Of a stretch of 64,000 bases of DNA, positions 1 to 64,000 are shown piece after piece. Numbering within the stretch: position 1 is the first letter of the stretch; every line of letters begins with the position of its first letter. The notes below the pieces were generated by a model. The model did no database searches. It was not told where the DNA came from and saw nothing but the letters and a program-made list of their open reading frames with translations. This DNA comes from Paenibacillus sp. FSL R7-0204 (lineage in GTDB: Bacteria > Bacillota > Bacilli > Paenibacillales > Paenibacillaceae): assembly GCF_038002225.1 (NCBI RefSeq), contig NZ_JBBOCA010000001.1, positions 3,472,001-3,536,000 of the forward strand, in the 5' to 3' direction. The position numbers were made by a program, and so were the translations under genes.

Positions 1-971
1 TGATTGACCATAGCGGACATACAGAGACACGTGTCTTCAAGGATGTTGCTGAGGTGGGCCGCACCCTGGCGGGGCTGGAGGAAGTTGTAGGTACTACAAC
101 TCCTGCTGAGACAGCCATTCTGTTCGACTGGGATAACCGCTGGGCGGTGAAGGATGCCCAAGGTATCCGCAATTCCGGCCTGAAATATGAAGAGACTGTG
201 CTTCAGCATTACCGGGGACTGTGGGAGCTGGGAATTCCTGTAGATGTGGTAGGCTCAGGCGATGACCTGTCCGGCTATAAGCTGGTGATTGCTCCGATGC
301 TGTACCTGATCAGCGAAGAGAACGGGAAGCGGATTGAGAAATACGTTGAACAGGGCGGAACCTTCCTGGCCACCTATTGGTCGGGAGTAGTCGGCGAGAC
401 CGATCTGTGTCACCTGGGCGGCTTCCCTGGACCGCTGCGCAGAACGCTGGGCATTTGGGCCGAAGAGACAGAAGGACTGCATAGCCGCGATCTGAACGGT
501 TTGGTAATGGACCCAGGCAACAGCCTGAAGCTGAGCGGTGAATACGATGCACATGAGATCGCCGAGCTGATTCATCTGGAAGGCGCCGAGGCGCTGGGCC
601 ATTACCGCAGCGACTTCTACGCCGGACGTCCTGCACTTACTGTGAACAAGCTGGGAGCAGGTAAGGCTTATCATCTGGCAACACGTGTGAAGGACGCGCA
701 GTTCTATGTAGATCTGTACGCCGCAATTACCGGAAAAGAGCGGATCAGCCGCACCCTGAACACTGAGCTTCCGGCCGGAGTAACCGCCCAACTGCGTTCC
801 GATGGCGAGCATGAGTATGTATTCGTGCAGAATTTCAGCGGCTCCGAGCAAGTAGTGACGCTGGACGGACAAGCCTACACCGATGTAGAATCCGGCGCAG
901 CCGCTCCGGCTGAGCTGAAGCTGTCAGTGAACGGACTGGCAATTCTGAAGCGCGCAGCGGCTAAAGCATAA
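1..971 (+). CDS. Beta-galactosidase, GH42 family (3' part, 5' end outside window)
   Basis: The frame is open from the first complete codon at position 3, so the gene starts before the window; 322 C-terminal residues are visible. The segment around AILFDWDNRW (near residue 36 of the visible part) is typical of the trimerisation domain that follows the catalytic barrel in GH42 enzymes, and it is followed by the small C-terminal beta domain. The family hydrolyses terminal beta-D-galactosides, usually inside the cell on imported oligosaccharides. No signal peptide can be judged because the N-terminus and catalytic acids are missing. A strong terminator follows 60 bp downstream, so this is the last gene of its unit. 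The family call is fairly secure; the exact substrate (galactan, arabinogalactan or lactose) is unknown. Confidence 0.85.
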   Translation, partial: IDHSGHTETRVFKDVAEVGRTLAGLEEVVGTTTPAETAILFDWDNRWAVKDAQGIRNSGLKYEETVLQHYRGLWELGIPVDVVGSGDDLSGYKLVIAPMLYLISEENGKRIEKYVEQGGTFLATYWSGVVGETDLCHLGGFPGPLRRTLGIWAEETEGLHSRDLNGLVMDPGNSLKLSGEYDAHEIAELIHLEGAEALGHYRSDFYAGRPALTVNKLGAGKAYHLATRVKDAQFYVDLYAAITGKERISRTLNTELPAGVTAQLRSDGEHEYVFVQNFSGSEQVVTLDGQAYTDVESGAAAPAELKLSVNGLAILKRAAAKA

Positions 972-1031
972 GAAGAAGCAGTTAATCGAGTAATATAGTA
1001 CATGTATCTGCAAAGATACATTGAGATGAAG

Positions 1032-1070
1032 AAGGCAGAACCCTATCGACGGGTTCTGCCTTTTAGTTTT
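1032..1070 (+). terminator. Rho-independent terminator after the GH42 gene
   Basis: A perfect 12-bp stem (1032-1043 with 1051-1062) and 7-nt loop are followed by a T-rich tail. It closes the transcription unit of the GH42 gene. Confidence 0.9.
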
Positions 1071-1160
1071 GGTCCTGGTTGTACCTCTGCCTCATGCGCT
1101 TTCGCCCTTCCTGTTACGTTTCTCTCATATCTTCTATAGCAGCTAAATGGAACGAACTAG

Positions 1161-1459
1161 ATGCTGTCTGGACACAGTGAAGACAATCAGAACTCCAATA
1201 TCGCCCAGTTCGTCACGCAGAGAAAGTTCGGGCTAAATACGGATGACAACAATAGCTTTACTTTAACAGACGGCAAATTTCAGGTTGACGGCATTTCCAC
1301 CGGAATTGCCGACCCCGTGGTCCAATTCAAGGTATACTTGACCTGCAAAGGCGGGTTGAAGTTGCTGAGTTCGCAAACCACAACGCTGCCCAAGGCTTCA
1401 AAACTATGACGGCGGGTGCTTACAGCAGGGTTAGTCCAGCAAAAGGAAGGCATCGCTAA
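1161..1459 (+). pseudogene. Decayed small gene, frameshifted, unknown function
   Basis: The frame starting at 1161 gives a protein-like sequence to about 1345 (GKFQVDGISTGIADPVVQF), then the reading drops into low-quality sequence and stops at 1409. A different frame becomes protein-like from about 1340 (RVEVAEFANHNAAQGFKT) and ends with TAA at 1457-1459. This pattern fits a single ancestral gene of about 100 codons broken by a one- or two-base indel near 1330-1350. No ribosome-binding site precedes 1161. I do not recognise the family. The next, also broken, gene starts 28 bp downstream, so the two probably formed one unit that is decaying. A sequencing error is the alternative explanation. 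Confidence 0.4.
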
Positions 1460-1486
1460 ATAAAATGTACAAGGGAGAGATGATCA

Positions 1487-1949
1487 GTGGCATTCATTAA
1501 TGAAAAAATAACTGCAGCCGATCGCGAATGGTTTAATTCCTTCCAGCTCAAAGATCCGTTTACCCGTAAGTCATTGGAGTCCCGGTCTTGGACAATCGAC
1601 CGCGAGCGGGATGCTTTTTTGGTGGGATTAGGTGGACAAGGCGACTATGAATCCGACGTTCCGATGTATTATGCGCTTGTCTGGAAGGGTAATGTCATCG
1701 GTATGGATACGTATAGCACCGGTACGGGCAATGTGAGCTCAGGAATCGAAATGTTCTGGAAGATCACTAAAATTGAAGCGCCCGGAAGTCTGCTCCAAGG
1801 ATCACAAACAATTAATTGGTTTGATTAAAGAGGCGTTGGACGCTAAAGGATTTGCCGGCAGAAGAGACTGTGTTACTGGTGTCCATTTCGATTACATCGC
1901 AACCCCGGATTTGCGGTGGGGTCTGCAATGGGACCAAGGAGAAGGATGA
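1487..1949 (+). pseudogene. Frameshifted hypothetical gene, about 154 codons before breakage
   Basis: A GTG start at 1487 follows the ribosome-binding site AAGGGAGAGA at 1471-1480. The frame reads well (DREWFNSFQLKDPFTRKSLE, MYYALVWKGNVIGMDTYSTG) to about 1790 and stops at 1828. The +1 frame then continues protein-like through LIGLIKEALDAKGFAGRRDC and VHFDYIATPDLRWGLQW to a TGA at 1947-1949. The split suggests one indel between about 1780 and 1812 in a gene that once encoded roughly 154 residues. The family is not recognised. Its position behind another broken frame marks 1161-1949 as a small decaying locus between the GH42 terminator and the NUDIX gene. Confidence 0.55.
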
Positions 1950-1970
1950 TCAGGGAGCAAAATATCAGCT

Positions 1971-2594
1971 TTAACTGTACAACCGCTCAATCCCCTCAAT
2001 CACCCGCCTAAAATATTCACGCTCATGCGGGACAAAGCGCGTGAAGTCCACCAGCTCATCGACGCCCGTTCGTTCACCGTTCCCGTTAATCTGGAAGCCC
2101 TGTACATGAAGCTTGCTGTCTGCTCCCGAGATGAAGCTGCGGAAGTCAGCGAAGCGGGCCTCTACGATGCCTGCCACTTCTTCCAGCTGCGGGGTGAATG
2201 CACTAAGCGCATAGCGGTTCTCATAGACATATACATGCGCCCGTTCACGGTCCATGAATCCGGCGGAATCCATCTGGTAAGGGATGACCCCCAGCGGCTG
2301 CAGCTCGTCAAAAGCTATCGCAAGTCCCAGCTCCTCCTGGACCTCGCGGATACCGTCCAAGGCCGTCTCCTCCGCCAGCAGATGTCCGGCAGCGGTGATG
2401 TCGAGCAGTCCGGCATAATCTTTCTTTTGCTGACTGCGCAGCTGGAGGCAGATCCTCAGCCCGCTGTCAGCCTTGCGGATGAACCAGCAGTGGAAGGTCT
2501 CATGCCAGAGGCCTTGGCGGTGAACCTCGTCCCGGGGAGCCGTCCCCGTCCGGTTCCCTTGTTCATCAAATGTAGCTAATAATTCTTCGTTCAT
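1971..2594 (-). CDS. NUDIX hydrolase, isopentenyl-diphosphate isomerase-like subgroup
   Basis: A 207-residue protein with a NUDIX box at about residues 74-95 (GHLLAEE...REVQEELGL), including the metal-binding REVQEE core. The N-terminal pattern (FDEQGNRTGTAPRDEVHRQG, then WHETFHCWF) is that of the YfcD/Idi-like NUDIX enzymes, which cleave nucleoside-diphosphate-linked compounds; the true substrate is unknown. The start is placed at 2594 because GGAGG lies 8 nt upstream; an in-frame ATG 15 bp further up overlaps that ribosome-binding site and is unlikely. The gene reads away from the decayed locus and is separated by 27 bp from the membrane-protein gene upstream on the same strand, so it may share that transcript. 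Confidence 0.8.
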   Translation of the reverse strand: MNEELLATFDEQGNRTGTAPRDEVHRQGLWHETFHCWFIRKADSGLRICLQLRSQQKKDYAGLLDITAAGHLLAEETALDGIREVQEELGLAIAFDELQPLGVIPYQMDSAGFMDRERAHVYVYENRYALSAFTPQLEEVAGIVEARFADFRSFISGADSKLHVQGFQINGNGERTGVDELVDFTRFVPHEREYFRRVIEGIERLYS

Positions 2595-2621
2595 ACAGTT
2601 CGCCTCCATTGCCCCGGTAAG

Positions 2622-3074
2622 TTAAATTTTCCGGGAGTAGTATGCTGATAACAGAAGGTACAACAACAGAAGTGTAACCAAAGTAACAGCAATCGTTAAG
2701 AACACGGTTTGATTAATCAAAGAGGCGACGATAGCAGAAAAAGCCAATAAAAGAAGGAAAAGACGTATAGCAGCCCTGCCCGTTTTTAAGGCGATCATCC
2801 GGTTTCGTTCGTCTTGCGCGGCAATATGTAACGCTTCTAAGATTTCAGGGTTTTTGAGCGCCTTGCGGAGCCTGGCAATACGGAGAGCGGCAGTAATCCA
2901 CGAACCGAAGAATAAACCGGCGAGAATCCCTATATCCCAGCTGCCCAGTGTGTCGAGCCTGCCCCATACGAATGCTTTGAGTATAAACGCGACAATAACG
3001 GTCATCCCCATACCTGCCGCGTAGAAGGAATTGATAACGATCCGCCGCCGCAGCTCCTGTTCAAAAGACTTCAT
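2622..3074 (-). CDS. Small membrane protein paired with an XRE regulator
   Basis: A 150-residue protein with four predicted membrane spans in two pairs: about residues 12-34 and 41-62, then about 101-145. A charged middle segment (residues 63-98) lies between the pairs. The start at 3074 overlaps the end of the upstream regulator gene by 14 bp and has GGAGG 9 nt upstream, showing translational coupling; a longer upstream reading is only the regulator gene in another frame. Two-gene cassettes of a short YozG-like XRE regulator plus a DUF-type four-helix membrane protein are common in Firmicutes, with no agreed function. The pair is divergent from an ABC exporter and could sense or modulate its expression, which is inference. 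Confidence 0.7.
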   Translation of the reverse strand: MKSFEQELRRRIVINSFYAAGMGMTVIVAFILKAFVWGRLDTLGSWDIGILAGLFFGSWITAALRIARLRKALKNPEILEALHIAAQDERNRMIALKTGRAAIRLFLLLLAFSAIVASLINQTVFLTIAVTLVTLLLLYLLLSAYYSRKI

Positions 3075-3282
3075 AGTCCATATCCTCCACATCTGAAAAA
3101 TCAAAAATATCCTCGATCGGCAAACCGAAAAATTTTGAAATTTTATAGGCAAGCGGGAGGGAGGCAATGTACTTTTCATTCTCGATTGAAGTGATGGTGT
3201 GGCGTGTGACACGCAGTGCCTTAGCCAATTCTTCTTGAGAAATCCGCCGCTCTTTTCGCAGCTCGCGTATTCTTGTCTTCAC
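3061..3282 (-). CDS. XRE-family transcriptional regulator, short YozG-like type
   Basis: A 73-residue protein made almost only of a helix-turn-helix (residues 4-58: IRELRKERRISQEELAKAL, then RHTITSIENEKY, then KISKFFGLPIEDIF), the classic layout of the very small Cro/CI-like regulators. It has no sensor domain. It overlaps the following membrane-protein gene by 14 bp. A repeated ACTATAC motif fills the intergenic region in front of it and before the divergent ABC exporter, a likely operator for this regulator. It probably controls both its own operon and the exporter. Confidence 0.85.
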   Translation of the reverse strand: MKTRIRELRKERRISQEELAKALRVTRHTITSIENEKYIASLPLAYKISKFFGLPIEDIFDFSDVEDMDYEVF

Positions 3283-3332
3283 TAACCTGCCACCTCCCCC
3301 TGAAGTAATGTTATCTGCACCTCAACTCTGTT

Positions 3333-3362
3333 ATTATGTTGCACAGTTACGGGCTTAGTCAA
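3333..3362 (-). promoter_or_regulatory. Sigma-A type promoter for the XRE operon
   Basis: Read on the minus strand, TTGACT (3357-3362) and CATAAT (3333-3338) are separated by 18 bp and lie about 50 bp upstream of the regulator start. The ACTATAC repeats begin just upstream of the -35 box. Confidence 0.55.
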
Positions 3363-3366
3363 GTTT

Positions 3367-3418
3367 ACTATACCATTTATGTATAGTTGACTATACTAAT
3401 TATGTGCAGTAAGCTATA
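3367..3418. promoter_or_regulatory. Cluster of ACTATAC / GTATAGT operator-like repeats
   Basis: ACTATAC occurs at 3367-3373 and 3390-3396, its reverse complement GTATAGT at 3381-3387, and a near copy (GCTATAC) at 3412-3418. The arrangement gives one inverted repeat with a 7-bp gap and one with a 2-bp gap. It sits between the divergent XRE operon and ABC exporter, so it is probably the binding region of the XRE regulator. Confidence 0.5.
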
Positions 3419-3450
3419 CATAAGATAACCTAGAGGATGGTGCGGGGAGC

Positions 3451-4200
3451 ATGGAGAATATACGGTTTGCAGGTGTCAGAAAGTCCTTTGGCGATGTCGC
3501 TGCCGTAAACGGCCTGGATCTGAGTATTGCGGAGGGCGAGGTCTACGCACTGCTTGGGCATAATGGAGCGGGAAAGACCACAACGCTTCGCCTGCTGCTT
3601 GGTCTGCTGGAGCCGGACGAAGGGGAGGTCAATGTTTTTGGGCGGAATCCGATACAGGAGGGGGATAGCGTACGCGGGCTGTGCGGCGTTTTATCTGAAG
3701 ATACAGGGCTGTACGAGTCTTTGAGCGTCTGGGATAACCTGATGTATTACGCGGACATTTATGGTATGAGCCGTGTAGAATCTAATAGCCGTATTGATGA
3801 GCTGCTGCGGACATTTGGAATGCAAGACAAGAAACGAACGATGATTAAGGGCTTGTCTACCGGCATGAAAAAAAAGGTTGCCCTGATCCGGGCGATGCTG
3901 CATAAACCGCGCCTTCTGATCCTGGATGAGCCTACGAATGGGCTGGATCCTGTCAGCGCAGCTGATCTAAGGAAGATGTTATCGCGGCTGGCGAAGGAAG
4001 AGGGAACCACCATCATTATGACCACACATCATCTGGAAGAGGTCCAGAAGCTGTGCGATAGAATCACGATTCTGCGGCACGGCCGGAATATTTTTACCGA
4101 TTCCATCTCTGCGCTCCAAGACAGCGAGCATTACATGGAGAACGGGCAATTCAGTCTTGAGAAGCTGTACATGGATATGGAGCAGGGGGGAGGCCGATGA
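3451..4200 (+). CDS. ABC transporter ATP-binding protein (ABC-2 type exporter)
   Basis: A 249-residue nucleotide-binding subunit: Walker A GHNGAGKT at residues 36-43, signature LSTGMKKK, Walker B LLILDEP and the switch histidine in MTTHH. The ribosome-binding site GGGGAG precedes the ATG. The LSTGMKKKVALIRAML signature and the short C-terminus match the CcmA/NatA group that pairs with multi-span ABC-2 permeases. The permease gene overlaps it in an ATGA junction, so the two are translationally coupled. The cargo is unknown; related systems export peptides, antibiotics or sodium. It is divergent from the XRE regulator and probably under its control. Confidence 0.88.
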   Translation: MENIRFAGVRKSFGDVAAVNGLDLSIAEGEVYALLGHNGAGKTTTLRLLLGLLEPDEGEVNVFGRNPIQEGDSVRGLCGVLSEDTGLYESLSVWDNLMYYADIYGMSRVESNSRIDELLRTFGMQDKKRTMIKGLSTGMKKKVALIRAMLHKPRLLILDEPTNGLDPVSAADLRKMLSRLAKEEGTTIIMTTHHLEEVQKLCDRITILRHGRNIFTDSISALQDSEHYMENGQFSLEKLYMDMEQGGGR

Positions 4201-5621
4201 ACAGATCCTATCCCGTTTTTCGTATTCAGTGCGCAGAGTTTACAAGTGACAAAGGGATGCTCTTCTTTTACGGCCTGTCCATAGGCATTACCGGTATAAT
4301 CCTTCCGCTGTTCATGCACGGGGTAGAAGTCTCCTTAACCACCGCAGCATTACTTACGGCAGTCTTACTGAGACCCATGTTATCCGGCAGCATTGCGGGA
4401 GAACGGGAGCACCGCACTTTGGAGACACTCCTGTCCAGTCCCATCCAAGGGAAAAGCATGCTCTGGAGGAAGTTTGAATTCTGCTTCTTATTTGCGCTGG
4501 GCTACTTCACTATAACCGTCCTCTGCGCTGCGTTAACGAGCTATCTTGCCGGCGGCGAAGCCGCGTTGATTCCTTGGCAATGGATGTGCATCATGATTGT
4601 AGCTGCCTTGAATTATAGTGGAATATGCATGGGCGGGGTGTATGCTTCCTCCAGATCAGGGGATTTACGGGCTGCCAACCAGCGGGTGTCGCTAATGGCT
4701 TATCCTCTGAGCTTTCTGTTTGTTGTCTGTCTGTCGGTTATAGGAACTGCGGACTTGTTATTGGCGCTGATCATAAGTTGTATCGGTTCATTGATTTACC
4801 TTGGCGTTATAGCCATGTTCGCAGCGAAGATCAGGAGGATGAAGCAGCCGGATTTCTTCCAGCCCATCACCATCAAGAAGCCGGAGAACGTACATCAGCA
4901 GCGTATATCCTTAGCTCTCCCGAGATCTCAGTTTGGCATAGTGTTGAGATTGGAATGGAAGCTGCTAATGACCTTGAAAAGGATGCTCCTGAGCTTTGGA
5001 TTTCTGTGCTTCTCGCCCGTTGCTATGATGTGTCTGCTGCTGTATTATACGGGAACGCTTAACCTCAACTATGCCGTTCTGCTAACCGTGCTAGTAATAA
5101 CGAGAGTACCGACCAACTTAATAGCGTACTCCATAGGCGGGGAAAAAGTATATAAGACAGGGGAAGCCTTATTGTCTACACCTTTGCAGATCCGGCCGGT
5201 CTTTCTGGCCAAATGTATGATTCCAGTGCTTGTAACGGCGGTCATGCTGACTCTCTCATCCCTGCTGACGTTAGCGGGTGTAACTATTGCAGCGCTGATC
5301 AGGCCTGAGCTTGTCTCCATCCAAGGCTATACGGCTGCCCAGCTTATCCTGCTGTTTCCCGTTGGTCTGCTCTCATCCATCGCCATGATGTTCATAGCAG
5401 CTATTCTTTCTCTGCGGCTCAGAACTCCGCGTCAGGGCTTGTATGCGACAAGCCTTCTTTCCCTTCTGTTTGTGTTCCCGGTATTAGCGATTATCTACTT
5501 GGTTCCGAATATGTTAATGGGGTCCATGATCTATCTCGTGATTCTTGTAATTGGCAATCTGATCTGTCTAAAAAGAATTTCGGACAATACAACCCGTCCT
5601 CAACTCATGAGCAGACTATAA
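4197..5621 (+). CDS. ABC-2 type permease
   Basis: A 474-residue integral membrane protein with about twelve hydrophobic segments in two similar halves. An early LSGSIAGEREHRTLETLLSS region is typical of ABC-2 permeases (GExE-type loop just before the second span). The second half repeats the idea (SIGGEKVYKTGEALLSTPLQ). It overlaps the ATPase gene by 4 bp and ends just before a bidirectional terminator. It should form the membrane channel of the exporter with the ATPase at 3451; the substrate cannot be told from sequence. Confidence 0.8.
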   Translation: MNRSYPVFRIQCAEFTSDKGMLFFYGLSIGITGIILPLFMHGVEVSLTTAALLTAVLLRPMLSGSIAGEREHRTLETLLSSPIQGKSMLWRKFEFCFLFALGYFTITVLCAALTSYLAGGEAALIPWQWMCIMIVAALNYSGICMGGVYASSRSGDLRAANQRVSLMAYPLSFLFVVCLSVIGTADLLLALIISCIGSLIYLGVIAMFAAKIRRMKQPDFFQPITIKKPENVHQQRISLALPRSQFGIVLRLEWKLLMTLKRMLLSFGFLCFSPVAMMCLLLYYTGTLNLNYAVLLTVLVITRVPTNLIAYSIGGEKVYKTGEALLSTPLQIRPVFLAKCMIPVLVTAVMLTLSSLLTLAGVTIAALIRPELVSIQGYTAAQLILLFPVGLLSSIAMMFIAAILSLRLRTPRQGLYATSLLSLLFVFPVLAIIYLVPNMLMGSMIYLVILVIGNLICLKRISDNTTRPQLMSRL

Positions 5622-5630
5622 GGAACATAC

Positions 5631-5672
5631 AAAACCCCCGGCCATGCTTCATAAGAAGCAACCGGGGGTTCG
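5631..5672. terminator. Bidirectional terminator between ABC permease and kduD
   Basis: A 9-bp GC-rich stem (5633-5641 with 5662-5670) carries a nested 5-bp stem (GCTTC/GAAGC) in its loop. A TTTT run is present on the minus-strand side, so it serves mainly the kdu operon while also facing the convergent permease gene. Confidence 0.8.
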
Positions 5673-5685
5673 TTGTATGGGTTCC

Positions 5686-6441
5686 TTATCTAGCCAACCA
5701 GCCGCCATCCACATTCAGAATGTGGCCGTTCAGGTAGTCGGAAGCTGCGGAGGCCAGGAATACGGCAGGGCCCTTCACATCTTCCGCTGTTCCCCAGCGT
5801 CCGGCTGGAATACGCTCAAGGATGGAGTCGGAGCGGCCCTGGTCCGCACGGATTGGAGCGGTGTTCTCAGTAGCCATGTAGCCTGGAGCAATCGCGTTGA
5901 TGTTAAGGCCCGAGCCTGCCCATTCATTGGCGAAGGCTTTGGTCAGACCGGCTACGGCATGTTTACTTGCTGTGTAGCCCGGCACGTTGATGCCGCCCTG
6001 GTAGGAGAGCATGGAGGCGATGTTAATGATTTTGCCGCTTCCCCGTTCCAGGAAGTGACGTCCGGCAATCTGCGACAGCAGGAAGACGGTGTTCTGGTTG
6101 AGGTTAATGACATCGAACCAGTCCTTCTCGCTATGGTCCTTGGCCGGAGTGCGGCGGATCATGCCTGCACAGTTGACGAGGATATCCACTTTGCCGGTGA
6201 AGGCAACGGCTTCGTCGAACATGCCTTGAAGCTTGGAATGGTCGCTGAGGTCAGTGGCGATGCTCAGTGCTTTGACGCCAAAAGCTTCACAGGCTGCTAC
6301 GGTCTCGTCACTGGAATTAAGAGATACGGAGACTACGTCTGCACCTGCTTCTGCGAAGGCGATGGCAATGCCTTGTCCAAGACCTTGCGCTGCGCCTGTT
6401 ACGATTGCTGTTTTACCTGCCAAGCTGAATAAAGATGACAT
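5686..6441 (-). CDS. kduD: 2-dehydro-3-deoxy-D-gluconate 5-dehydrogenase KduD
   Basis: A 251-residue classical short-chain dehydrogenase: cofactor motif TGAAQGLG (residues 15-22), NCAG (about 90), catalytic Ser in NIASMLSYQGG and YTASK (about 158-162). The C-terminal DGGWLAR ending and overall pattern match KduD, which reduces 2,5-diketo-3-deoxygluconate to KDG with NAD(P)H in uronate and pectin breakdown. The ribosome-binding site AGGAGA precedes the start. It is the last gene of the kduI-deoR-kduD operon, 38 bp behind the regulator. Confidence 0.9.
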   Translation of the reverse strand: MSSLFSLAGKTAIVTGAAQGLGQGIAIAFAEAGADVVSVSLNSSDETVAACEAFGVKALSIATDLSDHSKLQGMFDEAVAFTGKVDILVNCAGMIRRTPAKDHSEKDWFDVINLNQNTVFLLSQIAGRHFLERGSGKIINIASMLSYQGGINVPGYTASKHAVAGLTKAFANEWAGSGLNINAIAPGYMATENTAPIRADQGRSDSILERIPAGRWGTAEDVKGPAVFLASAASDYLNGHILNVDGGWLAR

Positions 6442-6479
6442 ATGATTAATCTCTCCTTTGAGCTAATGGAATTCTACAA

Positions 6480-7235
6480 TTACCCGCATTCAATATTAAT
6501 GCCAGCCTTGCGGAACAGTTCGGCGGTCTCCGGAGCAAGCCCGCTGTCTGTCAGCAGCACATCGACCTCCTGCAGGGAAGCGAAGGTGCGCAGCGCGGTC
6601 TGGCCGAACTTGTGATGATCGCATGCGGCGAACACCTGGCGGGCCGTGGAGACTAACGCCTGTTTGTAATCGATGAAGTCGCCGGTGTATATGGACAGGC
6701 CGTGTTCAATATGAACGGCTGTGGCCGAGAGAAAGGCTTTTTGAATATTAAGCTTCTGCACATAGGACACCGCTTCGGGACCGGCCAGCATATTGCGGAC
6801 ACGATAGCCGCCGGGTACAACCAGACGGATGTTATCTCTGGGAACCAGCTCACTGATGATGTAGACATCATTGGTAATGACCGTAAGGGGAATATTGTCC
6901 AGCCGCCGGGCAATCTCAAGCGTTGTGCTTCCGCCGTCCAGGGCAATGATGTCGTCCGGAGCGATATGCGCCAGTGCACGCCGGGCAATCTCCGTCTTTT
7001 CCTCAGCATATTTATCCAGCGGATTGCGCAGGGGCAGAATGCCGAACTGATCGCTCTGTGCCAGCACGGCACCGCCGTGGACGCGCATAATCAGTCCCTG
7101 CTCCTCCAGCTTGCTTAAGTCCTCGCGGATCGTTTTGCCGGTGACCTGGAGCTTGTCGCTCAATTCGTTCACGGTTACATCCTTCTGGTTCAGCATAACT
7201 TCCATAATCATCTCGTGCCGCCGTATCGGGTTCAT
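6480..7235 (-). CDS. DeoR-family transcriptional regulator in the kdu operon
   Basis: A 251-residue regulator with an N-terminal DeoR winged helix (residues 5-55: RRHEMIMEVMLNQ, VTVNELSDKLQVTGKTIRED) and a C-terminal sugar-phosphate sensor domain (DGGSTTLEIARRL, VITND, VPGGYRV, LTDSG). Such regulators usually repress sugar operons until a phosphorylated intermediate binds. It lies between kduI and kduD with gaps of 34 and 38 bp, so it is probably autoregulated and a local regulator of uronate catabolism. Bacillus normally uses a LacI-type KdgR for this job, so a DeoR protein embedded in the operon is a different solution. Confidence 0.88.
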   Translation of the reverse strand: MNPIRRHEMIMEVMLNQKDVTVNELSDKLQVTGKTIREDLSKLEEQGLIMRVHGGAVLAQSDQFGILPLRNPLDKYAEEKTEIARRALAHIAPDDIIALDGGSTTLEIARRLDNIPLTVITNDVYIISELVPRDNIRLVVPGGYRVRNMLAGPEAVSYVQKLNIQKAFLSATAVHIEHGLSIYTGDFIDYKQALVSTARQVFAACDHHKFGQTALRTFASLQEVDVLLTDSGLAPETAELFRKAGINIECG

Positions 7236-7269
7236 CCGCCTGCCTCATCTTTCCGTAGTTGATTTGCTT

Positions 7270-8103
7270 CTATTGTAATTCTTTCATCCCTACGGGGTCC
7301 ATATCATCGTACCGTTTGTTGTCTCCTGCCATGCTCCAGATGAAGGTATAGTTATGCGTACCCACACCGCTGTGAATGGACCAGCTTGGTGAGATAACAG
7401 CTTGTTCATTGTGCATTACGATGTGGCGGGTCTCGGTCGGCTCGCCCATCAGGTGGAAGACGATGGAATCGTCCGGCAGATCGAAATAGAAGTAGGCTTC
7501 CATCCGGCGCGGATGGGTGTGGGATGGCATGGTGTTCCACATGCTGCCCGGCTTCAGTTGAGTCATCCCCATTACAAGCTGTGCGCTCTGCACGCCGTTC
7601 GTGTGGATGAAGCGGTGAATTGTCCGTTCATTGGAATTCTCCAGGCCGCCCATGGCTCCAGATTCGGATTCAGCCAGCGTAGTCTTCGTAGTCGGGTAAG
7701 ACTGGTGTGCCGGAGCGGAATTCAGATAGAATTTGGCCGGCTTAGCGCTGTCTGCGCTCTTGAAAACAACATCCTTCGAGCCTTGGCCCACATACAGGCA
7801 TTCCTTGAAATCAACCTCATATTCAGTACCGTCCACAACAACCGAACCCAGGCCGCCGACATTGATGATTCCCAGCTCGCGGCGTTCCAGGAAGTAAGTG
7901 ACGCCAAGCTCCTTGAGGTCCGTGGTCAGCGCCACTTCGCCGTTCACAGGATTCGCTCCGCCAACAATCATGCGGTCTTCATGGGTCAGGACAAGCTTCA
8001 GCTCGTCTGGTGCAAAGATAACCGGGATATGGAACTCCTTGCGCAGGCGCTCAGTGTCAAACTGCTTCACTTCATTCGGATGTGATGCAAAACGTCTTTC
8101 CAT
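7270..8103 (-). CDS. kduI: 5-dehydro-4-deoxy-D-glucuronate isomerase KduI
   Basis: A 277-residue cupin-fold isomerase that starts MERRFASHPNEVKQFDTERL as KduI proteins do and carries the metal site HTHPRRMEAYF near residue 195 plus a later histidine near SIHSGVGTHNY. It converts 4-deoxy-5-ketouronate, made from unsaturated uronate, into 2,5-diketo-3-deoxygluconate, the substrate of KduD. The start at 8103 has AAGGAG upstream and gives the family length; a longer frame to 8172 has no ribosome-binding site. It is the first gene of the operon. The GH88 enzyme at 18463 would supply its substrate. Confidence 0.93.
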   Translation of the reverse strand: MERRFASHPNEVKQFDTERLRKEFHIPVIFAPDELKLVLTHEDRMIVGGANPVNGEVALTTDLKELGVTYFLERRELGIINVGGLGSVVVDGTEYEVDFKECLYVGQGSKDVVFKSADSAKPAKFYLNSAPAHQSYPTTKTTLAESESGAMGGLENSNERTIHRFIHTNGVQSAQLVMGMTQLKPGSMWNTMPSHTHPRRMEAYFYFDLPDDSIVFHLMGEPTETRHIVMHNEQAVISPSWSIHSGVGTHNYTFIWSMAGDNKRYDDMDPVGMKELQ

Positions 8104-8150
8104 CGAATATTCAGTCTCCTTAGAAAACATATTTTCGTTCGTATAGGTAC

Positions 8151-8179
8151 AATTTAATCCATTTACGTTCATTTATCAA
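8151..8179 (-). promoter_or_regulatory. Promoter of the kduI-deoR-kduD operon
   Basis: On the minus strand TTGATA (8174-8179) and TAAATT (8151-8156) are 17 bp apart, about 50 bp upstream of kduI. The surrounding 8140-8230 stretch is strongly AT-rich and also serves the divergent gene at 8329. Confidence 0.6.
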
Positions 8180-8328
8180 GCATAATCTTTTTTAGTGCGT
8201 TTATTTTAGTTTATTTGTTCAGTGATAAGATTGCCATCTGAACTGAAAGCGTGCACAATAGAGCTGGAGTACATGGGATTTATTCAGGATTAAAAATATG
8301 GAATTCATACTCACGGAGGGTGAACGAG

Positions 8329-10002
8329 ATGGCAGATATGCCTCAGCAACAGACGACTTCTAAAATACGCCAGCGGCAGATTATATCCGCTATCGCGGTG
8401 GAGGCGGAGCGCCGTCCACTGCTGTACAGCGGACTCTGGTTCCATGATGATGTACGGAACAACTTCTATTATGCGTCTTATCTGTTTGCCGCTGCGGTGG
8501 ATGATACGCTGGAGCTTCCGTTCAGCCGGGAGGATGCCAAGCGCAAGGCCGAGTCTGTCCTATTAGAAACAGTGAAGCTCCAGAACCGGATGCCGGGGAC
8601 CCCCCTGTATGGACATTGGCCGCTGGGGCTGCATCCCACTCCGGGAGAGGCGGCACCGCATGAGCTGCCGGTGGAGATTATGGGCAGTCTGATGGTCTGG
8701 TTCAACCGGCAATATTCCGGCCGGTTCAGTGCGGGACTGCGGGTGGCGTTCCATACGGCTATCGGCCATATCTACCGCAGCGCCTTTTTCCGTAAGCAGG
8801 TCGCGACCTTCGGCCATCACGAGGCGAAATATACGGCCGCGAAGCTGATCTTCGGCCAGCTGTTCGAGGACGATCTGTTGAGGGAGGACGGGCGGCACAG
8901 CCTGGAGCTGACGCTGGCGCATATCCGCGCAAAGGGAATGCCGGAGTATGGCAGCCTGCCGTGGTTCTGGCACTGGGTGCAGGCGTTCACCTGCGCCTGG
9001 GAGCTGGAAGAGGACAGCGGTGTAAAAGACCGGCTTGGCGAGATGCTGGATTTCCTGTGGACCGAGCGGAGCCAGTGGTACCTGCAAGGGGCCTGGGCGG
9101 GCGCGCATTCCCGGGGCTGGCCGCATGATGTTCCGGCAGACGGCAATCTGCTGCATGATTATGTCCAGTTCGGCGATTTCGAGCTGAAGGAGGAGATGCC
9201 CCGTACCGAATATGCAGGGTTCCTCTATTATGATGCGCCGGAAGAGGTGCGCTCCGCTGCCCTGAACCGCCGGTTACCGGTGGAGGTCTGCAAGAAGACT
9301 GAGAAGGTGGTTGCCGGTTCCCGGGAGCGCCAGCCAGCGCTGCATTCTTACGCCTATATCTGCAAGGATTACGCGGCAGGCGGGATGTGGGAGCGGGTGG
9401 AGGAATTCGACAATGAGCAGCTGCGCTGGGCCTTCTCGCTGCCGGTTCCGGCGGCGGCAGGTGTGAACCGGCTTTACTTTTTCCATCCGGGTCAAGGCTA
9501 TCAGCCGGGCGATCCCCGGCACCAGAGTCCTTATATGGAGGTGCTGTATCATCAGAACACGATCCTGTCGCTGTTCCCGGTGCCCGAAGGAGAGGACACG
9601 GCCATCGTCGGTGTGCTTCCGCCAGGCGAATGGATCAGGCAGCCCAAGGCGCTGCTTGGACATGCGGGCAATGTGTATTTTGCCGTCTATGTATCACATG
9701 AATATGAACTGCTGGAGCGGCAATCCTATCTGGAGGTAACGTCCAGGAACATGCCGGGAGGCGTCGTGGTCGAAGCGCTTAGCACAGATCAGGCGGCGGA
9801 GCTGGGAATACACAATCTTAAGGAATTTGCCGCAGCCGCTATGCAGCGGGCACCCGAATTTACGGACGGAGAGATCCTGTCGGCCGCGTATACGGCCTGG
9901 AGCGGCAATGAGCGTCTACAGCTCAGCATAGACAATAAGCATACGGGAATACAGTCGCTGATTAACGGCAAACCGGTATCATTCGAACATTATAAGGTCT
10001 AA
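8329..10002 (+). CDS. Unrecognised protein divergent from kduI, possible polysaccharide lyase or hydrolase
   Basis: A 557-residue soluble protein without signal peptide. GGAGGGTGA lies 8 nt before the ATG at 8329; the frame is open to 8251 but no better start is present there. Residues about 20-270 read as repeated amphipathic helices rich in W, H and Y (HDDVRNNFYYASYLF, LPWFWHWVQAFTCAWELEED), like an alpha/alpha toroid. Residues about 310-530 look beta-rich (HSYAYICKDYAAGGMWERVE, LYFFHPGQGYQPGD). That two-part design is used by heparinase II/III-like lyases and several hydrolases. I cannot assign a family. Its divergent position from kduI suggests action on uronate-containing oligosaccharides inside the cell, which is inference. 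Confidence 0.75.
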   Translation: MADMPQQQTTSKIRQRQIISAIAVEAERRPLLYSGLWFHDDVRNNFYYASYLFAAAVDDTLELPFSREDAKRKAESVLLETVKLQNRMPGTPLYGHWPLGLHPTPGEAAPHELPVEIMGSLMVWFNRQYSGRFSAGLRVAFHTAIGHIYRSAFFRKQVATFGHHEAKYTAAKLIFGQLFEDDLLREDGRHSLELTLAHIRAKGMPEYGSLPWFWHWVQAFTCAWELEEDSGVKDRLGEMLDFLWTERSQWYLQGAWAGAHSRGWPHDVPADGNLLHDYVQFGDFELKEEMPRTEYAGFLYYDAPEEVRSAALNRRLPVEVCKKTEKVVAGSRERQPALHSYAYICKDYAAGGMWERVEEFDNEQLRWAFSLPVPAAAGVNRLYFFHPGQGYQPGDPRHQSPYMEVLYHQNTILSLFPVPEGEDTAIVGVLPPGEWIRQPKALLGHAGNVYFAVYVSHEYELLERQSYLEVTSRNMPGGVVVEALSTDQAAELGIHNLKEFAAAAMQRAPEFTDGEILSAAYTAWSGNERLQLSIDNKHTGIQSLINGKPVSFEHYKV

Positions 10003-10044
10003 CCGGGACACTTCGCTCCCAGGGGATATTAAGATTTTTTCGGA

Positions 10045-10074
10045 TTGGAACTATCTCAAATTTTAAGCTACAAT
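10045..10074 (+). promoter_or_regulatory. Promoter of aspA
   Basis: TTGGAA (10045-10050) and TACAAT (10069-10074) are 18 bp apart. The predicted start near 10081 leaves a leader of about 160 nt before aspA, opening with a hairpin. Confidence 0.6.
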
Positions 10075-10081
10075 GACATAG

Positions 10082-10117
10082 AGCCCGGGGGTCAGCAATG
10101 GCTGCCGGGTTCTTTGC
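10082..10117 (+). terminator. Hairpin at the start of the aspA leader, terminator or attenuator
   Basis: AGCCCGG pairs with CCGGGTT and an inner CAGC pairs with GCTG, followed by TTCTTT. It could terminate transcription from the gene ending at 10002. Because it begins within a few bases of the predicted aspA start point, it could instead be a 5' stabilising or attenuating hairpin. Confidence 0.5.
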
Positions 10118-10241
10118 GCTACCCGCATAGGCCTTAAGCATGGCGCAGCAATGAAGGTAATATCTTTAGGGCTGCAAGGAAAGAATAAGTTGATTAATTT
10201 GCAGCTGAGGATCTACTACTGAAGACATGGGGGAGAGCAGG

Positions 10242-11666
10242 ATGACAGAGACAGAATATCGGCTGGAGAAGGATTTTTTGGGCAGCAAGCAGGTGGAGCA
10301 TCAGGCCTATTACGGGATACAGACCCTCCGGGCGGTGGAGAATTTCCCTATTACAGGCTACCGTGTGCACCATGAATTAATCAAGGCGATGGGGATTGTC
10401 AAAAAATCCGCTGCGCTCGCCAACATGGAAATCGGCCGCCTCTATAAGGGCCTGGGTAAGGTCATCGTCCAAGCGGCAGACGAGGTGATTGCGGGGAACT
10501 GGGATGAGCAGTTCATCGTGGATCCGATTCAAGGCGGCGCGGGCACCTCGCTGAATATGAATGCCAATGAAGTGATTGCGAACCGTGCGCTGGAGCTGCT
10601 GGGCAAGGCCAAGGGGGATTACCTGCAGCTTAGTCCGAACACTCATGTGAATATGGCGCAATCAACGAACGATGCTTTTCCGACGGCCATTCATATTGCC
10701 ACGCTATCGCTGCTGGAGCAGCTGCTGATTACGATGCGGACGATGCACGGGGTGTTTTTGCAGAAGGCGGCTGAATTCGATTCCGTGATCAAAATGGGGC
10801 GGACCCATTTGCAGGATGCGGTGCCAATCCGTCTCGGACAGGAATTCGAGGCGTACAGCCGGGTGCTGGAGCGTGATATTCAGCGGATCGAGCATACGCG
10901 CGGCCATCTGTATGAGGTGAACATGGGCGCGACCGCCGTGGGCACCGGACTGAACGCCGATCCCCGGTATATTACGCGTGTCGTCGAGCTGCTGGCTGAG
11001 ATCAGCGGTCTGCCGCTGGTCAGCGCGGAGCATCTGGTGGATGCTACGCAGAACACGGATGCTTATACCGAAGTCTCGGCCTCGCTTAAGGTCTGCATGA
11101 TGAATATGTCCAAAATCGCCAATGATCTGCGCCTGATGGCCTCCGGCCCGCGCTCCGGCTTCAATGAAATAACGCTGCCGGCCCGCCAGCCGGGATCATC
11201 CATCATGCCCGGCAAGGTGAATCCGGTGATGGCCGAGGTGATTAACCAGGTGGCTTTTCAGGTGATCGGCAATGATCATACGATCTGTCTTGCCGCTCAG
11301 GCCGGTCAACTGGAGCTGAACGTTATGGAGCCGGTGATGGTGTTCAATCTGATTCAGTCGATTAGCATTATGAACAATTCCTTCCGGGTGTTCACCGACT
11401 ATTGTCTGGCAGGGATTGAAGCCAACAAGGAGAAGCTTGCGCGTGAGGTGGAGAGAAGCGTTGGTATCATTACTGCCGTGAACCCGCATCTGGGGTATGA
11501 GGTCGTCTCGCGGATTGCCAGGGAAGCTATTCTGACCGGAGAATCGGTACGGGCCTTGTGTCTGAAGTACAATGTGCTGAGCGAAGAGGAGCTGAACCTG
11601 ATTCTGGACCCGTATGAAATGACCCATCCCGGCATCGCGGGGGCCGCGCTTTTGAATCATGAATAA
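10242..11666 (+). CDS. aspA: Aspartate ammonia-lyase
   Basis: A 474-residue member of the fumarase/aspartase superfamily that deaminates L-aspartate to fumarate and ammonia. The signature loop GSSIMPGKVNPV (catalytic serine) is present near residue 315, with the earlier conserved TNDAFPTAIHIA and GRTHLQDAVPIRLGQE blocks. Aspartase rather than fumarase is favoured by the overall pattern and the YRLEKDFLGSKQVEHQAYYG N-terminus. The start at 10242 is chosen because GGGGGAG lies 6 nt upstream; an ATG at 10227 overlaps that site. It is a single-gene unit with its own promoter. Confidence 0.92.
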   Translation: MTETEYRLEKDFLGSKQVEHQAYYGIQTLRAVENFPITGYRVHHELIKAMGIVKKSAALANMEIGRLYKGLGKVIVQAADEVIAGNWDEQFIVDPIQGGAGTSLNMNANEVIANRALELLGKAKGDYLQLSPNTHVNMAQSTNDAFPTAIHIATLSLLEQLLITMRTMHGVFLQKAAEFDSVIKMGRTHLQDAVPIRLGQEFEAYSRVLERDIQRIEHTRGHLYEVNMGATAVGTGLNADPRYITRVVELLAEISGLPLVSAEHLVDATQNTDAYTEVSASLKVCMMNMSKIANDLRLMASGPRSGFNEITLPARQPGSSIMPGKVNPVMAEVINQVAFQVIGNDHTICLAAQAGQLELNVMEPVMVFNLIQSISIMNNSFRVFTDYCLAGIEANKEKLAREVERSVGIITAVNPHLGYEVVSRIAREAILTGESVRALCLKYNVLSEEELNLILDPYEMTHPGIAGAALLNHE

Positions 11667-11701
11667 TAATCGTGATTTGTGTAAAATCAGGCTTCCGCTC
11701 A

Positions 11702-11710
11702 TGGTATAAT
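11702..11710 (+). promoter_or_regulatory. Extended -10 promoter before the YolD-like gene
   Basis: TGGTATAAT is a TGnTATAAT extended -10 element with no good -35 box at 17-18 bp. It lies 63 bp upstream of the GTG start. Confidence 0.6.
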
Positions 11711-11772
11711 AGACACGAGCATTTACACCGGGCATGATCCTATATTCTGTAATGGCTTACTGGAGGCAAAGT

Positions 11773-12024
11773 GTGGCGAAGGCAAAAGTGGCAAAACGTC
11801 CCACCCGCGACGAATTCGTGCTTGAGGAGCTGGGCAACCAGCTGGTAGAGGCGAAGCAGGAGGATTCCGAGATTCTGCTGACGGTCTGGGGGAAGGAAGA
11901 AGAGGTGCGCGGAGTGATTGTAGAGATGGATTCGCGAACCGGCAGGGTGCATGTCAGAAATAATGAAGAGATTATCAAGGTGCCGTTCATGGACATTATG
12001 CAAATCAATTACCCCCGGGACTAG
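11773..12024 (+). CDS. YolD-like family protein
   Basis: An 83-residue protein whose second half (ILLTVWGKEEEVRGVIVEMD, then VHVRNNEEIIKVPFMDIMQI) matches the beta-barrel pattern of the YolD-like family. YolD proteins are often encoded with Y-family DNA polymerases; none is present here, so the role is open. The GTG start at 11773 has GGAGG 6 nt upstream; an in-frame ATG at 11734 lacks a site. The ybaK gene starts 12 bp downstream, so the two form an operon. Confidence 0.7.
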   Translation: MAKAKVAKRPTRDEFVLEELGNQLVEAKQEDSEILLTVWGKEEEVRGVIVEMDSRTGRVHVRNNEEIIKVPFMDIMQINYPRD

Positions 12025-12036
12025 GGGGAGCGGCAG

Positions 12037-12507
12037 ATGAACAAAACGAATGCCATGCGCATACTGGATGCAAGGAAGATAAGCTACACCATTCATAGCT
12101 ACGACAATGAGGACGGACTCATTCACGGAACAGCGGTTGCAGAGAAGATTGGTCTGCCTCCTGAAGTAGTATTCAAGACACTGGTCGCACACAGCGGGCC
12201 GCAGCCGTACGTCTATGTGATCCCTGTTGCTGAGGAGCTGGATCTGAAGCGAGCCGCCAGAGCTGCCGGAGTGAAGAAGATCGAGCTGCTGCCGCTGAAG
12301 GACCTGCTGAAGTACACGGGATATGTGCGCGGAGGCTGTTCCCCTGTCGGGATGAAGAAGCTTTACCCTACGTTCATTCACAGCAGTGCGGCGGAGCTTG
12401 AGACAATCGCGGTCAGCGCAGGCCGGATCGGCGTTCAGATGGAGCTTGAGCCGAAGCTGCTGGCTGAAGAGGTGTCTGCGGTTTTTGCAGAGTTGATTAA
12501 AGAGTAA
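12037..12507 (+). CDS. ybaK: Cys-tRNA(Pro) deacylase, YbaK/EbsC family
   Basis: A 156-residue protein of the YbaK/ProX editing fold. It keeps the family blocks ARKISYTIHSYDNEDG, VVFKTLVAHSG (catalytic-site lysine) and GYVRGGCSPVGMKK. These proteins hydrolyse Cys-tRNA(Pro) mischarged by prolyl-tRNA synthetase. The length is typical. It is the second gene of a two-gene operon closed by a strong terminator 12 bp downstream. Confidence 0.9.
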   Translation: MNKTNAMRILDARKISYTIHSYDNEDGLIHGTAVAEKIGLPPEVVFKTLVAHSGPQPYVYVIPVAEELDLKRAARAAGVKKIELLPLKDLLKYTGYVRGGCSPVGMKKLYPTFIHSSAAELETIAVSAGRIGVQMELEPKLLAEEVSAVFAELIKE

Positions 12508-12519
12508 ATGTAACGAATA

Positions 12520-12557
12520 AAGCCGGAACTCCTATGTGTGTAGGGGTTCCGGCTTTT
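12520..12557. terminator. Bidirectional terminator between ybaK and the phosphotransferase-fold gene
   Basis: A 15-bp stem (AAGCCGGAAC...CCTA paired with TAGG...GTTCCGGCTT) with a 6-nt loop and TTTT tail lies between two convergent genes. Confidence 0.9.
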
Positions 12558-12560
12558 GCT

Positions 12561-13376
12561 TCAAGCAGTAGTCCATTCGCTGTAATGGTCCGCTATGAAT
12601 TGCAGCTCGCGCTCATAGTGGGCCAGGTGGCCTTCTTCTACCATTTGGACAAAAGCTGGGTTGCCTGCCTCGGCCTCCTTCTTCAGCGTATCGCACATAG
12701 CCCTGAGCCGCCGGGTCAGCCAGTCATGCAGATCTTCAGGGACAGGGAGTCTATAGGCTTCGAAAAACAGCTTAATCCGCCGCTGCCGGTCTGCCGCATG
12801 CAGGTCTGCCTGGTAAGGTACCGTGGAGCCTGTCAGATAGTCGGGTGCAAAACCGGCGAGCGGTACTGAGGTGTAGAGGGTATAGGCAATATCCCATAGG
12901 CGCGGGCCCGGACCGGCCATGTCGAAATCAATCAGCGCCACGGGCGCACCATGCTGAAACACCACGTTGTACAGCGCCGCGTCATTATGGCAGATCACTT
13001 CATGTGCCGCGGGATCGGCATAGGGGAGCTGCCACTCCGTATGTATACTAGTCGGTACGAAACCCTCTGTTGCATCATGATAGCTGCGTAACAGGCGGGC
13101 CAGGCCCGTAAGGGTCTCTTCAGACCACATGTACGGTTCCAGCTCAGGATAAGCGTTGCCCGGAACCTCGCCGGGAAGAAAGGATAGGATTTCGCGCCCA
13201 GCTTCATCTACACCCAGGAATCTGGGTGCTCCTGCGAAATTCTGCTGCTCCAAATGCTGTAGCAGTGCATGAATACTTGTGCTCCAGCTCCCAGTGGGAC
13301 GGCGGACGGTGTCTGCCTTGCGGATGATCTCATTTACATTTCCGCCGGTTAACTTCTCTTCATCGTAGTGGTTCAT
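12561..13376 (-). CDS. Aminoglycoside phosphotransferase-fold (APH/choline kinase-like) protein
   Basis: A 271-residue protein with the kinase-like catalytic loop ICHNDAALYNVVF (HxDxxxxN, about residues 129-139) and the metal-binding LIDFDMAGPGPRLWDIAY block downstream. The N-terminal phosphate-binding part is present but divergent (GGNVNEIIRKADTVRRPTG). Members phosphorylate small alcohols, sugars or aminoglycosides; the substrate here is unknown and resistance should not be assumed. It is convergent with ybaK. The DUF218 gene lies 61 bp upstream on the same strand. Confidence 0.82.
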   Translation of the reverse strand: MNHYDEEKLTGGNVNEIIRKADTVRRPTGSWSTSIHALLQHLEQQNFAGAPRFLGVDEAGREILSFLPGEVPGNAYPELEPYMWSEETLTGLARLLRSYHDATEGFVPTSIHTEWQLPYADPAAHEVICHNDAALYNVVFQHGAPVALIDFDMAGPGPRLWDIAYTLYTSVPLAGFAPDYLTGSTVPYQADLHAADRQRRIKLFFEAYRLPVPEDLHDWLTRRLRAMCDTLKKEAEAGNPAFVQMVEEGHLAHYERELQFIADHYSEWTTA

Positions 13377-13437
13377 TGGTTTAAGGTACCTCGCTTTCTG
13401 TGCTGAGCGTGCGGCCGCGTGCAGCCGGCTGCAGGGG

Positions 13438-14190
13438 TCAAGGCAGCAGCTTCGCGGCTATTAATCCCAGATACTCCTTCAGCGCCAGTCCGGTTGTGGA
13501 GACGGCTCCGGCAGACGGAGTGAATTTGCTTACATAGAGGGACATAGGGCGGCTGGCCTGGAAATCGACCGGAAAAGCCTGCGGCGTAAGTCCGGCATGC
13601 CCGAACTGGACCATGCTTCGCGGCATATGGAAGCCTGACGTCACTAGAACGGGACGGCTGAAGCCATGCTCCTGCATGAGCTTCGCGGTGTTGACCGCAT
13701 TCTGCTCCGTATTGAGCGAGCGGTTCTCCGGCAGGATATCCTCTGCGGAGATGCCGAGGCCGATGAGCTGCCGCCGGGCGATATCCGCTTCATTGCCGCT
13801 GTCGGCGAATACCTGTCCCCCGGAGAAAATAATTGGCAGGCCGGTCTCGCGGTACAGCCGCGCAGCCGCCAGCAGCCGGTTCGCCGCCGGACCGGACATA
13901 TTGCCCTGCCCGTCCAGATCCGGGGTGCCGGAGGTGGCCCCGCCGCCGAGGATTACGATCACATCCCCCTCAGCGGAAGCAGGCTGAGGGTACTTCCGCT
14001 CCAGGCTCCCAATCAGCGTGTCGGCGACAGCAGAGGTCATCGACAGATAGAGCAGGAGCGTGACCGCCAGCAGCACGATTGCGGGACGGCGGCTATTTTT
14101 CCACAGCCAGACCACCATGCCCAGCAGCAGCAGGACGAATATCCCGGGCGGCAGGACAAAGCTGTATACGAATTTAATGAGATAGATCAT
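13438..14190 (-). CDS. YdcF/ElyC family (DUF218) membrane protein
   Basis: A 250-residue protein with two N-terminal membrane spans (about residues 4-28 and 36-56) and an extracellular DUF218 domain: VIVILGGGATSGTPD, AARLYRETGLPIIFSGGQ, ENRSLNTEQNAVNTAKLM and LVTSGFHMPRSM. DUF218 proteins such as ElyC and SanA act in envelope biogenesis, but their chemistry is not settled. The start at 14190 is preferred because the next 12 upstream codons lack membrane character, although an ATG at 14226 is possible. A perfect 14-bp palindrome (13420-13433) lies between it and the next gene. Confidence 0.82.
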   Translation of the reverse strand: MIYLIKFVYSFVLPPGIFVLLLLGMVVWLWKNSRRPAIVLLAVTLLLYLSMTSAVADTLIGSLERKYPQPASAEGDVIVILGGGATSGTPDLDGQGNMSGPAANRLLAAARLYRETGLPIIFSGGQVFADSGNEADIARRQLIGLGISAEDILPENRSLNTEQNAVNTAKLMQEHGFSRPVLVTSGFHMPRSMVQFGHAGLTPQAFPVDFQASRPMSLYVSKFTPSAGAVSTTGLALKEYLGLIAAKLLP

Positions 14191-14404
14191 ACGGTCACCA
14201 ACTTTTAAACATAGGATATAAGACATTTAACATAAAATCACCCGCATAGCAGGTCCATTCCAGTTGCATGGTACCACGGGTCCGGCTGGAGTTCCCGGCT
14301 TCACCCGGATGATTTGGTGATTTGATGATCCGGCGATTCAGTGCTGCGCTGTTTCGTGCTTCATACGCATTTCATGCGCGCTCTCGGTGAGCCTACAACT
14401 GAGG

Positions 14405-14581
14405 TGGACTGAGATTCCGCTATTTTGCAAAAATCAAGCTTGATAGGGTCGAAACGGACTGAGATTCCGCTATCTTGTACTTTTGAGCCTTAAAGGACAC
14501 ATGTTAGGACGTATAACGGAATCTCAGTCCGCTCAGCCCGGAATTTCACCTGATTTACGCAAATAACGGAATCTCAGTCCT
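14405..14581. repeat. Symmetric four-unit intergenic repeat element, 50-76-50 bp spacing
   Basis: Four copies of a 20-bp unit with core GGACTGAGATTCCG: plus strand at 14405 and 14455, minus strand ending at 14531 and 14581. Each like-oriented pair is 50 bp apart, the inner pair 76 bp, and both pairs share an exact symmetry centre at 14493. The element fills most of the 403-bp gap between two minus-strand genes and could fold into a long interrupted hairpin. The element at 36399 has the same spacing with a different core. The rest of the gap (14191-14404) shows nothing else recognisable. Confidence 0.8.
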
Positions 14582-14593
14582 CTTGATGGTCAG

Positions 14594-14944
14594 TTAGAGA
14601 GTCATATAGGCGGCAGGGTTCAGCGAATCACATTCAATCATAACCGCTGTCAATCCTGAATCTGTGCGGGTCTCATGCCACTCCCCTTGCTTCCAAAAGA
14701 CAGCTTGGCCCGCACTAACAGCTGTGAATTCCGCTTCCTCTCCCCGCACATATCCTTCACCGTTCAGAATCAGCAGCAGTTGTGAAGAAGCAGCCTGATG
14801 ATACCCGATGATTCCTTGCTCACCTAGATATACGCAGCCTATATGAGCTTGCTCTTCTGTCTGAATGATCCGGGAGAGGATGAAGTCGGACTGGAAGGCG
14901 GAGATGGATTTACCGGTATCTATGCCGAAATGATAGATCTCCAT
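14594..14944 (-). CDS. Cupin-domain protein downstream of an AraC regulator
   Basis: A 116-residue single-domain cupin: the LGEQGIIGYHQAASSQLLLI and VSAGQAVFWKQGEWHET blocks correspond to the two cupin motifs, with the usual first-motif His pair reduced to one histidine. It may bind a sugar or simply be a structural sensor; no reaction can be assigned. GGAGG precedes the ATG, whose first base is the last base of the upstream AraC stop codon (TAATG), so translation is coupled. It probably assists the AraC regulator or the GH52 xylosidase pathway. Confidence 0.75.
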   Translation of the reverse strand: MEIYHFGIDTGKSISAFQSDFILSRIIQTEEQAHIGCVYLGEQGIIGYHQAASSQLLLILNGEGYVRGEEAEFTAVSAGQAVFWKQGEWHETRTDSGLTAVMIECDSLNPAAYMTL

Positions 14945-15912
14945 TAGACACCTCCTTGTGTGTGCTTCCCGGTGAACAACGCGTGCCCTTCCGTCTTGCC
15001 CGGCTCTTCCGTAAGCTGGCGGTAGCCCATGGGGGGCAGGCCGGTCCAGCGCTTGAACTGCTTGCTGAAATGAGAGACATCGCGGTAGCCCAGCCGATAG
15101 GCGATGCTCTCCACAGACAGGTTGTTATCCAGCAACAGCAGCTTGGCATGGCGGATAATGAGATCGGAGAGATACTGTCTGGGAGGCAGCCCGTAGATCT
15201 GCCGGAAGGCGCGGTTGCAGTGGTTGGGGCTGTAGCCAAGCCTGGCCGCAATCTCCTCGATGCTTCCGGCTCTGCTGCCTGTTGCTGCAGCTGTGAAGAC
15301 GGATTCCTGCAGCAGCCCTTCAATGGCATTCGCCAGGGCGACGGTCTTCTCCGTCACTCCCGGTAGGGTGCTCCGGGCAGGAGAAGGCAGGGCAGCCAGC
15401 ACCCAGCCGCTAAGGGCGGCGAAGAACTGGAGCGAAGCGTTCAGCATCACCAGCCGGCCCCGCTGCGCATCACTGGCCTCCGGGAGAATGGTCGAGCGGA
15501 TGATCTCATCCAGGGAGGAGCGGATCGCCTTCAGCTCCGGAGTGTCTCCACTCAGACTGACAGTATCCATCGTCATTAAGGAGCGGCGCAGAACCAGATC
15601 GTCAATGTCGAAGTGCAGGCAGTAATAAGACATCTCATCCCCTGAGGCTGCGCCCAGACTGGAGTGCAGCACACCGGGGCGGATGAACAGAATGTGGCCG
15701 CTCTCCTGGATGTAGGATTGTCCGCCTACGGCCATGTGCTGCCAGCCCTGCAGAACGATGTTGATCTCGAACATCGGGTGAGTGTGTGCCGGATATTGCC
15801 ACTCTCTGTTCACCTTGCGCCAGTGGGCGGCGAAGAGATGGAAGGCAGCTTGAACATCCGGGGACATGCGTCCGTCCATGGAATGCTGTGTGCCGGGATC
15901 TAATACGTTCAT
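14944..15912 (-). CDS. AraC-family regulator, divergent from the GH52 beta-xylosidase
   Basis: A 322-residue regulator with an N-terminal cupin-like sensor (YPAHTHPMFEINIVLQGWQ, then GHILFIRPGVLHS) and a C-terminal pair of helix-turn-helices (about residues 210-305: IEEIAARLGYSPNHCNRAFR, and SVESIAYRLGYRDVSHFSKQ). It probably activates the divergent xylosidase gene in response to xylose or xylo-oligosaccharides, an inference from position. The ribosome-binding site AGAGG lies 6 nt upstream. It overlaps the cupin gene by one base. Confidence 0.9.
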   Translation of the reverse strand: MNVLDPGTQHSMDGRMSPDVQAAFHLFAAHWRKVNREWQYPAHTHPMFEINIVLQGWQHMAVGGQSYIQESGHILFIRPGVLHSSLGAASGDEMSYYCLHFDIDDLVLRRSLMTMDTVSLSGDTPELKAIRSSLDEIIRSTILPEASDAQRGRLVMLNASLQFFAALSGWVLAALPSPARSTLPGVTEKTVALANAIEGLLQESVFTAAATGSRAGSIEEIAARLGYSPNHCNRAFRQIYGLPPRQYLSDLIIRHAKLLLLDNNLSVESIAYRLGYRDVSHFSKQFKRWTGLPPMGYRQLTEEPGKTEGHALFTGKHTQGGV

Positions 15913-15944
15913 GTTTAACCTCTTCTTTGTTAAAAGATGGATCT

Positions 15945-15950
15945 ATTATA
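15945..15950 (-). promoter_or_regulatory. -10 box of the AraC-cupin operon
   Basis: On the minus strand TGCTATAAT is an extended -10 element 33 bp upstream of the AraC start. No convincing -35 box accompanies it, and no clear promoter for the divergent xylosidase was found in 15951-16085. Confidence 0.5.
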
Positions 15951-16085
15951 GCATAGGCCGCTGCGTCCGATTGATTTGTCCAAATAATTGGCGGCTTTGC
16001 GCCTGTTGCCTGAGAGGAGGTAACGCTAACATAGAGCTAGAGCCCGGCATTGCCGGGACACAGCTGGAGGGAGTGTATATACTGT

Positions 16086-18203
16086 ATGCCGACTAACAAA
16101 TTCTTCAATGCCCATCATTCACCGATAGGATCATTCTCAAGCTTCACCCTCGGATTTCAAGGAGCGTCCGGCGGCTTTGACCTGGAACTAGGCAGACCGC
16201 CGAGACAGAACATATATATCGGCCTTGCGCGTAAGGATGGCCGCGGTTACGATACGTTACCATTCCATGAGCAGGGCAGCGACGATGAGAGCAAACGCTA
16301 CGATATCGAGAACCCGGACCCGAGTCCGGACAAGCCGCAGACGCTGTTTCACTTCGGAGAAGATGAAATTACGCGCGATTTCCGTCTTACAACAGACAGC
16401 TGGCAGGCCGGCGATCTGACCTTCCGCATTCTGTCACCAGTCCGGTCCGTTCCGGACCCGGGGACAGCTTCGGACGCAGAGCTGAAGGAAGTACTGCTGC
16501 CAGCAGTGCTGGTAGAGCTTGAAGTCGATAACACAGCGGGCAGCTCTGCGCGCCGTGCTTTCTTTGGCTTCCAGGGGAATGACCCGTATAGCGCCCTAAG
16601 AAGATTCGATGGCGGCCAGGAGGATCTGACGGGTGTCGGCCAGGGCCGGTTCCTGGCAATTGCCGCGAAGCAGGGTAGTGTAAAGGCGGCAATGCATTTT
16701 ACAATGGAGGATATTCTTGCAGCGGAGCTGGAGGAGAACTGGACGTTTGGGCTGGGGCAGGTTGGCGCGCTTATTATGGATGTGCCTGCCGGTGAACGCA
16801 AGGTGTACCAGTTCGCGGTCTGCTTCCACCGCTCCGGTTATGTGACTTCGGGAATGGATGCGAGCTATTACTATAACCGCTATTACAGCAATGTGGAAGC
16901 TGTTGCGGAATACGCGTTATCCCGGTTCGATACGCTGAAGCAGCAGGCTGAACAGGCGAACGGAATGCTGGAGGGAACGGCCTTAAGTGACGACCAGACC
17001 TTCATGCTTGCTCACGCTATCCGCAGCTACTACGGCTCCACTGAGCTCTTGGAGTACAAAGGCCAGCCTTTCTGGGTCGTCAACGAAGGCGAATACCGGA
17101 TGATGAACACGTTCGATCTTACGGTAGACCAGCTGTTCTACGAGCTGAAGATGAACCCGTGGACCGTACGCAATGAGCTGGATATGTTCGTGGACCGGTT
17201 CAGTTATGTCGACACCGTCCGCTTCCCGGGAGACCGGACCGAGTATCCGGGCGGGCTCAGCTTCACGCATGATATGGGAGTAGCCAACGCCGTGTCGCGT
17301 CCGGGGTATTCCTCCTATGAGCTGTACGGCATTGACGGCTGCTTCTCGCATATGACCCACGAACAATTGGTCAACTGGATTCTCACTGCGGCAACCTATG
17401 TGGAGCACACGGGCGACCGCAGCTGGATGGAGCGCAATCTGACGGTACTGGAGAGCTGCCTGCAGAGCATGCTGAACCGGGATCATCCGGACCCGGCGAA
17501 GCGCAACGGTGTGATGGCGCTCGACAGCTCACGGACCATGGGCGGTGCAGAGATTACGACCTATGACAGTCTGGATGTCTCTCTGGGCCAGGCGCGCAAC
17601 AATATTTATCTGGCGGGAAAATGCTGGGCTGCTTATCTGGCTATGGAGCGGATTTTCCGCGACAACGGCAATACGGAGCTGTCCCGGACTGCCGGCCGGC
17701 AAGCTGAACTCTGTGCGTCTACCATCGTGGCGAGTGTGACTGACGGCGGCTACATTCCTGCGGTTATCGGCGAAGGCAATGATTCGAAGATTATCCCGGC
17801 CATCGAAGGCCTGGTATTCCCTTACTTCACCGGCTGCAAGGAAGCTTTGGAGCGCGGAGGACGGTTCGGTGAATATCTTGAGGCACTGGACACGCATCTG
17901 AAGGCTGTGCTTGTGGAGGGAGTCTGCCTGTTCGAGGACGGCGGCTGGAAAATCTCCTCCACCAGCAATAACAGCTGGCTGAGTAAAATCTATCTCTCCC
18001 AGTTCATCGCCAGAGAAATTCTCGGCCTGGAATGGGAGGAGAAGGGGCGCGCAGCAGATCAGGCTCATACGGCTTGGCTTACGCATCCGCAGCTCTCGAT
18101 CTGGAGCTGGAGCGACCAGATTATCTCCGGCGAAATCACCGGCAGCAAATATTATCCGCGCGGGGTAACGGCCATTCTGTGGCTGGAGGAGCAGCGGGGG
18201 TAA
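16086..18203 (+). CDS. xynB: Beta-xylosidase, GH52 family
   Basis: A 705-residue enzyme matching GH52 xylosidases of Geobacillus in length and throughout the sequence (MPTNKFFNAHHSPIGSFSSF, YDIENPDPSP, GGAEITTYDSLDVSLGQARN, ISGEITGSKYYPRGVT). The proposed nucleophile is Glu334 in VNEGEYR and the acid/base Asp494 in TTYDSLD, corresponding to Glu335 and Asp495 of the Geobacillus enzyme. It cleaves xylose from the non-reducing end of xylo-oligosaccharides. There is no signal peptide, so it acts in the cytoplasm on imported substrate. The start at 16086 gives the family N-terminus; GGAGGGAG lies about 12 nt upstream. No xylose isomerase or kinase is in the window. Confidence 0.96.
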   Translation: MPTNKFFNAHHSPIGSFSSFTLGFQGASGGFDLELGRPPRQNIYIGLARKDGRGYDTLPFHEQGSDDESKRYDIENPDPSPDKPQTLFHFGEDEITRDFRLTTDSWQAGDLTFRILSPVRSVPDPGTASDAELKEVLLPAVLVELEVDNTAGSSARRAFFGFQGNDPYSALRRFDGGQEDLTGVGQGRFLAIAAKQGSVKAAMHFTMEDILAAELEENWTFGLGQVGALIMDVPAGERKVYQFAVCFHRSGYVTSGMDASYYYNRYYSNVEAVAEYALSRFDTLKQQAEQANGMLEGTALSDDQTFMLAHAIRSYYGSTELLEYKGQPFWVVNEGEYRMMNTFDLTVDQLFYELKMNPWTVRNELDMFVDRFSYVDTVRFPGDRTEYPGGLSFTHDMGVANAVSRPGYSSYELYGIDGCFSHMTHEQLVNWILTAATYVEHTGDRSWMERNLTVLESCLQSMLNRDHPDPAKRNGVMALDSSRTMGGAEITTYDSLDVSLGQARNNIYLAGKCWAAYLAMERIFRDNGNTELSRTAGRQAELCASTIVASVTDGGYIPAVIGEGNDSKIIPAIEGLVFPYFTGCKEALERGGRFGEYLEALDTHLKAVLVEGVCLFEDGGWKISSTSNNSWLSKIYLSQFIAREILGLEWEEKGRAADQAHTAWLTHPQLSIWSWSDQIISGEITGSKYYPRGVTAILWLEEQRG

Positions 18204-18361
18204 GCATTCGTACGCCGTATAAGCGAAGGGAAGTATCGAACGTTGCACAAGTGAAGGAACGTGTTAAACATTATAAGTTGCATTCTTTGCAGGATTTTGA
18301 AGCGCAGATGTGGATACGCAGGATTATAGGGTGAGCTTTCAAGAAGCATAAGTTTAAAATT

Positions 18362-18402
18362 ACAAACAGCGAGCCTCCCGGGTGCGGGGGTTCGCTGTTT
18401 GT
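18362..18402. terminator. Bidirectional terminator between GH52 and GH88 genes
   Basis: ACAAACAGCGA (18362-18372) pairs perfectly with TCGCTGTTTGT (18392-18402), extended by a G-T and two GC pairs. The tail toward the minus strand is AATTTT. The rest of 18204-18462 holds no recognisable gene. Confidence 0.8.
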
Positions 18403-18462
18403 ATTATGTGCGAATCCCCAATGATAGGGAGGCCCGCTGTTTGTTGTTATGCCATTACCAGA

Positions 18463-19569
18463 CTAGAAAATACGGTGCTTCCAGCCGTTCAGCTTCGCTA
18501 CAGCTTCAACGTAGAAGTAGTCGCCGTAGATCAGCGACACATCCATGTGGGAGTCGCCGCTGACTGCGCCGTGCAGCAGGATGGCTTCATGCGCGGGTTG
18601 CTCCCAGGTAGCGTAGCTCTCGGTCAACGAACGCAGAATGTGCTCTGCGGCATCCGCATACACACGTTTCTCGCCCGGCGGTACAAGCTCTGCCAGCTCC
18701 AGGAGGCCAGAAGCGGCAATTGCTGCGGCCGAGCTGTCTCTGGCCATGCGCTTGTCATCTGCCAGCCGGAAGTCCCAGTGCGGCACGTGATCTTCCGGGA
18801 GAGCCGCGATGAAATAATGGGCGATGCGCTTGGCGGTATTCAAGAAGCGCACGTCCCCGGTGTGGCGGTAGGTGTTCGTGAAGCCGTACAGCCCCCAGGC
18901 TGAACCCCGGCTCCAGCAGGATTCAGGGGAATATCCCTGTCCGCCGAAGTTCTCAATATAAGCGCCGGACTCTGCATCGAAGGAGAGAATATGCCTGGTG
19001 GACCCGTCCTCGCGCACACCATAGGTCATTGCTGTCTCCGCATGGCGGGTAGCAATATGGCTGTAGCGCGGATCGCCGGTGATCCGGCTGGCCCAGAAGA
19101 GCAGCGAGATGTTCATCATGCAGTCGATGATCACCCAGCCGTGCTTGTCCCCGTTCCAGGCGCGGATGAACCGGCCCGCCGGATTATAACGTGCAGCCAG
19201 GTAGTTAGCCGCTTCAAGTCCCCGGCGCAAGCCCTCTGCATCACCTGTAAGCGTATGCTTGATCACCGCAGTAGCCAGGAATTGAAAGCCGACATCGTGA
19301 TGCAGCTCTTCGGTCGGCTTCGCGAACCACTGTCCAATCGTTTCGTCCCCGGGCCAGGCAGTATCCTTATAAGCTTCCTTGCCGGTCATATCATACATGA
19401 CCCAGAGTATTCCCGGCCAGAAGCCGGAGGTCCACCAGTCAGTCCCGGGATTATCGAATCTGCCGTCTGCTCCCGCAGCATGAGGACTCCGCGTCCCGAG
19501 CGCCTTGATCATGCCGTTTACTTTCGGTTCCAGACGGTTCATTACTTCCTGCCAATAAGCTGTAGTCAT
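18463..19569 (-). CDS. Unsaturated glucuronyl hydrolase, GH88 family
   Basis: A 368-residue alpha/alpha-barrel enzyme. Asp92 (HHDVGFQF) and Asp149 (VIIDCMMN) align with Asp88 and Asp149 of the Bacillus sp. GL1 enzyme, where Asp149 is the catalytic residue. The DWWTSGFWPGILW and SPESCWSRGSAWGLYG blocks are also family-typical. It removes the 4,5-unsaturated uronate left at the non-reducing end by polysaccharide lyases, giving the substrate for KduI. There is no signal peptide. The start at 19569 has GGAGG 9 nt upstream; the next ATG up has none. An AraC regulator lies 119 bp upstream on the same strand. Confidence 0.93.
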   Translation of the reverse strand: MTTAYWQEVMNRLEPKVNGMIKALGTRSPHAAGADGRFDNPGTDWWTSGFWPGILWVMYDMTGKEAYKDTAWPGDETIGQWFAKPTEELHHDVGFQFLATAVIKHTLTGDAEGLRRGLEAANYLAARYNPAGRFIRAWNGDKHGWVIIDCMMNISLLFWASRITGDPRYSHIATRHAETAMTYGVREDGSTRHILSFDAESGAYIENFGGQGYSPESCWSRGSAWGLYGFTNTYRHTGDVRFLNTAKRIAHYFIAALPEDHVPHWDFRLADDKRMARDSSAAAIAASGLLELAELVPPGEKRVYADAAEHILRSLTESYATWEQPAHEAILLHGAVSGDSHMDVSLIYGDYFYVEAVAKLNGWKHRIF

Positions 19570-19688
19570 CGCTGATGCCTCCACTTGAATTAGATTATGG
19601 CCTCAGTATAACGCCTCTGGCGAACTGGAAGTTGTCATTTGATATCACGAAATGTTGTTATATTGTCCTATTCCTCGTAAGTAGGCTC

Positions 19689-20546
19689 TCAGGTTCCCTT
19701 GCGGTATTGCAGCGGAGAAAGGCCGAGTACCCGCTTGAACAGCTGGTTGAAGTAGGAAGGATTCGGGAATCCGACAGCGCTGCCGATTCGCTCCACCGTC
19801 AGGTCCGTCGTCTCGAGCAGCCGGCAGGCCTGCTTGAGACGACGGGCGGTAAGATAGTCGACCAGGCGGCCGCCTGTTTCCTGATGAAAAATCCGCGAGA
19901 CATAGGATTTCGAGAGGTGAGTCTCCTCCGCAAGCTGCTCCAGATTCACCTCTTCCTGATAATGCGCTTCAATCCAGTTCATGATCTGCTCCGAATAGCG
20001 GAGCTTCCGCCGTTCTCCGGTATGAATCAGTGACTGCTCCCCTGTTCCCAGGCAGCTTAACAACTGCAGAAGCAGCATCGTGATATCCTCGGTATCTTCC
20101 CCGGATGATTTGCTCCGGCACTGATTGTAATTCCCATAGATCCATTCCATAGTCTCCAGGCGGTCACCAAGATCGAAGCCGCAATAGGGATTGCTGCCTT
20201 GCCATAACGCATTGAACACCGCTTTACGTTTGGCGAAGCCCTGCAGCAGATGCTCTGCTGTCAGGGGGTCAAGATAGAAGATCGTCCGTATGAATGGGCT
20301 TTCGGTTGAGACGTCCGAAGAAATCCGGTGCAGCTGATACGGCTGGAAAAAGAAAAGCATGCCCGGCCGGATATCATACATCTGCTGATTCACAACAATG
20401 CTGCCCTGCCCGCCGTGTACGAACATGATCTCACAGCACTGATGCCAGTGGTAATATCCCTTGTAATGATCGTCGGTATAGATGCGGTAGTCCCAGATCA
20501 GCGACTGCCGGTTCGCAAACAGAACAGGCTCGAATAGCTGTTTCAT
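19689..20546 (-). CDS. AraC-family regulator upstream of the GH88 gene
   Basis: A 285-residue regulator: cupin-like N-terminal sensor (GYYHWHQCCEIMFVHGGQGS, RPGMLFFFQPYQLHRI) and C-terminal double helix-turn-helix (NLEQLAEETHLSKSYVSRIF and TVERIGSAVGFPNPSYFNQL). Its position directly upstream of GH88 on the same strand suggests it controls that gene in response to an unsaturated oligosaccharide. GGAG lies about 12 nt before the start, a long spacing. A TATAAT box lies about 57 bp upstream on the minus strand. Confidence 0.88.
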   Translation of the reverse strand: MKQLFEPVLFANRQSLIWDYRIYTDDHYKGYYHWHQCCEIMFVHGGQGSIVVNQQMYDIRPGMLFFFQPYQLHRISSDVSTESPFIRTIFYLDPLTAEHLLQGFAKRKAVFNALWQGSNPYCGFDLGDRLETMEWIYGNYNQCRSKSSGEDTEDITMLLLQLLSCLGTGEQSLIHTGERRKLRYSEQIMNWIEAHYQEEVNLEQLAEETHLSKSYVSRIFHQETGGRLVDYLTARRLKQACRLLETTDLTVERIGSAVGFPNPSYFNQLFKRVLGLSPLQYRKGT

Positions 20547-20658
20547 CCTTGGTTTACGCTCCTGTCATGACAAAATAAAGACATTTTATGGTTTCTATTA
20601 TAACGTTGACCCCACCAGGGCGCTACAATAAAACAGGAGCTTCACTCTATGGATTAGC

Positions 20659-21759
20659 TTAGGAGGCAGCGGCGCGCTGCCTCACTTTGTGTACTACGAG
20701 AATAAGCAGTGGAAGTGCAAGCGAATAGGTTAAATTCCAGTCCACCCAGTAAGGGGGGATTTCTTTGACATAGAAGATGATGTCCTTGGAGATGAGCTGT
20801 GAAAGTCCGTAGATCAGGAACGCGACAGGGAAGATTAGAGGGCGGTGGCTTTTCAGCTTGAATATTTGCGCCATTCCGAGCACAAAGGCATAGAAGTAGA
20901 GTGCTGTTTTGAAATAGGTCGTGATAATCCAGGCGGTAGCCATCAGCGCTTCAAGCCGCTGTAAGAAGTTGGCAATATTGATTTTTTGGGCCAGGATATA
21001 GGCGGCATAGAAACTATGCTCGGAGAAATAGACGCCGAGAACGGTCAGTGAGAGAAACAGAATCAGGTTCAGACCTACGGAGCCTATGCAGAGCGCGATG
21101 AAGATATCACGGTTAATCTTACTGTTCTTGCGGGTGTAAGGGTAGATCATGAAGAAAACGCAGATCTCTCCGAAGGGATAGAATACACCGATCATGATCG
21201 AATGCAGCATATCCGGTAAAGGTGTAGTCAGCATAGGATAGACACGCTCCAGCCGGACCTGTGGAAATAGGAGCACCATCAGGGCCACCAGGAATAAGGC
21301 AAACAGCGGAAAGAACACCTGCGCTGCCCGGCCGACCGTCTCAAGCCCCAGACGCAGACCGTACACCAACAGAACAATGCTCATGAACCGGATTACTCCG
21401 CCGGGAGTTCCCTCGTAGATCTGGGTACACATGAAATCCTCAATTTCCCGGACATACGTAGAGGCCGCGATGATGAAGAAGAACAGATAGTACCCGCCTA
21501 CCGCGCTGCCTAGCCATTTCCCCAGCACCTGTCGGCTGATCTCAATAATATTTTGGTCCGGACTGATATTTGCTACTACAACAAACAGGAAGACTAGTGC
21601 AATCCCCGGCGGAATACTGAACAAGGCGGCGATCCAGGCATCCTGATGGGCTTCGGAAGTCATGGCTGCAGGATAGACCAGGGCCATATCCCCGATAAAG
21701 GTGAAAAGACCGAGGATTACCAACTGCGCTGTGCTGATCCGCTCTTTTTCAATACTCAT
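20659..21759 (-). CDS. Spore germination permease, GerAB/GerKB type (B subunit)
   Basis: A 366-residue protein with ten predicted membrane spans, of the APC-like endospore germination permease family. Typical features are the N-terminal ISTAQLVILGLFTFIGDMAL, the NIIEISRQVLGKWLG loop and the late EIPPYWVDWNLTYSLALPLL region. It forms the germinant-binding membrane subunit in the inner spore membrane. GGGGGG lies 6 nt upstream of the start. In most operons B follows A; here it is transcribed divergently from A, C and D, so the receptor is made from two transcripts. Confidence 0.9.
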   Translation of the reverse strand: MSIEKERISTAQLVILGLFTFIGDMALVYPAAMTSEAHQDAWIAALFSIPPGIALVFLFVVVANISPDQNIIEISRQVLGKWLGSAVGGYYLFFFIIAASTYVREIEDFMCTQIYEGTPGGVIRFMSIVLLVYGLRLGLETVGRAAQVFFPLFALFLVALMVLLFPQVRLERVYPMLTTPLPDMLHSIMIGVFYPFGEICVFFMIYPYTRKNSKINRDIFIALCIGSVGLNLILFLSLTVLGVYFSEHSFYAAYILAQKINIANFLQRLEALMATAWIITTYFKTALYFYAFVLGMAQIFKLKSHRPLIFPVAFLIYGLSQLISKDIIFYVKEIPPYWVDWNLTYSLALPLLILVVHKVRQRAAAS

Positions 21760-21812
21760 CTCTATCCCCCCTTTACATGTGACCTCCAGGGCCTATGAAC
21801 CCGGAACCCTCT

Positions 21813-21842
21813 TAGTATGGCATCCCCTTCCAGAATTATGTG
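21813..21842 (-). promoter_or_regulatory. Candidate sigma-G promoter for the germination permease
   Basis: On the minus strand CATACTA (21813-21819) matches the sigma-G -10 consensus CATnnTA. ACATA lies 17 bp upstream as a partial -35 match. Expression in the forespore is what this receptor would need. Confidence 0.5.
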
Positions 21843-21867
21843 AATCAAGTACAGGTCTGAATTTGAG

Positions 21868-21897
21868 GAATAATTATCAAGAAATGCTACCAAACTA
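21868..21897 (+). promoter_or_regulatory. Candidate sigma-G promoter for the GerA-C-D operon
   Basis: GAATA (21868-21872) and CAAACTA (21891-21897) are exactly 18 bp apart. This fits the sigma-G consensus GHATR-N18-CATHHTA with one mismatch in the -10 box. Confidence 0.5.
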
Positions 21898-21936
21898 ACC
21901 TGAATAGAAGGTTCACGGGAAGGAGAAGTGGCCCGG

Positions 21937-23445
21937 ATGAAGAGTACGGTGGAGGGGAAGTTATCCAGCCGGCTGGAGGTCAATAATGAACAGCTGTACA
22001 AGCTGATGGGCGAGAGCACTGACCTGGTGAGAAAACAGCTGAAGCTGGGAGAGCATACGGAGCTGGCTATTTTTTATATTGATGGCCTGATAGATAATCA
22101 GCTGCTGCATAATTCGATCCTGTATTCGCTTCAGGAGGGACGGACCTCGGCTCTTCTGGAAGAACAGGACCCGGATAAGAAAATAGAAATCTTGACCAGC
22201 CGTGTGCTAATGGCCGGTGATCTTACCGTGGTTCAGGATTACGCCAAGTTCGTACACGACCTGTTATCCGGCAACGTGATGCTGATGGTGGAGGGGACGG
22301 CATCAGCGCTGCGGATCGGGCTGCCCGGCTGGGAAGACCGGGGTGTAAGTGAGCCGAGCTCGCAGTCTGTGGTCCGCGGACCGATGGAGGGGTTCAGTGA
22401 GAATCTGCGGACCAACACCGCGCTAATCCGCCGCAAAATCAAAGACAGTCAGCTGTGGCTGGAAACGATGCAGATCGGCCGCGTCACCCAGACCAGTGTC
22501 TCAATTATGTATCTCAGCCACATTGCGAATAAAGAGCTGGTGCAAGAAGTGAAGCGGCGCCTGAACAGTATTGATACGGATAGTATTCTGGAGAGCGGAT
22601 ATATCGAGGAATTTATTCAGGATAAGGTGGCAACACCCTTCCCTACGATTTATAACAGTGACCGGCCGGATACCATTGCGGCGGGCATCCTGGAAGGGAA
22701 GGTGGCTATCCTGGTCGATGGAACCCCTTTTGTGCTGCTGGCCCCGACCGTATTTGTCTCCTTCTTTCAATCGGCGGAGGATTATTACCAACGGGCGGAT
22801 ATTTCTACCCTGCTGCGGTTCATCCGGTTTCTGGCTTTTTTCCTCACCTTGTTTGCCCCTGCGTTCTATGTGGCTATCACAACCTATCATACGGAGATGA
22901 TCCCGACCAATCTGGTGATCAGCCTGGCGGCCCAGCGGGAGACGGTGCCGTTTCCGACTTTTGTCGAGGCGCTGATGATGGAATTGACCTATGAGATTCT
23001 GCGGGAAGCAGGGGTACGGATTCCAAAAAACGTGGGCCAGGCTGTCTCTATCGTCGGTACGCTGGTCATCGGGCAGGCGGCGGTTGCGGCGGGGTTCATC
23101 TCCTCGGCGATGGTTATCATTGTATCCATTACAGCGATCTCAAGCTTTGTGATTCCCGAAGCCGGGATGTCCATCGCCGCACGAATCATCCGGTTTTTCC
23201 TGATTGCACTGGCCGGGTTCATGGGGCTATACGGAATATTGTGTGGAGTATTCATAGTGGTGCTGCATCTCGTCAGCCTGCGTTCCTTCGGCGTTCCTTA
23301 TATGAGTCCGCTGGGGCCCTTCAGGCCGGCAGATCTTAAGGATTCGATCTTCAGGTTCCCCTGGCCGTTCCTGAGAACAAGACCGCAAGAGAATAGAACA
23401 CAGAATCTGCACCGCCAGAGCAGATCCAAACGCGGAGGTTCCTGA
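21937..23445 (+). CDS. Spore germination protein, GerAA/GerKA type (A subunit)
   Basis: A 502-residue GerA-family subunit. It has a soluble N-terminal region (residues 1-285, with VRGPMEGFSENLRTNTALIR near 140, the family hallmark) and a C-terminal membrane region with the conserved HTEMIPTNLVISLAAQRETV and IVGTLVIGQAAVAAGFIS blocks. It assembles the nutrient receptor channel in the spore inner membrane. The ATG at 21937 is preferred with GGAG 11 nt upstream; a GTG at 21928 is only 3 nt from that site. The stop is one base before the C-subunit start. Confidence 0.93.
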   Translation: MKSTVEGKLSSRLEVNNEQLYKLMGESTDLVRKQLKLGEHTELAIFYIDGLIDNQLLHNSILYSLQEGRTSALLEEQDPDKKIEILTSRVLMAGDLTVVQDYAKFVHDLLSGNVMLMVEGTASALRIGLPGWEDRGVSEPSSQSVVRGPMEGFSENLRTNTALIRRKIKDSQLWLETMQIGRVTQTSVSIMYLSHIANKELVQEVKRRLNSIDTDSILESGYIEEFIQDKVATPFPTIYNSDRPDTIAAGILEGKVAILVDGTPFVLLAPTVFVSFFQSAEDYYQRADISTLLRFIRFLAFFLTLFAPAFYVAITTYHTEMIPTNLVISLAAQRETVPFPTFVEALMMELTYEILREAGVRIPKNVGQAVSIVGTLVIGQAAVAAGFISSAMVIIVSITAISSFVIPEAGMSIAARIIRFFLIALAGFMGLYGILCGVFIVVLHLVSLRSFGVPYMSPLGPFRPADLKDSIFRFPWPFLRTRPQENRTQNLHRQSRSKRGGS

Positions 23446-23446
23446 T

Positions 23447-24670
23447 ATGACAAGCCGTATAAAGAGAGCCGTCGCTGCTTTCCTTCCCCTGCTGCTGCTT
23501 TCGCTATTGCTTAGCGGTTGCTGGGAGAGGAAGGAGCTGAATGAACTGGCTTTTGTGCTGGCGCTGGGCCTTGATAAAGCGGAGAACGGCTACAACGTAA
23601 CGATGCAGGTGGTCATCCCCTCTTCTATCTCTTCACAGAATTCAGGAGGAACAGGGGGGAGCGGGGTTCCCGTAGTTGTCTATAATTTCACAGTGCCAAC
23701 AGTCTATGAATCCCTCCGCAAGTTCAATCTGATTAGCTCCCGTTCTCCCTATCTGGGCCATATTCGTGTGCTGGTGATCGGAGAAGAGCTGGCACGGGAA
23801 GGGGTAGGCGAGACGCTGGATGTGATCAAAAGAAGCCGGGAGCCGCGTATGGACTTCTATGTGATGGTTGCACGGAAGACGACCGCCGAGAATGTTCTGA
23901 AGGTGCTGACCCCGCTGGACCGGCTGCCGGCCACTAAATTATTCAGCTCCCTGGACAAGTCCTATAGGATTTCATCCAAGACTGTCGCGGTCACATTGGA
24001 TCATTTCATCGAGGACCTGCTCCTCCAAGGGGAGAGTCCGGTGTTAACTGGAGTGGAGGTGGAGGGTAATCCCGAGGCAGGCAGTGAGAAAAGCAATGTG
24101 GAACAGACAGACCCCAGAACGAAACTTCACTATGAGGGTGTTGCCGTATTCAAAGGGGACAAGTTGCTTGGCTGGATAGATGATGACTATACGGTTGGCT
24201 TTAATTATGTGACTGATAATGTCACCAAAAATACGGGGCACTTCAAAGACGAAACCGGAAGCCTAATCATTATAGAGGCGCTTACTTCTACTACCAAACG
24301 GAAGGTGAAAATCATAGACGGCGAGCCGCATATATATTTGAGCGCGGAAACACTATGCAATGTGCAGGAGGTTGAAGGCGCGGATAAGCTGGATACGGAG
24401 GCCAAAATCATATCGCTGGAAGAGGAGACGGAGGACCGGGTTGTAAAGCGGATGAAGGATGCTGTAGAGGGAATCACCAAGCAGTTCAATGTGGATATAT
24501 TCGGCTTCGGGCAATCCATTTACCGCAAGAGCCCCAAGGCATGGGAGAGGCTGAAGGAACGGAAGGGAGAAGGCTATCTTAAGACCCTGCCTGTCCATTA
24601 CGAGGCCAGTGTGACGATCAACCGGATCGGTACAATTGATAATTCATTTTATGAAGATATTAAGGAGTGA
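23447..24670 (+). CDS. Ger(x)C family spore germination lipoprotein (C subunit)
   Basis: A 407-residue lipoprotein. The signal peptide ends in the lipobox LLSGC, with Cys25 as lipidation site followed by WERKELNEL, the start seen in nearly all GerC subunits. Later blocks such as RSREPRMDFYVMVARKTTAE and HYEGVAVFKGDKLLGWID are typical of the three-domain GerC fold. It anchors to the outer face of the spore inner membrane and is part of the receptor. It starts one base after the A subunit, so translation is coupled. Confidence 0.93.
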   Translation: MTSRIKRAVAAFLPLLLLSLLLSGCWERKELNELAFVLALGLDKAENGYNVTMQVVIPSSISSQNSGGTGGSGVPVVVYNFTVPTVYESLRKFNLISSRSPYLGHIRVLVIGEELAREGVGETLDVIKRSREPRMDFYVMVARKTTAENVLKVLTPLDRLPATKLFSSLDKSYRISSKTVAVTLDHFIEDLLLQGESPVLTGVEVEGNPEAGSEKSNVEQTDPRTKLHYEGVAVFKGDKLLGWIDDDYTVGFNYVTDNVTKNTGHFKDETGSLIIIEALTSTTKRKVKIIDGEPHIYLSAETLCNVQEVEGADKLDTEAKIISLEEETEDRVVKRMKDAVEGITKQFNVDIFGFGQSIYRKSPKAWERLKERKGEGYLKTLPVHYEASVTINRIGTIDNSFYEDIKE

Positions 24671-24676
24671 GCCTGT

Positions 24677-24907
24677 ATGCTGCTGGTGTTGATGTTTGCT
24701 CTGATTGCCGCAGGCTGTGCAGCCATGGATCTGTCCTCCCTGAAGGGCAGGCAGAAGCAGCGCGATCGTGTGGTGTGGGGTCTGCTCTGGATCGGCGGAA
24801 TGGCGGCCACGATATGCACGCTGCTCAAAATCCAGGTTCCCAGCCCGCTGCTGCTGATTATATTCATCTACAAGCCGATCAATGATCTGGTATCTTCATG
24901 GTTCTGA
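24677..24907 (+). CDS. Small two-span membrane protein, probable GerD-like (D) receptor subunit
   Basis: A 76-residue protein starting 6 bp after the C subunit, with AAGGAG 8 nt upstream. It has two hydrophobic segments (about residues 1-17 and 33-66) separated by a basic stretch KGRQKQRDR. Small two-span proteins of this size follow some Bacillus receptor operons and are called D subunits, where they modulate germinant response. Size, topology and position support that call; sequence similarity of such short proteins is too weak to prove it. A terminator follows. Confidence 0.7.
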   Translation: MLLVLMFALIAAGCAAMDLSSLKGRQKQRDRVVWGLLWIGGMAATICTLLKIQVPSPLLLIIFIYKPINDLVSSWF

Positions 24908-24928
24908 TCATGAGTTCGGAAATCCCGG

Positions 24929-24957
24929 CAGGCCTTCTCGTTGAAGGCCTGTTATTT
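24929..24957 (+). terminator. Terminator of the germination operon
   Basis: A perfect 9-bp stem (CAGGCCTTC with GAAGGCCTG) and 5-nt loop, followed by TTATTT. Confidence 0.85.
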
Positions 24958-25093
24958 GTCATGCACCGGTAGTTTTTCGTAAATGTCGAATTGAGATTGA
25001 CGAATTGATTTTATAGTCGTATGATGTGTTATAAAGTTCCTGAGTATTAATAAGTAACTATATATTAAAATGATAACAACGGGAGGAATGAAA

Positions 25094-26632
25094 GTGGAAT
25101 CATCTACATTTGTACTTTTTGGCGCAACCGGGGACTTGGCGAAGCGGAAAATCTTCCCCGCTCTATACAACCTGTTCACCGATGGCAAGCTTTCCGGTCC
25201 TCTCTCAGTCATTGGGCTGGGCAGACGGGAGCTCACTAACGAGAAGTTCCAACGTCAGGTGCTGGATTCTCTGCGCACCTTCTCGCGCCGTCCGGTTGAG
25301 GATACAGCGGTGCTGCAGAATTTCCTGCGGGCTTTTGAATATAGTGTGCTGGATGTCGGACGTCCTGAGGATTATGTGAAGCTGCTTGGGCATGTACAGC
25401 GCCGGGAGGAAGAGCTGGGGCTTCCGCAGAACCGGATGTTTTATCTGTCGGTCGGTCCCGAATTCTTCGGGGAGATTGCCGGTAATATCAATGCCAGCGG
25501 CCTCGGGGATACCAAGGGCTGGAAACGTCTGATCATCGAGAAGCCATTCGGACGGGATCTGCAGTCGGCGCGTGTGCTGAATGAGAGCTTGAGCACAGCT
25601 TTTGCAGAAGAGGAAATCTTCCGGATTGACCACTTCCTCGGCAAGCCGATGGTGCAGAACCTGGAGGTGCTGAAATATTCTAACCCTGTGCTGCGGGCCT
25701 TGTGGCAGAACCGGTATATCGCTAATGTCCAGATTACCGCCAGTGAGACGGTAGGGGTGGAAGAGCGGGCGGGATACTATGATAAGGCTGGCGCGCTGCG
25801 TGACATGTTCCAGAACCATATGCTCCAATTGCTCATGATGATGGCGATGCAGCTTCCGAAGGGCAGTACACCGGAGGATGTCCGCAGCAAAAAACGGCAT
25901 GTCATCCGTTCCGTCCGCCCTCTGCTCGCTGAAGAGGTAGCACAGCATATTGTGCGAGGCCAATACGCAGCAGGGGAAATGCGCGGACAGCAAGTGCCTG
26001 CTTATACTTCTGAACCGGGGATCGCAGCCGCTTCACAGAATGAGACGTATATTGCTGCACGCCTGTGGATCGAAGATCCGCTGTGGAACGATGTGCCGTT
26101 CTACATTCGTACAGGGAAGCGCATGAAGGAGAAATCCACGCGGATTGTTATTGAATTCAAAGAGCCGTTTAATGATGTGCATAACAAGAACCGTAACAAG
26201 CTGCCGCTTGACCCTAATCTGTTGGTGATTGATATTGGTCCGCATGAGGGCATCTCCCTGACTCTGAATACCAAGAATCCGCTTCAGCATGGGGAGCTTG
26301 AGCCGGTTAGCATTAAGCATGAGCCGGGTAATCCCGATGTGCCGGAGGCTTATGAGAATCTGATCTATGATGCTATGCTCGGCGATGCTACGTTCTTCGC
26401 CCACTGGGAGGAAGTAGAGTTGTCCTGGCAGTGGGTTCAGCCTATAATCGAAGCAACAGCAGAAGGCAGCCTGCCGCTGCACCAGTATCCTGCCGGATCT
26501 AACGGCCCGGCGGCGGCAGATCAGCTCCTTGGCGAGTTCCACTGGTGGCTGGATAAGCCGGAGAATGCAGAGCCTGCCCGCGTCCACCGGACAGCCGGGA
26601 TAGAGCCGGAAGTCATCCGGCCGGGAGCGTAA
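25094..26632 (+). CDS. zwf: Glucose-6-phosphate 1-dehydrogenase
   Basis: A 512-residue enzyme catalysing glucose-6-phosphate oxidation to 6-phosphogluconolactone. The N-terminal NADP site FVLFGATGDLAKRK and the active-site signature RIDHFLGKPMVQNL (catalytic His) are intact. The GTG at 25094 is chosen because GGAGG lies 7 nt upstream; the ATG at 25088 is only 1 nt from that site but would add just two residues. The gnd-type gene follows after 54 bp, so the oxidative pentose phosphate pair is clustered; the lactonase gene is not here. Confidence 0.95.
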   Translation: MESSTFVLFGATGDLAKRKIFPALYNLFTDGKLSGPLSVIGLGRRELTNEKFQRQVLDSLRTFSRRPVEDTAVLQNFLRAFEYSVLDVGRPEDYVKLLGHVQRREEELGLPQNRMFYLSVGPEFFGEIAGNINASGLGDTKGWKRLIIEKPFGRDLQSARVLNESLSTAFAEEEIFRIDHFLGKPMVQNLEVLKYSNPVLRALWQNRYIANVQITASETVGVEERAGYYDKAGALRDMFQNHMLQLLMMMAMQLPKGSTPEDVRSKKRHVIRSVRPLLAEEVAQHIVRGQYAAGEMRGQQVPAYTSEPGIAAASQNETYIAARLWIEDPLWNDVPFYIRTGKRMKEKSTRIVIEFKEPFNDVHNKNRNKLPLDPNLLVIDIGPHEGISLTLNTKNPLQHGELEPVSIKHEPGNPDVPEAYENLIYDAMLGDATFFAHWEEVELSWQWVQPIIEATAEGSLPLHQYPAGSNGPAAADQLLGEFHWWLDKPENAEPARVHRTAGIEPEVIRPGA

Positions 26633-26686
26633 GCGGCGGCGGAGAGAGTTAGCTTATAGAGACTACACAATTCGGAGGGATTCGTA

Positions 26687-27580
26687 ATGAAAGTTGGTTT
26701 AATCGGACTTGGAAAAATGGGCTTCAATCTGGGCCAGAACCTGCTGGAGCATGCCCATGAAGTGGTAGCGTATGATGTGAATCCTGCTGCGGTGCAGGAG
26801 CTGGCCGAACGCGGTGCGTCCGGGGCAGCAAGCCTGGAGGAGCTTACAGGCCGGCTTGATTCCCCGCGCGTTCTCTGGATCATGGTTCCCCATACTTTTG
26901 TAGATTCAGTAATTGCTGAACTGACGCCGCTATTATCCAAGGGAGATATCATTATTGAAGCCGGGAACTCTCATTATAAAGAGTCGATCCGCCGTCATGA
27001 GGAGCTGGGTGCCCACGGAATTCACTTCCTGGATGCAGGAACCTCCGGCGGAATGGAAGGCGCACGGAATGGCGCATGTTATATGGTTGGCGGTGATGAG
27101 GAAGCGTGGGCAGTGGTTGAGCCTCTGTTCCGTGATACTGCGGTAGAGAACGGATATCTGTTCGCCGGCAAATCCGGAAGCGGACATTTCCTCAAGATGG
27201 TGCACAATGGCATTGAATACGGAATGATGGCTGCGATCGGCGAGGGCTTCGAGGTGCTGGAGAAAAGCGGATATGACTTCGACTTCGAGCAGGTGGCCCG
27301 CGTCTGGAACAACGGCTCAGTGGTCCGCTCCTGGCTGATGGAGCTGATAGAACGCGCCTTTTCCAAGGATGCCAAGCTGGAAGACATCAAGGGCGTCATG
27401 CATTCCTCCGGGGAGGGACGGTGGACGCTGGAGACCGCCTTCGACCTCCAGGCAGCGACTCCGGTTATCGCCATGGCTCTGCTCATGCGCTACCGGTCGC
27501 TGGAGACCGACACCTTCACCGGCAAAGTCGTCGCCGCCTTGCGTAACGAATTCGGCGGCCATGCGGTGGAGTCGAAGTAA
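26687..27580 (+). CDS. gnd: 6-phosphogluconate dehydrogenase, short decarboxylating type
   Basis: A 297-residue enzyme with an N-terminal Rossmann site GLIGLGKMG (residues 4-12) and the motif FLDAGTSGGMEGA near residue 114. A helical region with KMVHNGIEYGMM follows, containing the catalytic Lys. The length is that of the short YqeC/GndA-like form, usually NAD-preferring, rather than the 470-residue classical enzyme. It converts 6-phosphogluconate to ribulose 5-phosphate. It follows zwf by 54 bp and is closed by a terminator. Confidence 0.92.
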   Translation: MKVGLIGLGKMGFNLGQNLLEHAHEVVAYDVNPAAVQELAERGASGAASLEELTGRLDSPRVLWIMVPHTFVDSVIAELTPLLSKGDIIIEAGNSHYKESIRRHEELGAHGIHFLDAGTSGGMEGARNGACYMVGGDEEAWAVVEPLFRDTAVENGYLFAGKSGSGHFLKMVHNGIEYGMMAAIGEGFEVLEKSGYDFDFEQVARVWNNGSVVRSWLMELIERAFSKDAKLEDIKGVMHSSGEGRWTLETAFDLQAATPVIAMALLMRYRSLETDTFTGKVVAALRNEFGGHAVESK

Positions 27581-27656
27581 GCGGCGGTCGATAAGGCTGA
27601 TTGAAGGATCAAGGCACCTGAATCTGCCAAATACCCGCCACCTGAGCAATCAAGCA

Positions 27657-27702
27657 AAAGAGCAGTACTTTTCCACCAATGGAGAAGTGCTGCTCTTTGT
27701 TG
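27657..27702 (+). terminator. Terminator after gnd
   Basis: AAAGAGCAGTACTT pairs with AAGTGCTGCTCTTT with a short inner TTCC/GGAG extension, followed by a T-rich tail. Confidence 0.85.
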
Positions 27703-27779
27703 TGCCTGGCACAGAGAATCAGACAACCCGCAGGCAGCATATAAGTACAGAAACATGGAATAGACAGGAGAGGTGACCG

Positions 27780-27974
27780 GTGACACACAATCAGGAGTTT
27801 ACCGTCTATCTGATCACGAAGCGGGATATCCTGCGGTTTATTGTGGTCGAGGTGATTGTTGGCAGTATGACGTATTCCCTGGCCTGGAGCTTGTTTCATA
27901 ATACGATTCTGGCGGGAGCGGGCGGCTGGGCCTGTACGGAAGGGCTGAAGCGGCTGGTGAAGCTGGGCGGGTGA
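27780..27974 (+). CDS. Small membrane protein of unknown function
   Basis: A 64-residue frame with a GTG start at 27780, shortly after GGAGAGGTGA. It has one hydrophobic segment (about residues 18-46, FIVVEVIVGSMTYSLAWSLF) and a basic end. I do not recognise a family. It lies between a terminator and the desulfidase gene, 100 bp upstream of the latter and in the same direction. It is plausible but not proven as a gene. Confidence 0.5.
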   Translation: MTHNQEFTVYLITKRDILRFIVVEVIVGSMTYSLAWSLFHNTILAGAGGWACTEGLKRLVKLGG

Positions 27975-28074
27975 TGGGTAATAACGGGGATTCCCCGGAC
28001 TGTCTATCTGATGTACTATATATAGAAACAGATATAGACATAGTCAGGCAGACAGAGGGAATGGTGATGCACAG

Positions 28075-29367
28075 ATGATTAACCTACTGGAAGTATTACA
28101 CAAAGAAATTATGCCGGCAGAAGGCTGCACCGAACCGATTGCGGTAGCTTATGCCGTCTCGTTGGCGGCTGAACTGGTGGATGAGGAGATTACGGCGATT
28201 CAGCTGCTGCTTAGCGGCAATATCATCAAGAATGCGATGGGCGTAGGGATTCCTGGTACAGGCCAGACGGGCTTGCCTATAGCGGCGGCTTTGGGTGCGG
28301 TGATTCGCCGCTCGGAGCGGAAGCTGGAGATTCTGTCCGGGCTAACCCCGGAGGAGCTGGCAAGTGCAGAGGGACTGCTGGAGCGTAAGCTGCTGGAGGT
28401 TGAGCTGAAGGATACGCCGGAGAAGCTATATATAGAAGCGAGAGTACAAAGCAAGAACCATACCGCCACAGCGATCCTGGTAAAAGAGCACACGAATGTG
28501 CAGTATCTGGCGAAGGATGGCCAGCGGCTTGAGCCAAAAATGGACAAGGCCGACTGCGGAGACCCGCTTAGTCTGGACCCTGAGGTATACTCGGTCTCAC
28601 TCGAAGATATCTATGCCTTCGTTCAGAATACACCGTTCGAGGACCTTCGCTTCCTGCTAGAGGGAGCGGTTATGAATAAGGCGATCTCGGAGGAAGGGCT
28701 GCGCGGGGAGTATGGCCTCCAGGTGGGCCGGAAAATGAGCCAGCAATCCGCCCTCAATCTGTTCGGCGCGGATGTGGCGAACCGGATTATCGCCGCAACG
28801 GCAGCGGCATCCGATGCACGGATGGACGGCAGTGCCATGCCGGTAATGACTACAGCGGGCAGCGGCAATCAGGGGATTGCCTGCACCATGCCGGTCATTG
28901 CCCTGGCCGAGCTCCTCGGCAAGGATGAGGAGACTCTGGCAAGAGCGATGGCGCTCAGCAATCTGATTACCATTCATGTGAAGCATTACATTGGCCGGCT
29001 GTCCCCGCTCTGCGGATCAGGTATTGCCGGCGGAGTAGGGGCGGGCAGCGGTATTGTCTATCTGATGGGCGGGACGCTGGCGCAGATCAAACACTCCATC
29101 CAGAATACAATTGCCTCTACTTCAGGTATGATCTGCGATGGTGCCAAGCCAACCTGTGCACTCAAAATCTCCACGGCCACCAACGCAGCCATTCAGTCTG
29201 CCACCCTCGCCATGAACAATATATCCGCGAGTCTCAATGACGGTGTCATCTTCGAGAAAGTGGAGGATACGATCAAGAATATGGAGACCCTTGTCCAGGA
29301 GGGGCTTGCCGCCACAGACCAGGCCATTCTGAATATTATGCTCTCCAAGGGAGCCGCTTCTTCATAA
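28075..29367 (+). CDS. cyuA: L-cysteine desulfidase family protein (UPF0597, CyuA/YhaM-like)
   Basis: A 430-residue member of the serine dehydratase alpha-like UPF0597 family. It keeps MPAEGCTEPIAVAYAVSLAA at the N-terminus (Cys18), the middle GSGNQGIACTMPV and the late LSPLCGSGIAGGVGAGSG and MICDGAKPTCALK blocks. The cysteines at these places bind a [4Fe-4S] cluster in the family. The enzyme breaks L-cysteine to sulfide, ammonia and pyruvate. GGTGA lies 8 nt upstream of the ATG. It is convergent with the ankyrin gene, with only 30 bp between the stops. Confidence 0.87.
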   Translation: MINLLEVLHKEIMPAEGCTEPIAVAYAVSLAAELVDEEITAIQLLLSGNIIKNAMGVGIPGTGQTGLPIAAALGAVIRRSERKLEILSGLTPEELASAEGLLERKLLEVELKDTPEKLYIEARVQSKNHTATAILVKEHTNVQYLAKDGQRLEPKMDKADCGDPLSLDPEVYSVSLEDIYAFVQNTPFEDLRFLLEGAVMNKAISEEGLRGEYGLQVGRKMSQQSALNLFGADVANRIIAATAAASDARMDGSAMPVMTTAGSGNQGIACTMPVIALAELLGKDEETLARAMALSNLITIHVKHYIGRLSPLCGSGIAGGVGAGSGIVYLMGGTLAQIKHSIQNTIASTSGMICDGAKPTCALKISTATNAAIQSATLAMNNISASLNDGVIFEKVEDTIKNMETLVQEGLAATDQAILNIMLSKGAASS

Positions 29368-29397
29368 GGATAAGGACAAGTACCGGATGTTCAGCGA

Positions 29398-30453
29398 TTA
29401 GCGTTTGTAATCTGGTTGCGGCAAGGAAACAGGCTGTGGATTGGCTAGTACCCAATTCACGGCCAATTCGCATAATCTGGCCGGCTCATCATTGCCGTTG
29501 CCATGGCGGAGGTAACCGGCTAATTCCGCCGCTTCCTGCATTTGCGCAGGGTCCAGAGGTGTGCCCGAGGCGAAGTGCAGAAGCAGTGCACTGAGCATTT
29601 TACGGAAATCCGCATCCCAGTTGCCACCCCCGTTATTCATGATTTCATAAGAGATCCGGCCGGTGATGCGAATGACCTCTCCCTGCACGGTGAGCGCATG
29701 TCCTGAAGCCGGGATGAGTAATTCCCATAGCTCCTGATGCTGATCCTGCCATCTTGTGCTGTTTACCTCGATCTTGGATACACCGTCATGCATCACCCGC
29801 GCTGCTACAGGCTCTACATTGAACAGCTTGTACAGCTTGTTCAGGGCCGCTACGGTATCCTCCAGGTAGTCTTTATTGAAATTAGCTCTGCTGAATTCAA
29901 AATTCTTGCCGATCTTCGTCACAGATTCCCTCATCTCCGGTGTGACTTCTGCTCCTGCCGCAAGCATCACCTGCGCGATCTCAGCCATGCCGGTGATATC
30001 GGCATTCCGGCAATTGATCAAGGCCTTCCCCAGTGGAGTATTCCCGCGATTGTTCACAGCATGGATGTCGGCGCCGTGAGCGATAAGATCACGGATTGCC
30101 CCAGTCCGGTAGTAGTTGGCAGCGGCGTGTAGCGGAGTCTCGTTCTGATAATCTATGGCTTCCAGCTCAGCGCCAAGCTCAAGGAACAGCGGAATATTAC
30201 CCGACCAGTTTCCGGCCTGCGAATGCAGCGGGGTACGCTGGTACTTATCCCTGGCGTTAATGTCGGCACCTTGCTCCACGAGCCAGCGGACCAGCTCATC
30301 CGGAATCTGCCGGATGCTGAGCGCGGGTTCTTTGTAATATCCCAAGGTTGCATCCCATTCACGGTCCTTAAAAACCGCCTTCAATGCATCAATATCCTCC
30401 GTTTTAACCTGCTCGCGGAAATCGGCGGGTAAGGTTTTTTTCTTTTTAGCCAT
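29398..30453 (-). CDS. Ankyrin-repeat protein
   Basis: A 351-residue soluble protein with a lysine-rich start (MAKKKK) and about four ankyrin repeats at residues 50-175 (WLVEQGADINARDKYQRTPL, LFLELGAELEAIDYQNETPL, DLIAHGADIHAVNNRGNTPL, MLAAGAEVTPEM). The C-terminal half is not recognised. Ankyrin repeats bind other proteins; no partner is evident. AGGAG precedes the ATG. The DeoR gene ends 37 bp upstream on the same strand. Confidence 0.85.
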   Translation of the reverse strand: MAKKKKTLPADFREQVKTEDIDALKAVFKDREWDATLGYYKEPALSIRQIPDELVRWLVEQGADINARDKYQRTPLHSQAGNWSGNIPLFLELGAELEAIDYQNETPLHAAANYYRTGAIRDLIAHGADIHAVNNRGNTPLGKALINCRNADITGMAEIAQVMLAAGAEVTPEMRESVTKIGKNFEFSRANFNKDYLEDTVAALNKLYKLFNVEPVAARVMHDGVSKIEVNSTRWQDQHQELWELLIPASGHALTVQGEVIRITGRISYEIMNNGGGNWDADFRKMLSALLLHFASGTPLDPAQMQEAAELAGYLRHGNGNDEPARLCELAVNWVLANPQPVSLPQPDYKR

Positions 30454-30490
30454 AGGTAGTTCTCCTCTCTGATATTATACTTCCAACGCA

Positions 30491-31246
30491 TTAGTACAGC
30501 ACCTCCACATTCTTCTCGGACAACAGCTTCAGCCAGGCTTCCGAAGGCTTACGGTCGGTAATCAGCACATCAATCCGGCTTAGCTCTGCGAGCCTGGCAA
30601 AGGCTGTCTGGTCGAACTTGGTATGGTCCGCGAGCAGCACGACCTTATGTGCCTGGCGCAGCATATATTTCTTCAGCTCACATTCCGGTTCATTGGAGTC
30701 GGTGACCCCGCGGTCCATATCGAGGGCCTTGCAGCTGATTACGGCGGTGTCCACATTGTAGCGCTGAATGGTCTCATGGGCTACGGGGCCGACAAGCGAC
30801 AGGGAACGGTGGCGGAGTGAGCCGCCTGTCGAAATAATGCTGTGGCTTGAGCTCGCGAACTCATGGAGAATGTTGATCGAATTGGTGATGATCGTCAGAT
30901 TACTTTTATTACCCAGCAGCTTCAGGAATTCAAACGAGGTCGAGCTGGGGTCCACCATCAGCGTATCCCCGTCATTAATCAGATCCAGCGCCTGGATCGC
31001 TATTGCGCGTTTGATATCCGTATTGAGCGCTCCCCGGGTCAGAAAAGGCAGGTCCTCATTGGTATGCCTGTTCAGCATGGCTCCGCCGTAGGTCCGGCTT
31101 ACAATGCCATCCTTCTCCAGCTTCTCCAGGTCTCTGCGGATCGTCTCCTCTGTCACCTCGAACATCCGGCTCAGATCGGACACCAGCACCCGTTTGTCCT
31201 GATGGACAAGGTCGATTATTTTTTTGCGTCTTTCGGCAGCGAGCAT
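30491..31246 (-). CDS. DeoR-family regulator, divergent from the rhamnose operon
   Basis: A 251-residue regulator: N-terminal winged helix (residues 1-55, RRKKIIDLVHQDKRVLVSDL, TEETIRRDLEKLEKDGIVSR) and a sugar-phosphate sensor domain with MVDPSSTSFEFLKLL, IITNSINI and STGGSLRHRS. The start at 31246 has AAGGTGA 5 nt upstream; an open frame further up to 31378 lacks the family pattern. It is probably the repressor of fucO-rhaBAD, taking the place of the AraC-type RhaR/RhaS of enteric bacteria. The palindromes at 31297 and 31407 are its likely binding sites. Confidence 0.9.
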   Translation of the reverse strand: MLAAERRKKIIDLVHQDKRVLVSDLSRMFEVTEETIRRDLEKLEKDGIVSRTYGGAMLNRHTNEDLPFLTRGALNTDIKRAIAIQALDLINDGDTLMVDPSSTSFEFLKLLGNKSNLTIITNSINILHEFASSSHSIISTGGSLRHRSLSLVGPVAHETIQRYNVDTAVISCKALDMDRGVTDSNEPECELKKYMLRQAHKVVLLADHTKFDQTAFARLAELSRIDVLITDRKPSEAWLKLLSEKNVEVLY

Positions 31247-31296
31247 ACGTATCACCTTTCCAGAGTTGATAGTCTTAATATAGACTGTTATTTCTG

Positions 31297-31308
31297 TGTT
31301 GTACAACA
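31297..31308. promoter_or_regulatory. Palindrome TGTTGTACAACA, candidate DeoR operator 1
   Basis: A perfect 12-bp palindrome 51 bp upstream of the DeoR start. A near copy overlaps the promoter of the rha operon. Confidence 0.5.
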
Positions 31309-31406
31309 TGGTGAACCCGAATTTCTCTGAAACCCACAATAATGATTGCTTATTTCCCGTGAAACAAACAATAAACAAATAAAAACAACATAATTAGTAT
31401 TTATAA

Positions 31407-31437
31407 TGTTGACAACACAGATAAACGGCGATACGAT
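31407..31437 (+). promoter_or_regulatory. Promoter of fucO-rhaBAD with overlapping operator 2
   Basis: TTGACA (31409-31414) and TACGAT (31432-31437) are 17 bp apart. TGTTGACAACA (31407-31417) is a one-base-shorter copy of the palindrome at 31297 and covers the -35 box, a layout expected for repression. Confidence 0.65.
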
Positions 31438-31510
31438 GAGAAGGTCAACAGGGAGATGTGCGCTTACTGTGTTCATTAACTATTTACATGCCCGGGAGGC
31501 TGGTTAAGCA

Positions 31511-32662
31511 ATGAGTACTCATATCTATTATGTGCCGTCGATTAACATTATGGGAAAGGGCTGTCTGAAGGACATCGCCCCGTACATTCAAGAGCTGAAT
31601 CTGCACAAGGCGCTTGTGGTCACAGACAAGTTCCTGATGAAGAGCGGAATCGCCGGAAGGCTGCTGGCTGTGCTGGATGAAGCGGGAATTCAGTATGTGG
31701 TATATGATGAAGTGAAGCCGAACCCTACCTGCAAAAATGTTCATGACGGCGTGGAATTTCTGAAACAGCACGAATGTGACTATTTGATCTCCATCGGCGG
31801 CGGCTCGCCGCAGGATACGGCCAAGGCCATCGGAATTGTAGCCACTAACGGCGGACATATTGCCGATTATGAAGGCGTTCACAAATCCAAGAATAAATCT
31901 CTGCCGATTGTCGCGGTGAACACGACGGCCGGGACTTCAAGTGAAGTGACGATCAACTACGTGATTACGGATGAAGAGCGTAAGATCAAGATGGTCATGG
32001 TAGACAAGAACAGTATCGCCACTATCTCGGTGAATGATCCGGAGCTGATGGTTGATAAGCCGGCTGCGCTAACGGCGGCTACGGGCATGGATGCACTGAC
32101 GCATGCCATTGAAGCGGTGGTCACTCCAGGCGCATATCCGGTAACCGATGCTACCGCACTGGCTGCGGTGGAGCTGATCTTCGGCAATCTGGCGCGGACG
32201 GTAACGAACGGACAGGATATTGAAGCACGTGAGCAGATGGTCTATGCGATCTTCCTCGGCGGCCTTGCCTTCAATAATGCAGGCTTAGGCTATGTGCATG
32301 CCATGGCCCATCAGCTTGGCGGGGTGTATGATCTGCCGCACGGCGTGTGCAATGCGATGCTGCTGCCTTACGTGGAAGAAGAGAATGCCAAGCATGTGCC
32401 GGAGAAGTTCAGAGCGATTGCCAGAGCGGCCGGTATGCAGACTGAAGGACGCAGCGACAAGGAATGTGGGGATTACGTCATTGAGGCGATCAAGGACTTG
32501 TCCAAGGAGGTTGGCATTCCTGCGAAGCTGTCCGAGCTGGGTGTAGCGGAAGTAGATCTCGATCTGCTGGCTGAGAACGCCATGAAGGATGCCTGCGCGC
32601 CCGGTAATCCTTTTATTCCTACCAAAGATGAAGTAATCGCGTTATTCCGCAAAATTCTGTAA
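31511..32662 (+). CDS. fucO: Lactaldehyde reductase, iron-containing alcohol dehydrogenase family
   Basis: A 383-residue group III alcohol dehydrogenase: NAD site ISIGGGSPQDTAKAIG near residue 95, NTTAGTSSEVT near 140, and the metal-binding histidines in AMAHQLGGVYDLPHGVCNAM. As the first gene of the rhamnose operon it very likely reduces L-lactaldehyde, released by RhaD, to 1,2-propanediol. The family contains other alcohol dehydrogenases, so the substrate rests on context. The gap to rhaB is 29 bp. Confidence 0.9.
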   Translation: MSTHIYYVPSINIMGKGCLKDIAPYIQELNLHKALVVTDKFLMKSGIAGRLLAVLDEAGIQYVVYDEVKPNPTCKNVHDGVEFLKQHECDYLISIGGGSPQDTAKAIGIVATNGGHIADYEGVHKSKNKSLPIVAVNTTAGTSSEVTINYVITDEERKIKMVMVDKNSIATISVNDPELMVDKPAALTAATGMDALTHAIEAVVTPGAYPVTDATALAAVELIFGNLARTVTNGQDIEAREQMVYAIFLGGLAFNNAGLGYVHAMAHQLGGVYDLPHGVCNAMLLPYVEEENAKHVPEKFRAIARAAGMQTEGRSDKECGDYVIEAIKDLSKEVGIPAKLSELGVAEVDLDLLAENAMKDACAPGNPFIPTKDEVIALFRKIL

Positions 32663-32691
32663 ATCACCTCCCATAGAATAGGAGATTCCCT

Positions 32692-34167
32692 ATGACCTAT
32701 CATATCGCCGTCGATATCGGCGCCTCCAGCGGACGGCTGGTGCTCGGACAGCTCGTGGACGGGAGCCTCCAACTGGAGGAGATTCACCGTTTCAGCAATG
32801 GCTTCACAGAGCAGGAAGGCTCCTGCTTCTGGGATATGGATTATTTATTGAATGAAATTATTAACGGTCTGCAGCAGGCGAAGCTAAGAGGCATTCACGA
32901 ATGCACCCTCGGCATTGATACCTGGGCGGTAGATTATGTGCTGCTGGATGCCGAAGGCAAGCGGCTGAACGAGGTCTATGCCTACCGTGACCGCCGCACG
33001 GACGGGGTGATGGAGGAGGTCGCGAAGCAGCTTCCGCCTCATAAGGTGTACGCTAAGACCGGGATACAGCAGCTTTCCTTCAATACGCTGTATCAGCTAT
33101 ATGCGCATGACCGGGAAGAGCTGGAGGTAGCGGATCAAATCCTGCTGGTGCCGGATTATCTCTACTACCGGCTCGGCGGACGGAAGATGAACGAGGTTAC
33201 CAATGCATCCACGACACAGCTATTAAATCTTGCGACCCGTGATTTCGACCGTGAGCTGCTGGAATTCCTGGGTCTGCGGCGGGAACAGTTCGCTCCGTTG
33301 ACTGAGCCGGGGGAAGAGCTTGGCTTCCTCTCAACGGAGCTGGTGGAACGGTATGATCTGCCGGAGTGCCGCCTGATCTGTGTTGCCACACATGACACGG
33401 CTTCTGCGGTACTCGGTGTGCCTGCTCAGAAGGACCGTGCATCAGCCTATCTTAGCAGCGGAACCTGGTCTCTGCTCGGAGTAGAGCTGGATCACCCGGT
33501 CCATGACAGCAGAGCGATGGCTGCTAATTATACCAACGAGTGGGGCGCTTACGGGACCTACCGGTTTCTGAAGAATATTATGGGCCTCTGGCTGATCCAG
33601 GAAGTGCGCAGACTGGACGGCGAAAGGTTTAGCTTCGCGGAACTGGCAGATCAGGCCGGTGAATGCGCAGGCTTCCGCAGCCTGATTCCCTGCAATCATC
33701 CGCGGTTCCTTAAGCCCGGCGATATGATTCAGGAGATCCGCCAGGCCTGCCTGGAGAGCGGCCAGCCTGTGCCGCAGACTACGGGCGAACTGGCCCGCTG
33801 TATCTTTGACAGTCTGGCGTTATCCTACCGCAGTCATCTGGCTGAGCTGGAAGAACTCACCGGGGAGCGTACCGAAGTGCTGCAAATTGTCGGCGGCGGC
33901 GCTAACAATGGGCTGCTGTGCCAGCTGACGGCAGATGTTACCGGCAGGGAAGTGCTGGCCGGACCGACCGAATCCACAGCCCTGGGTAATCTGGCTGTGC
34001 AGATGATTGAGGCGGGCCGCATAACAGACATTCATGAAGCCCGGCATATCATCTCTCAGTCCTTCGCGATTCAGTCTTATCTGCCGCAGCCGGTACCTCA
34101 GCTGGCGGAGCTGCTGGTCCGCTGGGAGCAGCTTCATCCGGGAGCGGATGTTCACAATACGTATTAG
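32692..34167 (+). CDS. rhaB: Rhamnulokinase
   Basis: A 491-residue FGGY kinase. The N-terminal ATP-binding [12 protein letters not shown], the [12 protein letters not shown] segment, the middle [12 protein letters not shown] and the late [12 protein letters not shown] (phosphate-2 type loop) are typical of rhamnulokinase. It phosphorylates L-rhamnulose at O1 with ATP. It lies 11 bp upstream of rhaA, within one operon. Confidence 0.94.
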
Positions 34168-34178
34168 GAGGCAACAGC

Positions 34179-35435
34179 ATGGATCAGAGCATCATTAACA
34201 GCTACAACGAAGCCAAAAAATTATATGCAGCCCATGGAATTCAAACGGATGAGGTACTGGAGAAGCTGGCGCAGATCAAAGTATCGCTGCACTGCTGGCA
34301 GGGCGATGATGTACGGGGCTTTCTGTTCAAGGATAAAGAGCTGAGCGGCGGCATTGCCGTGACCGGCAGCTACCCCGGACGGGCCGGTACACCGGATGAG
34401 CTGCGTCAGGATCTGGAGAAGGCCCTCTCGCTGATTCCCGGCAAGCATAAGGTCAATCTGCATGCGATCTATGCCGATACGAAGGAGCAGGTGGATCTGG
34501 ATGAGCTGGCGCCGCGCCATTTCAAGAATTGGGTGGAATGGGCCAAGGAGCAGGGCTTAGGCCTTGATTTCAATCCGACCTGCTTCTCGCATCCGAAGGC
34601 GGCAGACGGGTTCACCCTGAGCCATGCGGACGAAGAGATCCGCAGCTTCTGGATTAAGCATTGCAAGGCCTCCCGCAGCATTGCTGAGCACTTCGGCCGC
34701 GAGCTGGGCCAGCCGTGTGTCACGAATTTCTGGGTGCCTGACGGCTACAAGGATACTCCGGTGGACCGGCTGGCTCCGCGCATGCGCCTGAAGGAATCGC
34801 TGGATGAAATCTTCAGCGAAGAGATTGATCCGCAGTACAATGTCGATGCTGTGGAGAGCAAGCTGTTCGGTATCGGCTCGGAGAGCTACGTGGTCGGATC
34901 GCATGAGTTCTACATGGGCTACGGCCTGACACGCGGCAAGGCAATCTGCCTGGATGCGGGGCATTTCCATCCGACGGAAGTGATCTCGAACAAGCTCAGC
35001 TCCATCCTGATGTTCAGCGAGCAGCTGCTGCTGCATGTCAGCAGACCGGTCCGCTGGGACAGTGATCATGTGGTCACGATGGACGATGAGCTGCTGGAGA
35101 TTGCCCGTGAGCTGGTTCGCGGGGATCTGCTGCCGCGTACGCATATCGGCCTCGACTTCTTTGACGGCAGTATCAATCATCTGGCAGCATGGGTGATCGG
35201 CACGCGCAATACGATCAAGGCCCTGCTGCGCGCCATGCTGGAGCCGGTAGAGGAGCTTCGGGCCATTGAACAGGCCGGAGATTACACCTCACGGCTGGCC
35301 CTGGTGGAAGAATTCAAGTCCTATCCTTTCGGTGCAGTATGGGATTACTATTGCGCTTCGCAGGGAACCCCGGTCCGTGAGGGGTGGCTGGCTGAAGTGA
35401 AGAGCTATGAGCAGGATGTATTGGCTTTAAGATAA
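34179..35435 (+). CDS. rhaA: L-rhamnose isomerase
   Basis: A 418-residue TIM-barrel enzyme interconverting L-rhamnose and L-rhamnulose. The length and blocks [37 protein letters not shown] and [14 protein letters not shown] (metal-binding Asp and His) fit RhaA closely. GGAGG precedes the ATG. It sits between rhaB and rhaD. No rhamnose mutarotase (rhaM) or transporter is found nearby. Confidence 0.96.
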
Positions 35436-35510
35436 GATCAGTGTTTACTGCTGAAATCACAAATTAACGAATACCCGCACGCTGAAGGTGCATATAGAAG
35501 GAGAGAGCAT

Positions 35511-36356
35511 ATGAGTACTTCCGTAATTGAATCCAAAGGGTATATATCCGGCGTCACCGCGCCTTTTATCGAGGAAATGTCCGAAATTACCCATCACATG
35601 TGGTCGCTGGGCTGGGATGAGCTGAACGGGGGCAATGTCAGTTACCTCCTGGATGAAGAAGAGGTAGCCAAGTATATCAATATCCGTGAGCCGCTGCGTA
35701 CGATCAGCCTTACCTTCCCTGTAGCCGAACTGGCGGGCAAATACTTCATCGTGACCGGATCAGGCAAGTATTTCCGTAATGTGATCAAGGACCCTGAAGC
35801 CAATCTGGGTGTGCTGCGTGTCAGCAGCAGCGGCGAGAGTGTAGAGGTGCTATGGGGACTGCGTAATGGCGCTGTTCCGACCAGTGAGCTGGCTTCCCAC
35901 TTCATGAGCCATATCGAACGGCTAAAGGTTGATCCGGCTCACCGGATTGTGCTGCATACCCATGCAACGAATGTGATTGCCATGACCTTCACCCATGATC
36001 TGGATGAGCTGAAATTCACGAAGACGCTGTGGGAGATGTGTACAGAATGTCTGGTGGTCTTCCCGGATGGCGTCAGCGTCATTCCCTGGATGGTGCCGGG
36101 GAGCAGCGAGATCGGCCGGGCTACCGCTGACCGGATGAAGGAATACCGCGTGGTCATCTGGCCGCAGCATGGGATCTTTGTTACCGGTGCGACGATGGAT
36201 GCCACCTTCGGGCTGGTTGAAACGATTGAGAAGGCCGCGATTGTCTATAACCTGATCGGCGGAAGAGAGATTCGGCAGAAGATTACCGATCAGCAGCTGG
36301 CAGATCTGGCCGCTGCCTTCCGCGTGACTCCGAGACCCGGCATTCTGAATGTATGA
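35511..36356 (+). CDS. rhaD: Rhamnulose-1-phosphate aldolase
   Basis: A 281-residue class II aldolase. Typical features are [14 protein letters not shown] near the N-terminus, [10 protein letters not shown], the metal-binding [11 protein letters not shown] and [10 protein letters not shown] histidines, and a catalytic Glu in the [12 protein letters not shown] region. It splits L-rhamnulose 1-phosphate into DHAP and L-lactaldehyde. It is the last gene of the operon, with AAGGAGAG upstream. No clear terminator follows; the next 354 bp are dominated by a repeat element. Confidence 0.95.
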
Positions 36357-36398
36357 CGTCTATTCTATCTCCCTTGTTAACCAAAGCGAATCGGTACT

Positions 36399-36579
36399 AA
36401 CGGACCGGAGGGAACTTATTCTCAGGAAAACACCGCTTTGTGCGGCGAAACGGACCGAGTGGACCTTATCGTCTCTCTAAACCATGTTTAGGAGCATATT
36501 ATCGGTGAATAAGGCCTATGGGGTCCGTTACTTCCCCCAATTGTGACTTGCAACCGGAATAAGTGCTGCTTAGTCCGTT
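36399..36579. repeat. Second symmetric four-unit repeat element, 50-76-50 bp spacing
   Basis: Four 22-bp units of form AACGGAC, nine variable bases, CTTAT(T/C): plus strand at 36399 and 36449, minus strand ending at 36529 and 36579. Like-oriented units are 50 bp apart and the inner pair's matching C positions 76 bp apart, with both pairs centred on 36489. Spacing and outer boxes (CGGAC and TAT) equal those of the element at 14405, but the nine-base cores differ here in every unit. It occupies the 354-bp gap between rhaD and the oxidoreductase gene; no gene is seen in that gap. Confidence 0.8.
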
Positions 36580-36710
36580 ACGCCAAGCCAAACGCCCACG
36601 AAGAATACCCCTGTCACAGTCATTTGCATTTGCCGCCGGGAACCGTCATACTATTGCTTACTTAAAGTAATTATCAAGTAATCATCGTATGAAATGGAGG
36701 TTAATGAATT

Positions 36711-37805
36711 ATGAATGCTGCTGCGTTGTTTGAACCTTTTGAATGCGGAGGCTTGTCCCTCAGTAACCGTGTGGTGATGGCCCCGATGACCCGGGTACAT
36801 TCTCCTGAGGGCGTACCTGGCCCTGAGGTGGCGGCGTATTACCGCCGCCGCGCGGAAGGCGGGGTGGGCCTGATCATTACCGAAGGCACAGCCATCGATC
36901 ATCCGGCGGCAGTCAGCCATCAGGATATCCCGAACTTCCATGGCGAAGCCGCCCTGGAGGGATGGGCGCAGGTCGTTCGCAAGGTGCATGCCGCCGGGGG
37001 CAAGATTATGCCTCAACTCTGGCATGTTGGCATGGCCCGCAGTATTGGTGAGCTGCCTAACGCTTCCGCGCTGCCGATCGGCCCGTCCGGGCTGAATCTG
37101 GCCGGAGAGCAGGTCACGGAGCCGATGACTAAGAGCGAGATTCAGGCCATCGTCAGTGCCTTTGCCAAGGCAGCGAAGGCGGCCAAGGCCATCGGCTTCG
37201 ACGGCATTGAGCTGCACGGAGCACACGGCTATCTGATCGACCAGTTCTTCTGGGAGAAGACCAACCGCCGGACTGATGAATACGGCGGCGATCTGGAAGC
37301 ACGCACCACCTTCGCGGTGGAAGTGATAGATGCCTGCCGCCGCGCGGTAGGACCGGATTTCCCGATCGTCCTCCGCTTCTCACAGTGGAAGGCCGGGGCC
37401 TATGACGCTAAGCTGGCAGATACTCCCGAAGACCTGGCCCGCTTCTTGACCCCGCTCAGCAATGCCGGTGTGGATATCTTCCACTGCTCGACCCGGCGGT
37501 TCTGGGAGCCGGAATTCGCAGGCTCGGAGCTTAACCTGGCAGGCTGGACCAAGAAGATTACAGGCAAACCGACGATCACCGTGGGTTCTGTCGGCCTGGA
37601 CAGCGCTTTTCCAAGCCCGGTCACGGAGAAGAATCAAGGGGACAACATCGACCGCGTGCTGGGGCGGCTGGAGAAGGAAGAGTTCGATCTGGTGGCGGTC
37701 GGCAGAGCCCTGATCAGCGATCCGGCTTGGCCAGCCAAGGTACAGGCGGGTGCGATTCATGAGATTAATCATTTTACCTCCGATGCTACGAAGACTTTGT
37801 ATTAA
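36711..37805 (+). CDS. NADH:flavin oxidoreductase, old yellow enzyme family
   Basis: A 364-residue FMN-dependent TIM barrel. It has the N-terminal LSNRVVMAPMTRVHSPEGVP, the YYRRRAEGGVGLIITEGT strand, the active-site-proximal FDGIELHGAHGYLIDQFFW and the FMN-phosphate region LVAVGRALISDPAWPAKV. Such enzymes reduce activated alkenes, nitro compounds or enals; the physiological substrate is unknown. GGAGG precedes the ATG. A 37-bp exact copy of part of this gene (37333-37369) is found at 39300-39336. Confidence 0.9.
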   Translation: MNAAALFEPFECGGLSLSNRVVMAPMTRVHSPEGVPGPEVAAYYRRRAEGGVGLIITEGTAIDHPAAVSHQDIPNFHGEAALEGWAQVVRKVHAAGGKIMPQLWHVGMARSIGELPNASALPIGPSGLNLAGEQVTEPMTKSEIQAIVSAFAKAAKAAKAIGFDGIELHGAHGYLIDQFFWEKTNRRTDEYGGDLEARTTFAVEVIDACRRAVGPDFPIVLRFSQWKAGAYDAKLADTPEDLARFLTPLSNAGVDIFHCSTRRFWEPEFAGSELNLAGWTKKITGKPTITVGSVGLDSAFPSPVTEKNQGDNIDRVLGRLEKEEFDLVAVGRALISDPAWPAKVQAGAIHEINHFTSDATKTLY

Positions 37806-37824
37806 TCAATAGAGCTTGATCTGT

Positions 37825-37898
37825 AACACCCTGTGCCAAGCCATTAGGTTAGACTTCAAGTCTATCAGCTCATGGCTGCCCGCATGGGGTGTTTTTTT
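37825..37898 (+). terminator. Large branched terminator after the oxidoreductase gene
   Basis: AACACCC pairs with GGGTGTT, an inner GCCAAGCCAT pairs imperfectly with ATGGCTGC, and TAGACTT/AAGTCTA forms a further stem. A seven-T run follows at 37892-37898. Confidence 0.75.
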
Positions 37899-38029
37899 GC
37901 GGGTGAATCTTTGAAGATGTACTGATTTTGACTGTTTCTTACAATAATGCCAATATGCCAACACGCTTCTGTTTTCTCTCGAATATTGCTATTAATATAG
38001 CTGGATTTAGGTTGAGAGGGGAGCTGGAA

Positions 38030-39046
<1,017 letters not shown>

Positions 39047-39078
39047 GACGTCCGGCGGCAAGCTGGTTGTAATAAATA

Positions 39079-39114
39079 AGTCCGGGACCTTACATTTAAG
39101 GCCGGGCTTTTTTG
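39079..39114 (+). terminator. Terminator of the collagen-like gene
   Basis: AGTCCGG...CCTTA pairs with TTAAGG-CCGGGCT around a short loop, followed by six T. Confidence 0.85.
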
Positions 39115-39221
39115 TCGTATAGGAAATTATATTATCCGTCTGTTGTGGATAAGGGGGCATAGCGTGGGGAGAAGTACTCTTTGAATGATCCGGAGGCCGC
39201 ATGAGTATATGAGGAGCTCAG

Positions 39222-39247
39222 AATGTATGCGGAAAACAGCATACATT
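39222..39247. repeat. Single repeat unit, inverted AATGTATGC / GCATACATT
   Basis: A perfect 9-bp inverted repeat around GGAAAACA. Its left half with the A-run (TGTATGCGGAAAAC) equals the repeat units at 59011 and resembles those at 47620, so this is a lone member of that intergenic repeat family. Confidence 0.6.
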
Positions 39248-39299
39248 TGCTGGCGCGCAGGTAATCTCATTCACCCGCAGGACTGACATGCCCTCTCTT

Positions 39300-39336
39300 C
39301 CTGCCGCCGCGCGGTAGGACCGGATTTCCCGATCGT
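39300..39336. repeat. 37-bp exact copy of an internal piece of the oxidoreductase gene
   Basis: Positions 39300-39336 are identical to 37333-37369 and the flanking bases differ on both sides. The copy lies in intergenic DNA 6 bp from the end of the MmpS-like gene. Confidence 0.95.
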
Positions 39337-39341
39337 ACCCA

Positions 39342-39818
39342 TTATCCAGGACCCAGGCGGAACTTCTTCTCGCATACAGACTTCGCGCTATCCCCTCTGG
39401 ATTTATGAGTCGCTACTACCTCTCCGTCATACAGGATTGAGCAGCTTATCCAAGTGGCATTGGCATCCTTTTCTGCTTGTACCTTAGTAGAGGTTAACGG
39501 TATGAACGTGTCTTTGGGGACAGCAAATTCCTCTCTGTAAGGGAGTTGGATAGAATCGAAATACACACTCTGCGGATGGTCACGGGCATTGACTTCCACC
39601 TCCAGATTATGTGCTGCATCACTATCACTTTCAATTAGCACCTCTACGAGTATAGCGTCTGCTTCCGGTTCAACCATTGCTGTTGACTCCTCAGTCTTCT
39701 TTCCGGGTATTGCATCTTCAGTTGTTCCACAGGCTGATAACAGGATCATTACTCCTGCCAGTACAGCTAACATCCAAGGATTCTTAAGAATGCCCAGTGA
39801 TTGTAGTCCTCTATTCAT
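39342..39818 (-). CDS. MmpS-like lipoprotein
   Basis: A 158-residue protein with a signal peptide ending in the lipobox LLSAC, so it is a predicted membrane-anchored lipoprotein. The C-terminal domain (LPYREEFAVPKD, then WISCSILYDGEVVATHK with two cysteines) resembles the MmpS/beta-sandwich accessory family that accompanies membrane transporters. Its start at 39818 has GGAG 8 nt upstream and overlaps the end of the MerR gene by 8 bp, so the two are translationally coupled. No partner transporter is adjacent. Confidence 0.7.
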   Translation of the reverse strand: MNRGLQSLGILKNPWMLAVLAGVMILLSACGTTEDAIPGKKTEESTAMVEPEADAILVEVLIESDSDAAHNLEVEVNARDHPQSVYFDSIQLPYREEFAVPKDTFIPLTSTKVQAEKDANATWISCSILYDGEVVATHKSRGDSAKSVCEKKFRLGPG

Positions 39819-40596
39819 GCCGGTTCTCCTCTCTATGCCCAAGATAATATCCGATCATCTCATCTACAAAAGACATCATTGCGCTATCCATGCCCATCAC
39901 GACAGGAGTTGCACCATCAGCGGGCGGGATCATTTCCCAATATACATCCAGCAGCGTCTCATTATCTTCAAAAAGGTCCAGCGCCATGTTATATAAACGG
40001 CCAGCCAGCTCTTGAGCTTCTGAAGAATAGGGGGACGAGGCCACCAACGAACCGGCTTGCTCTAAAAGGCGTACAAGCTCCTCCGCTTTGCTGCTGCTGC
40101 CGCCCAGGACAGGTAGACGCTTAAGCAGCTCAACCTCCTCAACAGTTAGTGACGGCTCCTCCCTGAATTCGGCTGGAATGATTCCATCGCTTAGAGGACG
40201 GTAATTCATAGCCGCAAGGACCTGCATTAAATCTTGCAGATGCTCTGTACCTTTGAGCCGGACGGTATGAAGTGTAGACCTGAGATAATACTGCTTGCGG
40301 CTTAACTCTTCTTTTTTTCGTTCGATCAGCTCGATCTGCTCATGCAATGATGCTATCCAATGGTCATGTTCATCGGCCGGATTCTGATTCTGTAACAGCT
40401 CTTTAATTTGCTCTAAGGTGTAGCCGATCGATTTCAATAACAGAATTTTTTGAAGCCGGATTACAGCTTGGTTATCGTAGAAGCGGTAACCGTTTTCAGA
40501 GACCCTTGTGGGCTGCAGCAGTCCAATATGCTCATAGTGGTATAAGGTTCTTTTACTGATATTCGCTGTCTTCGCTAAAGCGCCAATACGGATCAT
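39811..40596 (-). CDS. MerR-family transcriptional regulator
   Basis: A 261-residue regulator with the MerR winged helix at residues 1-70 (IRIGALAKTANISKRTLYHY, then IGLLQPTRVSENGYRFYD) and a coiled-coil dimerisation helix (residues 76-115, ending in a KKEELSRKQ-type stretch). A long helical C-terminal effector domain of the TipAS-like type follows. The start at 40596 is chosen with GGAGG 8 nt upstream; a GTG two codons up is too near the site. It overlaps the MmpS-like gene and probably responds to a toxic compound or peptide. Confidence 0.88.
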   Translation of the reverse strand: MIRIGALAKTANISKRTLYHYEHIGLLQPTRVSENGYRFYDNQAVIRLQKILLLKSIGYTLEQIKELLQNQNPADEHDHWIASLHEQIELIERKKEELSRKQYYLRSTLHTVRLKGTEHLQDLMQVLAAMNYRPLSDGIIPAEFREEPSLTVEEVELLKRLPVLGGSSSKAEELVRLLEQAGSLVASSPYSSEAQELAGRLYNMALDLFEDNETLLDVYWEMIPPADGATPVVMGMDSAMMSFVDEMIGYYLGHREENRHE

Positions 40597-40699
40597 AATC
40601 ACGGCCTCCTCCTGATTAACACTATAAACTATAACGTATACATCACGGTAAAGCCCTTAGATCCTGAAATGTTCAGAATGGATTATCTTGGGAGCGGTA

Positions 40700-40708
40700 T
40701 GATATAAT
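40700..40708 (+). promoter_or_regulatory. Extended -10 promoter of miaB-ricA
   Basis: TGATATAAT is a TGnTATAAT element 58 bp upstream of miaB. No clear -35 box is present, as with the promoter at 11702. Confidence 0.6.
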
Positions 40709-40765
40709 TTTACACTAGAAAAGCTCTGAAAATACGGGGACATCAGCAGAGGATGTGTTAGTAGC

Positions 40766-42316
40766 ATGGCGAAGGGGAGTAAGGATTACGGGCAGTATTT
40801 CGATTTCACGGATGCCAAGATCATCAGCGAGACTGAAGGCAAGACCACCTACCGGATCAAAGGCAGAAACGTACAAATCAACAGCCAGCCCGATTACAAG
40901 GAAGGCAAGCGGCGGGGCAAGGAAGAGATTGAGGTGCTCTATCATTTCGACATTCCGCCGGAGATGGCAGATTTCGGTGCAGGCAAAAGCTATCATATTA
41001 CTACCTATGGCTGCCAGATGAATGAGCATGACACGGAGACGATGAAGGGGATGCTGGAGCAGCTCGGTTACCGGGCGGCTGAAGACCGCAGCGAAGCTGA
41101 TATTATTTTACTTAATACATGTGCGATCCGCGAGAATGCGGAGGATAAGGTATTCGGAGAGCTGGGCCATCTCAAAACACTGAAGCTGGAGAAGCCCGGC
41201 CTGCTCCTGGGGATCTGCGGCTGTATGTCCCAGGAGGAGGGCGTGGTCAACCGGATCATGAGCCGGTACGGCTTCGTGGATCTGATTTTTGGCACACATA
41301 ATATCCACCGCCTGCCGGAGCTGATCAAGGAAGCGGTATTCAGCCGCGAGCTGGTCATTGAGGTCTGGTCCAAGGAAGGCGATATCATTGAGAATCTGCC
41401 GAAGAAACGGGAGGGTCTGCGCGCCTGGGTGAATATTATGTACGGCTGCGACAAGTTCTGTACCTACTGCATTGTGCCGTTCACCCGGGGGAAGGAGCGG
41501 AGCAGACGTCCGGAGGACGTCATTGCCGAGGTGCGGGAGCTGGCCCGCCAGGGGTTCAAGGAAGTAACGCTGCTGGGGCAGAATGTGAACGCCTACGGCA
41601 AGGATTTTACCGATATCGATTATACCTTCGGAGACCTGATGGACGACATGCGGGGGATCGATATTCCGCGTATCCGGTTCATGACCTCGCATCCGCGTGA
41701 TTTTGACGATAAATTGATTCATGTGCTGGGCAAAGGCGGCAATCTGGTGGAGCATATCCATCTGCCGGTGCAGTCGGGAAGTACAGCCGTGCTGAAGCGC
41801 ATGAGCCGCAAATATACCCGTGAAGCCTATCTGGAGCTGGTCCGTAAAATTAAGGCAGGCGTGCCGGATGCGGTGCTGACTACCGATATTATTGTCGGCT
41901 TCCCCGGTGAGACGGAGGAGCAGTTCGAGGAGACACTGTCCCTGGTGCGCGAAGTAGGGTATGATATGGCGTATACCTTCATTTATTCTCCGCGTGAAGG
42001 GACTCCGGCAGCCGGGATGGACGATAATGTTCCGGCAGAGGTCAAGAGCGCGCGTCTCCAGCGTCTGAATGATCTGATCAAGGAGCAGAGCCGGCTGGGG
42101 AATGAGCGGATGCTGGGCCAGCGGGTGGAGGTATTAGTGGAAGGTACGAGCAAGAATAATGCCCGGATGCTGGCCGGACGTACCCGTGACAGTAAGCTTG
42201 TGCATTTTGAAGGCCCGTCCTCCCTGATCGGCACGCTGGTGCAGGTGAGCATTACCGGCGCGAAGACTTGGTACATCCAGGGGGACTATCAGGCGGAAGC
42301 CGCAGCGGTCCTCTAA
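40766..42316 (+). CDS. miaB: tRNA-2-methylthio-N6-dimethylallyladenosine synthase MiaB
   Basis: A 516-residue methylthiotransferase. It has the N-terminal MTTase domain with [26 protein letters not shown] and [10 protein letters not shown] cysteines for the auxiliary cluster. The radical SAM motif CDKFCTYC lies near residue 230, and the C-terminal TRAM domain runs from about residue 445. It adds methylthio groups to i6A37 in tRNAs reading U-starting codons. The first 70 residues are a Bacillus-type extension. The ricA gene follows by 24 bp, as in Bacillus subtilis. Confidence 0.95.
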
Positions 42317-42340
42317 TTATAGAGAAATGGGGCGAGAAGA

Positions 42341-42793
42341 ATGAGCCAGGAAGAAGCACGACTGAATGAATATGGCATGCAGACTCACAATACCCGTGAT
42401 TTAATTGTCCGGGAGGATATTATGGGCAAGGCGAAGGACTTGGCTGCACTCATCTCAACCAGTGAGGAGGTCCGTCATTTCCAGCAGGCCGAGCAGAAGA
42501 TTCTGAATCACGAGCGTGTGCAGGGACTCATTGCTACGATTAAGAAGAAGCAGAAGGAGATTGTGGCGTTCGAGAGCTTCAAGAACCAGGCCATGGTCGA
42601 GAAGATTGAACGTGAGATCGAAGAGCTGCAGGATGAAATCGACAGTATCCCGGTTGTGAACGAGTTCCAGCAGAGCCAGAGCGATATCAATTATCTGCTG
42701 CAGATGGTGATTTCAGTGATCAGGGATACCGTTTCGGATAAAATCAATGTGGAAGCAGGCACCGAGGCGCCGCCCTCCACATGCGGAGATTAA
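42341..42793 (+). CDS. ricA: RicA/YmcA, YlbF-family RNase Y regulator
   Basis: A 150-residue helical protein with the YlbF/YmcA pattern (DIMGKAKDLAALISTSEEVR, VNEFQQSQSDINYLLQMVIS). Position directly after miaB equals that of ymcA in Bacillus, where RicA with YlbF and YaaT forms an iron-sulfur complex that stimulates RNase Y and supports competence, biofilm and sporulation. A single cysteine sits at the extreme C-terminus (STCGD). A terminator follows. Confidence 0.82.
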   Translation: MSQEEARLNEYGMQTHNTRDLIVREDIMGKAKDLAALISTSEEVRHFQQAEQKILNHERVQGLIATIKKKQKEIVAFESFKNQAMVEKIEREIEELQDEIDSIPVVNEFQQSQSDINYLLQMVISVIRDTVSDKINVEAGTEAPPSTCGD

Positions 42794-42806
42794 TGCAGAA
42801 CACCCC

Positions 42807-42835
42807 GGGGGCGGATGTGAATCCGTCCCTTTTTA
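42807..42835 (+). terminator. Terminator after ricA
   Basis: GGGCGGAT pairs with ATCCGTCCC (one bulge) around GTGA, followed by TTTTT. Confidence 0.85.
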
Positions 42836-42859
42836 CATAAGCTAGCAGGCCGGCTCCGG

Positions 42860-42889
42860 TTGATTTTGGGCGGACAGGTTTGGTACATT
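42860..42889 (+). promoter_or_regulatory. Promoter of the NAD salvage operon
   Basis: TTGATT (42860-42865) and TACATT (42884-42889) are 18 bp apart, 46 bp upstream of the NUDIX gene. Confidence 0.6.
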
Positions 42890-42935
42890 AAAAGGTACGA
42901 ACAACAAACAATAGCACGGCAAAGGATGATCTATA

Positions 42936-43706
42936 GTGACTGAGAACGCGGAACAAACCTATAACGCCAAGAAGTACCGCACTCCGGATGGCGTTCCGGC
43001 GGATATTGTCATGTTTACACTGACTAAGCGCGAGCGGAAGACCGTCACGAAGACGCTGCCGCTGCGGGAGCTGAAGGTGATGCTGGTCCGGCGCAAAAAA
43101 TGGCCGTGTGCGGGCATGTGGGCCCTGCCTGGCGGCTTTTGCCAGGAGGATGAATCGATCTATGATGCCGCTACGCGCGAGCTGAAGGAAGAGACCGGCG
43201 TGGACGGCGGGCATTTGGAATATCTCGGCGTCTACAGCCAGCCGGGCCGGGATCCGCGCGGCTGGATTATCAGCCATGCCTTCTTTGCACTGGTGGAGGA
43301 GTGGATGCTGGAGCAGCGGCAGGCCTCGGATGATGCAGGCGAGGTTGGCCTGTTCACCCTGCAGGAAGCGCTGGAGGAGCTGGAACTGGCTTTTGACCAC
43401 CATGATATTATTACCGATGCCTACCTGCGGATACAGCAGCAGATGCTGCAGACGACGATTGCCCGGCAGTTCCTGCCGCGCCATTTCACGCTGAGCGAGC
43501 TGTACCAGGTGATCCAGACGGTGGTGCCGGAATTCAAAGAACCGAATTTTATCCGCAAAATTACGTCAACACGCAGCCGTCAGGGTATATTAAAAGAAGT
43601 GAGCGATGAAGCGGGGAATCCGCTCAGCTCCAATCAATACTCCCAGCGCCCGGCACAGCTCTATATGTTCACGGACCATGAGCCGTTACTATCCATTTAT
43701 ACTTAA
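42936..43706 (+). CDS. NUDIX protein with C-terminal winged helix (NrtR-like), NAD salvage operon
   Basis: A 256-residue protein with an intact NUDIX box (about residues 68-90: GGFCQEDESIYDAATREL then KEETGV, fitting Gx5Ex7REUxEExGU). A C-terminal region (about residues 175-240) has HFTLSELYQVIQTVV and ITSTRSRQGILKEV, typical of the winged helix of NrtR-type regulators. NrtR proteins repress NAD genes and sense ADP-ribose; others in this group are active hydrolases. The complete box suggests retained catalysis. The GTG start follows GGAT. It lies first in an operon with pncA and pncB. Confidence 0.82.
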   Translation: MTENAEQTYNAKKYRTPDGVPADIVMFTLTKRERKTVTKTLPLRELKVMLVRRKKWPCAGMWALPGGFCQEDESIYDAATRELKEETGVDGGHLEYLGVYSQPGRDPRGWIISHAFFALVEEWMLEQRQASDDAGEVGLFTLQEALEELELAFDHHDIITDAYLRIQQQMLQTTIARQFLPRHFTLSELYQVIQTVVPEFKEPNFIRKITSTRSRQGILKEVSDEAGNPLSSNQYSQRPAQLYMFTDHEPLLSIYT

Positions 43707-43754
43707 GCTGCCGGGAAGTGCAGGCCTATTAACCTTTTAGGGGGCTATCCTACC

Positions 43755-44306
43755 ATGAGAGCACTGATTGTAATTGATTTCACGAATGATTTCGTTGACG
43801 GGAACCTGCCTGTCGGCCAGCCCGGCATCGATATTGCGAAGAGAGTCAGTGAATTGACGGAGCAATTCGTACGTAGCGGGGACTATGTGGTAATGGCTGT
43901 AGATCTGCATGAAGCGGATGACCCGTACCACCCGGAGACCAAGCTGTTTCCGCCGCATAATCTGCGGGGAAGTCAGGGGCGTGAGCTGTACGGCAGCCTG
44001 AAGGCTGTCTACGAGGAGAACCGGGAAGCCATCTACTGGATGGACAAAACGCGATATAGCGCCTTCTGCGGCACGGATCTTGTGCTGAAGCTGCGTGAGC
44101 GGGGCATTACCGAGGTGCATCTGATCGGGGTATGCACGGATATCTGTGTGCTGCATACGGCAGTGGATGCCTACAACCACGGCTTCGGGATTACCGTACA
44201 TGAGGATGCCGTCGCCAGCTTCAATCCTGACGGGCATGTATGGGCGCTCGGACATTTCCGCGGCAGTCTTGGCGCGAAGGTGGTCACGGCGTTAGCAGAG
44301 CAATGA
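43755..44306 (+). CDS. pncA: Nicotinamidase, isochorismatase family
   Basis: A 183-residue cysteine hydrolase with the triad Asp8 (VIDFTNDF), Lys98 (MDKTRYSAF) and Cys131 (CTDICVLHT). Metal ligands are Asp50, His52 and His59 (DLHEADDPYH). It converts nicotinamide to nicotinate, which PncB then uses. AGGGGG lies about 9 nt upstream of the start. The triad, metal site and position between the NUDIX gene and pncB make nicotinamidase more likely than another isochorismatase activity. Confidence 0.92.
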   Translation: MRALIVIDFTNDFVDGNLPVGQPGIDIAKRVSELTEQFVRSGDYVVMAVDLHEADDPYHPETKLFPPHNLRGSQGRELYGSLKAVYEENREAIYWMDKTRYSAFCGTDLVLKLRERGITEVHLIGVCTDICVLHTAVDAYNHGFGITVHEDAVASFNPDGHVWALGHFRGSLGAKVVTALAEQ

Positions 44307-44362
44307 TACATCAGCAGAAGCAGCATCCAAATACACCAGTGCAATGATTAGGAGATGAGGAC

Positions 44363-45814
44363 TTGAGGAGAGAACTTGCTCTACATACAGACAAATACCA
44401 GATTAATATGATGTATGCCCACTGGGTGAACGGTACGCACAAGCGCCGGGCAGTATTCGAAGCCTACTTCCGCAAGCTGCCGTTCGGCAACGGGTTCGCC
44501 GTGTTCGCCGGACTGGAGCGGATTGCCCAGTACATCGCGGAGCTGCGGTTCACGGAAGAGGATATCCGCTACCTGTCGGAGCAGGAGGAGAATTATGCGC
44601 CGGCCTTCCTGGAGGAACTGCTGCAGTTCCATTTCCAGGGCAGCCTCCATTCCATGAAGGAAGGGGCCCTGGTGTTCCCGGATGAGCCGCTGATCCGGGT
44701 CGAAGGCACGATTATGGAGGCGCAACTTGTCGAGACTGCGATCCTGAACTTCATGAACTATCAGACGCTGATCGCTACCAAGGCGTCGCGGATCAAGCAG
44801 GTAGCCCCTAACGACACGCTGCTGGAGTTCGGAACGCGCCGCGCGCAGGAAGCGGATGCCGCAATCTGGGGCGCTCGCGCCGCTTATGTCGGCGGCTTCC
44901 ATGCAACCTCTAACATGCTGGCCGGCAAAAAGTTCGGCATCCCTACGAAGGGCACCCATGCCCATTCCTGGGTGCAGAGCTTCCCGAGCGAGCAGGAGGC
45001 GTTCGATGCTTATGCAAGGGTGATGCCGGACGGCGTGACGCTGCTTGTGGATACGTTCGATACTCTGCGCAGCGGTGTGCCGAATGCGATCAATACAGCG
45101 AAGAAGCTGGAAGCGCAAGGCAAGCGGATGAACGGCATCCGGCTGGACAGCGGTGACTTGGCTTATCTGTCCCGCAAGGCGCGTGAGATGCTGGATGAAG
45201 CCGGGCTGCAGTATGTGAAGATCGTGGCCTCCAATGATCTGGATGAGAACACCATCATGAACTTGAAGTCACAGGGGGCGGCTATTGACACATGGGGGGT
45301 CGGAACCCAACTGATTACCGCTTCGGATCAGCCTTCACTGGGCGGGGTCTACAAGCTGGTTGAGATTGAAGCGCCCAGCGGCGAGATGATCCCTACGATC
45401 AAGATCTCTTCCAATCCCGAGAAGGTATCTACGCCCGGCAAAAAGGAAGTCTACCGCATTATCGGCCAGAACGGCAAGGCGCTGGCTGATTATATCAGCT
45501 TCGCCGATGAGCCGGCGCCCCGCAGTGGAGTGCGGTTGAAGCTGTTCAACCCGCTGCATCCATATATGAAGAAGCATGTGGAGCGCTACGACGCGGTGCG
45601 GATGCTGGAGCCGATTGTGGTGAACGGCTTCCAAGTCTATACCCTGCCGGATTTGGCGGAGATAAGGCGTTATCATCAGGAGCAGCTCGACCTCTTCTGG
45701 CCGGAGTACCTGCGTAAGCTGAACCCGGAAGTCTTCCGCGTGAATCTCAGCGAGCAGCTATGGAACCGCAAGCAGCAGCTGATTGCAGAGCATATGATTA
45801 CGGATGTGGAGTAA
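44363..45814 (+). CDS. pncB: Nicotinate phosphoribosyltransferase
   Basis: A 483-residue type II phosphoribosyltransferase forming nicotinate mononucleotide from nicotinate and PRPP with ATP. Key blocks are LHTDKYQINMMYAHW, LEFGTRRAQEADAAIWGARA, the histidine region GTHAHSWVQSF and IRLDSGDLAYLSRKAR. The start is TTG at 44363, with AGGAGATGAGG just upstream; no ATG lies nearby. It is the last gene of the NAD salvage operon and is followed by a strong terminator. Confidence 0.94.
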   Translation: MRRELALHTDKYQINMMYAHWVNGTHKRRAVFEAYFRKLPFGNGFAVFAGLERIAQYIAELRFTEEDIRYLSEQEENYAPAFLEELLQFHFQGSLHSMKEGALVFPDEPLIRVEGTIMEAQLVETAILNFMNYQTLIATKASRIKQVAPNDTLLEFGTRRAQEADAAIWGARAAYVGGFHATSNMLAGKKFGIPTKGTHAHSWVQSFPSEQEAFDAYARVMPDGVTLLVDTFDTLRSGVPNAINTAKKLEAQGKRMNGIRLDSGDLAYLSRKAREMLDEAGLQYVKIVASNDLDENTIMNLKSQGAAIDTWGVGTQLITASDQPSLGGVYKLVEIEAPSGEMIPTIKISSNPEKVSTPGKKEVYRIIGQNGKALADYISFADEPAPRSGVRLKLFNPLHPYMKKHVERYDAVRMLEPIVVNGFQVYTLPDLAEIRRYHQEQLDLFWPEYLRKLNPEVFRVNLSEQLWNRKQQLIAEHMITDVE

Positions 45815-45848
45815 CCGGACCGTAGTGCAGGAATAGAGATATTGACTT

Positions 45849-45897
45849 AGCCCCTCTCGGCCGGCTGGATTGTCCGCCGGCTGAGAGGGGCTGTTGC
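45849..45897 (+). terminator. Strong terminator hairpin after pncB
   Basis: A 17-bp stem with one G-U pair (45849-45865 with 45876-45892) has a 10-nt loop. The T-tail is weak (GTTGC). The remaining gap to 46198 contains the promoter region described next and nothing else recognised. Confidence 0.8.
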
Positions 45898-46050
45898 TGC
45901 ATCAATAGAGGAAGGCCGCTGGTCAGGCTCCTGTTTGCTATCATAACGGGCACTTCTTACGCAGGACCATATGCTTATTGACATAGAGTCTCTGGAATAA
46001 TATATTAAATATGTTCCAATTTACAATTTTGGTAGAGGAAGATTATTTTT

Positions 46051-46079
46051 TTGAGACAATAGTTTAAGCGCTTTAACTT
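46051..46079 (+). promoter_or_regulatory. Promoter with cre-like operator before the GH8 gene
   Basis: TTGAGA (46051-46056) and TAACTT (46074-46079) are 17 bp apart. TTTAAGCGCTTTAA (46063-46076) lies between and over them and has the central CG and dyad of LacI-family or CcpA operators, so glucose or substrate control is likely. Confidence 0.5.
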
Positions 46080-46197
46080 TTGTCCGGCAGGGAGCATCCG
46101 CAATATCCGGTAAGGAGGTGAGCTTTTCCTACAGCTGTCCGTTTGTGAATACAATAGGTTCTCTTAAGTATCCACCCCAACCACAAGGAGTGAATGG

Positions 46198-47430
46198 ATG
46201 ATGAACAAGCAAGGGAAACGCAAGCTGCACTGGAAAAGTCTGATGCTTCTATGTCTGGCCATATTTATCCTGCCTGCCGGGTCCGCCTTCGCCGCTGTGA
46301 ACAAACCGTTCCCGCAGCACACCACCTATACAAGCGGAACCATTAAACCGAACAATGTCACTCAGAGCGTCATGGATAACGCCGTCAAGACCAAATGGGA
46401 TGCCTGGAAAGGCGCATATCTTAAGCCTGCCGGAACAGGCAAATATTATGTGAAATATAATTCAGCCGGGGAGACGGTCTCTGAAGCACATGGCTATGGC
46501 ATGCTGTTCACCGTGCTGATGGCCGGCTACGACAGTAACGCACAGACCTACTACAACGGACTCTACAATTATTACACAGCACATCCAAGCGCCATCAACC
46601 CCTATCTGATGTCCTGGAAGCAGAACAGCAGCTTTCAGAATATCGAAGGGGAAGACTCCGCAACCGACGGCGATATGGATATTGCCTTCTCGCTGCTGCT
46701 GGCCCACAAGCAATGGGGAAGCAGCGGAACTGTCAACTATTTGCAGACTGCGACGAATATGATTAACGCCATCATGGATAATGAGATTAATCAGACCCAG
46801 TGGACAATCCGTCTCGGGGACTGGGCGAACAGCGGCTCATACAATACGGCTACCCGCCCTTCAGACTTCATGCTCAATCACCTGAAGGCCTTCCAGACCG
46901 CTACCGGGGATGCCCGCTGGCAGAATGTAACGAACAAGACCTACACCTTAATCAACAGCCTCTACACCGGCTACAGCTCAACCACCGGCCTGCTGCCGGA
47001 CTTCGTGGTCTACTCCAGCAATACCTATAAGCCGGCTGCGGCCAATTTCCTGGAGGATGCCAACGACGGCAACTATAACTATAATTCCTGCCGCACCCCG
47101 TGGCGGATCACCACCGATTATCTGCTGACAGGCGATAACCGGGCCTTATCCCAGCTGAATCAGCTGAACAGCTGGATCAAGACCAAAGCAAGCAATACGC
47201 CGGGTAACATCAAGGACGGCTATAAGCTGAACGGAACCACCTTCGGCAGCTATAACAGCGGCGCATTCTATGCCCCCTTCGGCGTAAGCGCAATGACCTC
47301 CTCCGCCAACCAGAGCTGGCTGAACTCCCTCTGGAGCCATACGGCGAACAGCGCAGCAGAGGACTATTATGAAGACAGCCTCAAGCTGTTCTCGATGATT
47401 GTCATGTCAGGCAACTGGTGGGCTTACTAA
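46198..47430 (+). CDS. Secreted glycoside hydrolase family 8 enzyme (endoglucanase or chitosanase type)
   Basis: A 410-residue protein with a signal peptide (residues 1-32, cleavage after SAFA) and a GH8 alpha/alpha barrel. Glu96 in SEAHGYGM is the expected proton donor. Residues 155-173 (ATDGDMDIAFSLLLAHKQW) fit the GH8 signature exactly. Related Bacillus enzymes hydrolyse chitosan, lichenan or carboxymethylcellulose, and sequence alone does not decide. AAGGAG lies 7 nt before the ATG. It is a single-gene unit, the only clearly secreted glycosidase here. Confidence 0.92.
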   Translation: MMNKQGKRKLHWKSLMLLCLAIFILPAGSAFAAVNKPFPQHTTYTSGTIKPNNVTQSVMDNAVKTKWDAWKGAYLKPAGTGKYYVKYNSAGETVSEAHGYGMLFTVLMAGYDSNAQTYYNGLYNYYTAHPSAINPYLMSWKQNSSFQNIEGEDSATDGDMDIAFSLLLAHKQWGSSGTVNYLQTATNMINAIMDNEINQTQWTIRLGDWANSGSYNTATRPSDFMLNHLKAFQTATGDARWQNVTNKTYTLINSLYTGYSSTTGLLPDFVVYSSNTYKPAAANFLEDANDGNYNYNSCRTPWRITTDYLLTGDNRALSQLNQLNSWIKTKASNTPGNIKDGYKLNGTTFGSYNSGAFYAPFGVSAMTSSANQSWLNSLWSHTANSAAEDYYEDSLKLFSMIVMSGNWWAY

Positions 47431-47438
47431 GCGTTCCC

Positions 47439-47479
47439 TGGCAGTTTCCCGGTGTAAACTGGTGAGGCTGCTTTTTTAA
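47439..47479 (+). terminator. Terminator after the GH8 gene
   Basis: CAGTTT pairs with AAACTG and an outer GCAG pairs with CTGC, followed by six T. Confidence 0.65.
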
Positions 47480-47615
47480 TTGATTAGGAAATTATGATTT
47501 ACGTCCGATATGGATAAGTTGTGCATAAAGTTGGTGGTAAGTGTCTTGGAGAATCGGCAGGATGACTATATTCTGGATCAGTAATAGGAATGACTTCGCT
47601 GATTTCACCGAACAG

Positions 47616-47694
47616 CCGAATATGGTCGAAAAACCGACCACATTCGGTGCGGCAGAAGTGTGTGGCCCAGATATGGTCGAAAAACCGACTACAA
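47616..47694. repeat. Two direct repeat units 51 bp apart
   Basis: ATATGGTCGAAAAACCGAC occurs at 47620 and again at 47671, exactly 51 bp later. The first copy is extended by CCGAAT/ATTCGG arms into a 32-bp imperfect palindrome. The units resemble those at 58960-59081, which have the same 51-bp period. Confidence 0.8.
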
Positions 47695-47853
47695 TGGGGA
47701 TGCCGCAAGCATTTTGTTCTGGGATTATGGAGAAGATTATCACTCTAGCAGTACTGGTTATAAATGGCTTGTTTTCTTGAGACGTTTATAGTATGTCTAC
47801 ATCTGTCAGACTTTGTCCCATACGAAGTACTCTAATATGAGCTGAATATTTAA

Positions 47854-47990
47854 TAGGGCTGTCCCAATGGGATAGCCCTCTGTTTTTAAGTGGGATCGAA
47901 GCGAGGACTTGGGTGGACGCTCTAAGGACGGACCGTTGTTCAAATGTACATAAATCAACTCTATCGAATAAAGTTATGTCTGCATAACTT
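47854..47990. other. Two orphan hairpins in a 990-bp gene-free stretch
   Basis: AGGGCT-TCCC pairs with GGGA-AGCCCT at 47854-47879 and is followed by GTTTTT, a terminator shape without a gene in front. AAGTTATG pairs perfectly with CATAACTT at 47971-47990. Nothing recognisable as a gene is seen between 47431 and 48420 apart from these, the terminator and the repeats. The AT-rich part from 48100 to 48300 may be leader or remnant DNA. Confidence 0.5.
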
Positions 47991-48420
47991 GCGGACTAAA
48001 ATCTGCCCACTGTTTTAATGGATCTACTTTATTTACTTTGCCCTACAGTAAACACAGCCCTAATAGGGATGAAGATCATTGACGATGCTGCCGGTACTGT
48101 GCATCGCCCAAAATTTCTGTGATATTTTTAACATCTTAATTTTTAATTTTATTGCTAAATTAAGGATGACATCTCATCCACAGTTTGCTTGGGAAAGTGC
48201 AGAATTACACAGAATCTTCACAATTTGTCGTTTTCATGGAAGTTTTTCTTCTATCGAAATAACACCATGCTGTCGCGTATAAAGGAACCTGCCCAAATCA
48301 ATAAAGAATTGTGATTTCCTGAGCGTGGAAAATGCAAGATATGTCACTTCGCGGCTTGCAAAATCAAGTTACAATCGCTTAAAAAAGTCAAAAGGATGGA
48401 CTAAGAAAGGGGTTATGTCG

Positions 48421-49431
48421 GTGGTACAATTGCCAATAGTAAATGAACTCGGCTTCTTTGAGATTCGTCTGGAATCCATTGGAGGCCTGGGCGCGAACCT
48501 GGCAGGTAAAATGCTGGCGGAAGCAGGAGTGGTCGGCGCAGGGCTGAACGGCGTCAGCTTCTCATCGTACGGTTCGGAGAAGAAGGGGTCTGCGGTTAAG
48601 GCTCACATCCGTTTCTGTGATATGGATACCCATATCCGCGATACTTCGCCGGTCGAGCGTCCGCATGTTGTAGGCGTATTTCACGAAGCACTTGCCAAGA
48701 CCGTTAATGTAACCAGCGGAATTCATGAACACAGCACCGTTCTTGTGAACTCGGCCAAGACGCCGGAAGAACTCAGAGAGCTGCTTAAGATGAAGGCCGG
48801 CACGATTGCAGTGATCGATGCTACCAGCATCGCACTCAAGGAGAAGAACCGCGTCAACATGGCCATGCTGGGGGCGCTGTTCCGGCTCTGCCCGTTCCTC
48901 GATACGGATATTATGAAGGGCGTCATTGAGAAGTCCCTTGGCAAAAAATATCCGCAGGCTGTCCAGTCCGCCATTACAACCTTCGAGCGCGGCTATAATG
49001 AAGTGAAGTTCATGCAGTTCGAGCTGGCTGCCGGCGATAGCATGCCGGAATATGTACGTTCTGATATTTCGGCTCTCGGTTATGAGACTCAGCCGATGGG
49101 CGGAACGATCACGAACCCGGGCAGCAGCTTCCTGAAGAATCTCAGCATCTCCCGTTCCGGTATGCTTCCGGCATTTGAGATCGAGTCCTGTATCAACTGC
49201 GCACAGTGTGACACGGTATGTCCTGACCAATGCTTCGTGTGGGAAGAGCGCCTGGACCGCAAGGGCCGTTCGCAGATGTTCCTGCTCGGTATTGACTACC
49301 AGTACTGTAAAGGCTGCCTGAAATGCATCGGTGCCTGTCCGACCTCGGCATTATCCAGCATGAGGGAGAAGGAAGGCTATGCAGACAGCCATGCCGTGAA
49401 GCATCAGTTCGATCTGGTAACTCCAGTCTAA
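48421..49431 (+). CDS. 2-oxoacid:ferredoxin oxidoreductase, fused gamma and delta (ferredoxin) subunit
   Basis: A 336-residue protein: gamma domain (residues 1-200, starting FEIRLESIGGLGANLAGKML) fused to a ferredoxin domain with two 4Fe-4S motifs (CINCAQCDTVCPDQC and CKGCLKCIGACP, residues 258-310). It shuttles electrons in pyruvate or other 2-oxoacid oxidation to acyl-CoA. The GTG at 48421 is preferred because AAAGGGG lies 8 nt upstream; the ATG at 48415 is only 2 nt from that site. It is followed by its alpha-beta partner after 26 bp. Confidence 0.88.
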   Translation: MVQLPIVNELGFFEIRLESIGGLGANLAGKMLAEAGVVGAGLNGVSFSSYGSEKKGSAVKAHIRFCDMDTHIRDTSPVERPHVVGVFHEALAKTVNVTSGIHEHSTVLVNSAKTPEELRELLKMKAGTIAVIDATSIALKEKNRVNMAMLGALFRLCPFLDTDIMKGVIEKSLGKKYPQAVQSAITTFERGYNEVKFMQFELAAGDSMPEYVRSDISALGYETQPMGGTITNPGSSFLKNLSISRSGMLPAFEIESCINCAQCDTVCPDQCFVWEERLDRKGRSQMFLLGIDYQYCKGCLKCIGACPTSALSSMREKEGYADSHAVKHQFDLVTPV

Positions 49432-49457
49432 AATCCGGAAGAAAGGTGGAATACATT

Positions 49458-51764
49458 GTGGCTATTGATTATGAGAAAGAAGTAGGCTCCGCCAAGGTAG
49501 AACAGAAATTCCTATACGAGTCCGGCAATGAAATGGCGGCCTATGCCGCGCATCAGATTAACTATCATGTCATGGGTTATTTCCCGATCTCCCCATCGAC
49601 TGAGGTGGCCCAGTTCCTTGATACGATGAAGGCCAGCGGCCAGCACGATATTATGCTGGTACCGTCCGACGGCGAGCACAGCTCCGCCGGGATCTGCTAC
49701 GGTGCCTCGACGGCAGGCGGTCGTGTATTTAATGCAACGAGCGCTCAAGGGTACATGTTCATGCTGGAGCAATTGCCTGTACAAGCAGGTACGCGGATGC
49801 CGATGGTCATGAACCTGGTCTGCCGTTCGATCTCGGGACCGCTGAATATTCACGGAGACCACTCGGATCTGTACTTCGCTCTGAACACTGGCTGGCCGAT
49901 CCTGATGTGCCGTGATCCGCAGTCGGTCTATGATATGAACCTGATGGCTCTGAAGCTGGCGGAACACGCCAAGGTACGGCTGCCGGTGATGGTGGCCTCT
50001 GACGGTTACTTCACTTCGCACCAGAAGCGCCGGGTGCAGGCTTTTGCCCACCGTGAGGATGTTCACAAGTTCGTTGGCGAGCAACCGCCTGCAGGCTTCA
50101 CCGATACCCTTGACCGCAATAACCCGGTCACTGTGGGACCTTACATGAATGAACCGGATTACATCAACAACCGCTATCAGCAATCCGTTGCAATGTACAA
50201 TGCGGGTGAAGTCTTTGAAGAAATTGCCCAGGAATTCGCAGAGTTGACCGGACGCCATTATGAGATGATCGAGCAGTACCGGATGGAGGATGCCGATGTC
50301 GCTGTCTTCCTGATGAACTCCGCTTCGGAGATCATTAAGGACGTAGTCGATCAGCTCCGTGAGCAGGGAATCAAGGCAGGAGCGATCTCCCCGAACATGA
50401 TCCGCCCGTTCCCCCAGAAGCAGATTGCTGAAGCACTGAAGAATGTCAAAGCCATTACTGTAGGTGACCGTGCGGATTCGGTCGGCGGACACGGCGGGAA
50501 CATGGTGAACGAGATTAAGGCAGCCCTGTTCACTTATGGCAATACCACGACAAAGGTTATCAGCCGGATCTACGGACTGGGCGGTAAAGATTTCTATGCC
50601 GAAGACGGACACCACTTCTTCCAGCTGGCTATGGATGCCGTTGTTGCGGACCGTGTAGAGATTCCGTTTGATTACTATGGCCACAATCCGGGAGCGCCGG
50701 AGAATGCGCCGAAGCGCCTCTTGAAGCCGATGGATTTCGATAAGCTGAAGACCGGCCTGATCACGGTTACCCAGAACGAAGAGACAGGCAAGCTGAGTGT
50801 CAGAGTTCCGCCGGTACGTTCGCTGATGAAGAAGCCAAGACGTCTGTCTCCAGGGCACGGCGCATGTCCGGGCTGCGGGATTTTCTCCGGACTGGAGCTG
50901 TTCTTCAAAGGGATTGAAGGCGATATCGTTGCGCTCTACCACACCGGCTGTGCGATGGTAACGACTACAGGTTATCCGTATTCCTCTCATAAATCGACGT
51001 TCATCCACAATCTGTTCCAAAATGGTGCGGCTACACTGTCCGGTGTGGTTGAGATGTTCTGGGAACGCAAACGCCGCGGTGAGCTTGACGGGCTGGGGCT
51101 GAAGGAAGACTTCACGTTCGTTATGGTTACCGGCGACGGCGGGATGGACATCGGGATGGGACCTGCAATCGGCGCAGCGCTGCGCGGCCACAAGATGATC
51201 ATCGTGGAATATGATAACGAAGGGTACATGAATACAGGGGCGCAGCAGTCCTATTCGACACCGCTCGGACACCGGACTTCCACCTCAAGCATCGGCAAAA
51301 CCCAGCAGGGCAAGGTGACCCAGCACAAGGATACAGCGCAGATTATGGCGGCTACCAACATTCCTTATGTCTTCACCGGCTGTGAAGCTTATCCGCAGGA
51401 TATGCTGAAGAAGGCGGCAAAAGCCCAGTGGTACGCGCAAAATGAAGGTCTGGTCTACGGCAAGATTCTCATTGCCTGTCCGCTGAACTGGATGAGCGAC
51501 GACAAGGACGGCACAGATATTGTGTCCCTCGCTGTCGAATCCTGCTTCTTCCCGCTCTATGAAGTAGAGCAGGGAATTACCAATATCACCTATAACCCGG
51601 AAGACAAGGACAAGCGGATAGAAGTATCCGCCTGGCTGAAGACGATGGGCAAGACCCGCCATCTGCTGAAGCCGGAGAATGAGCCGGCCCTGCGCAGCTT
51701 CGAGGGTGAAGTACAGCGCCGCTGGAGCCGTCTCAAGGCGAAGCATGAGCATCCAGATTTGTAA
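49458..51764 (+). CDS. 2-oxoacid:ferredoxin oxidoreductase, fused alpha and beta subunit
   Basis: A 768-residue protein. The first half (to about 450) is the alpha pyrimidine-binding domain (YFPISPSTEVAQFLDTM) with the transketolase-C-like region. The second half is the beta TPP domain with CPGCGIFSG, then TGDGGMDIGMGPAIGAA and DNEGYMNTGAQQS (TPP and Mg binding). With the gamma-delta partner it makes a complete PFOR-type enzyme from two polypeptides. The GTG start at 49458 has GGTGG 8 nt upstream. The 2-oxoacid substrate (pyruvate, 2-oxoglutarate or branched) cannot be fixed. Confidence 0.88.
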   Translation: MAIDYEKEVGSAKVEQKFLYESGNEMAAYAAHQINYHVMGYFPISPSTEVAQFLDTMKASGQHDIMLVPSDGEHSSAGICYGASTAGGRVFNATSAQGYMFMLEQLPVQAGTRMPMVMNLVCRSISGPLNIHGDHSDLYFALNTGWPILMCRDPQSVYDMNLMALKLAEHAKVRLPVMVASDGYFTSHQKRRVQAFAHREDVHKFVGEQPPAGFTDTLDRNNPVTVGPYMNEPDYINNRYQQSVAMYNAGEVFEEIAQEFAELTGRHYEMIEQYRMEDADVAVFLMNSASEIIKDVVDQLREQGIKAGAISPNMIRPFPQKQIAEALKNVKAITVGDRADSVGGHGGNMVNEIKAALFTYGNTTTKVISRIYGLGGKDFYAEDGHHFFQLAMDAVVADRVEIPFDYYGHNPGAPENAPKRLLKPMDFDKLKTGLITVTQNEETGKLSVRVPPVRSLMKKPRRLSPGHGACPGCGIFSGLELFFKGIEGDIVALYHTGCAMVTTTGYPYSSHKSTFIHNLFQNGAATLSGVVEMFWERKRRGELDGLGLKEDFTFVMVTGDGGMDIGMGPAIGAALRGHKMIIVEYDNEGYMNTGAQQSYSTPLGHRTSTSSIGKTQQGKVTQHKDTAQIMAATNIPYVFTGCEAYPQDMLKKAAKAQWYAQNEGLVYGKILIACPLNWMSDDKDGTDIVSLAVESCFFPLYEVEQGITNITYNPEDKDKRIEVSAWLKTMGKTRHLLKPENEPALRSFEGEVQRRWSRLKAKHEHPDL

Positions 51765-51827
51765 GGTGTAAGATCTACTGGAGTCTTAGCATTCATTAGC
51801 ATAAGCAGTAGCTAAAGTTAGCACCCG

Positions 51828-51856
51828 CCCGGCAGAGCCACTCTGCCGGGTTATTT
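51828..51856 (+). terminator. Terminator of the oxidoreductase operon
   Basis: A perfect 9-bp stem CCCGGCAGA/TCTGCCGGG with TTATTT tail. The following AT-rich stretch (51870-51915) probably holds the promoter of the next operon. Confidence 0.85.
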
Positions 51857-52014
51857 GCAGCCGCAAATAGCCAGAAAAAACTATTTATTATAATACTTTT
51901 ATAAAGTAATATAGTAACGAGGCAAAAAGACGGTTGAGAGAGTGGTTTCGAGGTCAAGCCGCCACCGCTACAGTTGGGGGTTCAGCCGATAATAGAAGGT
52001 TAAGCGGGGGGAAC

Positions 52015-53223
52015 ATGGCAACAGTATTCTTAATTATTATTTATCTGGCATTCATCAGCCTGGGACTGCCGGATTCGATGCTTGGCGCAGCCTGGCCGAT
52101 AATCCGGCTGGACTTCGGGGCGCCGGTCGAACTGGCCGGACTGCTGTCGATGATAGTCGTCGCCGGGACGATTATCTCAAGCTTGGCCAGCAGTGTGGTG
52201 CTGAAGCGGCTCGGCACGGGAATGGTTACTTTTATCAGCGTAGCGGTAACCGCTCTGGCCCTGCTCGGCTTCTCTTATTCCTCCTCGGTCCTGTGGGTGG
52301 CTCTGCTGGCCTTGCCGCTGGGTCTTGGGGCCGGTTCGATTGATACAGGGTTGAATAATTATGTGGCGACTCATTACAAGGCGCATCATATGAGCTGGCT
52401 GCACTGTTTCTGGGGAGTTGGGGCTATGCTAGGGCCGATCCTGATGTCGCGGTATATTGCGAATGGCGAGTCCTGGAGAACGGGGTTTTTCGCGGTCAGC
52501 ATGATTCAGTTCGCACTGGTCGTGGTACTGTTCTTCAGTCTGCCGATGTGGACAAAGGTAAGCAAACGGGGCGGCCAGCAGCCCGTAGAGATATCTGAGA
52601 AGTTAGATTCCCGGCCTGTGGCCGTTCCCGCTGAGAGTAAGGTGCTGCGGATCAAAGGCGTGAAGCTGGCGATGCTTACCTTCCTGTTCTATTGCGGAGT
52701 GGAAGCTACGGTGGGACTATGGGGCAGCAGTTATCTGGTGAACGTCAAGGAGGTATCCCCGGCTACAGCCGCCGGATGGGTCTCGCTCTATTATGGCGGA
52801 ATCACGGCCGGGCGGCTGATTACCGGCTTCATTACCTTCCGGTTCAGCAACCGTACGCTGATTCGCGGCGGACTGGCGATTTCACTCGCGGGTGCGCTGC
52901 TGCTGGCCTTGCCGCTTCCGGCGGTATATTCACTGGTCGCTTTTATTCTGATTGGCCTCGGATCGGCTCCGATCTTCCCCTGCATGCTGCATGAGACACC
53001 CGCCCGGTTCGGTGCGGAGCATTCGCAGAAGATTATGGGCTATCAGATGGCTTTGGCTTACACCGGCGGTGCGTTTCTGCCTCCACTGTTGGGATGGGCG
53101 GCGGCGCGGAGCACCTTCATGATTCTCCCGCCGGCCATGATTGGGTATATCATAGTGATGATAGTAAGCTCTGAAATCATTAACAGGATGATGAGCAAAC
53201 GACAAGGAGAGGTGAGTCCGTAA
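52015..53223 (+). CDS. MFS transporter
   Basis: A 402-residue protein with twelve predicted membrane spans in two six-helix halves. The loop MTFLFYCGVEATVGLWGSSY-like region (FLFYCGVEATVGLWGSS) and LYYGGITAGRLITGFITFRF resemble the fucose/sugar-permease-like MFS group. A charged cytoplasmic linker lies near residues 180-220. GGGGGGA lies 4 nt before the ATG at 52015; the frame is open to 51934 without a better site. Its stop overlaps the next start (TAATG). The substrate is unknown. Confidence 0.85.
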   Translation: MATVFLIIIYLAFISLGLPDSMLGAAWPIIRLDFGAPVELAGLLSMIVVAGTIISSLASSVVLKRLGTGMVTFISVAVTALALLGFSYSSSVLWVALLALPLGLGAGSIDTGLNNYVATHYKAHHMSWLHCFWGVGAMLGPILMSRYIANGESWRTGFFAVSMIQFALVVVLFFSLPMWTKVSKRGGQQPVEISEKLDSRPVAVPAESKVLRIKGVKLAMLTFLFYCGVEATVGLWGSSYLVNVKEVSPATAAGWVSLYYGGITAGRLITGFITFRFSNRTLIRGGLAISLAGALLLALPLPAVYSLVAFILIGLGSAPIFPCMLHETPARFGAEHSQKIMGYQMALAYTGGAFLPPLLGWAAARSTFMILPPAMIGYIIVMIVSSEIINRMMSKRQGEVSP

Positions 53224-53822
53224 TGAGATTCATAGAGTGGCAAGATGGAGCATGGAGCAATGAACCGGTGTCAAGCAGAACCGAGGACGGTCAACTGGTG
53301 GCCCATGCAGCGGAGGGCAGCGATTACTGGGAAAAAACGATGTATGGGTTCCAGCATGACAACGGTCATGCGCTGCTTGCCCCCTGGGATAAGGCAGAGG
53401 CGGTAGAGATCAGCTTTGCGCTGGACGGGTTCACCGAGCTGTATGACCAGGCAGGCATTATGCTATGGCATAGCGGTGAGCAATGGATCAAGGCCGGTAT
53501 TGAGCTGAATGACGGTGTTCCTCATATAGGTGCAGTTGTGACGGACGGTTACTCTGACTGGTCATTGTCCCCTGTTCCCGAGTGGAAGGGCGAGGTGATT
53601 ACCCTCCGCGCTTCGCGGATGAAGGATGCGGTAATCCTCAGAGCGCGCACTGAGAATCATCCATGGCGGACCATCCGCGTTGCCCGGTTCCCGTATGAGA
53701 CTGGCAGCCAAGCAGGACCGTTCCTGTGTGCTCCAACGCGGGCCGGCTTTCACGTTACCTTCACACGCTGGGCAGCTACAGTACCCGATGCAGATGTTCA
53801 TACAGACCCGCCAATCGTATAG
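53223..53822 (+). CDS. DUF1349 family protein (concanavalin-like fold)
   Basis: A 199-residue protein of the DUF1349 type: GSDYWEKTMYGFQHDNGHAL, DQAGIMLWHSGEQWIKAGIE, SDWSLSPVP and an ending FLCAPTRAGFHVTF are family-typical and predict a beta-jelly-roll like lectins and glucanases. It may bind or trim carbohydrate. It is translationally coupled to the MFS transporter (TAATG, GGAGAGGTGA upstream), which hints that both handle the same compound. No catalytic residues can be named. Confidence 0.82.
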   Translation: MRFIEWQDGAWSNEPVSSRTEDGQLVAHAAEGSDYWEKTMYGFQHDNGHALLAPWDKAEAVEISFALDGFTELYDQAGIMLWHSGEQWIKAGIELNDGVPHIGAVVTDGYSDWSLSPVPEWKGEVITLRASRMKDAVILRARTENHPWRTIRVARFPYETGSQAGPFLCAPTRAGFHVTFTRWAATVPDADVHTDPPIV

Positions 53823-53836
53823 ATTCCCGACAAAAG

Positions 53837-53882
53837 CAAAACCGCCGCTGCGCGTTTCTTTCAAGCGCAGACGGCGGTTTTG
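53837..53882. terminator. Bidirectional terminator between the DUF1349 and cotD genes
   Basis: CAAAACCGCCG pairs with CGGCGGTTTTG and an inner CTGCGC with GCGCAG, with an 11-nt loop. T-runs lie on both sides. Confidence 0.9.
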
Positions 53883-53921
53883 CCTTTTACAAAATACTAT
53901 CCTATAGACGGGAGAGGCAGA

Positions 53922-54137
53922 CTATCTTCTGCTGCTGCGCACCATTGCGGTAGGCCCGCACATTTCATCCCGGACGGAATAAGTGTAGATATGGTGAGGG
54001 ACCGGAACACAGTGGTGGCGTCTGACGACCTCGACATGGTGGACCACCTGGACCACCTGGGGATGATAGTAATCTTCATATACAACCTGTGTGGGATCTG
54101 TAACCGTTTCAGTAGGACATTTCGGACAATTTCTCAT
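53922..54137 (-). CDS. cotD: Spore coat protein, CotD family
   Basis: A 71-residue protein with the CotD pattern: HPQVVQVVHHVEVVRRHHCV followed by PVPHHIYTYSV and an arginine-rich end. It is rich in His, Val and Tyr, with four Cys (CPKCP, HHC, MCG). CotD is a small inner coat component. GGAG lies 9 nt before the ATG. The gene stands alone between a bidirectional terminator and moaB. A mother-cell promoter could not be placed with confidence. Confidence 0.85.
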   Translation of the reverse strand: MRNCPKCPTETVTDPTQVVYEDYYHPQVVQVVHHVEVVRRHHCVPVPHHIYTYSVRDEMCGPTAMVRSSRR

Positions 54138-54246
54138 TACACTCAGCTCCTTCGCAGTGGACTTATGCCAGTATACGCGTTATGCAGGAGCCTGCTTGTT
54201 CATTCGTCTAGTTTCCAGCAAAATAGGTGTCCGTCCATGCTGCGTC

Positions 54247-54762
54247 TCACGAACGCTTGTAGATCTCGCGCATGACATGGCGCAGCTCGGGCAGGATCAG
54301 CCGTTGCATAGCCAGCTTGATTGCACCGGTGGAGCCGGGCATGGAGAAGACAGCGGTACTGCCGATCGTCCCGGCAATGGCCCGGCTGAGCATGGCGGCT
54401 GAGCCGATATCTTCGGTGAAGCTCAGCAGCCGGAAAATCTCCCCGAAGCCCGGCAGCGACTTGTCAAGCAGAGAGGCTACGGCCTCACAGGTGGTGTCAC
54501 GGGGGGAAATGCCGGTCCCTCCGGTCAGAAGCACAGCTTCGATGCCGGAATGGACGGAGCTTTTGTAGACCAGCTCCCGGATATCCTCATAATCGTCCTT
54601 GACGATGGCGCGGCCGGTCACGGTATAACCGGCGGCTTCCAGCAGACTCTGGATCATAGGCCCTCCGGTGTCCGTATCGATGGTCCGGGTATCCGAGACC
54701 GTTATGATGTAGCAAGCGACTGAATCCGGGGCTTCGCTCCGGTGTTCTTCGACAGATGATAT
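54247..54762 (-). CDS. moaB: Molybdenum cofactor biosynthesis protein MoaB, with no standard start codon
   Basis: A 171-residue MoaB/MogA-fold protein: VACYIITVSDTRTIDTDTGG at the N-terminus, LLTGGTGISPRDTTCEAV in the middle and FSMPGSTGAIKLAM later. Family members act on molybdopterin. The first ATG in frame (54657) would cut off about 35 conserved residues. Upstream of it there is no ATG, GTG or TTG before an in-frame stop. The reading SSVEEHRSEAPDSVACYI begins with ATA at 54760-54762, which has GGGAG 9 nt upstream, the normal place of a start. It is divergent from the CobW gene. Confidence 0.8.
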   Translation of the reverse strand: MSSVEEHRSEAPDSVACYIITVSDTRTIDTDTGGPMIQSLLEAAGYTVTGRAIVKDDYEDIRELVYKSSVHSGIEAVLLTGGTGISPRDTTCEAVASLLDKSLPGFGEIFRLLSFTEDIGSAAMLSRAIAGTIGSTAVFSMPGSTGAIKLAMQRLILPELRHVMREIYKRS

Positions 54763-54945
54763 ACGAACCAGCTCCCTTTATTATCTGCTGTACAGCTTAT
54801 ATTTCTCATGATAGGGGATGGAAGCAGTAATAACAAGTTTCGGAGGAAGCTGTTGTATGCCTCCATAGACAAGTACCGCCTTGCACAGAGGCGGTCATTG
54901 TAGTACACTCGCTACCATAACCGATTGAGGCAGGGAGGAGCAAAC

Positions 54946-55947
54946 TTGGAACAGTCATTACCAGTATACATTTTGTCGGGATTTCTCGGCAGCGGCAAGA
55001 CCACATTACTACAGCGTCTTTTGGATCATTGGAACCTTCAGGACCTGCGGCCGGCTGTAATCATGAACGAGCTGGGTGAAGTGAATCTGGATGGCTTGCT
55101 GGTGGAGCAGTCTGTGCCTATGGCAGAGATGCTGGGCGGCTGCATCTGCTGCACAAGCAGGGGTGACTTAAGTACGGAGCTGACCACACTAATCAAAAAA
55201 GAATCGCCGGATGTAGTTATCATTGAGGCTACGGGTGCAGCCAACCCGCTGGAGATTGTGGATGCGGTAACGGAGACCTCTCTATATCAGCAAGTAGAGC
55301 TGAAGGGGCTGATTACCGTCGTCGATGCTGCCCATCTGCTGGAGCTATACCGCTCCCAGCAAGGGGCTACTTACCGTCTGATGCAGGAGCAGATCCGCTG
55401 TGCATCCGTCCTGATCCTAAACAAGACAGACCGCATTCAAGCCGCAGAGATTACAGAGATCTCGGAAGTATTGCGCAAGTGGAACGCCTACGCGGAGATT
55501 CTGCCGGCGGTGCGTTGTGAACTGGAGCCAGAAGTGCTGCTGGGCAGTGTGGGAGCCGTTCATATGGATGATCGGTCTGCGGACGGGGAGCAGGTGGAGA
55601 GCGGAGTTGAGGGGGCGATGCATGCATCCCATGATCATGTGATGGCTTATACCCATTATTTCCAGAATCCCGTGAACAGCGAGGAATTCGAACAGTTTGT
55701 GAAGGAGCTGCCGCGCGATGTTTACCGGGCCAAGGGGATCGTAACTTTTACAGATACCTCCAGCCGGTTTCTATTTCAGTACGCTTACAGGGAAGCGGAT
55801 TTCATGAGAATTACGCCCCAGGGCGAGGTGCCGGATGTTGCGGTATTCATCGGTGAGCATTTCTCCTCCGGCGAGTTGCGCAGGGAGCTTCTGCGCCTGG
55901 AGAGACGTCTGCTGACCAGACCCGCAACGGTCAAACGAAGCCTATAG
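54946..55947 (+). CDS. CobW/YciC-family GTPase (metal chaperone)
   Basis: A 333-residue G3E GTPase: Walker A GFLGSGKT (residues 12-19), metal-binding CICC (residues 66-69) in GGCICCT, NKTD base-recognition motif, and a His-rich stretch HASHDHVMAYTHYF in the linker before the C-terminal domain. These proteins deliver zinc or cobalt. The start is TTG at 54946 with GGAGG 7 nt upstream; another TTG at 54925 lies before that site. Two short hairpins lie in the 180-bp region upstream, but no Zur box was recognised. Confidence 0.87.
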   Translation: MEQSLPVYILSGFLGSGKTTLLQRLLDHWNLQDLRPAVIMNELGEVNLDGLLVEQSVPMAEMLGGCICCTSRGDLSTELTTLIKKESPDVVIIEATGAANPLEIVDAVTETSLYQQVELKGLITVVDAAHLLELYRSQQGATYRLMQEQIRCASVLILNKTDRIQAAEITEISEVLRKWNAYAEILPAVRCELEPEVLLGSVGAVHMDDRSADGEQVESGVEGAMHASHDHVMAYTHYFQNPVNSEEFEQFVKELPRDVYRAKGIVTFTDTSSRFLFQYAYREADFMRITPQGEVPDVAVFIGEHFSSGELRRELLRLERRLLTRPATVKRSL

Positions 55948-55988
55948 TTAACCATCTGCAGTTCCTTATGAATGGTTCGTTCTTTTTC

Positions 55989-56020
55989 TTGCAGGTTAAT
56001 ACATAGGCATACCCTATACT
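55989..56020 (+). promoter_or_regulatory. Candidate long-spacer promoter with dyad before the Cys-rich gene
   Basis: TTGCAG (55989-55994) and TATACT (56015-56020) are 20 bp apart, the spacing used by MerR-type regulated promoters. The inverted repeat ATAGG/CCTAT (56003-56007, 56013-56017) lies in the spacer and runs into the -10 box. Confidence 0.4.
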
Positions 56021-56042
56021 AATTGCAGGAGGTTGTAAGGCT

Positions 56043-56390
56043 ATGACACGAATTCAATATCAGGAATGCATTAATACTTTGATTAAATGTATGGATGCCT
56101 GTAACTATAGCTATGTCTCAAGCCTCAAGGAATATGATCTGGCCGATCTGCGGGAGAGCATCCAGCTGGACCGTGAATGCGCAGACATCTGCTCCTTCGC
56201 TATTCAAGCGATGACCCGCCGAAGCCTGTTTGTGGCTGAAATCCTCAAATTATGTGCTGACATCTGTGACCGCTGCGCCGACACAAGCAGCCGTCATAAG
56301 CATAACCATTGCCAGGATTGTATCGATACCTGCCGCAATGCAGCCATGGCCTGCAGAAGGGTCAGTGAAGCTGTTGAAGTCTACGCCTGA
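56043..56390 (+). CDS. Four-helix-bundle copper-binding protein (YhjQ/Csp-like)
   Basis: A 115-residue helical protein with about 13 cysteines at helix-spaced positions (CINTLIKCMDAC, RECADIC, KLCADICDRCADT, CQDCIDTC, AMACRR). It also has a His-rich turn SSRHKHNHC. This is the layout of cytosolic copper storage proteins that line a four-helix bundle with thiolates. No signal peptide is present. GCAGGAGG lies 10 nt before the ATG. It stands alone downstream of the CobW gene. Confidence 0.88.
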   Translation: MTRIQYQECINTLIKCMDACNYSYVSSLKEYDLADLRESIQLDRECADICSFAIQAMTRRSLFVAEILKLCADICDRCADTSSRHKHNHCQDCIDTCRNAAMACRRVSEAVEVYA

Positions 56391-56595
56391 CATCACCCTT
56401 AAGGACTAACATAAATTGCATTGATTACTTAACAGGAACCAGGGCGGCCGCAGACTTTATTCTGCACAGTTCTGGTTTTTTCGATGTGAAATGGATGGAA
56501 CCGGGAAATTAAAAAGGAGAATAAAGGCATTCCGGCGAATGTTACATAAGAGAATAATCAGGCTGCCGTTCGGTGCGGCCCATAGGCATGCATGA

Positions 56596-57540
56596 ATGGA
56601 AGGAGGCCTGGAGGCCACGAATGCATTACCTCTAATTACAATTACTGAAGGAAGCAAGCGGTATGGAAGCCGCCTGGTACTGAACGGGATCTCGATGACA
56701 GTTCTTCCTGGCACGGCCACGGCTCTGATTGGCCGCAACGGGACCGGCAAGAGTACGCTGTTGTCCATCCTCGCGGGACTGCTGAAGCTGTCCTCCGGCG
56801 CTCTTACCTGCGACCGTCAGGCGATAACCACAGGTTATGCACCTGAAGCATTTCCCGGCTTGAAGCTCACCGCCGAAGACTATCTGCGCTGCATGGGCCG
56901 GATTGCCGGGCTCTCCGAAGCGGCTTCAGCGTCCCGGATCAACGAACTGCTGCAGCTGTTCAGTCTCGAATCCTCCCGCAGCCGCAAGCTGGCAGGCTTC
57001 TCCAAGGGGATGCTGCAGAAGGTCAACCTGATCCAGAGTCTGCTGCTCCGGCCGCAGCTGCTTCTGCTTGATGAGCCCATGTCGGGACTGGATCTGCCGG
57101 CACAAGATACGCTTATTGATATCCTGCTGGAGCTGAAGGCGGAGGGCACGGCGCTCGTCTTGTCTGTTCATGAACCGCAGATCATCGAAGCTGTCGCGGA
57201 TACAGTATATGTATTACATGAAGGGCAGACTATCCGGACGATTCAGGGAGCGGAGAAGCTGAAGAGTGCTCCAGTAGTGAATATCGTCTATACGGCACTG
57301 CCTGGACAAGCCCAGCAAGCTCTGGAAGCCTTGCCTGGCGTCATCCACGTGCTGCCAGAGCCGGACTTCGCCGGTACAACTTGTATAGGGTTGACTGTAG
57401 ATCAGAAAATGTCAGATACCTGCCTGAAGCAGATTCTTGCAGCGGGAGGTTCTATAGTTTCGGTGAAGCCTCTCGGGGGAGTAAGTGACCTGGCCGAGTG
57501 GATGGACCCCAAGGATCAGAGCGGGAGTGGACGCAGGTGA
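56596..57540 (+). CDS. ABC transporter ATP-binding protein
   Basis: A 314-residue nucleotide-binding subunit: Walker A GRNGTGKS (about residues 46-53), degenerate signature FSKGMLQKV, Walker B LLLLDEP, and a switch His in SVHEP. A C-terminal extension of about 95 residues (TALPGQAQQALEALPGVIHV) is unusual and may be regulatory. No ribosome-binding site lies upstream of the ATG at 56596, while GGAGG lies just after it. No other in-frame start follows before the conserved region, so initiation is unusual. It overlaps the permease gene by 4 bp (GTGA). Confidence 0.85.
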   Translation: MEGGLEATNALPLITITEGSKRYGSRLVLNGISMTVLPGTATALIGRNGTGKSTLLSILAGLLKLSSGALTCDRQAITTGYAPEAFPGLKLTAEDYLRCMGRIAGLSEAASASRINELLQLFSLESSRSRKLAGFSKGMLQKVNLIQSLLLRPQLLLLDEPMSGLDLPAQDTLIDILLELKAEGTALVLSVHEPQIIEAVADTVYVLHEGQTIRTIQGAEKLKSAPVVNIVYTALPGQAQQALEALPGVIHVLPEPDFAGTTCIGLTVDQKMSDTCLKQILAAGGSIVSVKPLGGVSDLAEWMDPKDQSGSGRR

Positions 57541-58247
57541 AAGGGCTAATCGGTTATTTTTTGCACAGTTATACGGTCTCCCAGCGGTTCTTCGGACCGG
57601 TTGCCGGCATTATGATTGCGGTATTAATTCTGTATTCCTATAAGCCTAACCCGGTCATGAGCAGCTACTCGGCAACGGCAGTCTTTCTATTCGTAGCCTG
57701 TGCGTGGCTAGGTCTAAGCTTCCTTAACCATGAGCAGGCGGTGCAGAAGCAAGTGGTTATTGTTCAGCTCCGCAGTGCCCGCCGCTATAGTATCGGAAGT
57801 CTGCTGACCCTTGTTCTGCTTACGCTTCTGCTGGATATAATCATCGTAATCTATCCCGTGTTGGCCGGAAGCTTCCAAGAACCTGCCGGACTTCAACGGA
57901 TCTTGCTTAGTTTGGCCGGACATGCTCTAATGGGGTTATTAGGGATCACTCTCTCCTTGTACCTGCAATCCTCGTGGGTACCGCGGGCTGGCTATGCGGC
58001 CGGAATGATGCTGATTCTCCTCATTCTATCTATTAGCGCCGGTAAAGTGGCTGAAGCGGTGCCTGGCCCCGTTGTATCCATTCTCCTGCCGCCGGTATAT
58101 CCGGTTATGGACAGGATGATGAACGCAGAGACTTTGCCGGTTTCCTCCGTGCTCGGAGCCTATGCCCACGCGTTAGCGTACATAATATTGCTTGCCGGAT
58201 TATACATTTACTGTTCCGGCCGAATGGACTATAACAAAACAAACTGA
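57537..58247 (+). CDS. Membrane subunit of the adjacent ABC transporter
   Basis: A 236-residue protein with six predicted membrane spans (for example GPVAGIMIAVLILYSY, SLLTLVLLTLLLDIIIVIYP, GMMLILLILSISAG). The GTG start at 57537 overlaps the ATPase stop as GTGA, with GGAG 10 nt upstream; an upstream ATG at 57498 lies inside the ATPase gene. It should form the permease with the ATPase at 56596. The family is poorly defined and the cargo unknown. Confidence 0.75.
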   Translation: MKGLIGYFLHSYTVSQRFFGPVAGIMIAVLILYSYKPNPVMSSYSATAVFLFVACAWLGLSFLNHEQAVQKQVVIVQLRSARRYSIGSLLTLVLLTLLLDIIIVIYPVLAGSFQEPAGLQRILLSLAGHALMGLLGITLSLYLQSSWVPRAGYAAGMMLILLILSISAGKVAEAVPGPVVSILLPPVYPVMDRMMNAETLPVSSVLGAYAHALAYIILLAGLYIYCSGRMDYNKTN

Positions 58248-58379
58248 GCTGTGTCCTTTGAACTTGAAGATTTACAATTTGAGGTCCAAATGTTCATTGC
58301 AGTAACGGCCATTTCAAAATAGAACGAAAAGTTCAATTTACACACAGATCAAATAACCAGATTAAGGACGGGAGGAACG

Positions 58380-58844
58380 ATGAAGGATACACAAATACCG
58401 GAGAGTGAACAATCCAAAGAGCTATTTGCTTATTTCGGGCTGGCTGTGTACTATTGCCAGGCACTGGAGCAGCAATTAACGAATCTGCTGCTGCTGACGA
58501 AGCTGTCGCGGGGTAAGACGCCAACCGATGCCGAAATCGCAGAGTTGTATCAACGCAAGCTTAGCAATTCACTCGGCCAACTCATCAAAGAAATCCAGCA
58601 TCACTTCCCATTCTCTGAGGAAGAGACCAGTCAATTGCAGGCCGTATGGAAAGAACGCAATCATATTGTCCATGACTACTTCAAGGAACGGATTCAAGAG
58701 ACCTTCACCCCGGCCGGCCGGGCCCATATGATCCGTGAACTGAAGCGCTTCAAGAACAAGGCAAGCAGGCTGGAGATTAAGCTGCAGGGCTATTGTACAG
58801 AGATGTACAGCAAGCTGGGCCTCGAAGAAGAGCATATCCAATAA
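58380..58844 (+). CDS. HEPN-like helical protein of unknown function
   Basis: A 154-residue all-helical protein. Residues 93-98 (RNHIVH) give the R-x4-H motif of HEPN domains, in the usual place on the last long helix after ETSQLQAVWKE. HEPN proteins are often RNases in toxin-antitoxin or defence systems, but many stand-alone members have no known activity. No antitoxin or nucleotidyltransferase gene adjoins it. GGGAGG lies before the ATG. The intergenic region after it contains two repeat arrays. The HEPN call rests on motif and helix pattern only. Confidence 0.6.
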   Translation: MKDTQIPESEQSKELFAYFGLAVYYCQALEQQLTNLLLLTKLSRGKTPTDAEIAELYQRKLSNSLGQLIKEIQHHFPFSEEETSQLQAVWKERNHIVHDYFKERIQETFTPAGRAHMIRELKRFKNKASRLEIKLQGYCTEMYSKLGLEEEHIQ

Positions 58845-58879
58845 AGCATCCAATGAAATATAGTTACACTTACGAGGAG

Positions 58880-58924
58880 ACTCCCCCTATCGCAGCAAGG
58901 CTGCGCCAGAGGGAGTTTTCTTTG
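58880..58924 (+). terminator. Terminator after the HEPN-like gene
   Basis: ACTCCC...CT pairs with AG...GGGAGT around an inner CGCAGC/GCTGCG stem, with a TTTTCTTT tail. Confidence 0.8.
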
Positions 58925-58959
58925 GATATATAAGCTGAGCGTAGGGAGTGGCCGGATGG

Positions 58960-59081
58960 ATGCGAAAAACTGAATACAATTGGTTGGCGGGGTGTACGTG
59001 GAGCAAATGTATGCGGAAAACCGAACACAATAAGCAGGTGGGGGTATGCGTAGCCGAATGTATGCGAGAAACCGAATATAA
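58960..59081 (+). repeat. Three direct repeat units at a 51-bp period
   Basis: 20-bp units begin at 58960, 59011 and 59062: ATGCGAAAAACTGAATACAA, ATGCGGAAAACCGAACACAA and ATGCGAGAAACCGAATATAA. The period is exactly 51 bp, while the intervening 31 bp are only loosely similar (G-rich). The units belong to the same family as those at 39222 and 47620. They lie in a 477-bp gap without a gene. Confidence 0.8.
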
Positions 59082-59140
59082 TGTGTTAGCGCGGAGGTAC
59101 TTGGGCTAAGATGTTGCTGACTAAGAGCCGTGAGGGGGAG

Positions 59141-59212
59141 AAGTGCCCCTGAATTCAGCGGATACAAGCCAAACGCCCGAATGAGGAGCATTAGTGCCGC
59201 TGAATCCGCGGA
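59141..59212. repeat. Two direct repeat units 50 bp apart
   Basis: AGTGCCCCTGAATTCAGCGG (from 59142) and AGTGCCGCTGAATCCGCGG (near 59193) are aligned at a 50-bp offset (59141 and 59191) and lie directly behind the 51-bp array. The spacing equals that of the paired units at 14405 and 36399. The remainder of the gap to 59321 holds nothing recognisable apart from a short GTCCACAC/GTGTGGAC hairpin near 59250-59275. Confidence 0.65.
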
Positions 59213-59321
59213 CTGCCCCAGAAGCGGGCGGATGAGTAATGTGTGAGAGGTAGTCCACACAAGTTGTGTGGACCGCATAAGTTCCGACATCCTCCACCCG
59301 CTGGGGTAATTGATGATTGAA

Positions 59322-60638
59322 TTAATTAGTCTTTACAGGAGTAGCTGCCAGCGCCTCCTCCAGCTCCTGCAGTCCGCAGGAGTGAACGACATCCGGCGCG
59401 AAGCGGATCGCGGTGGCCCCGGTTGAACGTTGCAGCGAGGAGAAGGCCCGGATTAGCGCAGGGAGCATGGAGTGTTCAAGCGTCTCCCCGTCCTCCCACC
59501 ACCAGCGGAAGATGGTCAGGACACCGGTCTTCTTGTTCATTACCGGCTCCAGCCGACCGATGAAGCGGTCGCCGTAGAGGAGGGGGAGGACATAGTATCC
59601 GTATTCCCGTTCAAGCACAGGCTTGTAGACCTCCCAGCGGTATTGAAAGCCGAACAGCTGTAGGATCAGCTCTCTGTCCCAGAGCAGATTGTCTAGCGGA
59701 GCCAGTGCTGCTGCAAAGGAGGCCGCTCCTCCAGCATGACCGGCCCCGCCCTCATTACCAGCCTGAGGCCCTGCTGCGGACTCATCTGCACTCGTAGTAT
59801 CATCTTCAAGCAATACGGCTTCAAGCTCAGGGACGTCTGCTGTGCGGATGTATAGCGGGAGCTTCAGGCCGTCCACTTGTACCTCGCGGAGCAGGTCCTT
59901 CTGCAGCAGCCGCTGCACGGATGCTGTCCGCTCCTTGCTCTTCAGGCCTGCGATGCCAAGCCAGCCGTCCCCGGACCGATTCCATTGCAGGCCGATGCTG
60001 CCGATCCGGCGCAGCACATACCAATCGTGATGCTGCTCCAGCGTCTCGTTAGGATCGCTAACGCTTAACAGTTCATGAGGCAGCAACTTGGCTGTGAAGT
60101 CGTAATAACGGCGGGTATGCACCCGGTGATGGATGGATAGCTCGCCCCAGAAGTACATGCTCTCCATTGCAGCCCGGGAGAGTCTTGCCGGAGCCCAGGA
60201 CCAGTCGATCTTCTCTTTGCTCGCAAGGTCCAGTGACGAGAGCGGTCCGCGTGCATCCAGCTCTGCACGGACATGGGTAATCATGGCCGCCATGGCCTCG
60301 TTATGCTGATGCTTGGCGGCAGCTTCCCGGCGCCGCTGGAAATACGGCCAATCCTCTGTACAGTAAATCGACATGTTCTTATCCCAACCGTCAATCAGCA
60401 GTCTGTCCTTATATAACAGCTCATTGGCCATCTCGGGCACGAAGCCGGGGATTCTCGCCTGAAGCACCAGCTCGTGGTTATGTCCGGCTATGCTAAGCGG
60501 ATCATACTGGATACAGCCTACATGCCGGACGAAATCATAGATGCTCTGCTTGGCGCCGGGCAATCCGTCCGAGACAAGCCGCTGATGACGCAGCAGGAAC
60601 AGCCGGGCTTGCCGCTTGCTAAGACTGTAGGTTATCAT
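59322..60638 (-). CDS. YcaQ-type DNA glycosylase, winged-helix (HTH_42) family
   Basis: A 438-residue protein of the YcaQ/AlkX group: LSKRQARLFLLRHQRL at the start, the catalytic-type QYD in VGCIQYDPLSIAGHNHELVL near residue 50, and later WDRELILQLFGFQYRWEVYK and REYGYYVLPLLYGDRFIGRL. Such proteins unhook interstrand cross-links or remove alkylated bases. An Ala/Gly-rich insertion (about residues 298-325) interrupts the protein. The start at 60638 gives GAGGTGA 5 nt upstream; an ATG one codon earlier is possible. It is a single-gene unit. Confidence 0.82.
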   Translation of the reverse strand: MITYSLSKRQARLFLLRHQRLVSDGLPGAKQSIYDFVRHVGCIQYDPLSIAGHNHELVLQARIPGFVPEMANELLYKDRLLIDGWDKNMSIYCTEDWPYFQRRREAAAKHQHNEAMAAMITHVRAELDARGPLSSLDLASKEKIDWSWAPARLSRAAMESMYFWGELSIHHRVHTRRYYDFTAKLLPHELLSVSDPNETLEQHHDWYVLRRIGSIGLQWNRSGDGWLGIAGLKSKERTASVQRLLQKDLLREVQVDGLKLPLYIRTADVPELEAVLLEDDTTSADESAAGPQAGNEGGAGHAGGAASFAAALAPLDNLLWDRELILQLFGFQYRWEVYKPVLEREYGYYVLPLLYGDRFIGRLEPVMNKKTGVLTIFRWWWEDGETLEHSMLPALIRAFSSLQRSTGATAIRFAPDVVHSCGLQELEEALAATPVKTN

Positions 60639-60707
60639 CATCTTCACCTCATCCATAATATGTATTGCTCCATTATACAGAACAAATGTTCTGATATCAA
60701 GTGAAAG

Positions 60708-60739
60708 ACACCCCTGATGCATTCCTGCGTCAGGGGTGT
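60708..60739 (-). terminator. Terminator downstream of the BmrD-like gene
   Basis: A 14-bp stem ACACCCCTGATGCA/TGCGTCAGGGGTGT with one G-T pair and a 4-nt loop. On the minus strand it is followed by TCTTTC, so it ends the exporter operon. The rest of 60639-60924 shows no gene. Confidence 0.8.
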
Positions 60740-60924
60740 GCTTGTTCAAAGATAAGAATTTATATGCTCGCACTATAAATATTCTTATCTTTCTCGCTGA
60801 AACGGTACCGTTCTTTAAAAGGACGGCAAAGCCATTTCCACTTGTAATGTATGACCGGTATATGGCGGTTGCCGCCAGTGGACTTAAATTGCTGTACTAG
60901 AGCCGCTGGACTTAAGCAGGCAAA

Positions 60925-63018
60925 CTAGATCTGTTCCAGCGATGGACGGAGTCCGGCGGCAGAAGCATGGTCCCCGGACTCCGGAGCCGGCTCGCCCGGG
61001 CCGTTCCCGGCACCTGCACCCAGCTGAAGCTGATACATGCGGAAGTATCTGCCGCCCTGTGCCATCAGCTCGTCATGGTTGCCGCGTTCGACAATCTGAC
61101 CCCGGTGCAGCACCAGAATCTGGTCCGCACTGCGGATGGTGGACAGACGGTGAGCGATGATGAAGGTGGTCCGGCCTTTTTTCAGTACCTCCAGTGCCTG
61201 CTGGATAATGCTCTCGGTCTCGGTATCGATATTGGACGTTGCTTCATCCAGAATCAGGATCGCCGGATCGAAGGATAACGCTCTGGCAAAGGAGATCAGC
61301 TGCCGCTGTCCGGCAGACAGGGTGCTGCCCTTCTCAATGACCGGTTCATCGAAGCCTTGCGGCAGATGGGACAGCAGTTTATCGGCTCCTACCTCACGCA
61401 AGGCGCGTTCGACACGCTCTCTGGAGATCCGTTCATCACCCAGACTGACGTTGGAGGCAATGGTACCGGTGAAGAGGTACGGGTCCTGAAGCACGATGCC
61501 CATATGACTGCGCAGCCATTGCTTCGGCAGATCCTTGACCTTTTGCCCGTCAATCGTTATGCTTCCTTGCTGCGGATCATAGAAGCGGAACAGCAGGTTG
61601 ATGATGGAGCTTTTGCCGGAGCCGGTATGGCCCACAAGGGCGACAGTCTCGCCCGGGCGTGCCTCGAAAGAGATATCGCGCAGGACGAAGTCCTTTTTAT
61701 AAGCAAAGGAGACATCCTTGAATACGACATTTCCCTTGTAACGCGGCATCGATCCGTCAGTGACCGGCTCCCCAGGCTCATTCATCAGCGTGAACACGCG
61801 GCCCGCGGAGACCATTGAGCTGTCCAGATTCGCCAGCTGGTTGACCATGCCCGTAATCGGCTGGAACATCCGGCCCAGTACATCGACGAAGGCATAGAGA
61901 ACGCCAAGCGATACGAAGGTTGAACCGTCCAGGCTGCCGAAGCCGAAGTACCACAGCACCAGCACGAAGGAGAGGCTGCGCAGCGAGTTCACCAGGTTGT
62001 GGGAGGTGAAGGCGTTCAGGTTGAGCATTTTGTTCTGATATTTCAGATAGTCGTCATTGAGCTGCTCGAATTCAGCACTACTCTGCTTCTGGCGGCGGAA
62101 AATCCGGATGATCGACATCCCTTGAATCGATTCATTGATAATGGCATTAATCTCACTAAGCCGCGAGCGGATGATTGTGTTGTATTTGGTAGCGATTTTG
62201 CGGTATAGCACGATCCAGAGAATAATAATCGGTACGACGAACAAACTGACCAGTCCCAGCTTCACATCGAGCAGGAAGAGGGCTACATAGACACCGGTGA
62301 TATTGATGATCCCTGTAGCGAAGTTGGATAATACGGCAATGAAGAGATCCTTAACTGCTTCCGTATCGTTAGTTACCCGGGAGACTACCTTACCGGCAGG
62401 CAGATTATCGAAGAAATAGACCGGCAGGCGCTGGATATGGGCATAGACATCGGTCCGCAGCTTGCGGATGACCTGATTGGCAGACGATTGCAGCCAGTAG
62501 GTTTTACCGAACTCAGCAATAATGGAGATCACAAGGAACATGGCGTATAGAGCGACCAGCTGATAGATTCCCGGAAGCTCCGGCTTGTAAAAGGAAAACA
62601 GATCACCAGCCGACAGCTTGACGGCCGGATAGACCGTCGTCTGCTCGCCGTATTTGATCTGGAGCTTCCCGTCCGTGAAGCTGCGCTCGCCTTCAGCCTT
62701 CGGTACAGCTTCATTGATGAAGTAGAAGCTTCTGCCTGCCTGAAGCAGACGGACTTCCTGGCCCTTGGCTTCACCTGCGGCAAAACGGTCACCGCGTTTG
62801 TAATAAGTGTTGTTATATTCCGCAGCATCCTCCGGCGAGGCTGTCTGGAAGTAGGGCTTCTCAATCGCAAGCAGATGATTGTCAATCATGCTCTTGGCGA
62901 TAAACGGCCCTGCCAGCTCAGCCGCTACTCCGATGGTCAGGAGCAGAAGGGCGGCGATGAAGGTCTTTTTGGCGGTCAGTGCATATTGCAGCAGACGTTT
63001 GCCTGTACTCTGTGTCAA
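60925..63018 (-). CDS. Heterodimeric ABC exporter, BmrD/YheH-like subunit with catalytic-type NBD
   Basis: A 697-residue half-transporter: first span at residues 18-40, then a long extracellular insertion (about residues 46-150, FQTASPEDAAEYNNTYYKRG) as in BmrD, five more spans, and the nucleotide-binding domain from about 440. The domain has Walker A GHTGSGKS, signature LSAGQRQL and canonical Walker B LILDEATSNIDTE. The start is taken as TTG at 63018 because AGGAGGTG lies 6 nt upstream; the ATG at 63048 overlaps the partner gene and lacks a site. It probably exports drugs or peptides with the partner. Confidence 0.88.
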   Translation of the reverse strand: MTQSTGKRLLQYALTAKKTFIAALLLLTIGVAAELAGPFIAKSMIDNHLLAIEKPYFQTASPEDAAEYNNTYYKRGDRFAAGEAKGQEVRLLQAGRSFYFINEAVPKAEGERSFTDGKLQIKYGEQTTVYPAVKLSAGDLFSFYKPELPGIYQLVALYAMFLVISIIAEFGKTYWLQSSANQVIRKLRTDVYAHIQRLPVYFFDNLPAGKVVSRVTNDTEAVKDLFIAVLSNFATGIINITGVYVALFLLDVKLGLVSLFVVPIIILWIVLYRKIATKYNTIIRSRLSEINAIINESIQGMSIIRIFRRQKQSSAEFEQLNDDYLKYQNKMLNLNAFTSHNLVNSLRSLSFVLVLWYFGFGSLDGSTFVSLGVLYAFVDVLGRMFQPITGMVNQLANLDSSMVSAGRVFTLMNEPGEPVTDGSMPRYKGNVVFKDVSFAYKKDFVLRDISFEARPGETVALVGHTGSGKSSIINLLFRFYDPQQGSITIDGQKVKDLPKQWLRSHMGIVLQDPYLFTGTIASNVSLGDERISRERVERALREVGADKLLSHLPQGFDEPVIEKGSTLSAGQRQLISFARALSFDPAILILDEATSNIDTETESIIQQALEVLKKGRTTFIIAHRLSTIRSADQILVLHRGQIVERGNHDELMAQGGRYFRMYQLQLGAGAGNGPGEPAPESGDHASAAGLRPSLEQI

Positions 63019-63040
63019 CGGTGACACCTCCTGTATGGGG

Positions 63041-64000
63041 TTATTCATTCGTCAGATTATTCTCAACCTGCTGGCGGTCGAACTGCTCACGGTACCAGCC
63101 GCCCAGTTCCAGCAGTTCCTGGTGTGTACCTTGTTCAGTAATATGCCCGTCTTCGAGGACAACGATCAGATCAGCATGCTCAATCGCCGAGAGGCGGTGG
63201 GTGGAGATGAGCGTGGTTTTGCCGCTGCGCTCCTCGCGGATGTTCTCGATGATCTTTGCTTCTGTCCGTGCGTCAACGGCTGACAAGGCATCATCCAGAA
63301 TCAAAATATCGGGATTCGAGATGAAGGCGCGGGAGATCGAGACCCGCTGCTTCTGTCCCCCGGAGAGGGAGACGCCGCGTTCGCCAACCATCGTATCCAG
63401 CCCGTCGGACAACGTGCCGAGGTCATTCTGGAAGGCTGCGGCGGTAATCGCCTGCATGATCCGCTCATCGCTGGCCCCGGAATGTCCGAACTGGATATTC
63501 TCGCGTACCGATTTGGAGAAGAGAATCTGCTCCTGCGGCACATAGCCCATCCAGCTATGAAGCTGGTCGAGGGCGATCTGGGTGATCGGCACACCGGAGA
63601 TCAGAATCTCGCCTGTGCCGGCCGGGTATTCATGCAGCAGCTGCTTCAGCAGCGTCGATTTGCCGCTGCCGGTCCGTCCGACTACGCCAAGCGTCTGGCC
63701 CTGGGAGAGGGACAAGCTGACTCCACTGAGATTATCGATGGTAGAGGTCGGATACCGGAAGGTTACATCCTTCAGCTCGATGGTGGTCGGCTGGGCTACC
63801 GGAACCGGATGAGGCACATCCTTGACATCAGGCTTCGCATTCAGCGTCTCGTCGATCCGCTCCAGCGAAGCGCCGCCGCGCTGCATGATATTAATCAGCT
63901 CGCCGATGGCGAACATAGGCCACACGATCATTCCGAGATACATATTGAACGATACCAGATCGCCCAGCGTAATCTGATTGCGGAATACGAGATAGATTCC
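63041..64000 (-). CDS. Heterodimeric ABC exporter, BmrC/YheI-like subunit (3' part, start beyond window)
   Basis: The frame is open to the window end, so about 319 C-terminal residues are seen, roughly half of the family's usual 585. It includes the last membrane part (MYLGMIVWPMFAIGELINIM) and the whole nucleotide-binding domain: Walker A GRTGSGKS, signature LSGGQKQR, and Walker B LILDDALSAVDARTE. An Asp replaces the catalytic Glu in the Walker B motif. Such a degenerate site matches BmrC in the asymmetric BmrCD pair. Its stop lies 22 bp before the partner's TTG. Confidence 0.88.
   Translation of the reverse strand, partial: GIYLVFRNQITLGDLVSFNMYLGMIVWPMFAIGELINIMQRGGASLERIDETLNAKPDVKDVPHPVPVAQPTTIELKDVTFRYPTSTIDNLSGVSLSLSQGQTLGVVGRTGSGKSTLLKQLLHEYPAGTGEILISGVPITQIALDQLHSWMGYVPQEQILFSKSVRENIQFGHSGASDERIMQAITAAAFQNDLGTLSDGLDTMVGERGVSLSGGQKQRVSISRAFISNPDILILDDALSAVDARTEAKIIENIREERSGKTTLISTHRLSAIEHADLIVVLEDGHITEQGTHQELLELGGWYREQFDRQQVENNLTNE

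Follow-up and report, generated by a model that had tools for sequence, protein, structure and literature searches.

The window, a 64,000-nucleotide stretch of the Paenibacillus sp. FSL R7-0204 genome, contains two copies of an element of about 180 bases, which is present in dozens to hundreds of copies in many Paenibacillus-type soil bacteria. On balance, we consider it somewhat probable that the element is a dispersed intergenic loading platform of double-stranded DNA, with four sites for a putative protein that would wrap or bend some 180 bp. The four units would all face the same side of the helix at intervals of about five turns, and would therefore be bound by one protein species. This protein would keep the DNA closed into a superhelical loop, probably a left-handed one, and the variable bases would count only for groove width and bendability.

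Architecture of the elements in the window and the source genome

Each element consists of two forward and two reverse units around a centre. The features are as follows.

14405..14423, + strand: element 1, outer forward unit, TGGAC-N10-CTAT
14455..14473, + strand: element 1, inner forward unit
14474..14512, no strand: element 1, centre of 39 bp with the dyad at 14493
14513..14531, - strand: element 1, inner reverse unit
14563..14581, - strand: element 1, outer reverse unit
36348..36616, no strand: stretch around element 2, whose counterpart is missing in the closest relative, L151 (site comparison)
36401..36419, + strand: element 2, outer forward unit, CGGAC-N10-TTAT
36451..36469, + strand: element 2, inner forward unit
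36470..36508, no strand: element 2, centre of 39 bp with the dyad at 36489
36509..36527, - strand: element 2, inner reverse unit
36559..36577, - strand: element 2, outer reverse unit

All eight units are 19 bp long, and the start-to-start spacing is 50/58/50 in both elements. The sequence-only reading had described four units in a symmetric 50-76-50 layout. The coordinates derived again here reproduce this layout and both dyads, where 76 bp is the distance from the start of the second unit to the end of the third (58 bp from start to start). Element 2 spans 36401-36577 and not 36399-36579. The CGGAC box assigned to all units holds in general, except that the outer units of element 1 begin with TGGAC and AGGAC. 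As had also been claimed, the core TGAGATTCCG is common to all four units of element 1, and each unit of element 2 has its own core.

A search for the half pattern, which has two units at exactly 50 bp from each other and allows at most two mismatches, gave 39+43 = 82 matches in the 7.71-Mb source genome against 1+1 = 2 for the reversed control. The proposed search for CGGAC/YTAT pairs at 50 bp thus yields an excess over chance. Whole elements are locally duplicated at three loci (L019, L025 and L073), as chance repeats or simple tandem duplication would allow; the control search and the spacing kept across a bacterial order refute this explanation, which we regard as having practically no probability.

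We count about 57 elements in the source genome. The usual form has two forward and two reverse 19-bp units at 50/58/50, and like-oriented units are 50 or 51 bp apart; the 51-bp spacings are under-represented, since most loci were found with a half pattern set to 50 bp. The order forward-forward-reverse-reverse was observed in 46 of the 50 chains of at least three units (54 source-genome sequences, the window and 53 regions), and in 86/93 chains of a set itself selected for this order. Four-unit matches numbered 51. Later counts omit three loci, L067, L081 and L089 (two interrupted by the insertion sequence, one with a 53-bp spacing). L060, with an insertion sequence in an outer unit, is also missing from the coupling, profile and source-genome phasing sets, which gives 47 elements. 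L060 was retained in the unit-hairpin and gene-context sets, and L089 also in the latter. After removal of near-duplicates, 34 of the 47 were used for the family profile and spacer set, 18 of 25 exact-spacing elements for source-genome phasing, and 63 of 85 elements for phasing in named records. Of the intergenic copies, 47 are flanked on either side by a called gene, and two of these lie between divergent genes according to simple ORF calls; for comparison, 7/36 gaps in the window do.

Within an element, the cores are about equally alike in all but one of the six unit pairs, irrespective of orientation. Of the 63 elements, 5-6 deviate at position 12, and in these it changes jointly in all four units. 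Such patterns are as would be expected for one common binder. An IS3-type insertion sequence is repeatedly inserted at one unit position.

Helical phasing, DNA wrapping and RNA folding

When the boxes are masked, the A/T richness of all 63 non-redundant elements of the named records follows a period of 10.0-10.2 bp over the full element, aligned to the dyad (best period 10.1 bp, z 31.5; z -1.2 at 10.8 bp). The 116 flank windows gave z values of 0.2, 0.7 and 2.0 at 10.0, 10.2 and 10.5 bp. All 18 source-genome elements of the phasing set are also phased outside the boxes (z 17 at 10.0 bp), and the family profiles show A/T maxima at the dyad and about +/-10.5. When the boxes are included, the 50-bp repeats of the elements have an A/T power of 4.47 at 5 cycles. 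The sequence-only reading had suggested a protein on four phased sites, and the phasing agrees with four co-facial sites bound or wrapped by a protein.

Intrinsic static curvature was rejected, being the same as in plain shuffles: 31/63 elements fall below their own shuffled mean in a wedge model, which is a weak test. In the same weak test the predicted writhe is negative in 50/63 elements and in 42/63 shuffles. As no excess of static curvature is predicted, wrapping would need a protein or flexibility.

The elements might be strong DNA gyrase sites like BIME-2 of E. coli and the Mu site; we consider this improbable. Gyrase is not known to require a CGGAC box, and the enzyme is also present in relatives that lack the elements; both points count against gyrase. 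According to PMC6379681, BIME-2 is cut by gyrase, and the motif of the E. coli enzyme has dyad symmetry and a GC content that varies periodically, much like nucleosome patterns, which speaks for gyrase. The elements share with this motif and the strong Mu site the symmetry about a dyad and a GC periodicity along a wrapped stretch (PMC6379681). The motif, however, extends over 130 bp without fixed boxes, with a 10.75-bp periodicity in two flanks and a separate 36-bp centre (PMC6379681), whereas the elements have a period of 10.1 bp over about 180 bp, with the A/T maxima placed as above.

A folded RNA had been named as the other option. In favour of a transcript of the element that folds into a structured RNA or a long hairpin are the stable fold of the inverted layout, with a mean MFE of -61.8 kcal/mol against -54.8 kcal/mol for column-shuffled sequences, and the slightly raised arm pairing of 0.521 against 0.493 in re-dealt arms (z 4.1, mostly from the inner cores). 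Both can be explained by cores shared in any orientation. Within the units, small pairing excesses are seen in a few column pairs and at two fold axes, 13 (z 3.7; 1.06 vs 1.00 of 5 pairs) and 20 (z 3.4; 2.08 vs 1.95 of 8 pairs). There is none at 16 and 17, the likely axes of the unit (z 0.8 and -1.0), and axis 15 shows a deficit (z -6.1). The units that would pair are no more alike than others, with core identities of 0.486 (outer-outer) and 0.527 (inner-inner) against 0.537 and 0.540 for the direct-repeat pairs. Spacer complementarity within an element is hardly above the between-element level (z 1.8), and the spacer arms gave 0.413 vs 0.395. The strongest column couplings within halves form no aligned helix, and the window has no Rfam match at the gathering threshold. 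Small excesses aside, neither a folded RNA nor a cruciform is supported by covariation, arm similarity or MFE, and we regard the RNA reading as very improbable. A hairpin in each unit, suggested by the palindromic-looking CGGA...TCCG of element 1, was rejected on axes 16 and 17, which show no excess over column-shuffled units.

Distribution, inheritance and mobility

The half pattern was found in 72/100 genomes of the same genus, with 0 to 366 matches per genome; these counts are complete, and the individual places are the first ones among the matches listed. At the family level 110/245 genomes have it, and at the order level 110/296 genomes in 29/48 genera. Presence of the layout in relatives, on which the earlier interpretation depended, is thus established. 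Exact layouts also occur in an Anaerobacillus record and an uncultured Bacillaceae record, and the box set CGGAC, YTAT is the same across the bacterial order. The 28 same-genus genomes without a half-pattern match indicate that the element has no essential role.

For the inherited copies, 15 ortholog pairs representing 12 elements were compared; the pairs are few and partly dependent (3 pairs for L026, 2 for L018). Changes were detected at 6/480 box positions, 165/2181 positions of the element outside the boxes and 443/6860 flank positions. The boxes therefore change about six times more slowly than the rest of the element, which evolves at the same speed as the flanks. As the G000 copies were picked for intact boxes, the expectation was calculated from half the rest rate, resulting in 18 expected box changes against 6 observed (P 0.0008). 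Indels are about five times rarer in the element (5 in 2661 bases) than in the flanks (62 in 6860 bases). In this set, two L062 pairs (L181, L208) with alignments broken by other inserts were dropped, L072/L222 was added and the flanks were widened relative to an earlier count, which included the L062 pairs and gave 10/487 for the boxes vs 189/2194 for the rest. Spacing and boxes are retained in relatives and orthologs, and cores and spacers vary. The proposals that spacing is kept more than sequence, and that selection acts on geometry, are supported by these results.

Copies are gained and lost between close relatives. Among the site alignments, 14 run across one of 10 elements, and a further 62 rows correspond to broken or empty sites, 26 of them for element 2 of the window. 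In L151, 34 bp replace 36348..36616; six relatives (L151-L156) have 34-49 bp instead of 269-285 bp, with slightly different left edges. Such gain and loss is as for a selfish repeat and counts against the platform reading. The element might be a MITE- or REPIN-like repeat, mobile but non-autonomous. Its paired end units would then bind a transposase encoded elsewhere, and the transposition complex would dictate the fixed geometry. Several transposases typically have end sites that are paired and inverted. Copy number is very uneven among related genomes, the copies of G007 and of G002 are closely alike within each genome, the shared sequence of most G007 copies stops near TCTAACGGAC...GTCCGTTAGA, and the orthologous site of the six relatives lacks element 2. 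Fairly sharp copy edges, however, are seen in G007 only. In 13 site comparisons by eye, neither a constant target site duplication of the MITE type nor a constant insert length was seen, and none of the 30 largest neighbour ORF clusters (617 ORFs, 104 loci) looks like a transposase or recombinase from its first residues. Fixed copies retain boxes and spacing, which is unexpected for dead copies. Matches to the Y1 (REP-type) transposase family PF01797 are present in 56/100 genomes, with 10 in the source genome; G039, G079, G081 and G077 have none, yet 151-366 half-pattern matches, and G072 has 12 but no half-pattern match. This co-occurrence led us to reject a REP/Y1 transposase as the mover. 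We hold the mobile-repeat reading to be a serious candidate, though rather unlikely.

As to the wrapping protein of the platform reading, no binding protein was found, and no recurrent neighbour gene is compelling, the largest ORF cluster occurring at 8/104 loci. Judged from first residues, this cluster may begin like a membrane sensor kinase. Another, at 5 loci with four ORFs within 400 bp, may encode a LacI-like regulator.

Relation to known repeats and proposed role

In nucleosome positioning DNA, A/T recurs every ~10.2 bp and is phased on the dyad. The elements share a ~10-bp A/T period phased in this way, but bacteria are not known to have histone octamers, and the elements carry four sequence-specific boxes over ~18 turns. 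Bacterial MITEs are short, with inverted ends and many copies, as are the elements; no constant target duplication (13 comparisons) and no parent transposon among the inspected neighbours was found here. REP units are GTAG-type hairpins. The element units are not, and have no stem-loop excess at axes 16 and 17; the elements are also abundant in genomes without a Y1 transposase match, and their DNA is helically phased over 180 bp. BIMEs and REPs of enterobacteria and REPINs of pseudomonads resemble the elements in being dispersed intergenic mosaics whose motifs have opposite orientations, and in being hot spots for insertion sequences (PMC1525189). The word Paenibacillus is absent from one REP survey (PMC12306157; word search).

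The closest described system is the constant-length 52-nt repeats of Bacillus. According to Subirana and Messeguer (2021, PMC8161180), these repeats of Bacillus and other Firmicutes have constant length and variable sequence, with several families per genome; they span about five helical turns, and their short signal words are species-specific. The authors state that Paenibacillus is particularly rich in such repeats and suggest a protein that requires a constant repeat size. The elements are likewise constant in length and variable in sequence, with short signal words. Five-turn A/T phasing, a criterion added here, is also common to both: in the 27 published 52-nt consensuses (PMC8161180) the A/T power for 5 cycles in each repeat reaches z 10.0, and the word 'periodic' does not occur in the text searched. 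The 52-nt repeats, however, form head-to-tail arrays of at least four repeats of 51-53 nt, whereas the elements are arranged two forward and two reverse about a dyad at 50-51 bp, with one box set across a bacterial order. The claim that no such element is described therefore stands for the inverted 2+2 layout, of which no description in Paenibacillus was found in the best-ranked literature searched (few subscription journals, so absence is unproven), but fails for constant-length repeats of variable sequence, which are in print.

In the platform reading, the elements would probably contribute to the architecture of the nucleoid or of supercoils close to gene ends. They would be comparable with the BIMEs of E. 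coli, but with other sequences and no need for a BIME-type transposase, and copies would additionally spread within genomes. More tentatively, and with less probability than not, Bacilli may have a dedicated nucleosome-like wrapping system, in which the Bacillus 52-nt and the Paenibacillales 50/58/50 repeats are two layouts of one positioning code. A protein, or a pair of them, would bind short species-specific words five helical turns apart and wind ~180 bp into a left-handed superhelix; the repeat length would be constant because it equals five turns of wrapped DNA. The present finding turns the puzzle of fixed-length, free-sequence Firmicutes repeats into a testable claim: the repeats would measure five turns of the helix, and what is conserved would be the rotational phase of the A/T patches. 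The insertion sequence, which recognises the unit site-specifically, offers a useful handle on the binder or transposase. If the binder is a transposase, the geometry would describe its transpososome; if the proposed binder exists, a large group of soil bacteria would have an unrecognised architectural or wrapping protein.

Geometry and distribution of the four-site elements

The two elements of the window are located at 14405–14581 (element 1) and 36401–36577 (element 2). Each consists of four 19-bp units (CGGAC-N10-YTAT), two forward (F) and two reverse (R), starting at 0, +50, +108 and +158, and the symmetric geometry described in the sequence-only reading is thus present in both. The shared CGGAC box described there is correct in general, except for the outer units of element 1, which have TGGAC and AGGAC. 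As claimed, the cores between the boxes are identical in all four units of element 1 and differ in element 2. Co-directional genes flank both elements:

13438–14226, minus strand, DUF218 gene (element 1)
14594–14944, minus strand, small gene with weak cupin/AraC-binding matches, the cupin match being under the Pfam cut-off (element 1)
35511–36356, plus strand, class II aldolase-type gene (element 2)
36711–37805, plus strand, FMN oxidoreductase gene (element 2)

A tandem repeat of 9/18/27/45 bp is located at 38413–38633 of the window, within the ORF 37928–39046.

An excess of the 50-bp spacing was observed in the 7.71-Mb source genome (G000). The half pattern (two like-oriented units exactly 50 bp apart, up to two mismatches) gave 39 + 43 matches, against 1 + 1 for the reversed control. 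In the window and 53 further fetched regions, 51 four-unit elements were detected by a script that tolerated 48–52 bp for like-oriented units and 54–62 bp for the centre, and about 57 are counted once those split by an insertion sequence are added. The spacing is nearly constant: in the 48 rows kept, like-oriented units are 50 or 51 bp apart and the centre is 58 bp (44 rows) or 57 bp (4 rows). The order FFRR accounts for 46 of 50 chains of at least three units, and for 18/21 and 20/20 chains in the loci of two compared genomes (G007 and G002, respectively). The rarer chains FFFRR, FRRR, RRR and FFR still show the 50-bp step. One element, C2:18054–18230, is on a 106-kb second contig, possibly a plasmid.

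The layout also occurs in relatives. With one mismatch allowed, the half pattern was detected in 72 of 100 genomes of the same genus (control, 0 or 1 per strand), with the highest count in G039 (187 + 179). It was found in 110/245 genomes and 13/19 genera at the family level, and in 110/296 genomes and 29/48 genera at the order level. Where a genome has just one to three matches, at any of these levels, they may be due to chance. The family genera g7 and g8 have almost no matches. Named genomes searched for the exact four-unit layout gave at least 119 stretches. Among the 80 listed, most belong to Paenibacillus species, together with two from Cohnella, one from Anaerobacillus arseniciselenatis (L258) and one from an uncultured Bacillaceae record (L288); the layout was confirmed by sequence in both Cohnella stretches, L258 and L288. 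The commonest core varies by genome (CGGACACAG in the G007 loci, CGGACTGAG in the source genome), and the boxes and spacing are constant. Three-unit matches were observed in three contigs classed as viral (L408, L409 and L410), which may represent either phage or flanking host DNA. At two G007 loci (L110 and L111), the outer reverse unit is multiplied in close-packed copies (GCGGCCGTGGTGTCCGTTA) without the 31-bp spacer.

Sequence constraint and A/T phasing

Some elements of the source genome are common to close relatives at the same loci, and 15 pairs (12 elements) were compared. In line with the proposed selection on geometry, boxes are changed at 6/480 positions and flanks at 443/6860. The source copies were selected with their boxes intact, which would conceal about half of the box changes; six changes are still low against the stricter expectation of 18 (P = 0.0008). 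The cores (38/660), spacers (76/938) and centre (51/583) change no more slowly than the flanks, and the rate ratios are approximate because the pairs are partly non-independent and the flanks are fast intergenic DNA. Insertions and deletions number 5 per 2661 element bases and 62 per 6860 flank bases. Those inside elements are single-base spacing steps, from 51 to 50 (four) and from 58 to 57 (one).

In 79 non-redundant half elements, CGGAC columns 2–5 are nearly invariant and TTAT columns 17–18 are invariant, followed by an A patch (27–30), a T patch (37–40), T/A (48–49) and the next CGGAC (51–55). A/T maxima thus recur about every ten bases, and the maxima of the centre, at the dyad and about ±10.5 bp, extend this pattern. 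With the boxes masked, A/T content keeps phase with the dyad at a 10.0–10.2-bp period in 18/18 elements of the source genome (z = 17) and in 63/63 non-redundant elements of named genomes (best period 10.1 bp, z = 31.5); 116 flank windows gave z = 0.2–2.0. The phasing is an independent result, because the scan behind the 63 elements fixed the boxes and spacing and left the spacers free. No extra static bend was found by a wedge-model calculation. Therefore, any wrapping would need the protein.

The folded RNA offered as an alternative gained little from pairing searches. The strongest column couplings within halves fail to line up into one helix. Self-complementarity of the unit shows no excess at the likely axes 16 and 17 (z = 0.8 and −1.0), a deficit at axis 15 (z = −6.1) and small excesses at axes 13 and 20 (z = 3.7 and 3.4). 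Inside an element, the cores of the two direct pairs have identities of 0.537 and 0.540. The inverted pairs gave 0.541, 0.543, 0.527 and 0.486, and the two lowest values are those of the would-be stem partners, inner–inner (0.527) and outer–outer (0.486). Spacer-arm identity is 0.413 inside elements against 0.395 between elements (z = 1.8). On the side of an RNA, arm pairing is above expectation (0.521 against 0.493, z = 4.1), mostly in the inner cores (z = 5.1), and the minimum free energy is lower than for column-shuffled sequences. Both features can be explained by four units with one common core type. Position 12 departs jointly from G to T in all four units of 5–6 of the 63 elements, as for one binder.

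Spread of copies and an insertion sequence directed to the unit

Element 2 is missing from the orthologous site in six close relatives with flanks of 90–97% identity, in which 34–49 bp are present where the source genome has 269–285 bp. In 13 more site comparisons (11 other loci), the size differences are about 170–690 bp, those of L025 including a tandem pair of elements. In the G007 loci, similarity of most copies stops just beyond the outer units, near TCTAACGGAC...GTCCGTTAGA; six copies are alike for about a dozen extra bases on the left. The presence/absence and the copy edges indicate that copies spread. The serious rival to the wrapping-protein reading is a mobile element of the non-autonomous type, moved by a transposase that would require this geometry. 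No constant target duplication was found in the 13 comparisons, and no recurrent transposase-like family among the 30 largest neighbour clusters. A REP-type Y1 transposase was rejected as a requirement, as G039, G079, G081 and G077 lack any match. At three loci (L013, L014 and L062; compared in L180–L208), the element is present in some relatives, little or nothing is present in others, and yet other relatives have about 290–810 bp of different DNA; these places are possible insertion hot spots.

A LacI-like regulator cluster (L293:6703–7833 and four related ORFs) was observed at 5/104 element loci, with four ORFs less than 400 bp from the element. LacI-like regulators are common in the genus.

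A 1290-bp insertion sequence (IS), which we take to belong to the IS3 family from its HTH_Tnp_1 and rve ORFs, has ten near-identical copies in the source genome (one at L066:1792–3081). Eight are inside elements. Seven of these share the same unit position, with a 3-bp duplication of unit bases 7–9 (six in an inner unit), and the eighth is in an inner unit, at its ATA edge. The other two copies are about 36 bp beyond an element and in unrelated DNA. A ninth element (L078) is split by a diverged relative of the IS. Fourteen copies were fetched from seven element-bearing genomes of other species. A recognisable unit is split by seven of these copies, in six cases at the position found in the source genome. 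Four others retain part of a unit on a single side (three of them identified by eye), and the last three have no unit across the junction, one of them being 17 bp beside a unit. G049 has almost no CGGAC matches (0 + 1), and an IS of 69% identity has four copies there. By eye, three of them (L404, L405 and L407) are in units with a changed first box, resembling CGGGAATTTCTCC..TTAT, which have inverted partners and are spaced at nearly 50 bp. This targeting closely parallels that of the REP-targeting IS described in PMC1525189.

Known systems and the proposed role

The 27 consensuses (50–54 nt) that Table 1 of PMC8161180 gives for constant-length 52-nt repeats of Bacillus and other Firmicutes were tested for A/T power. 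The peak is at five cycles per repeat (2.96 against 1.02 expected, z = 10.0), and the next-best cycle count gave z = 2.8. The word 'periodic' is absent from PMC8161180 by word search. The present elements differ from the repeats of that paper in their inverted layout, in their period (50–51 rather than 52) and in their boxes. Because of these differences, the link is a resemblance of design and does not prove that the two share an ancestor. Beside two elements, short tandem repeats of about 20–27 bp (L018 right flank, about 3140–3420; L017 left flank) are near the size class of the 20–21-nt repeats in the same source. A gyrase site is unlikely, as the 10.75-bp periodicity that PMC6379681 gives for the flanks of the 130-bp gyrase motif does not fit the elements.

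We propose that one protein would bind the four units, which would share one face of the helix, and would wind the phased DNA. As the period is 10.1 bp and thus shorter than 10.5, the path may be left-handed, like that of nucleosomal DNA. This wrapping-protein reading and a mobile element are compatible. According to simple ORF calls, 2/47 intergenic copies are between divergent genes, which places the elements near gene ends. Their probable role there is that of architectural or supercoil sites, for which the copies would be tolerated and in part retained.
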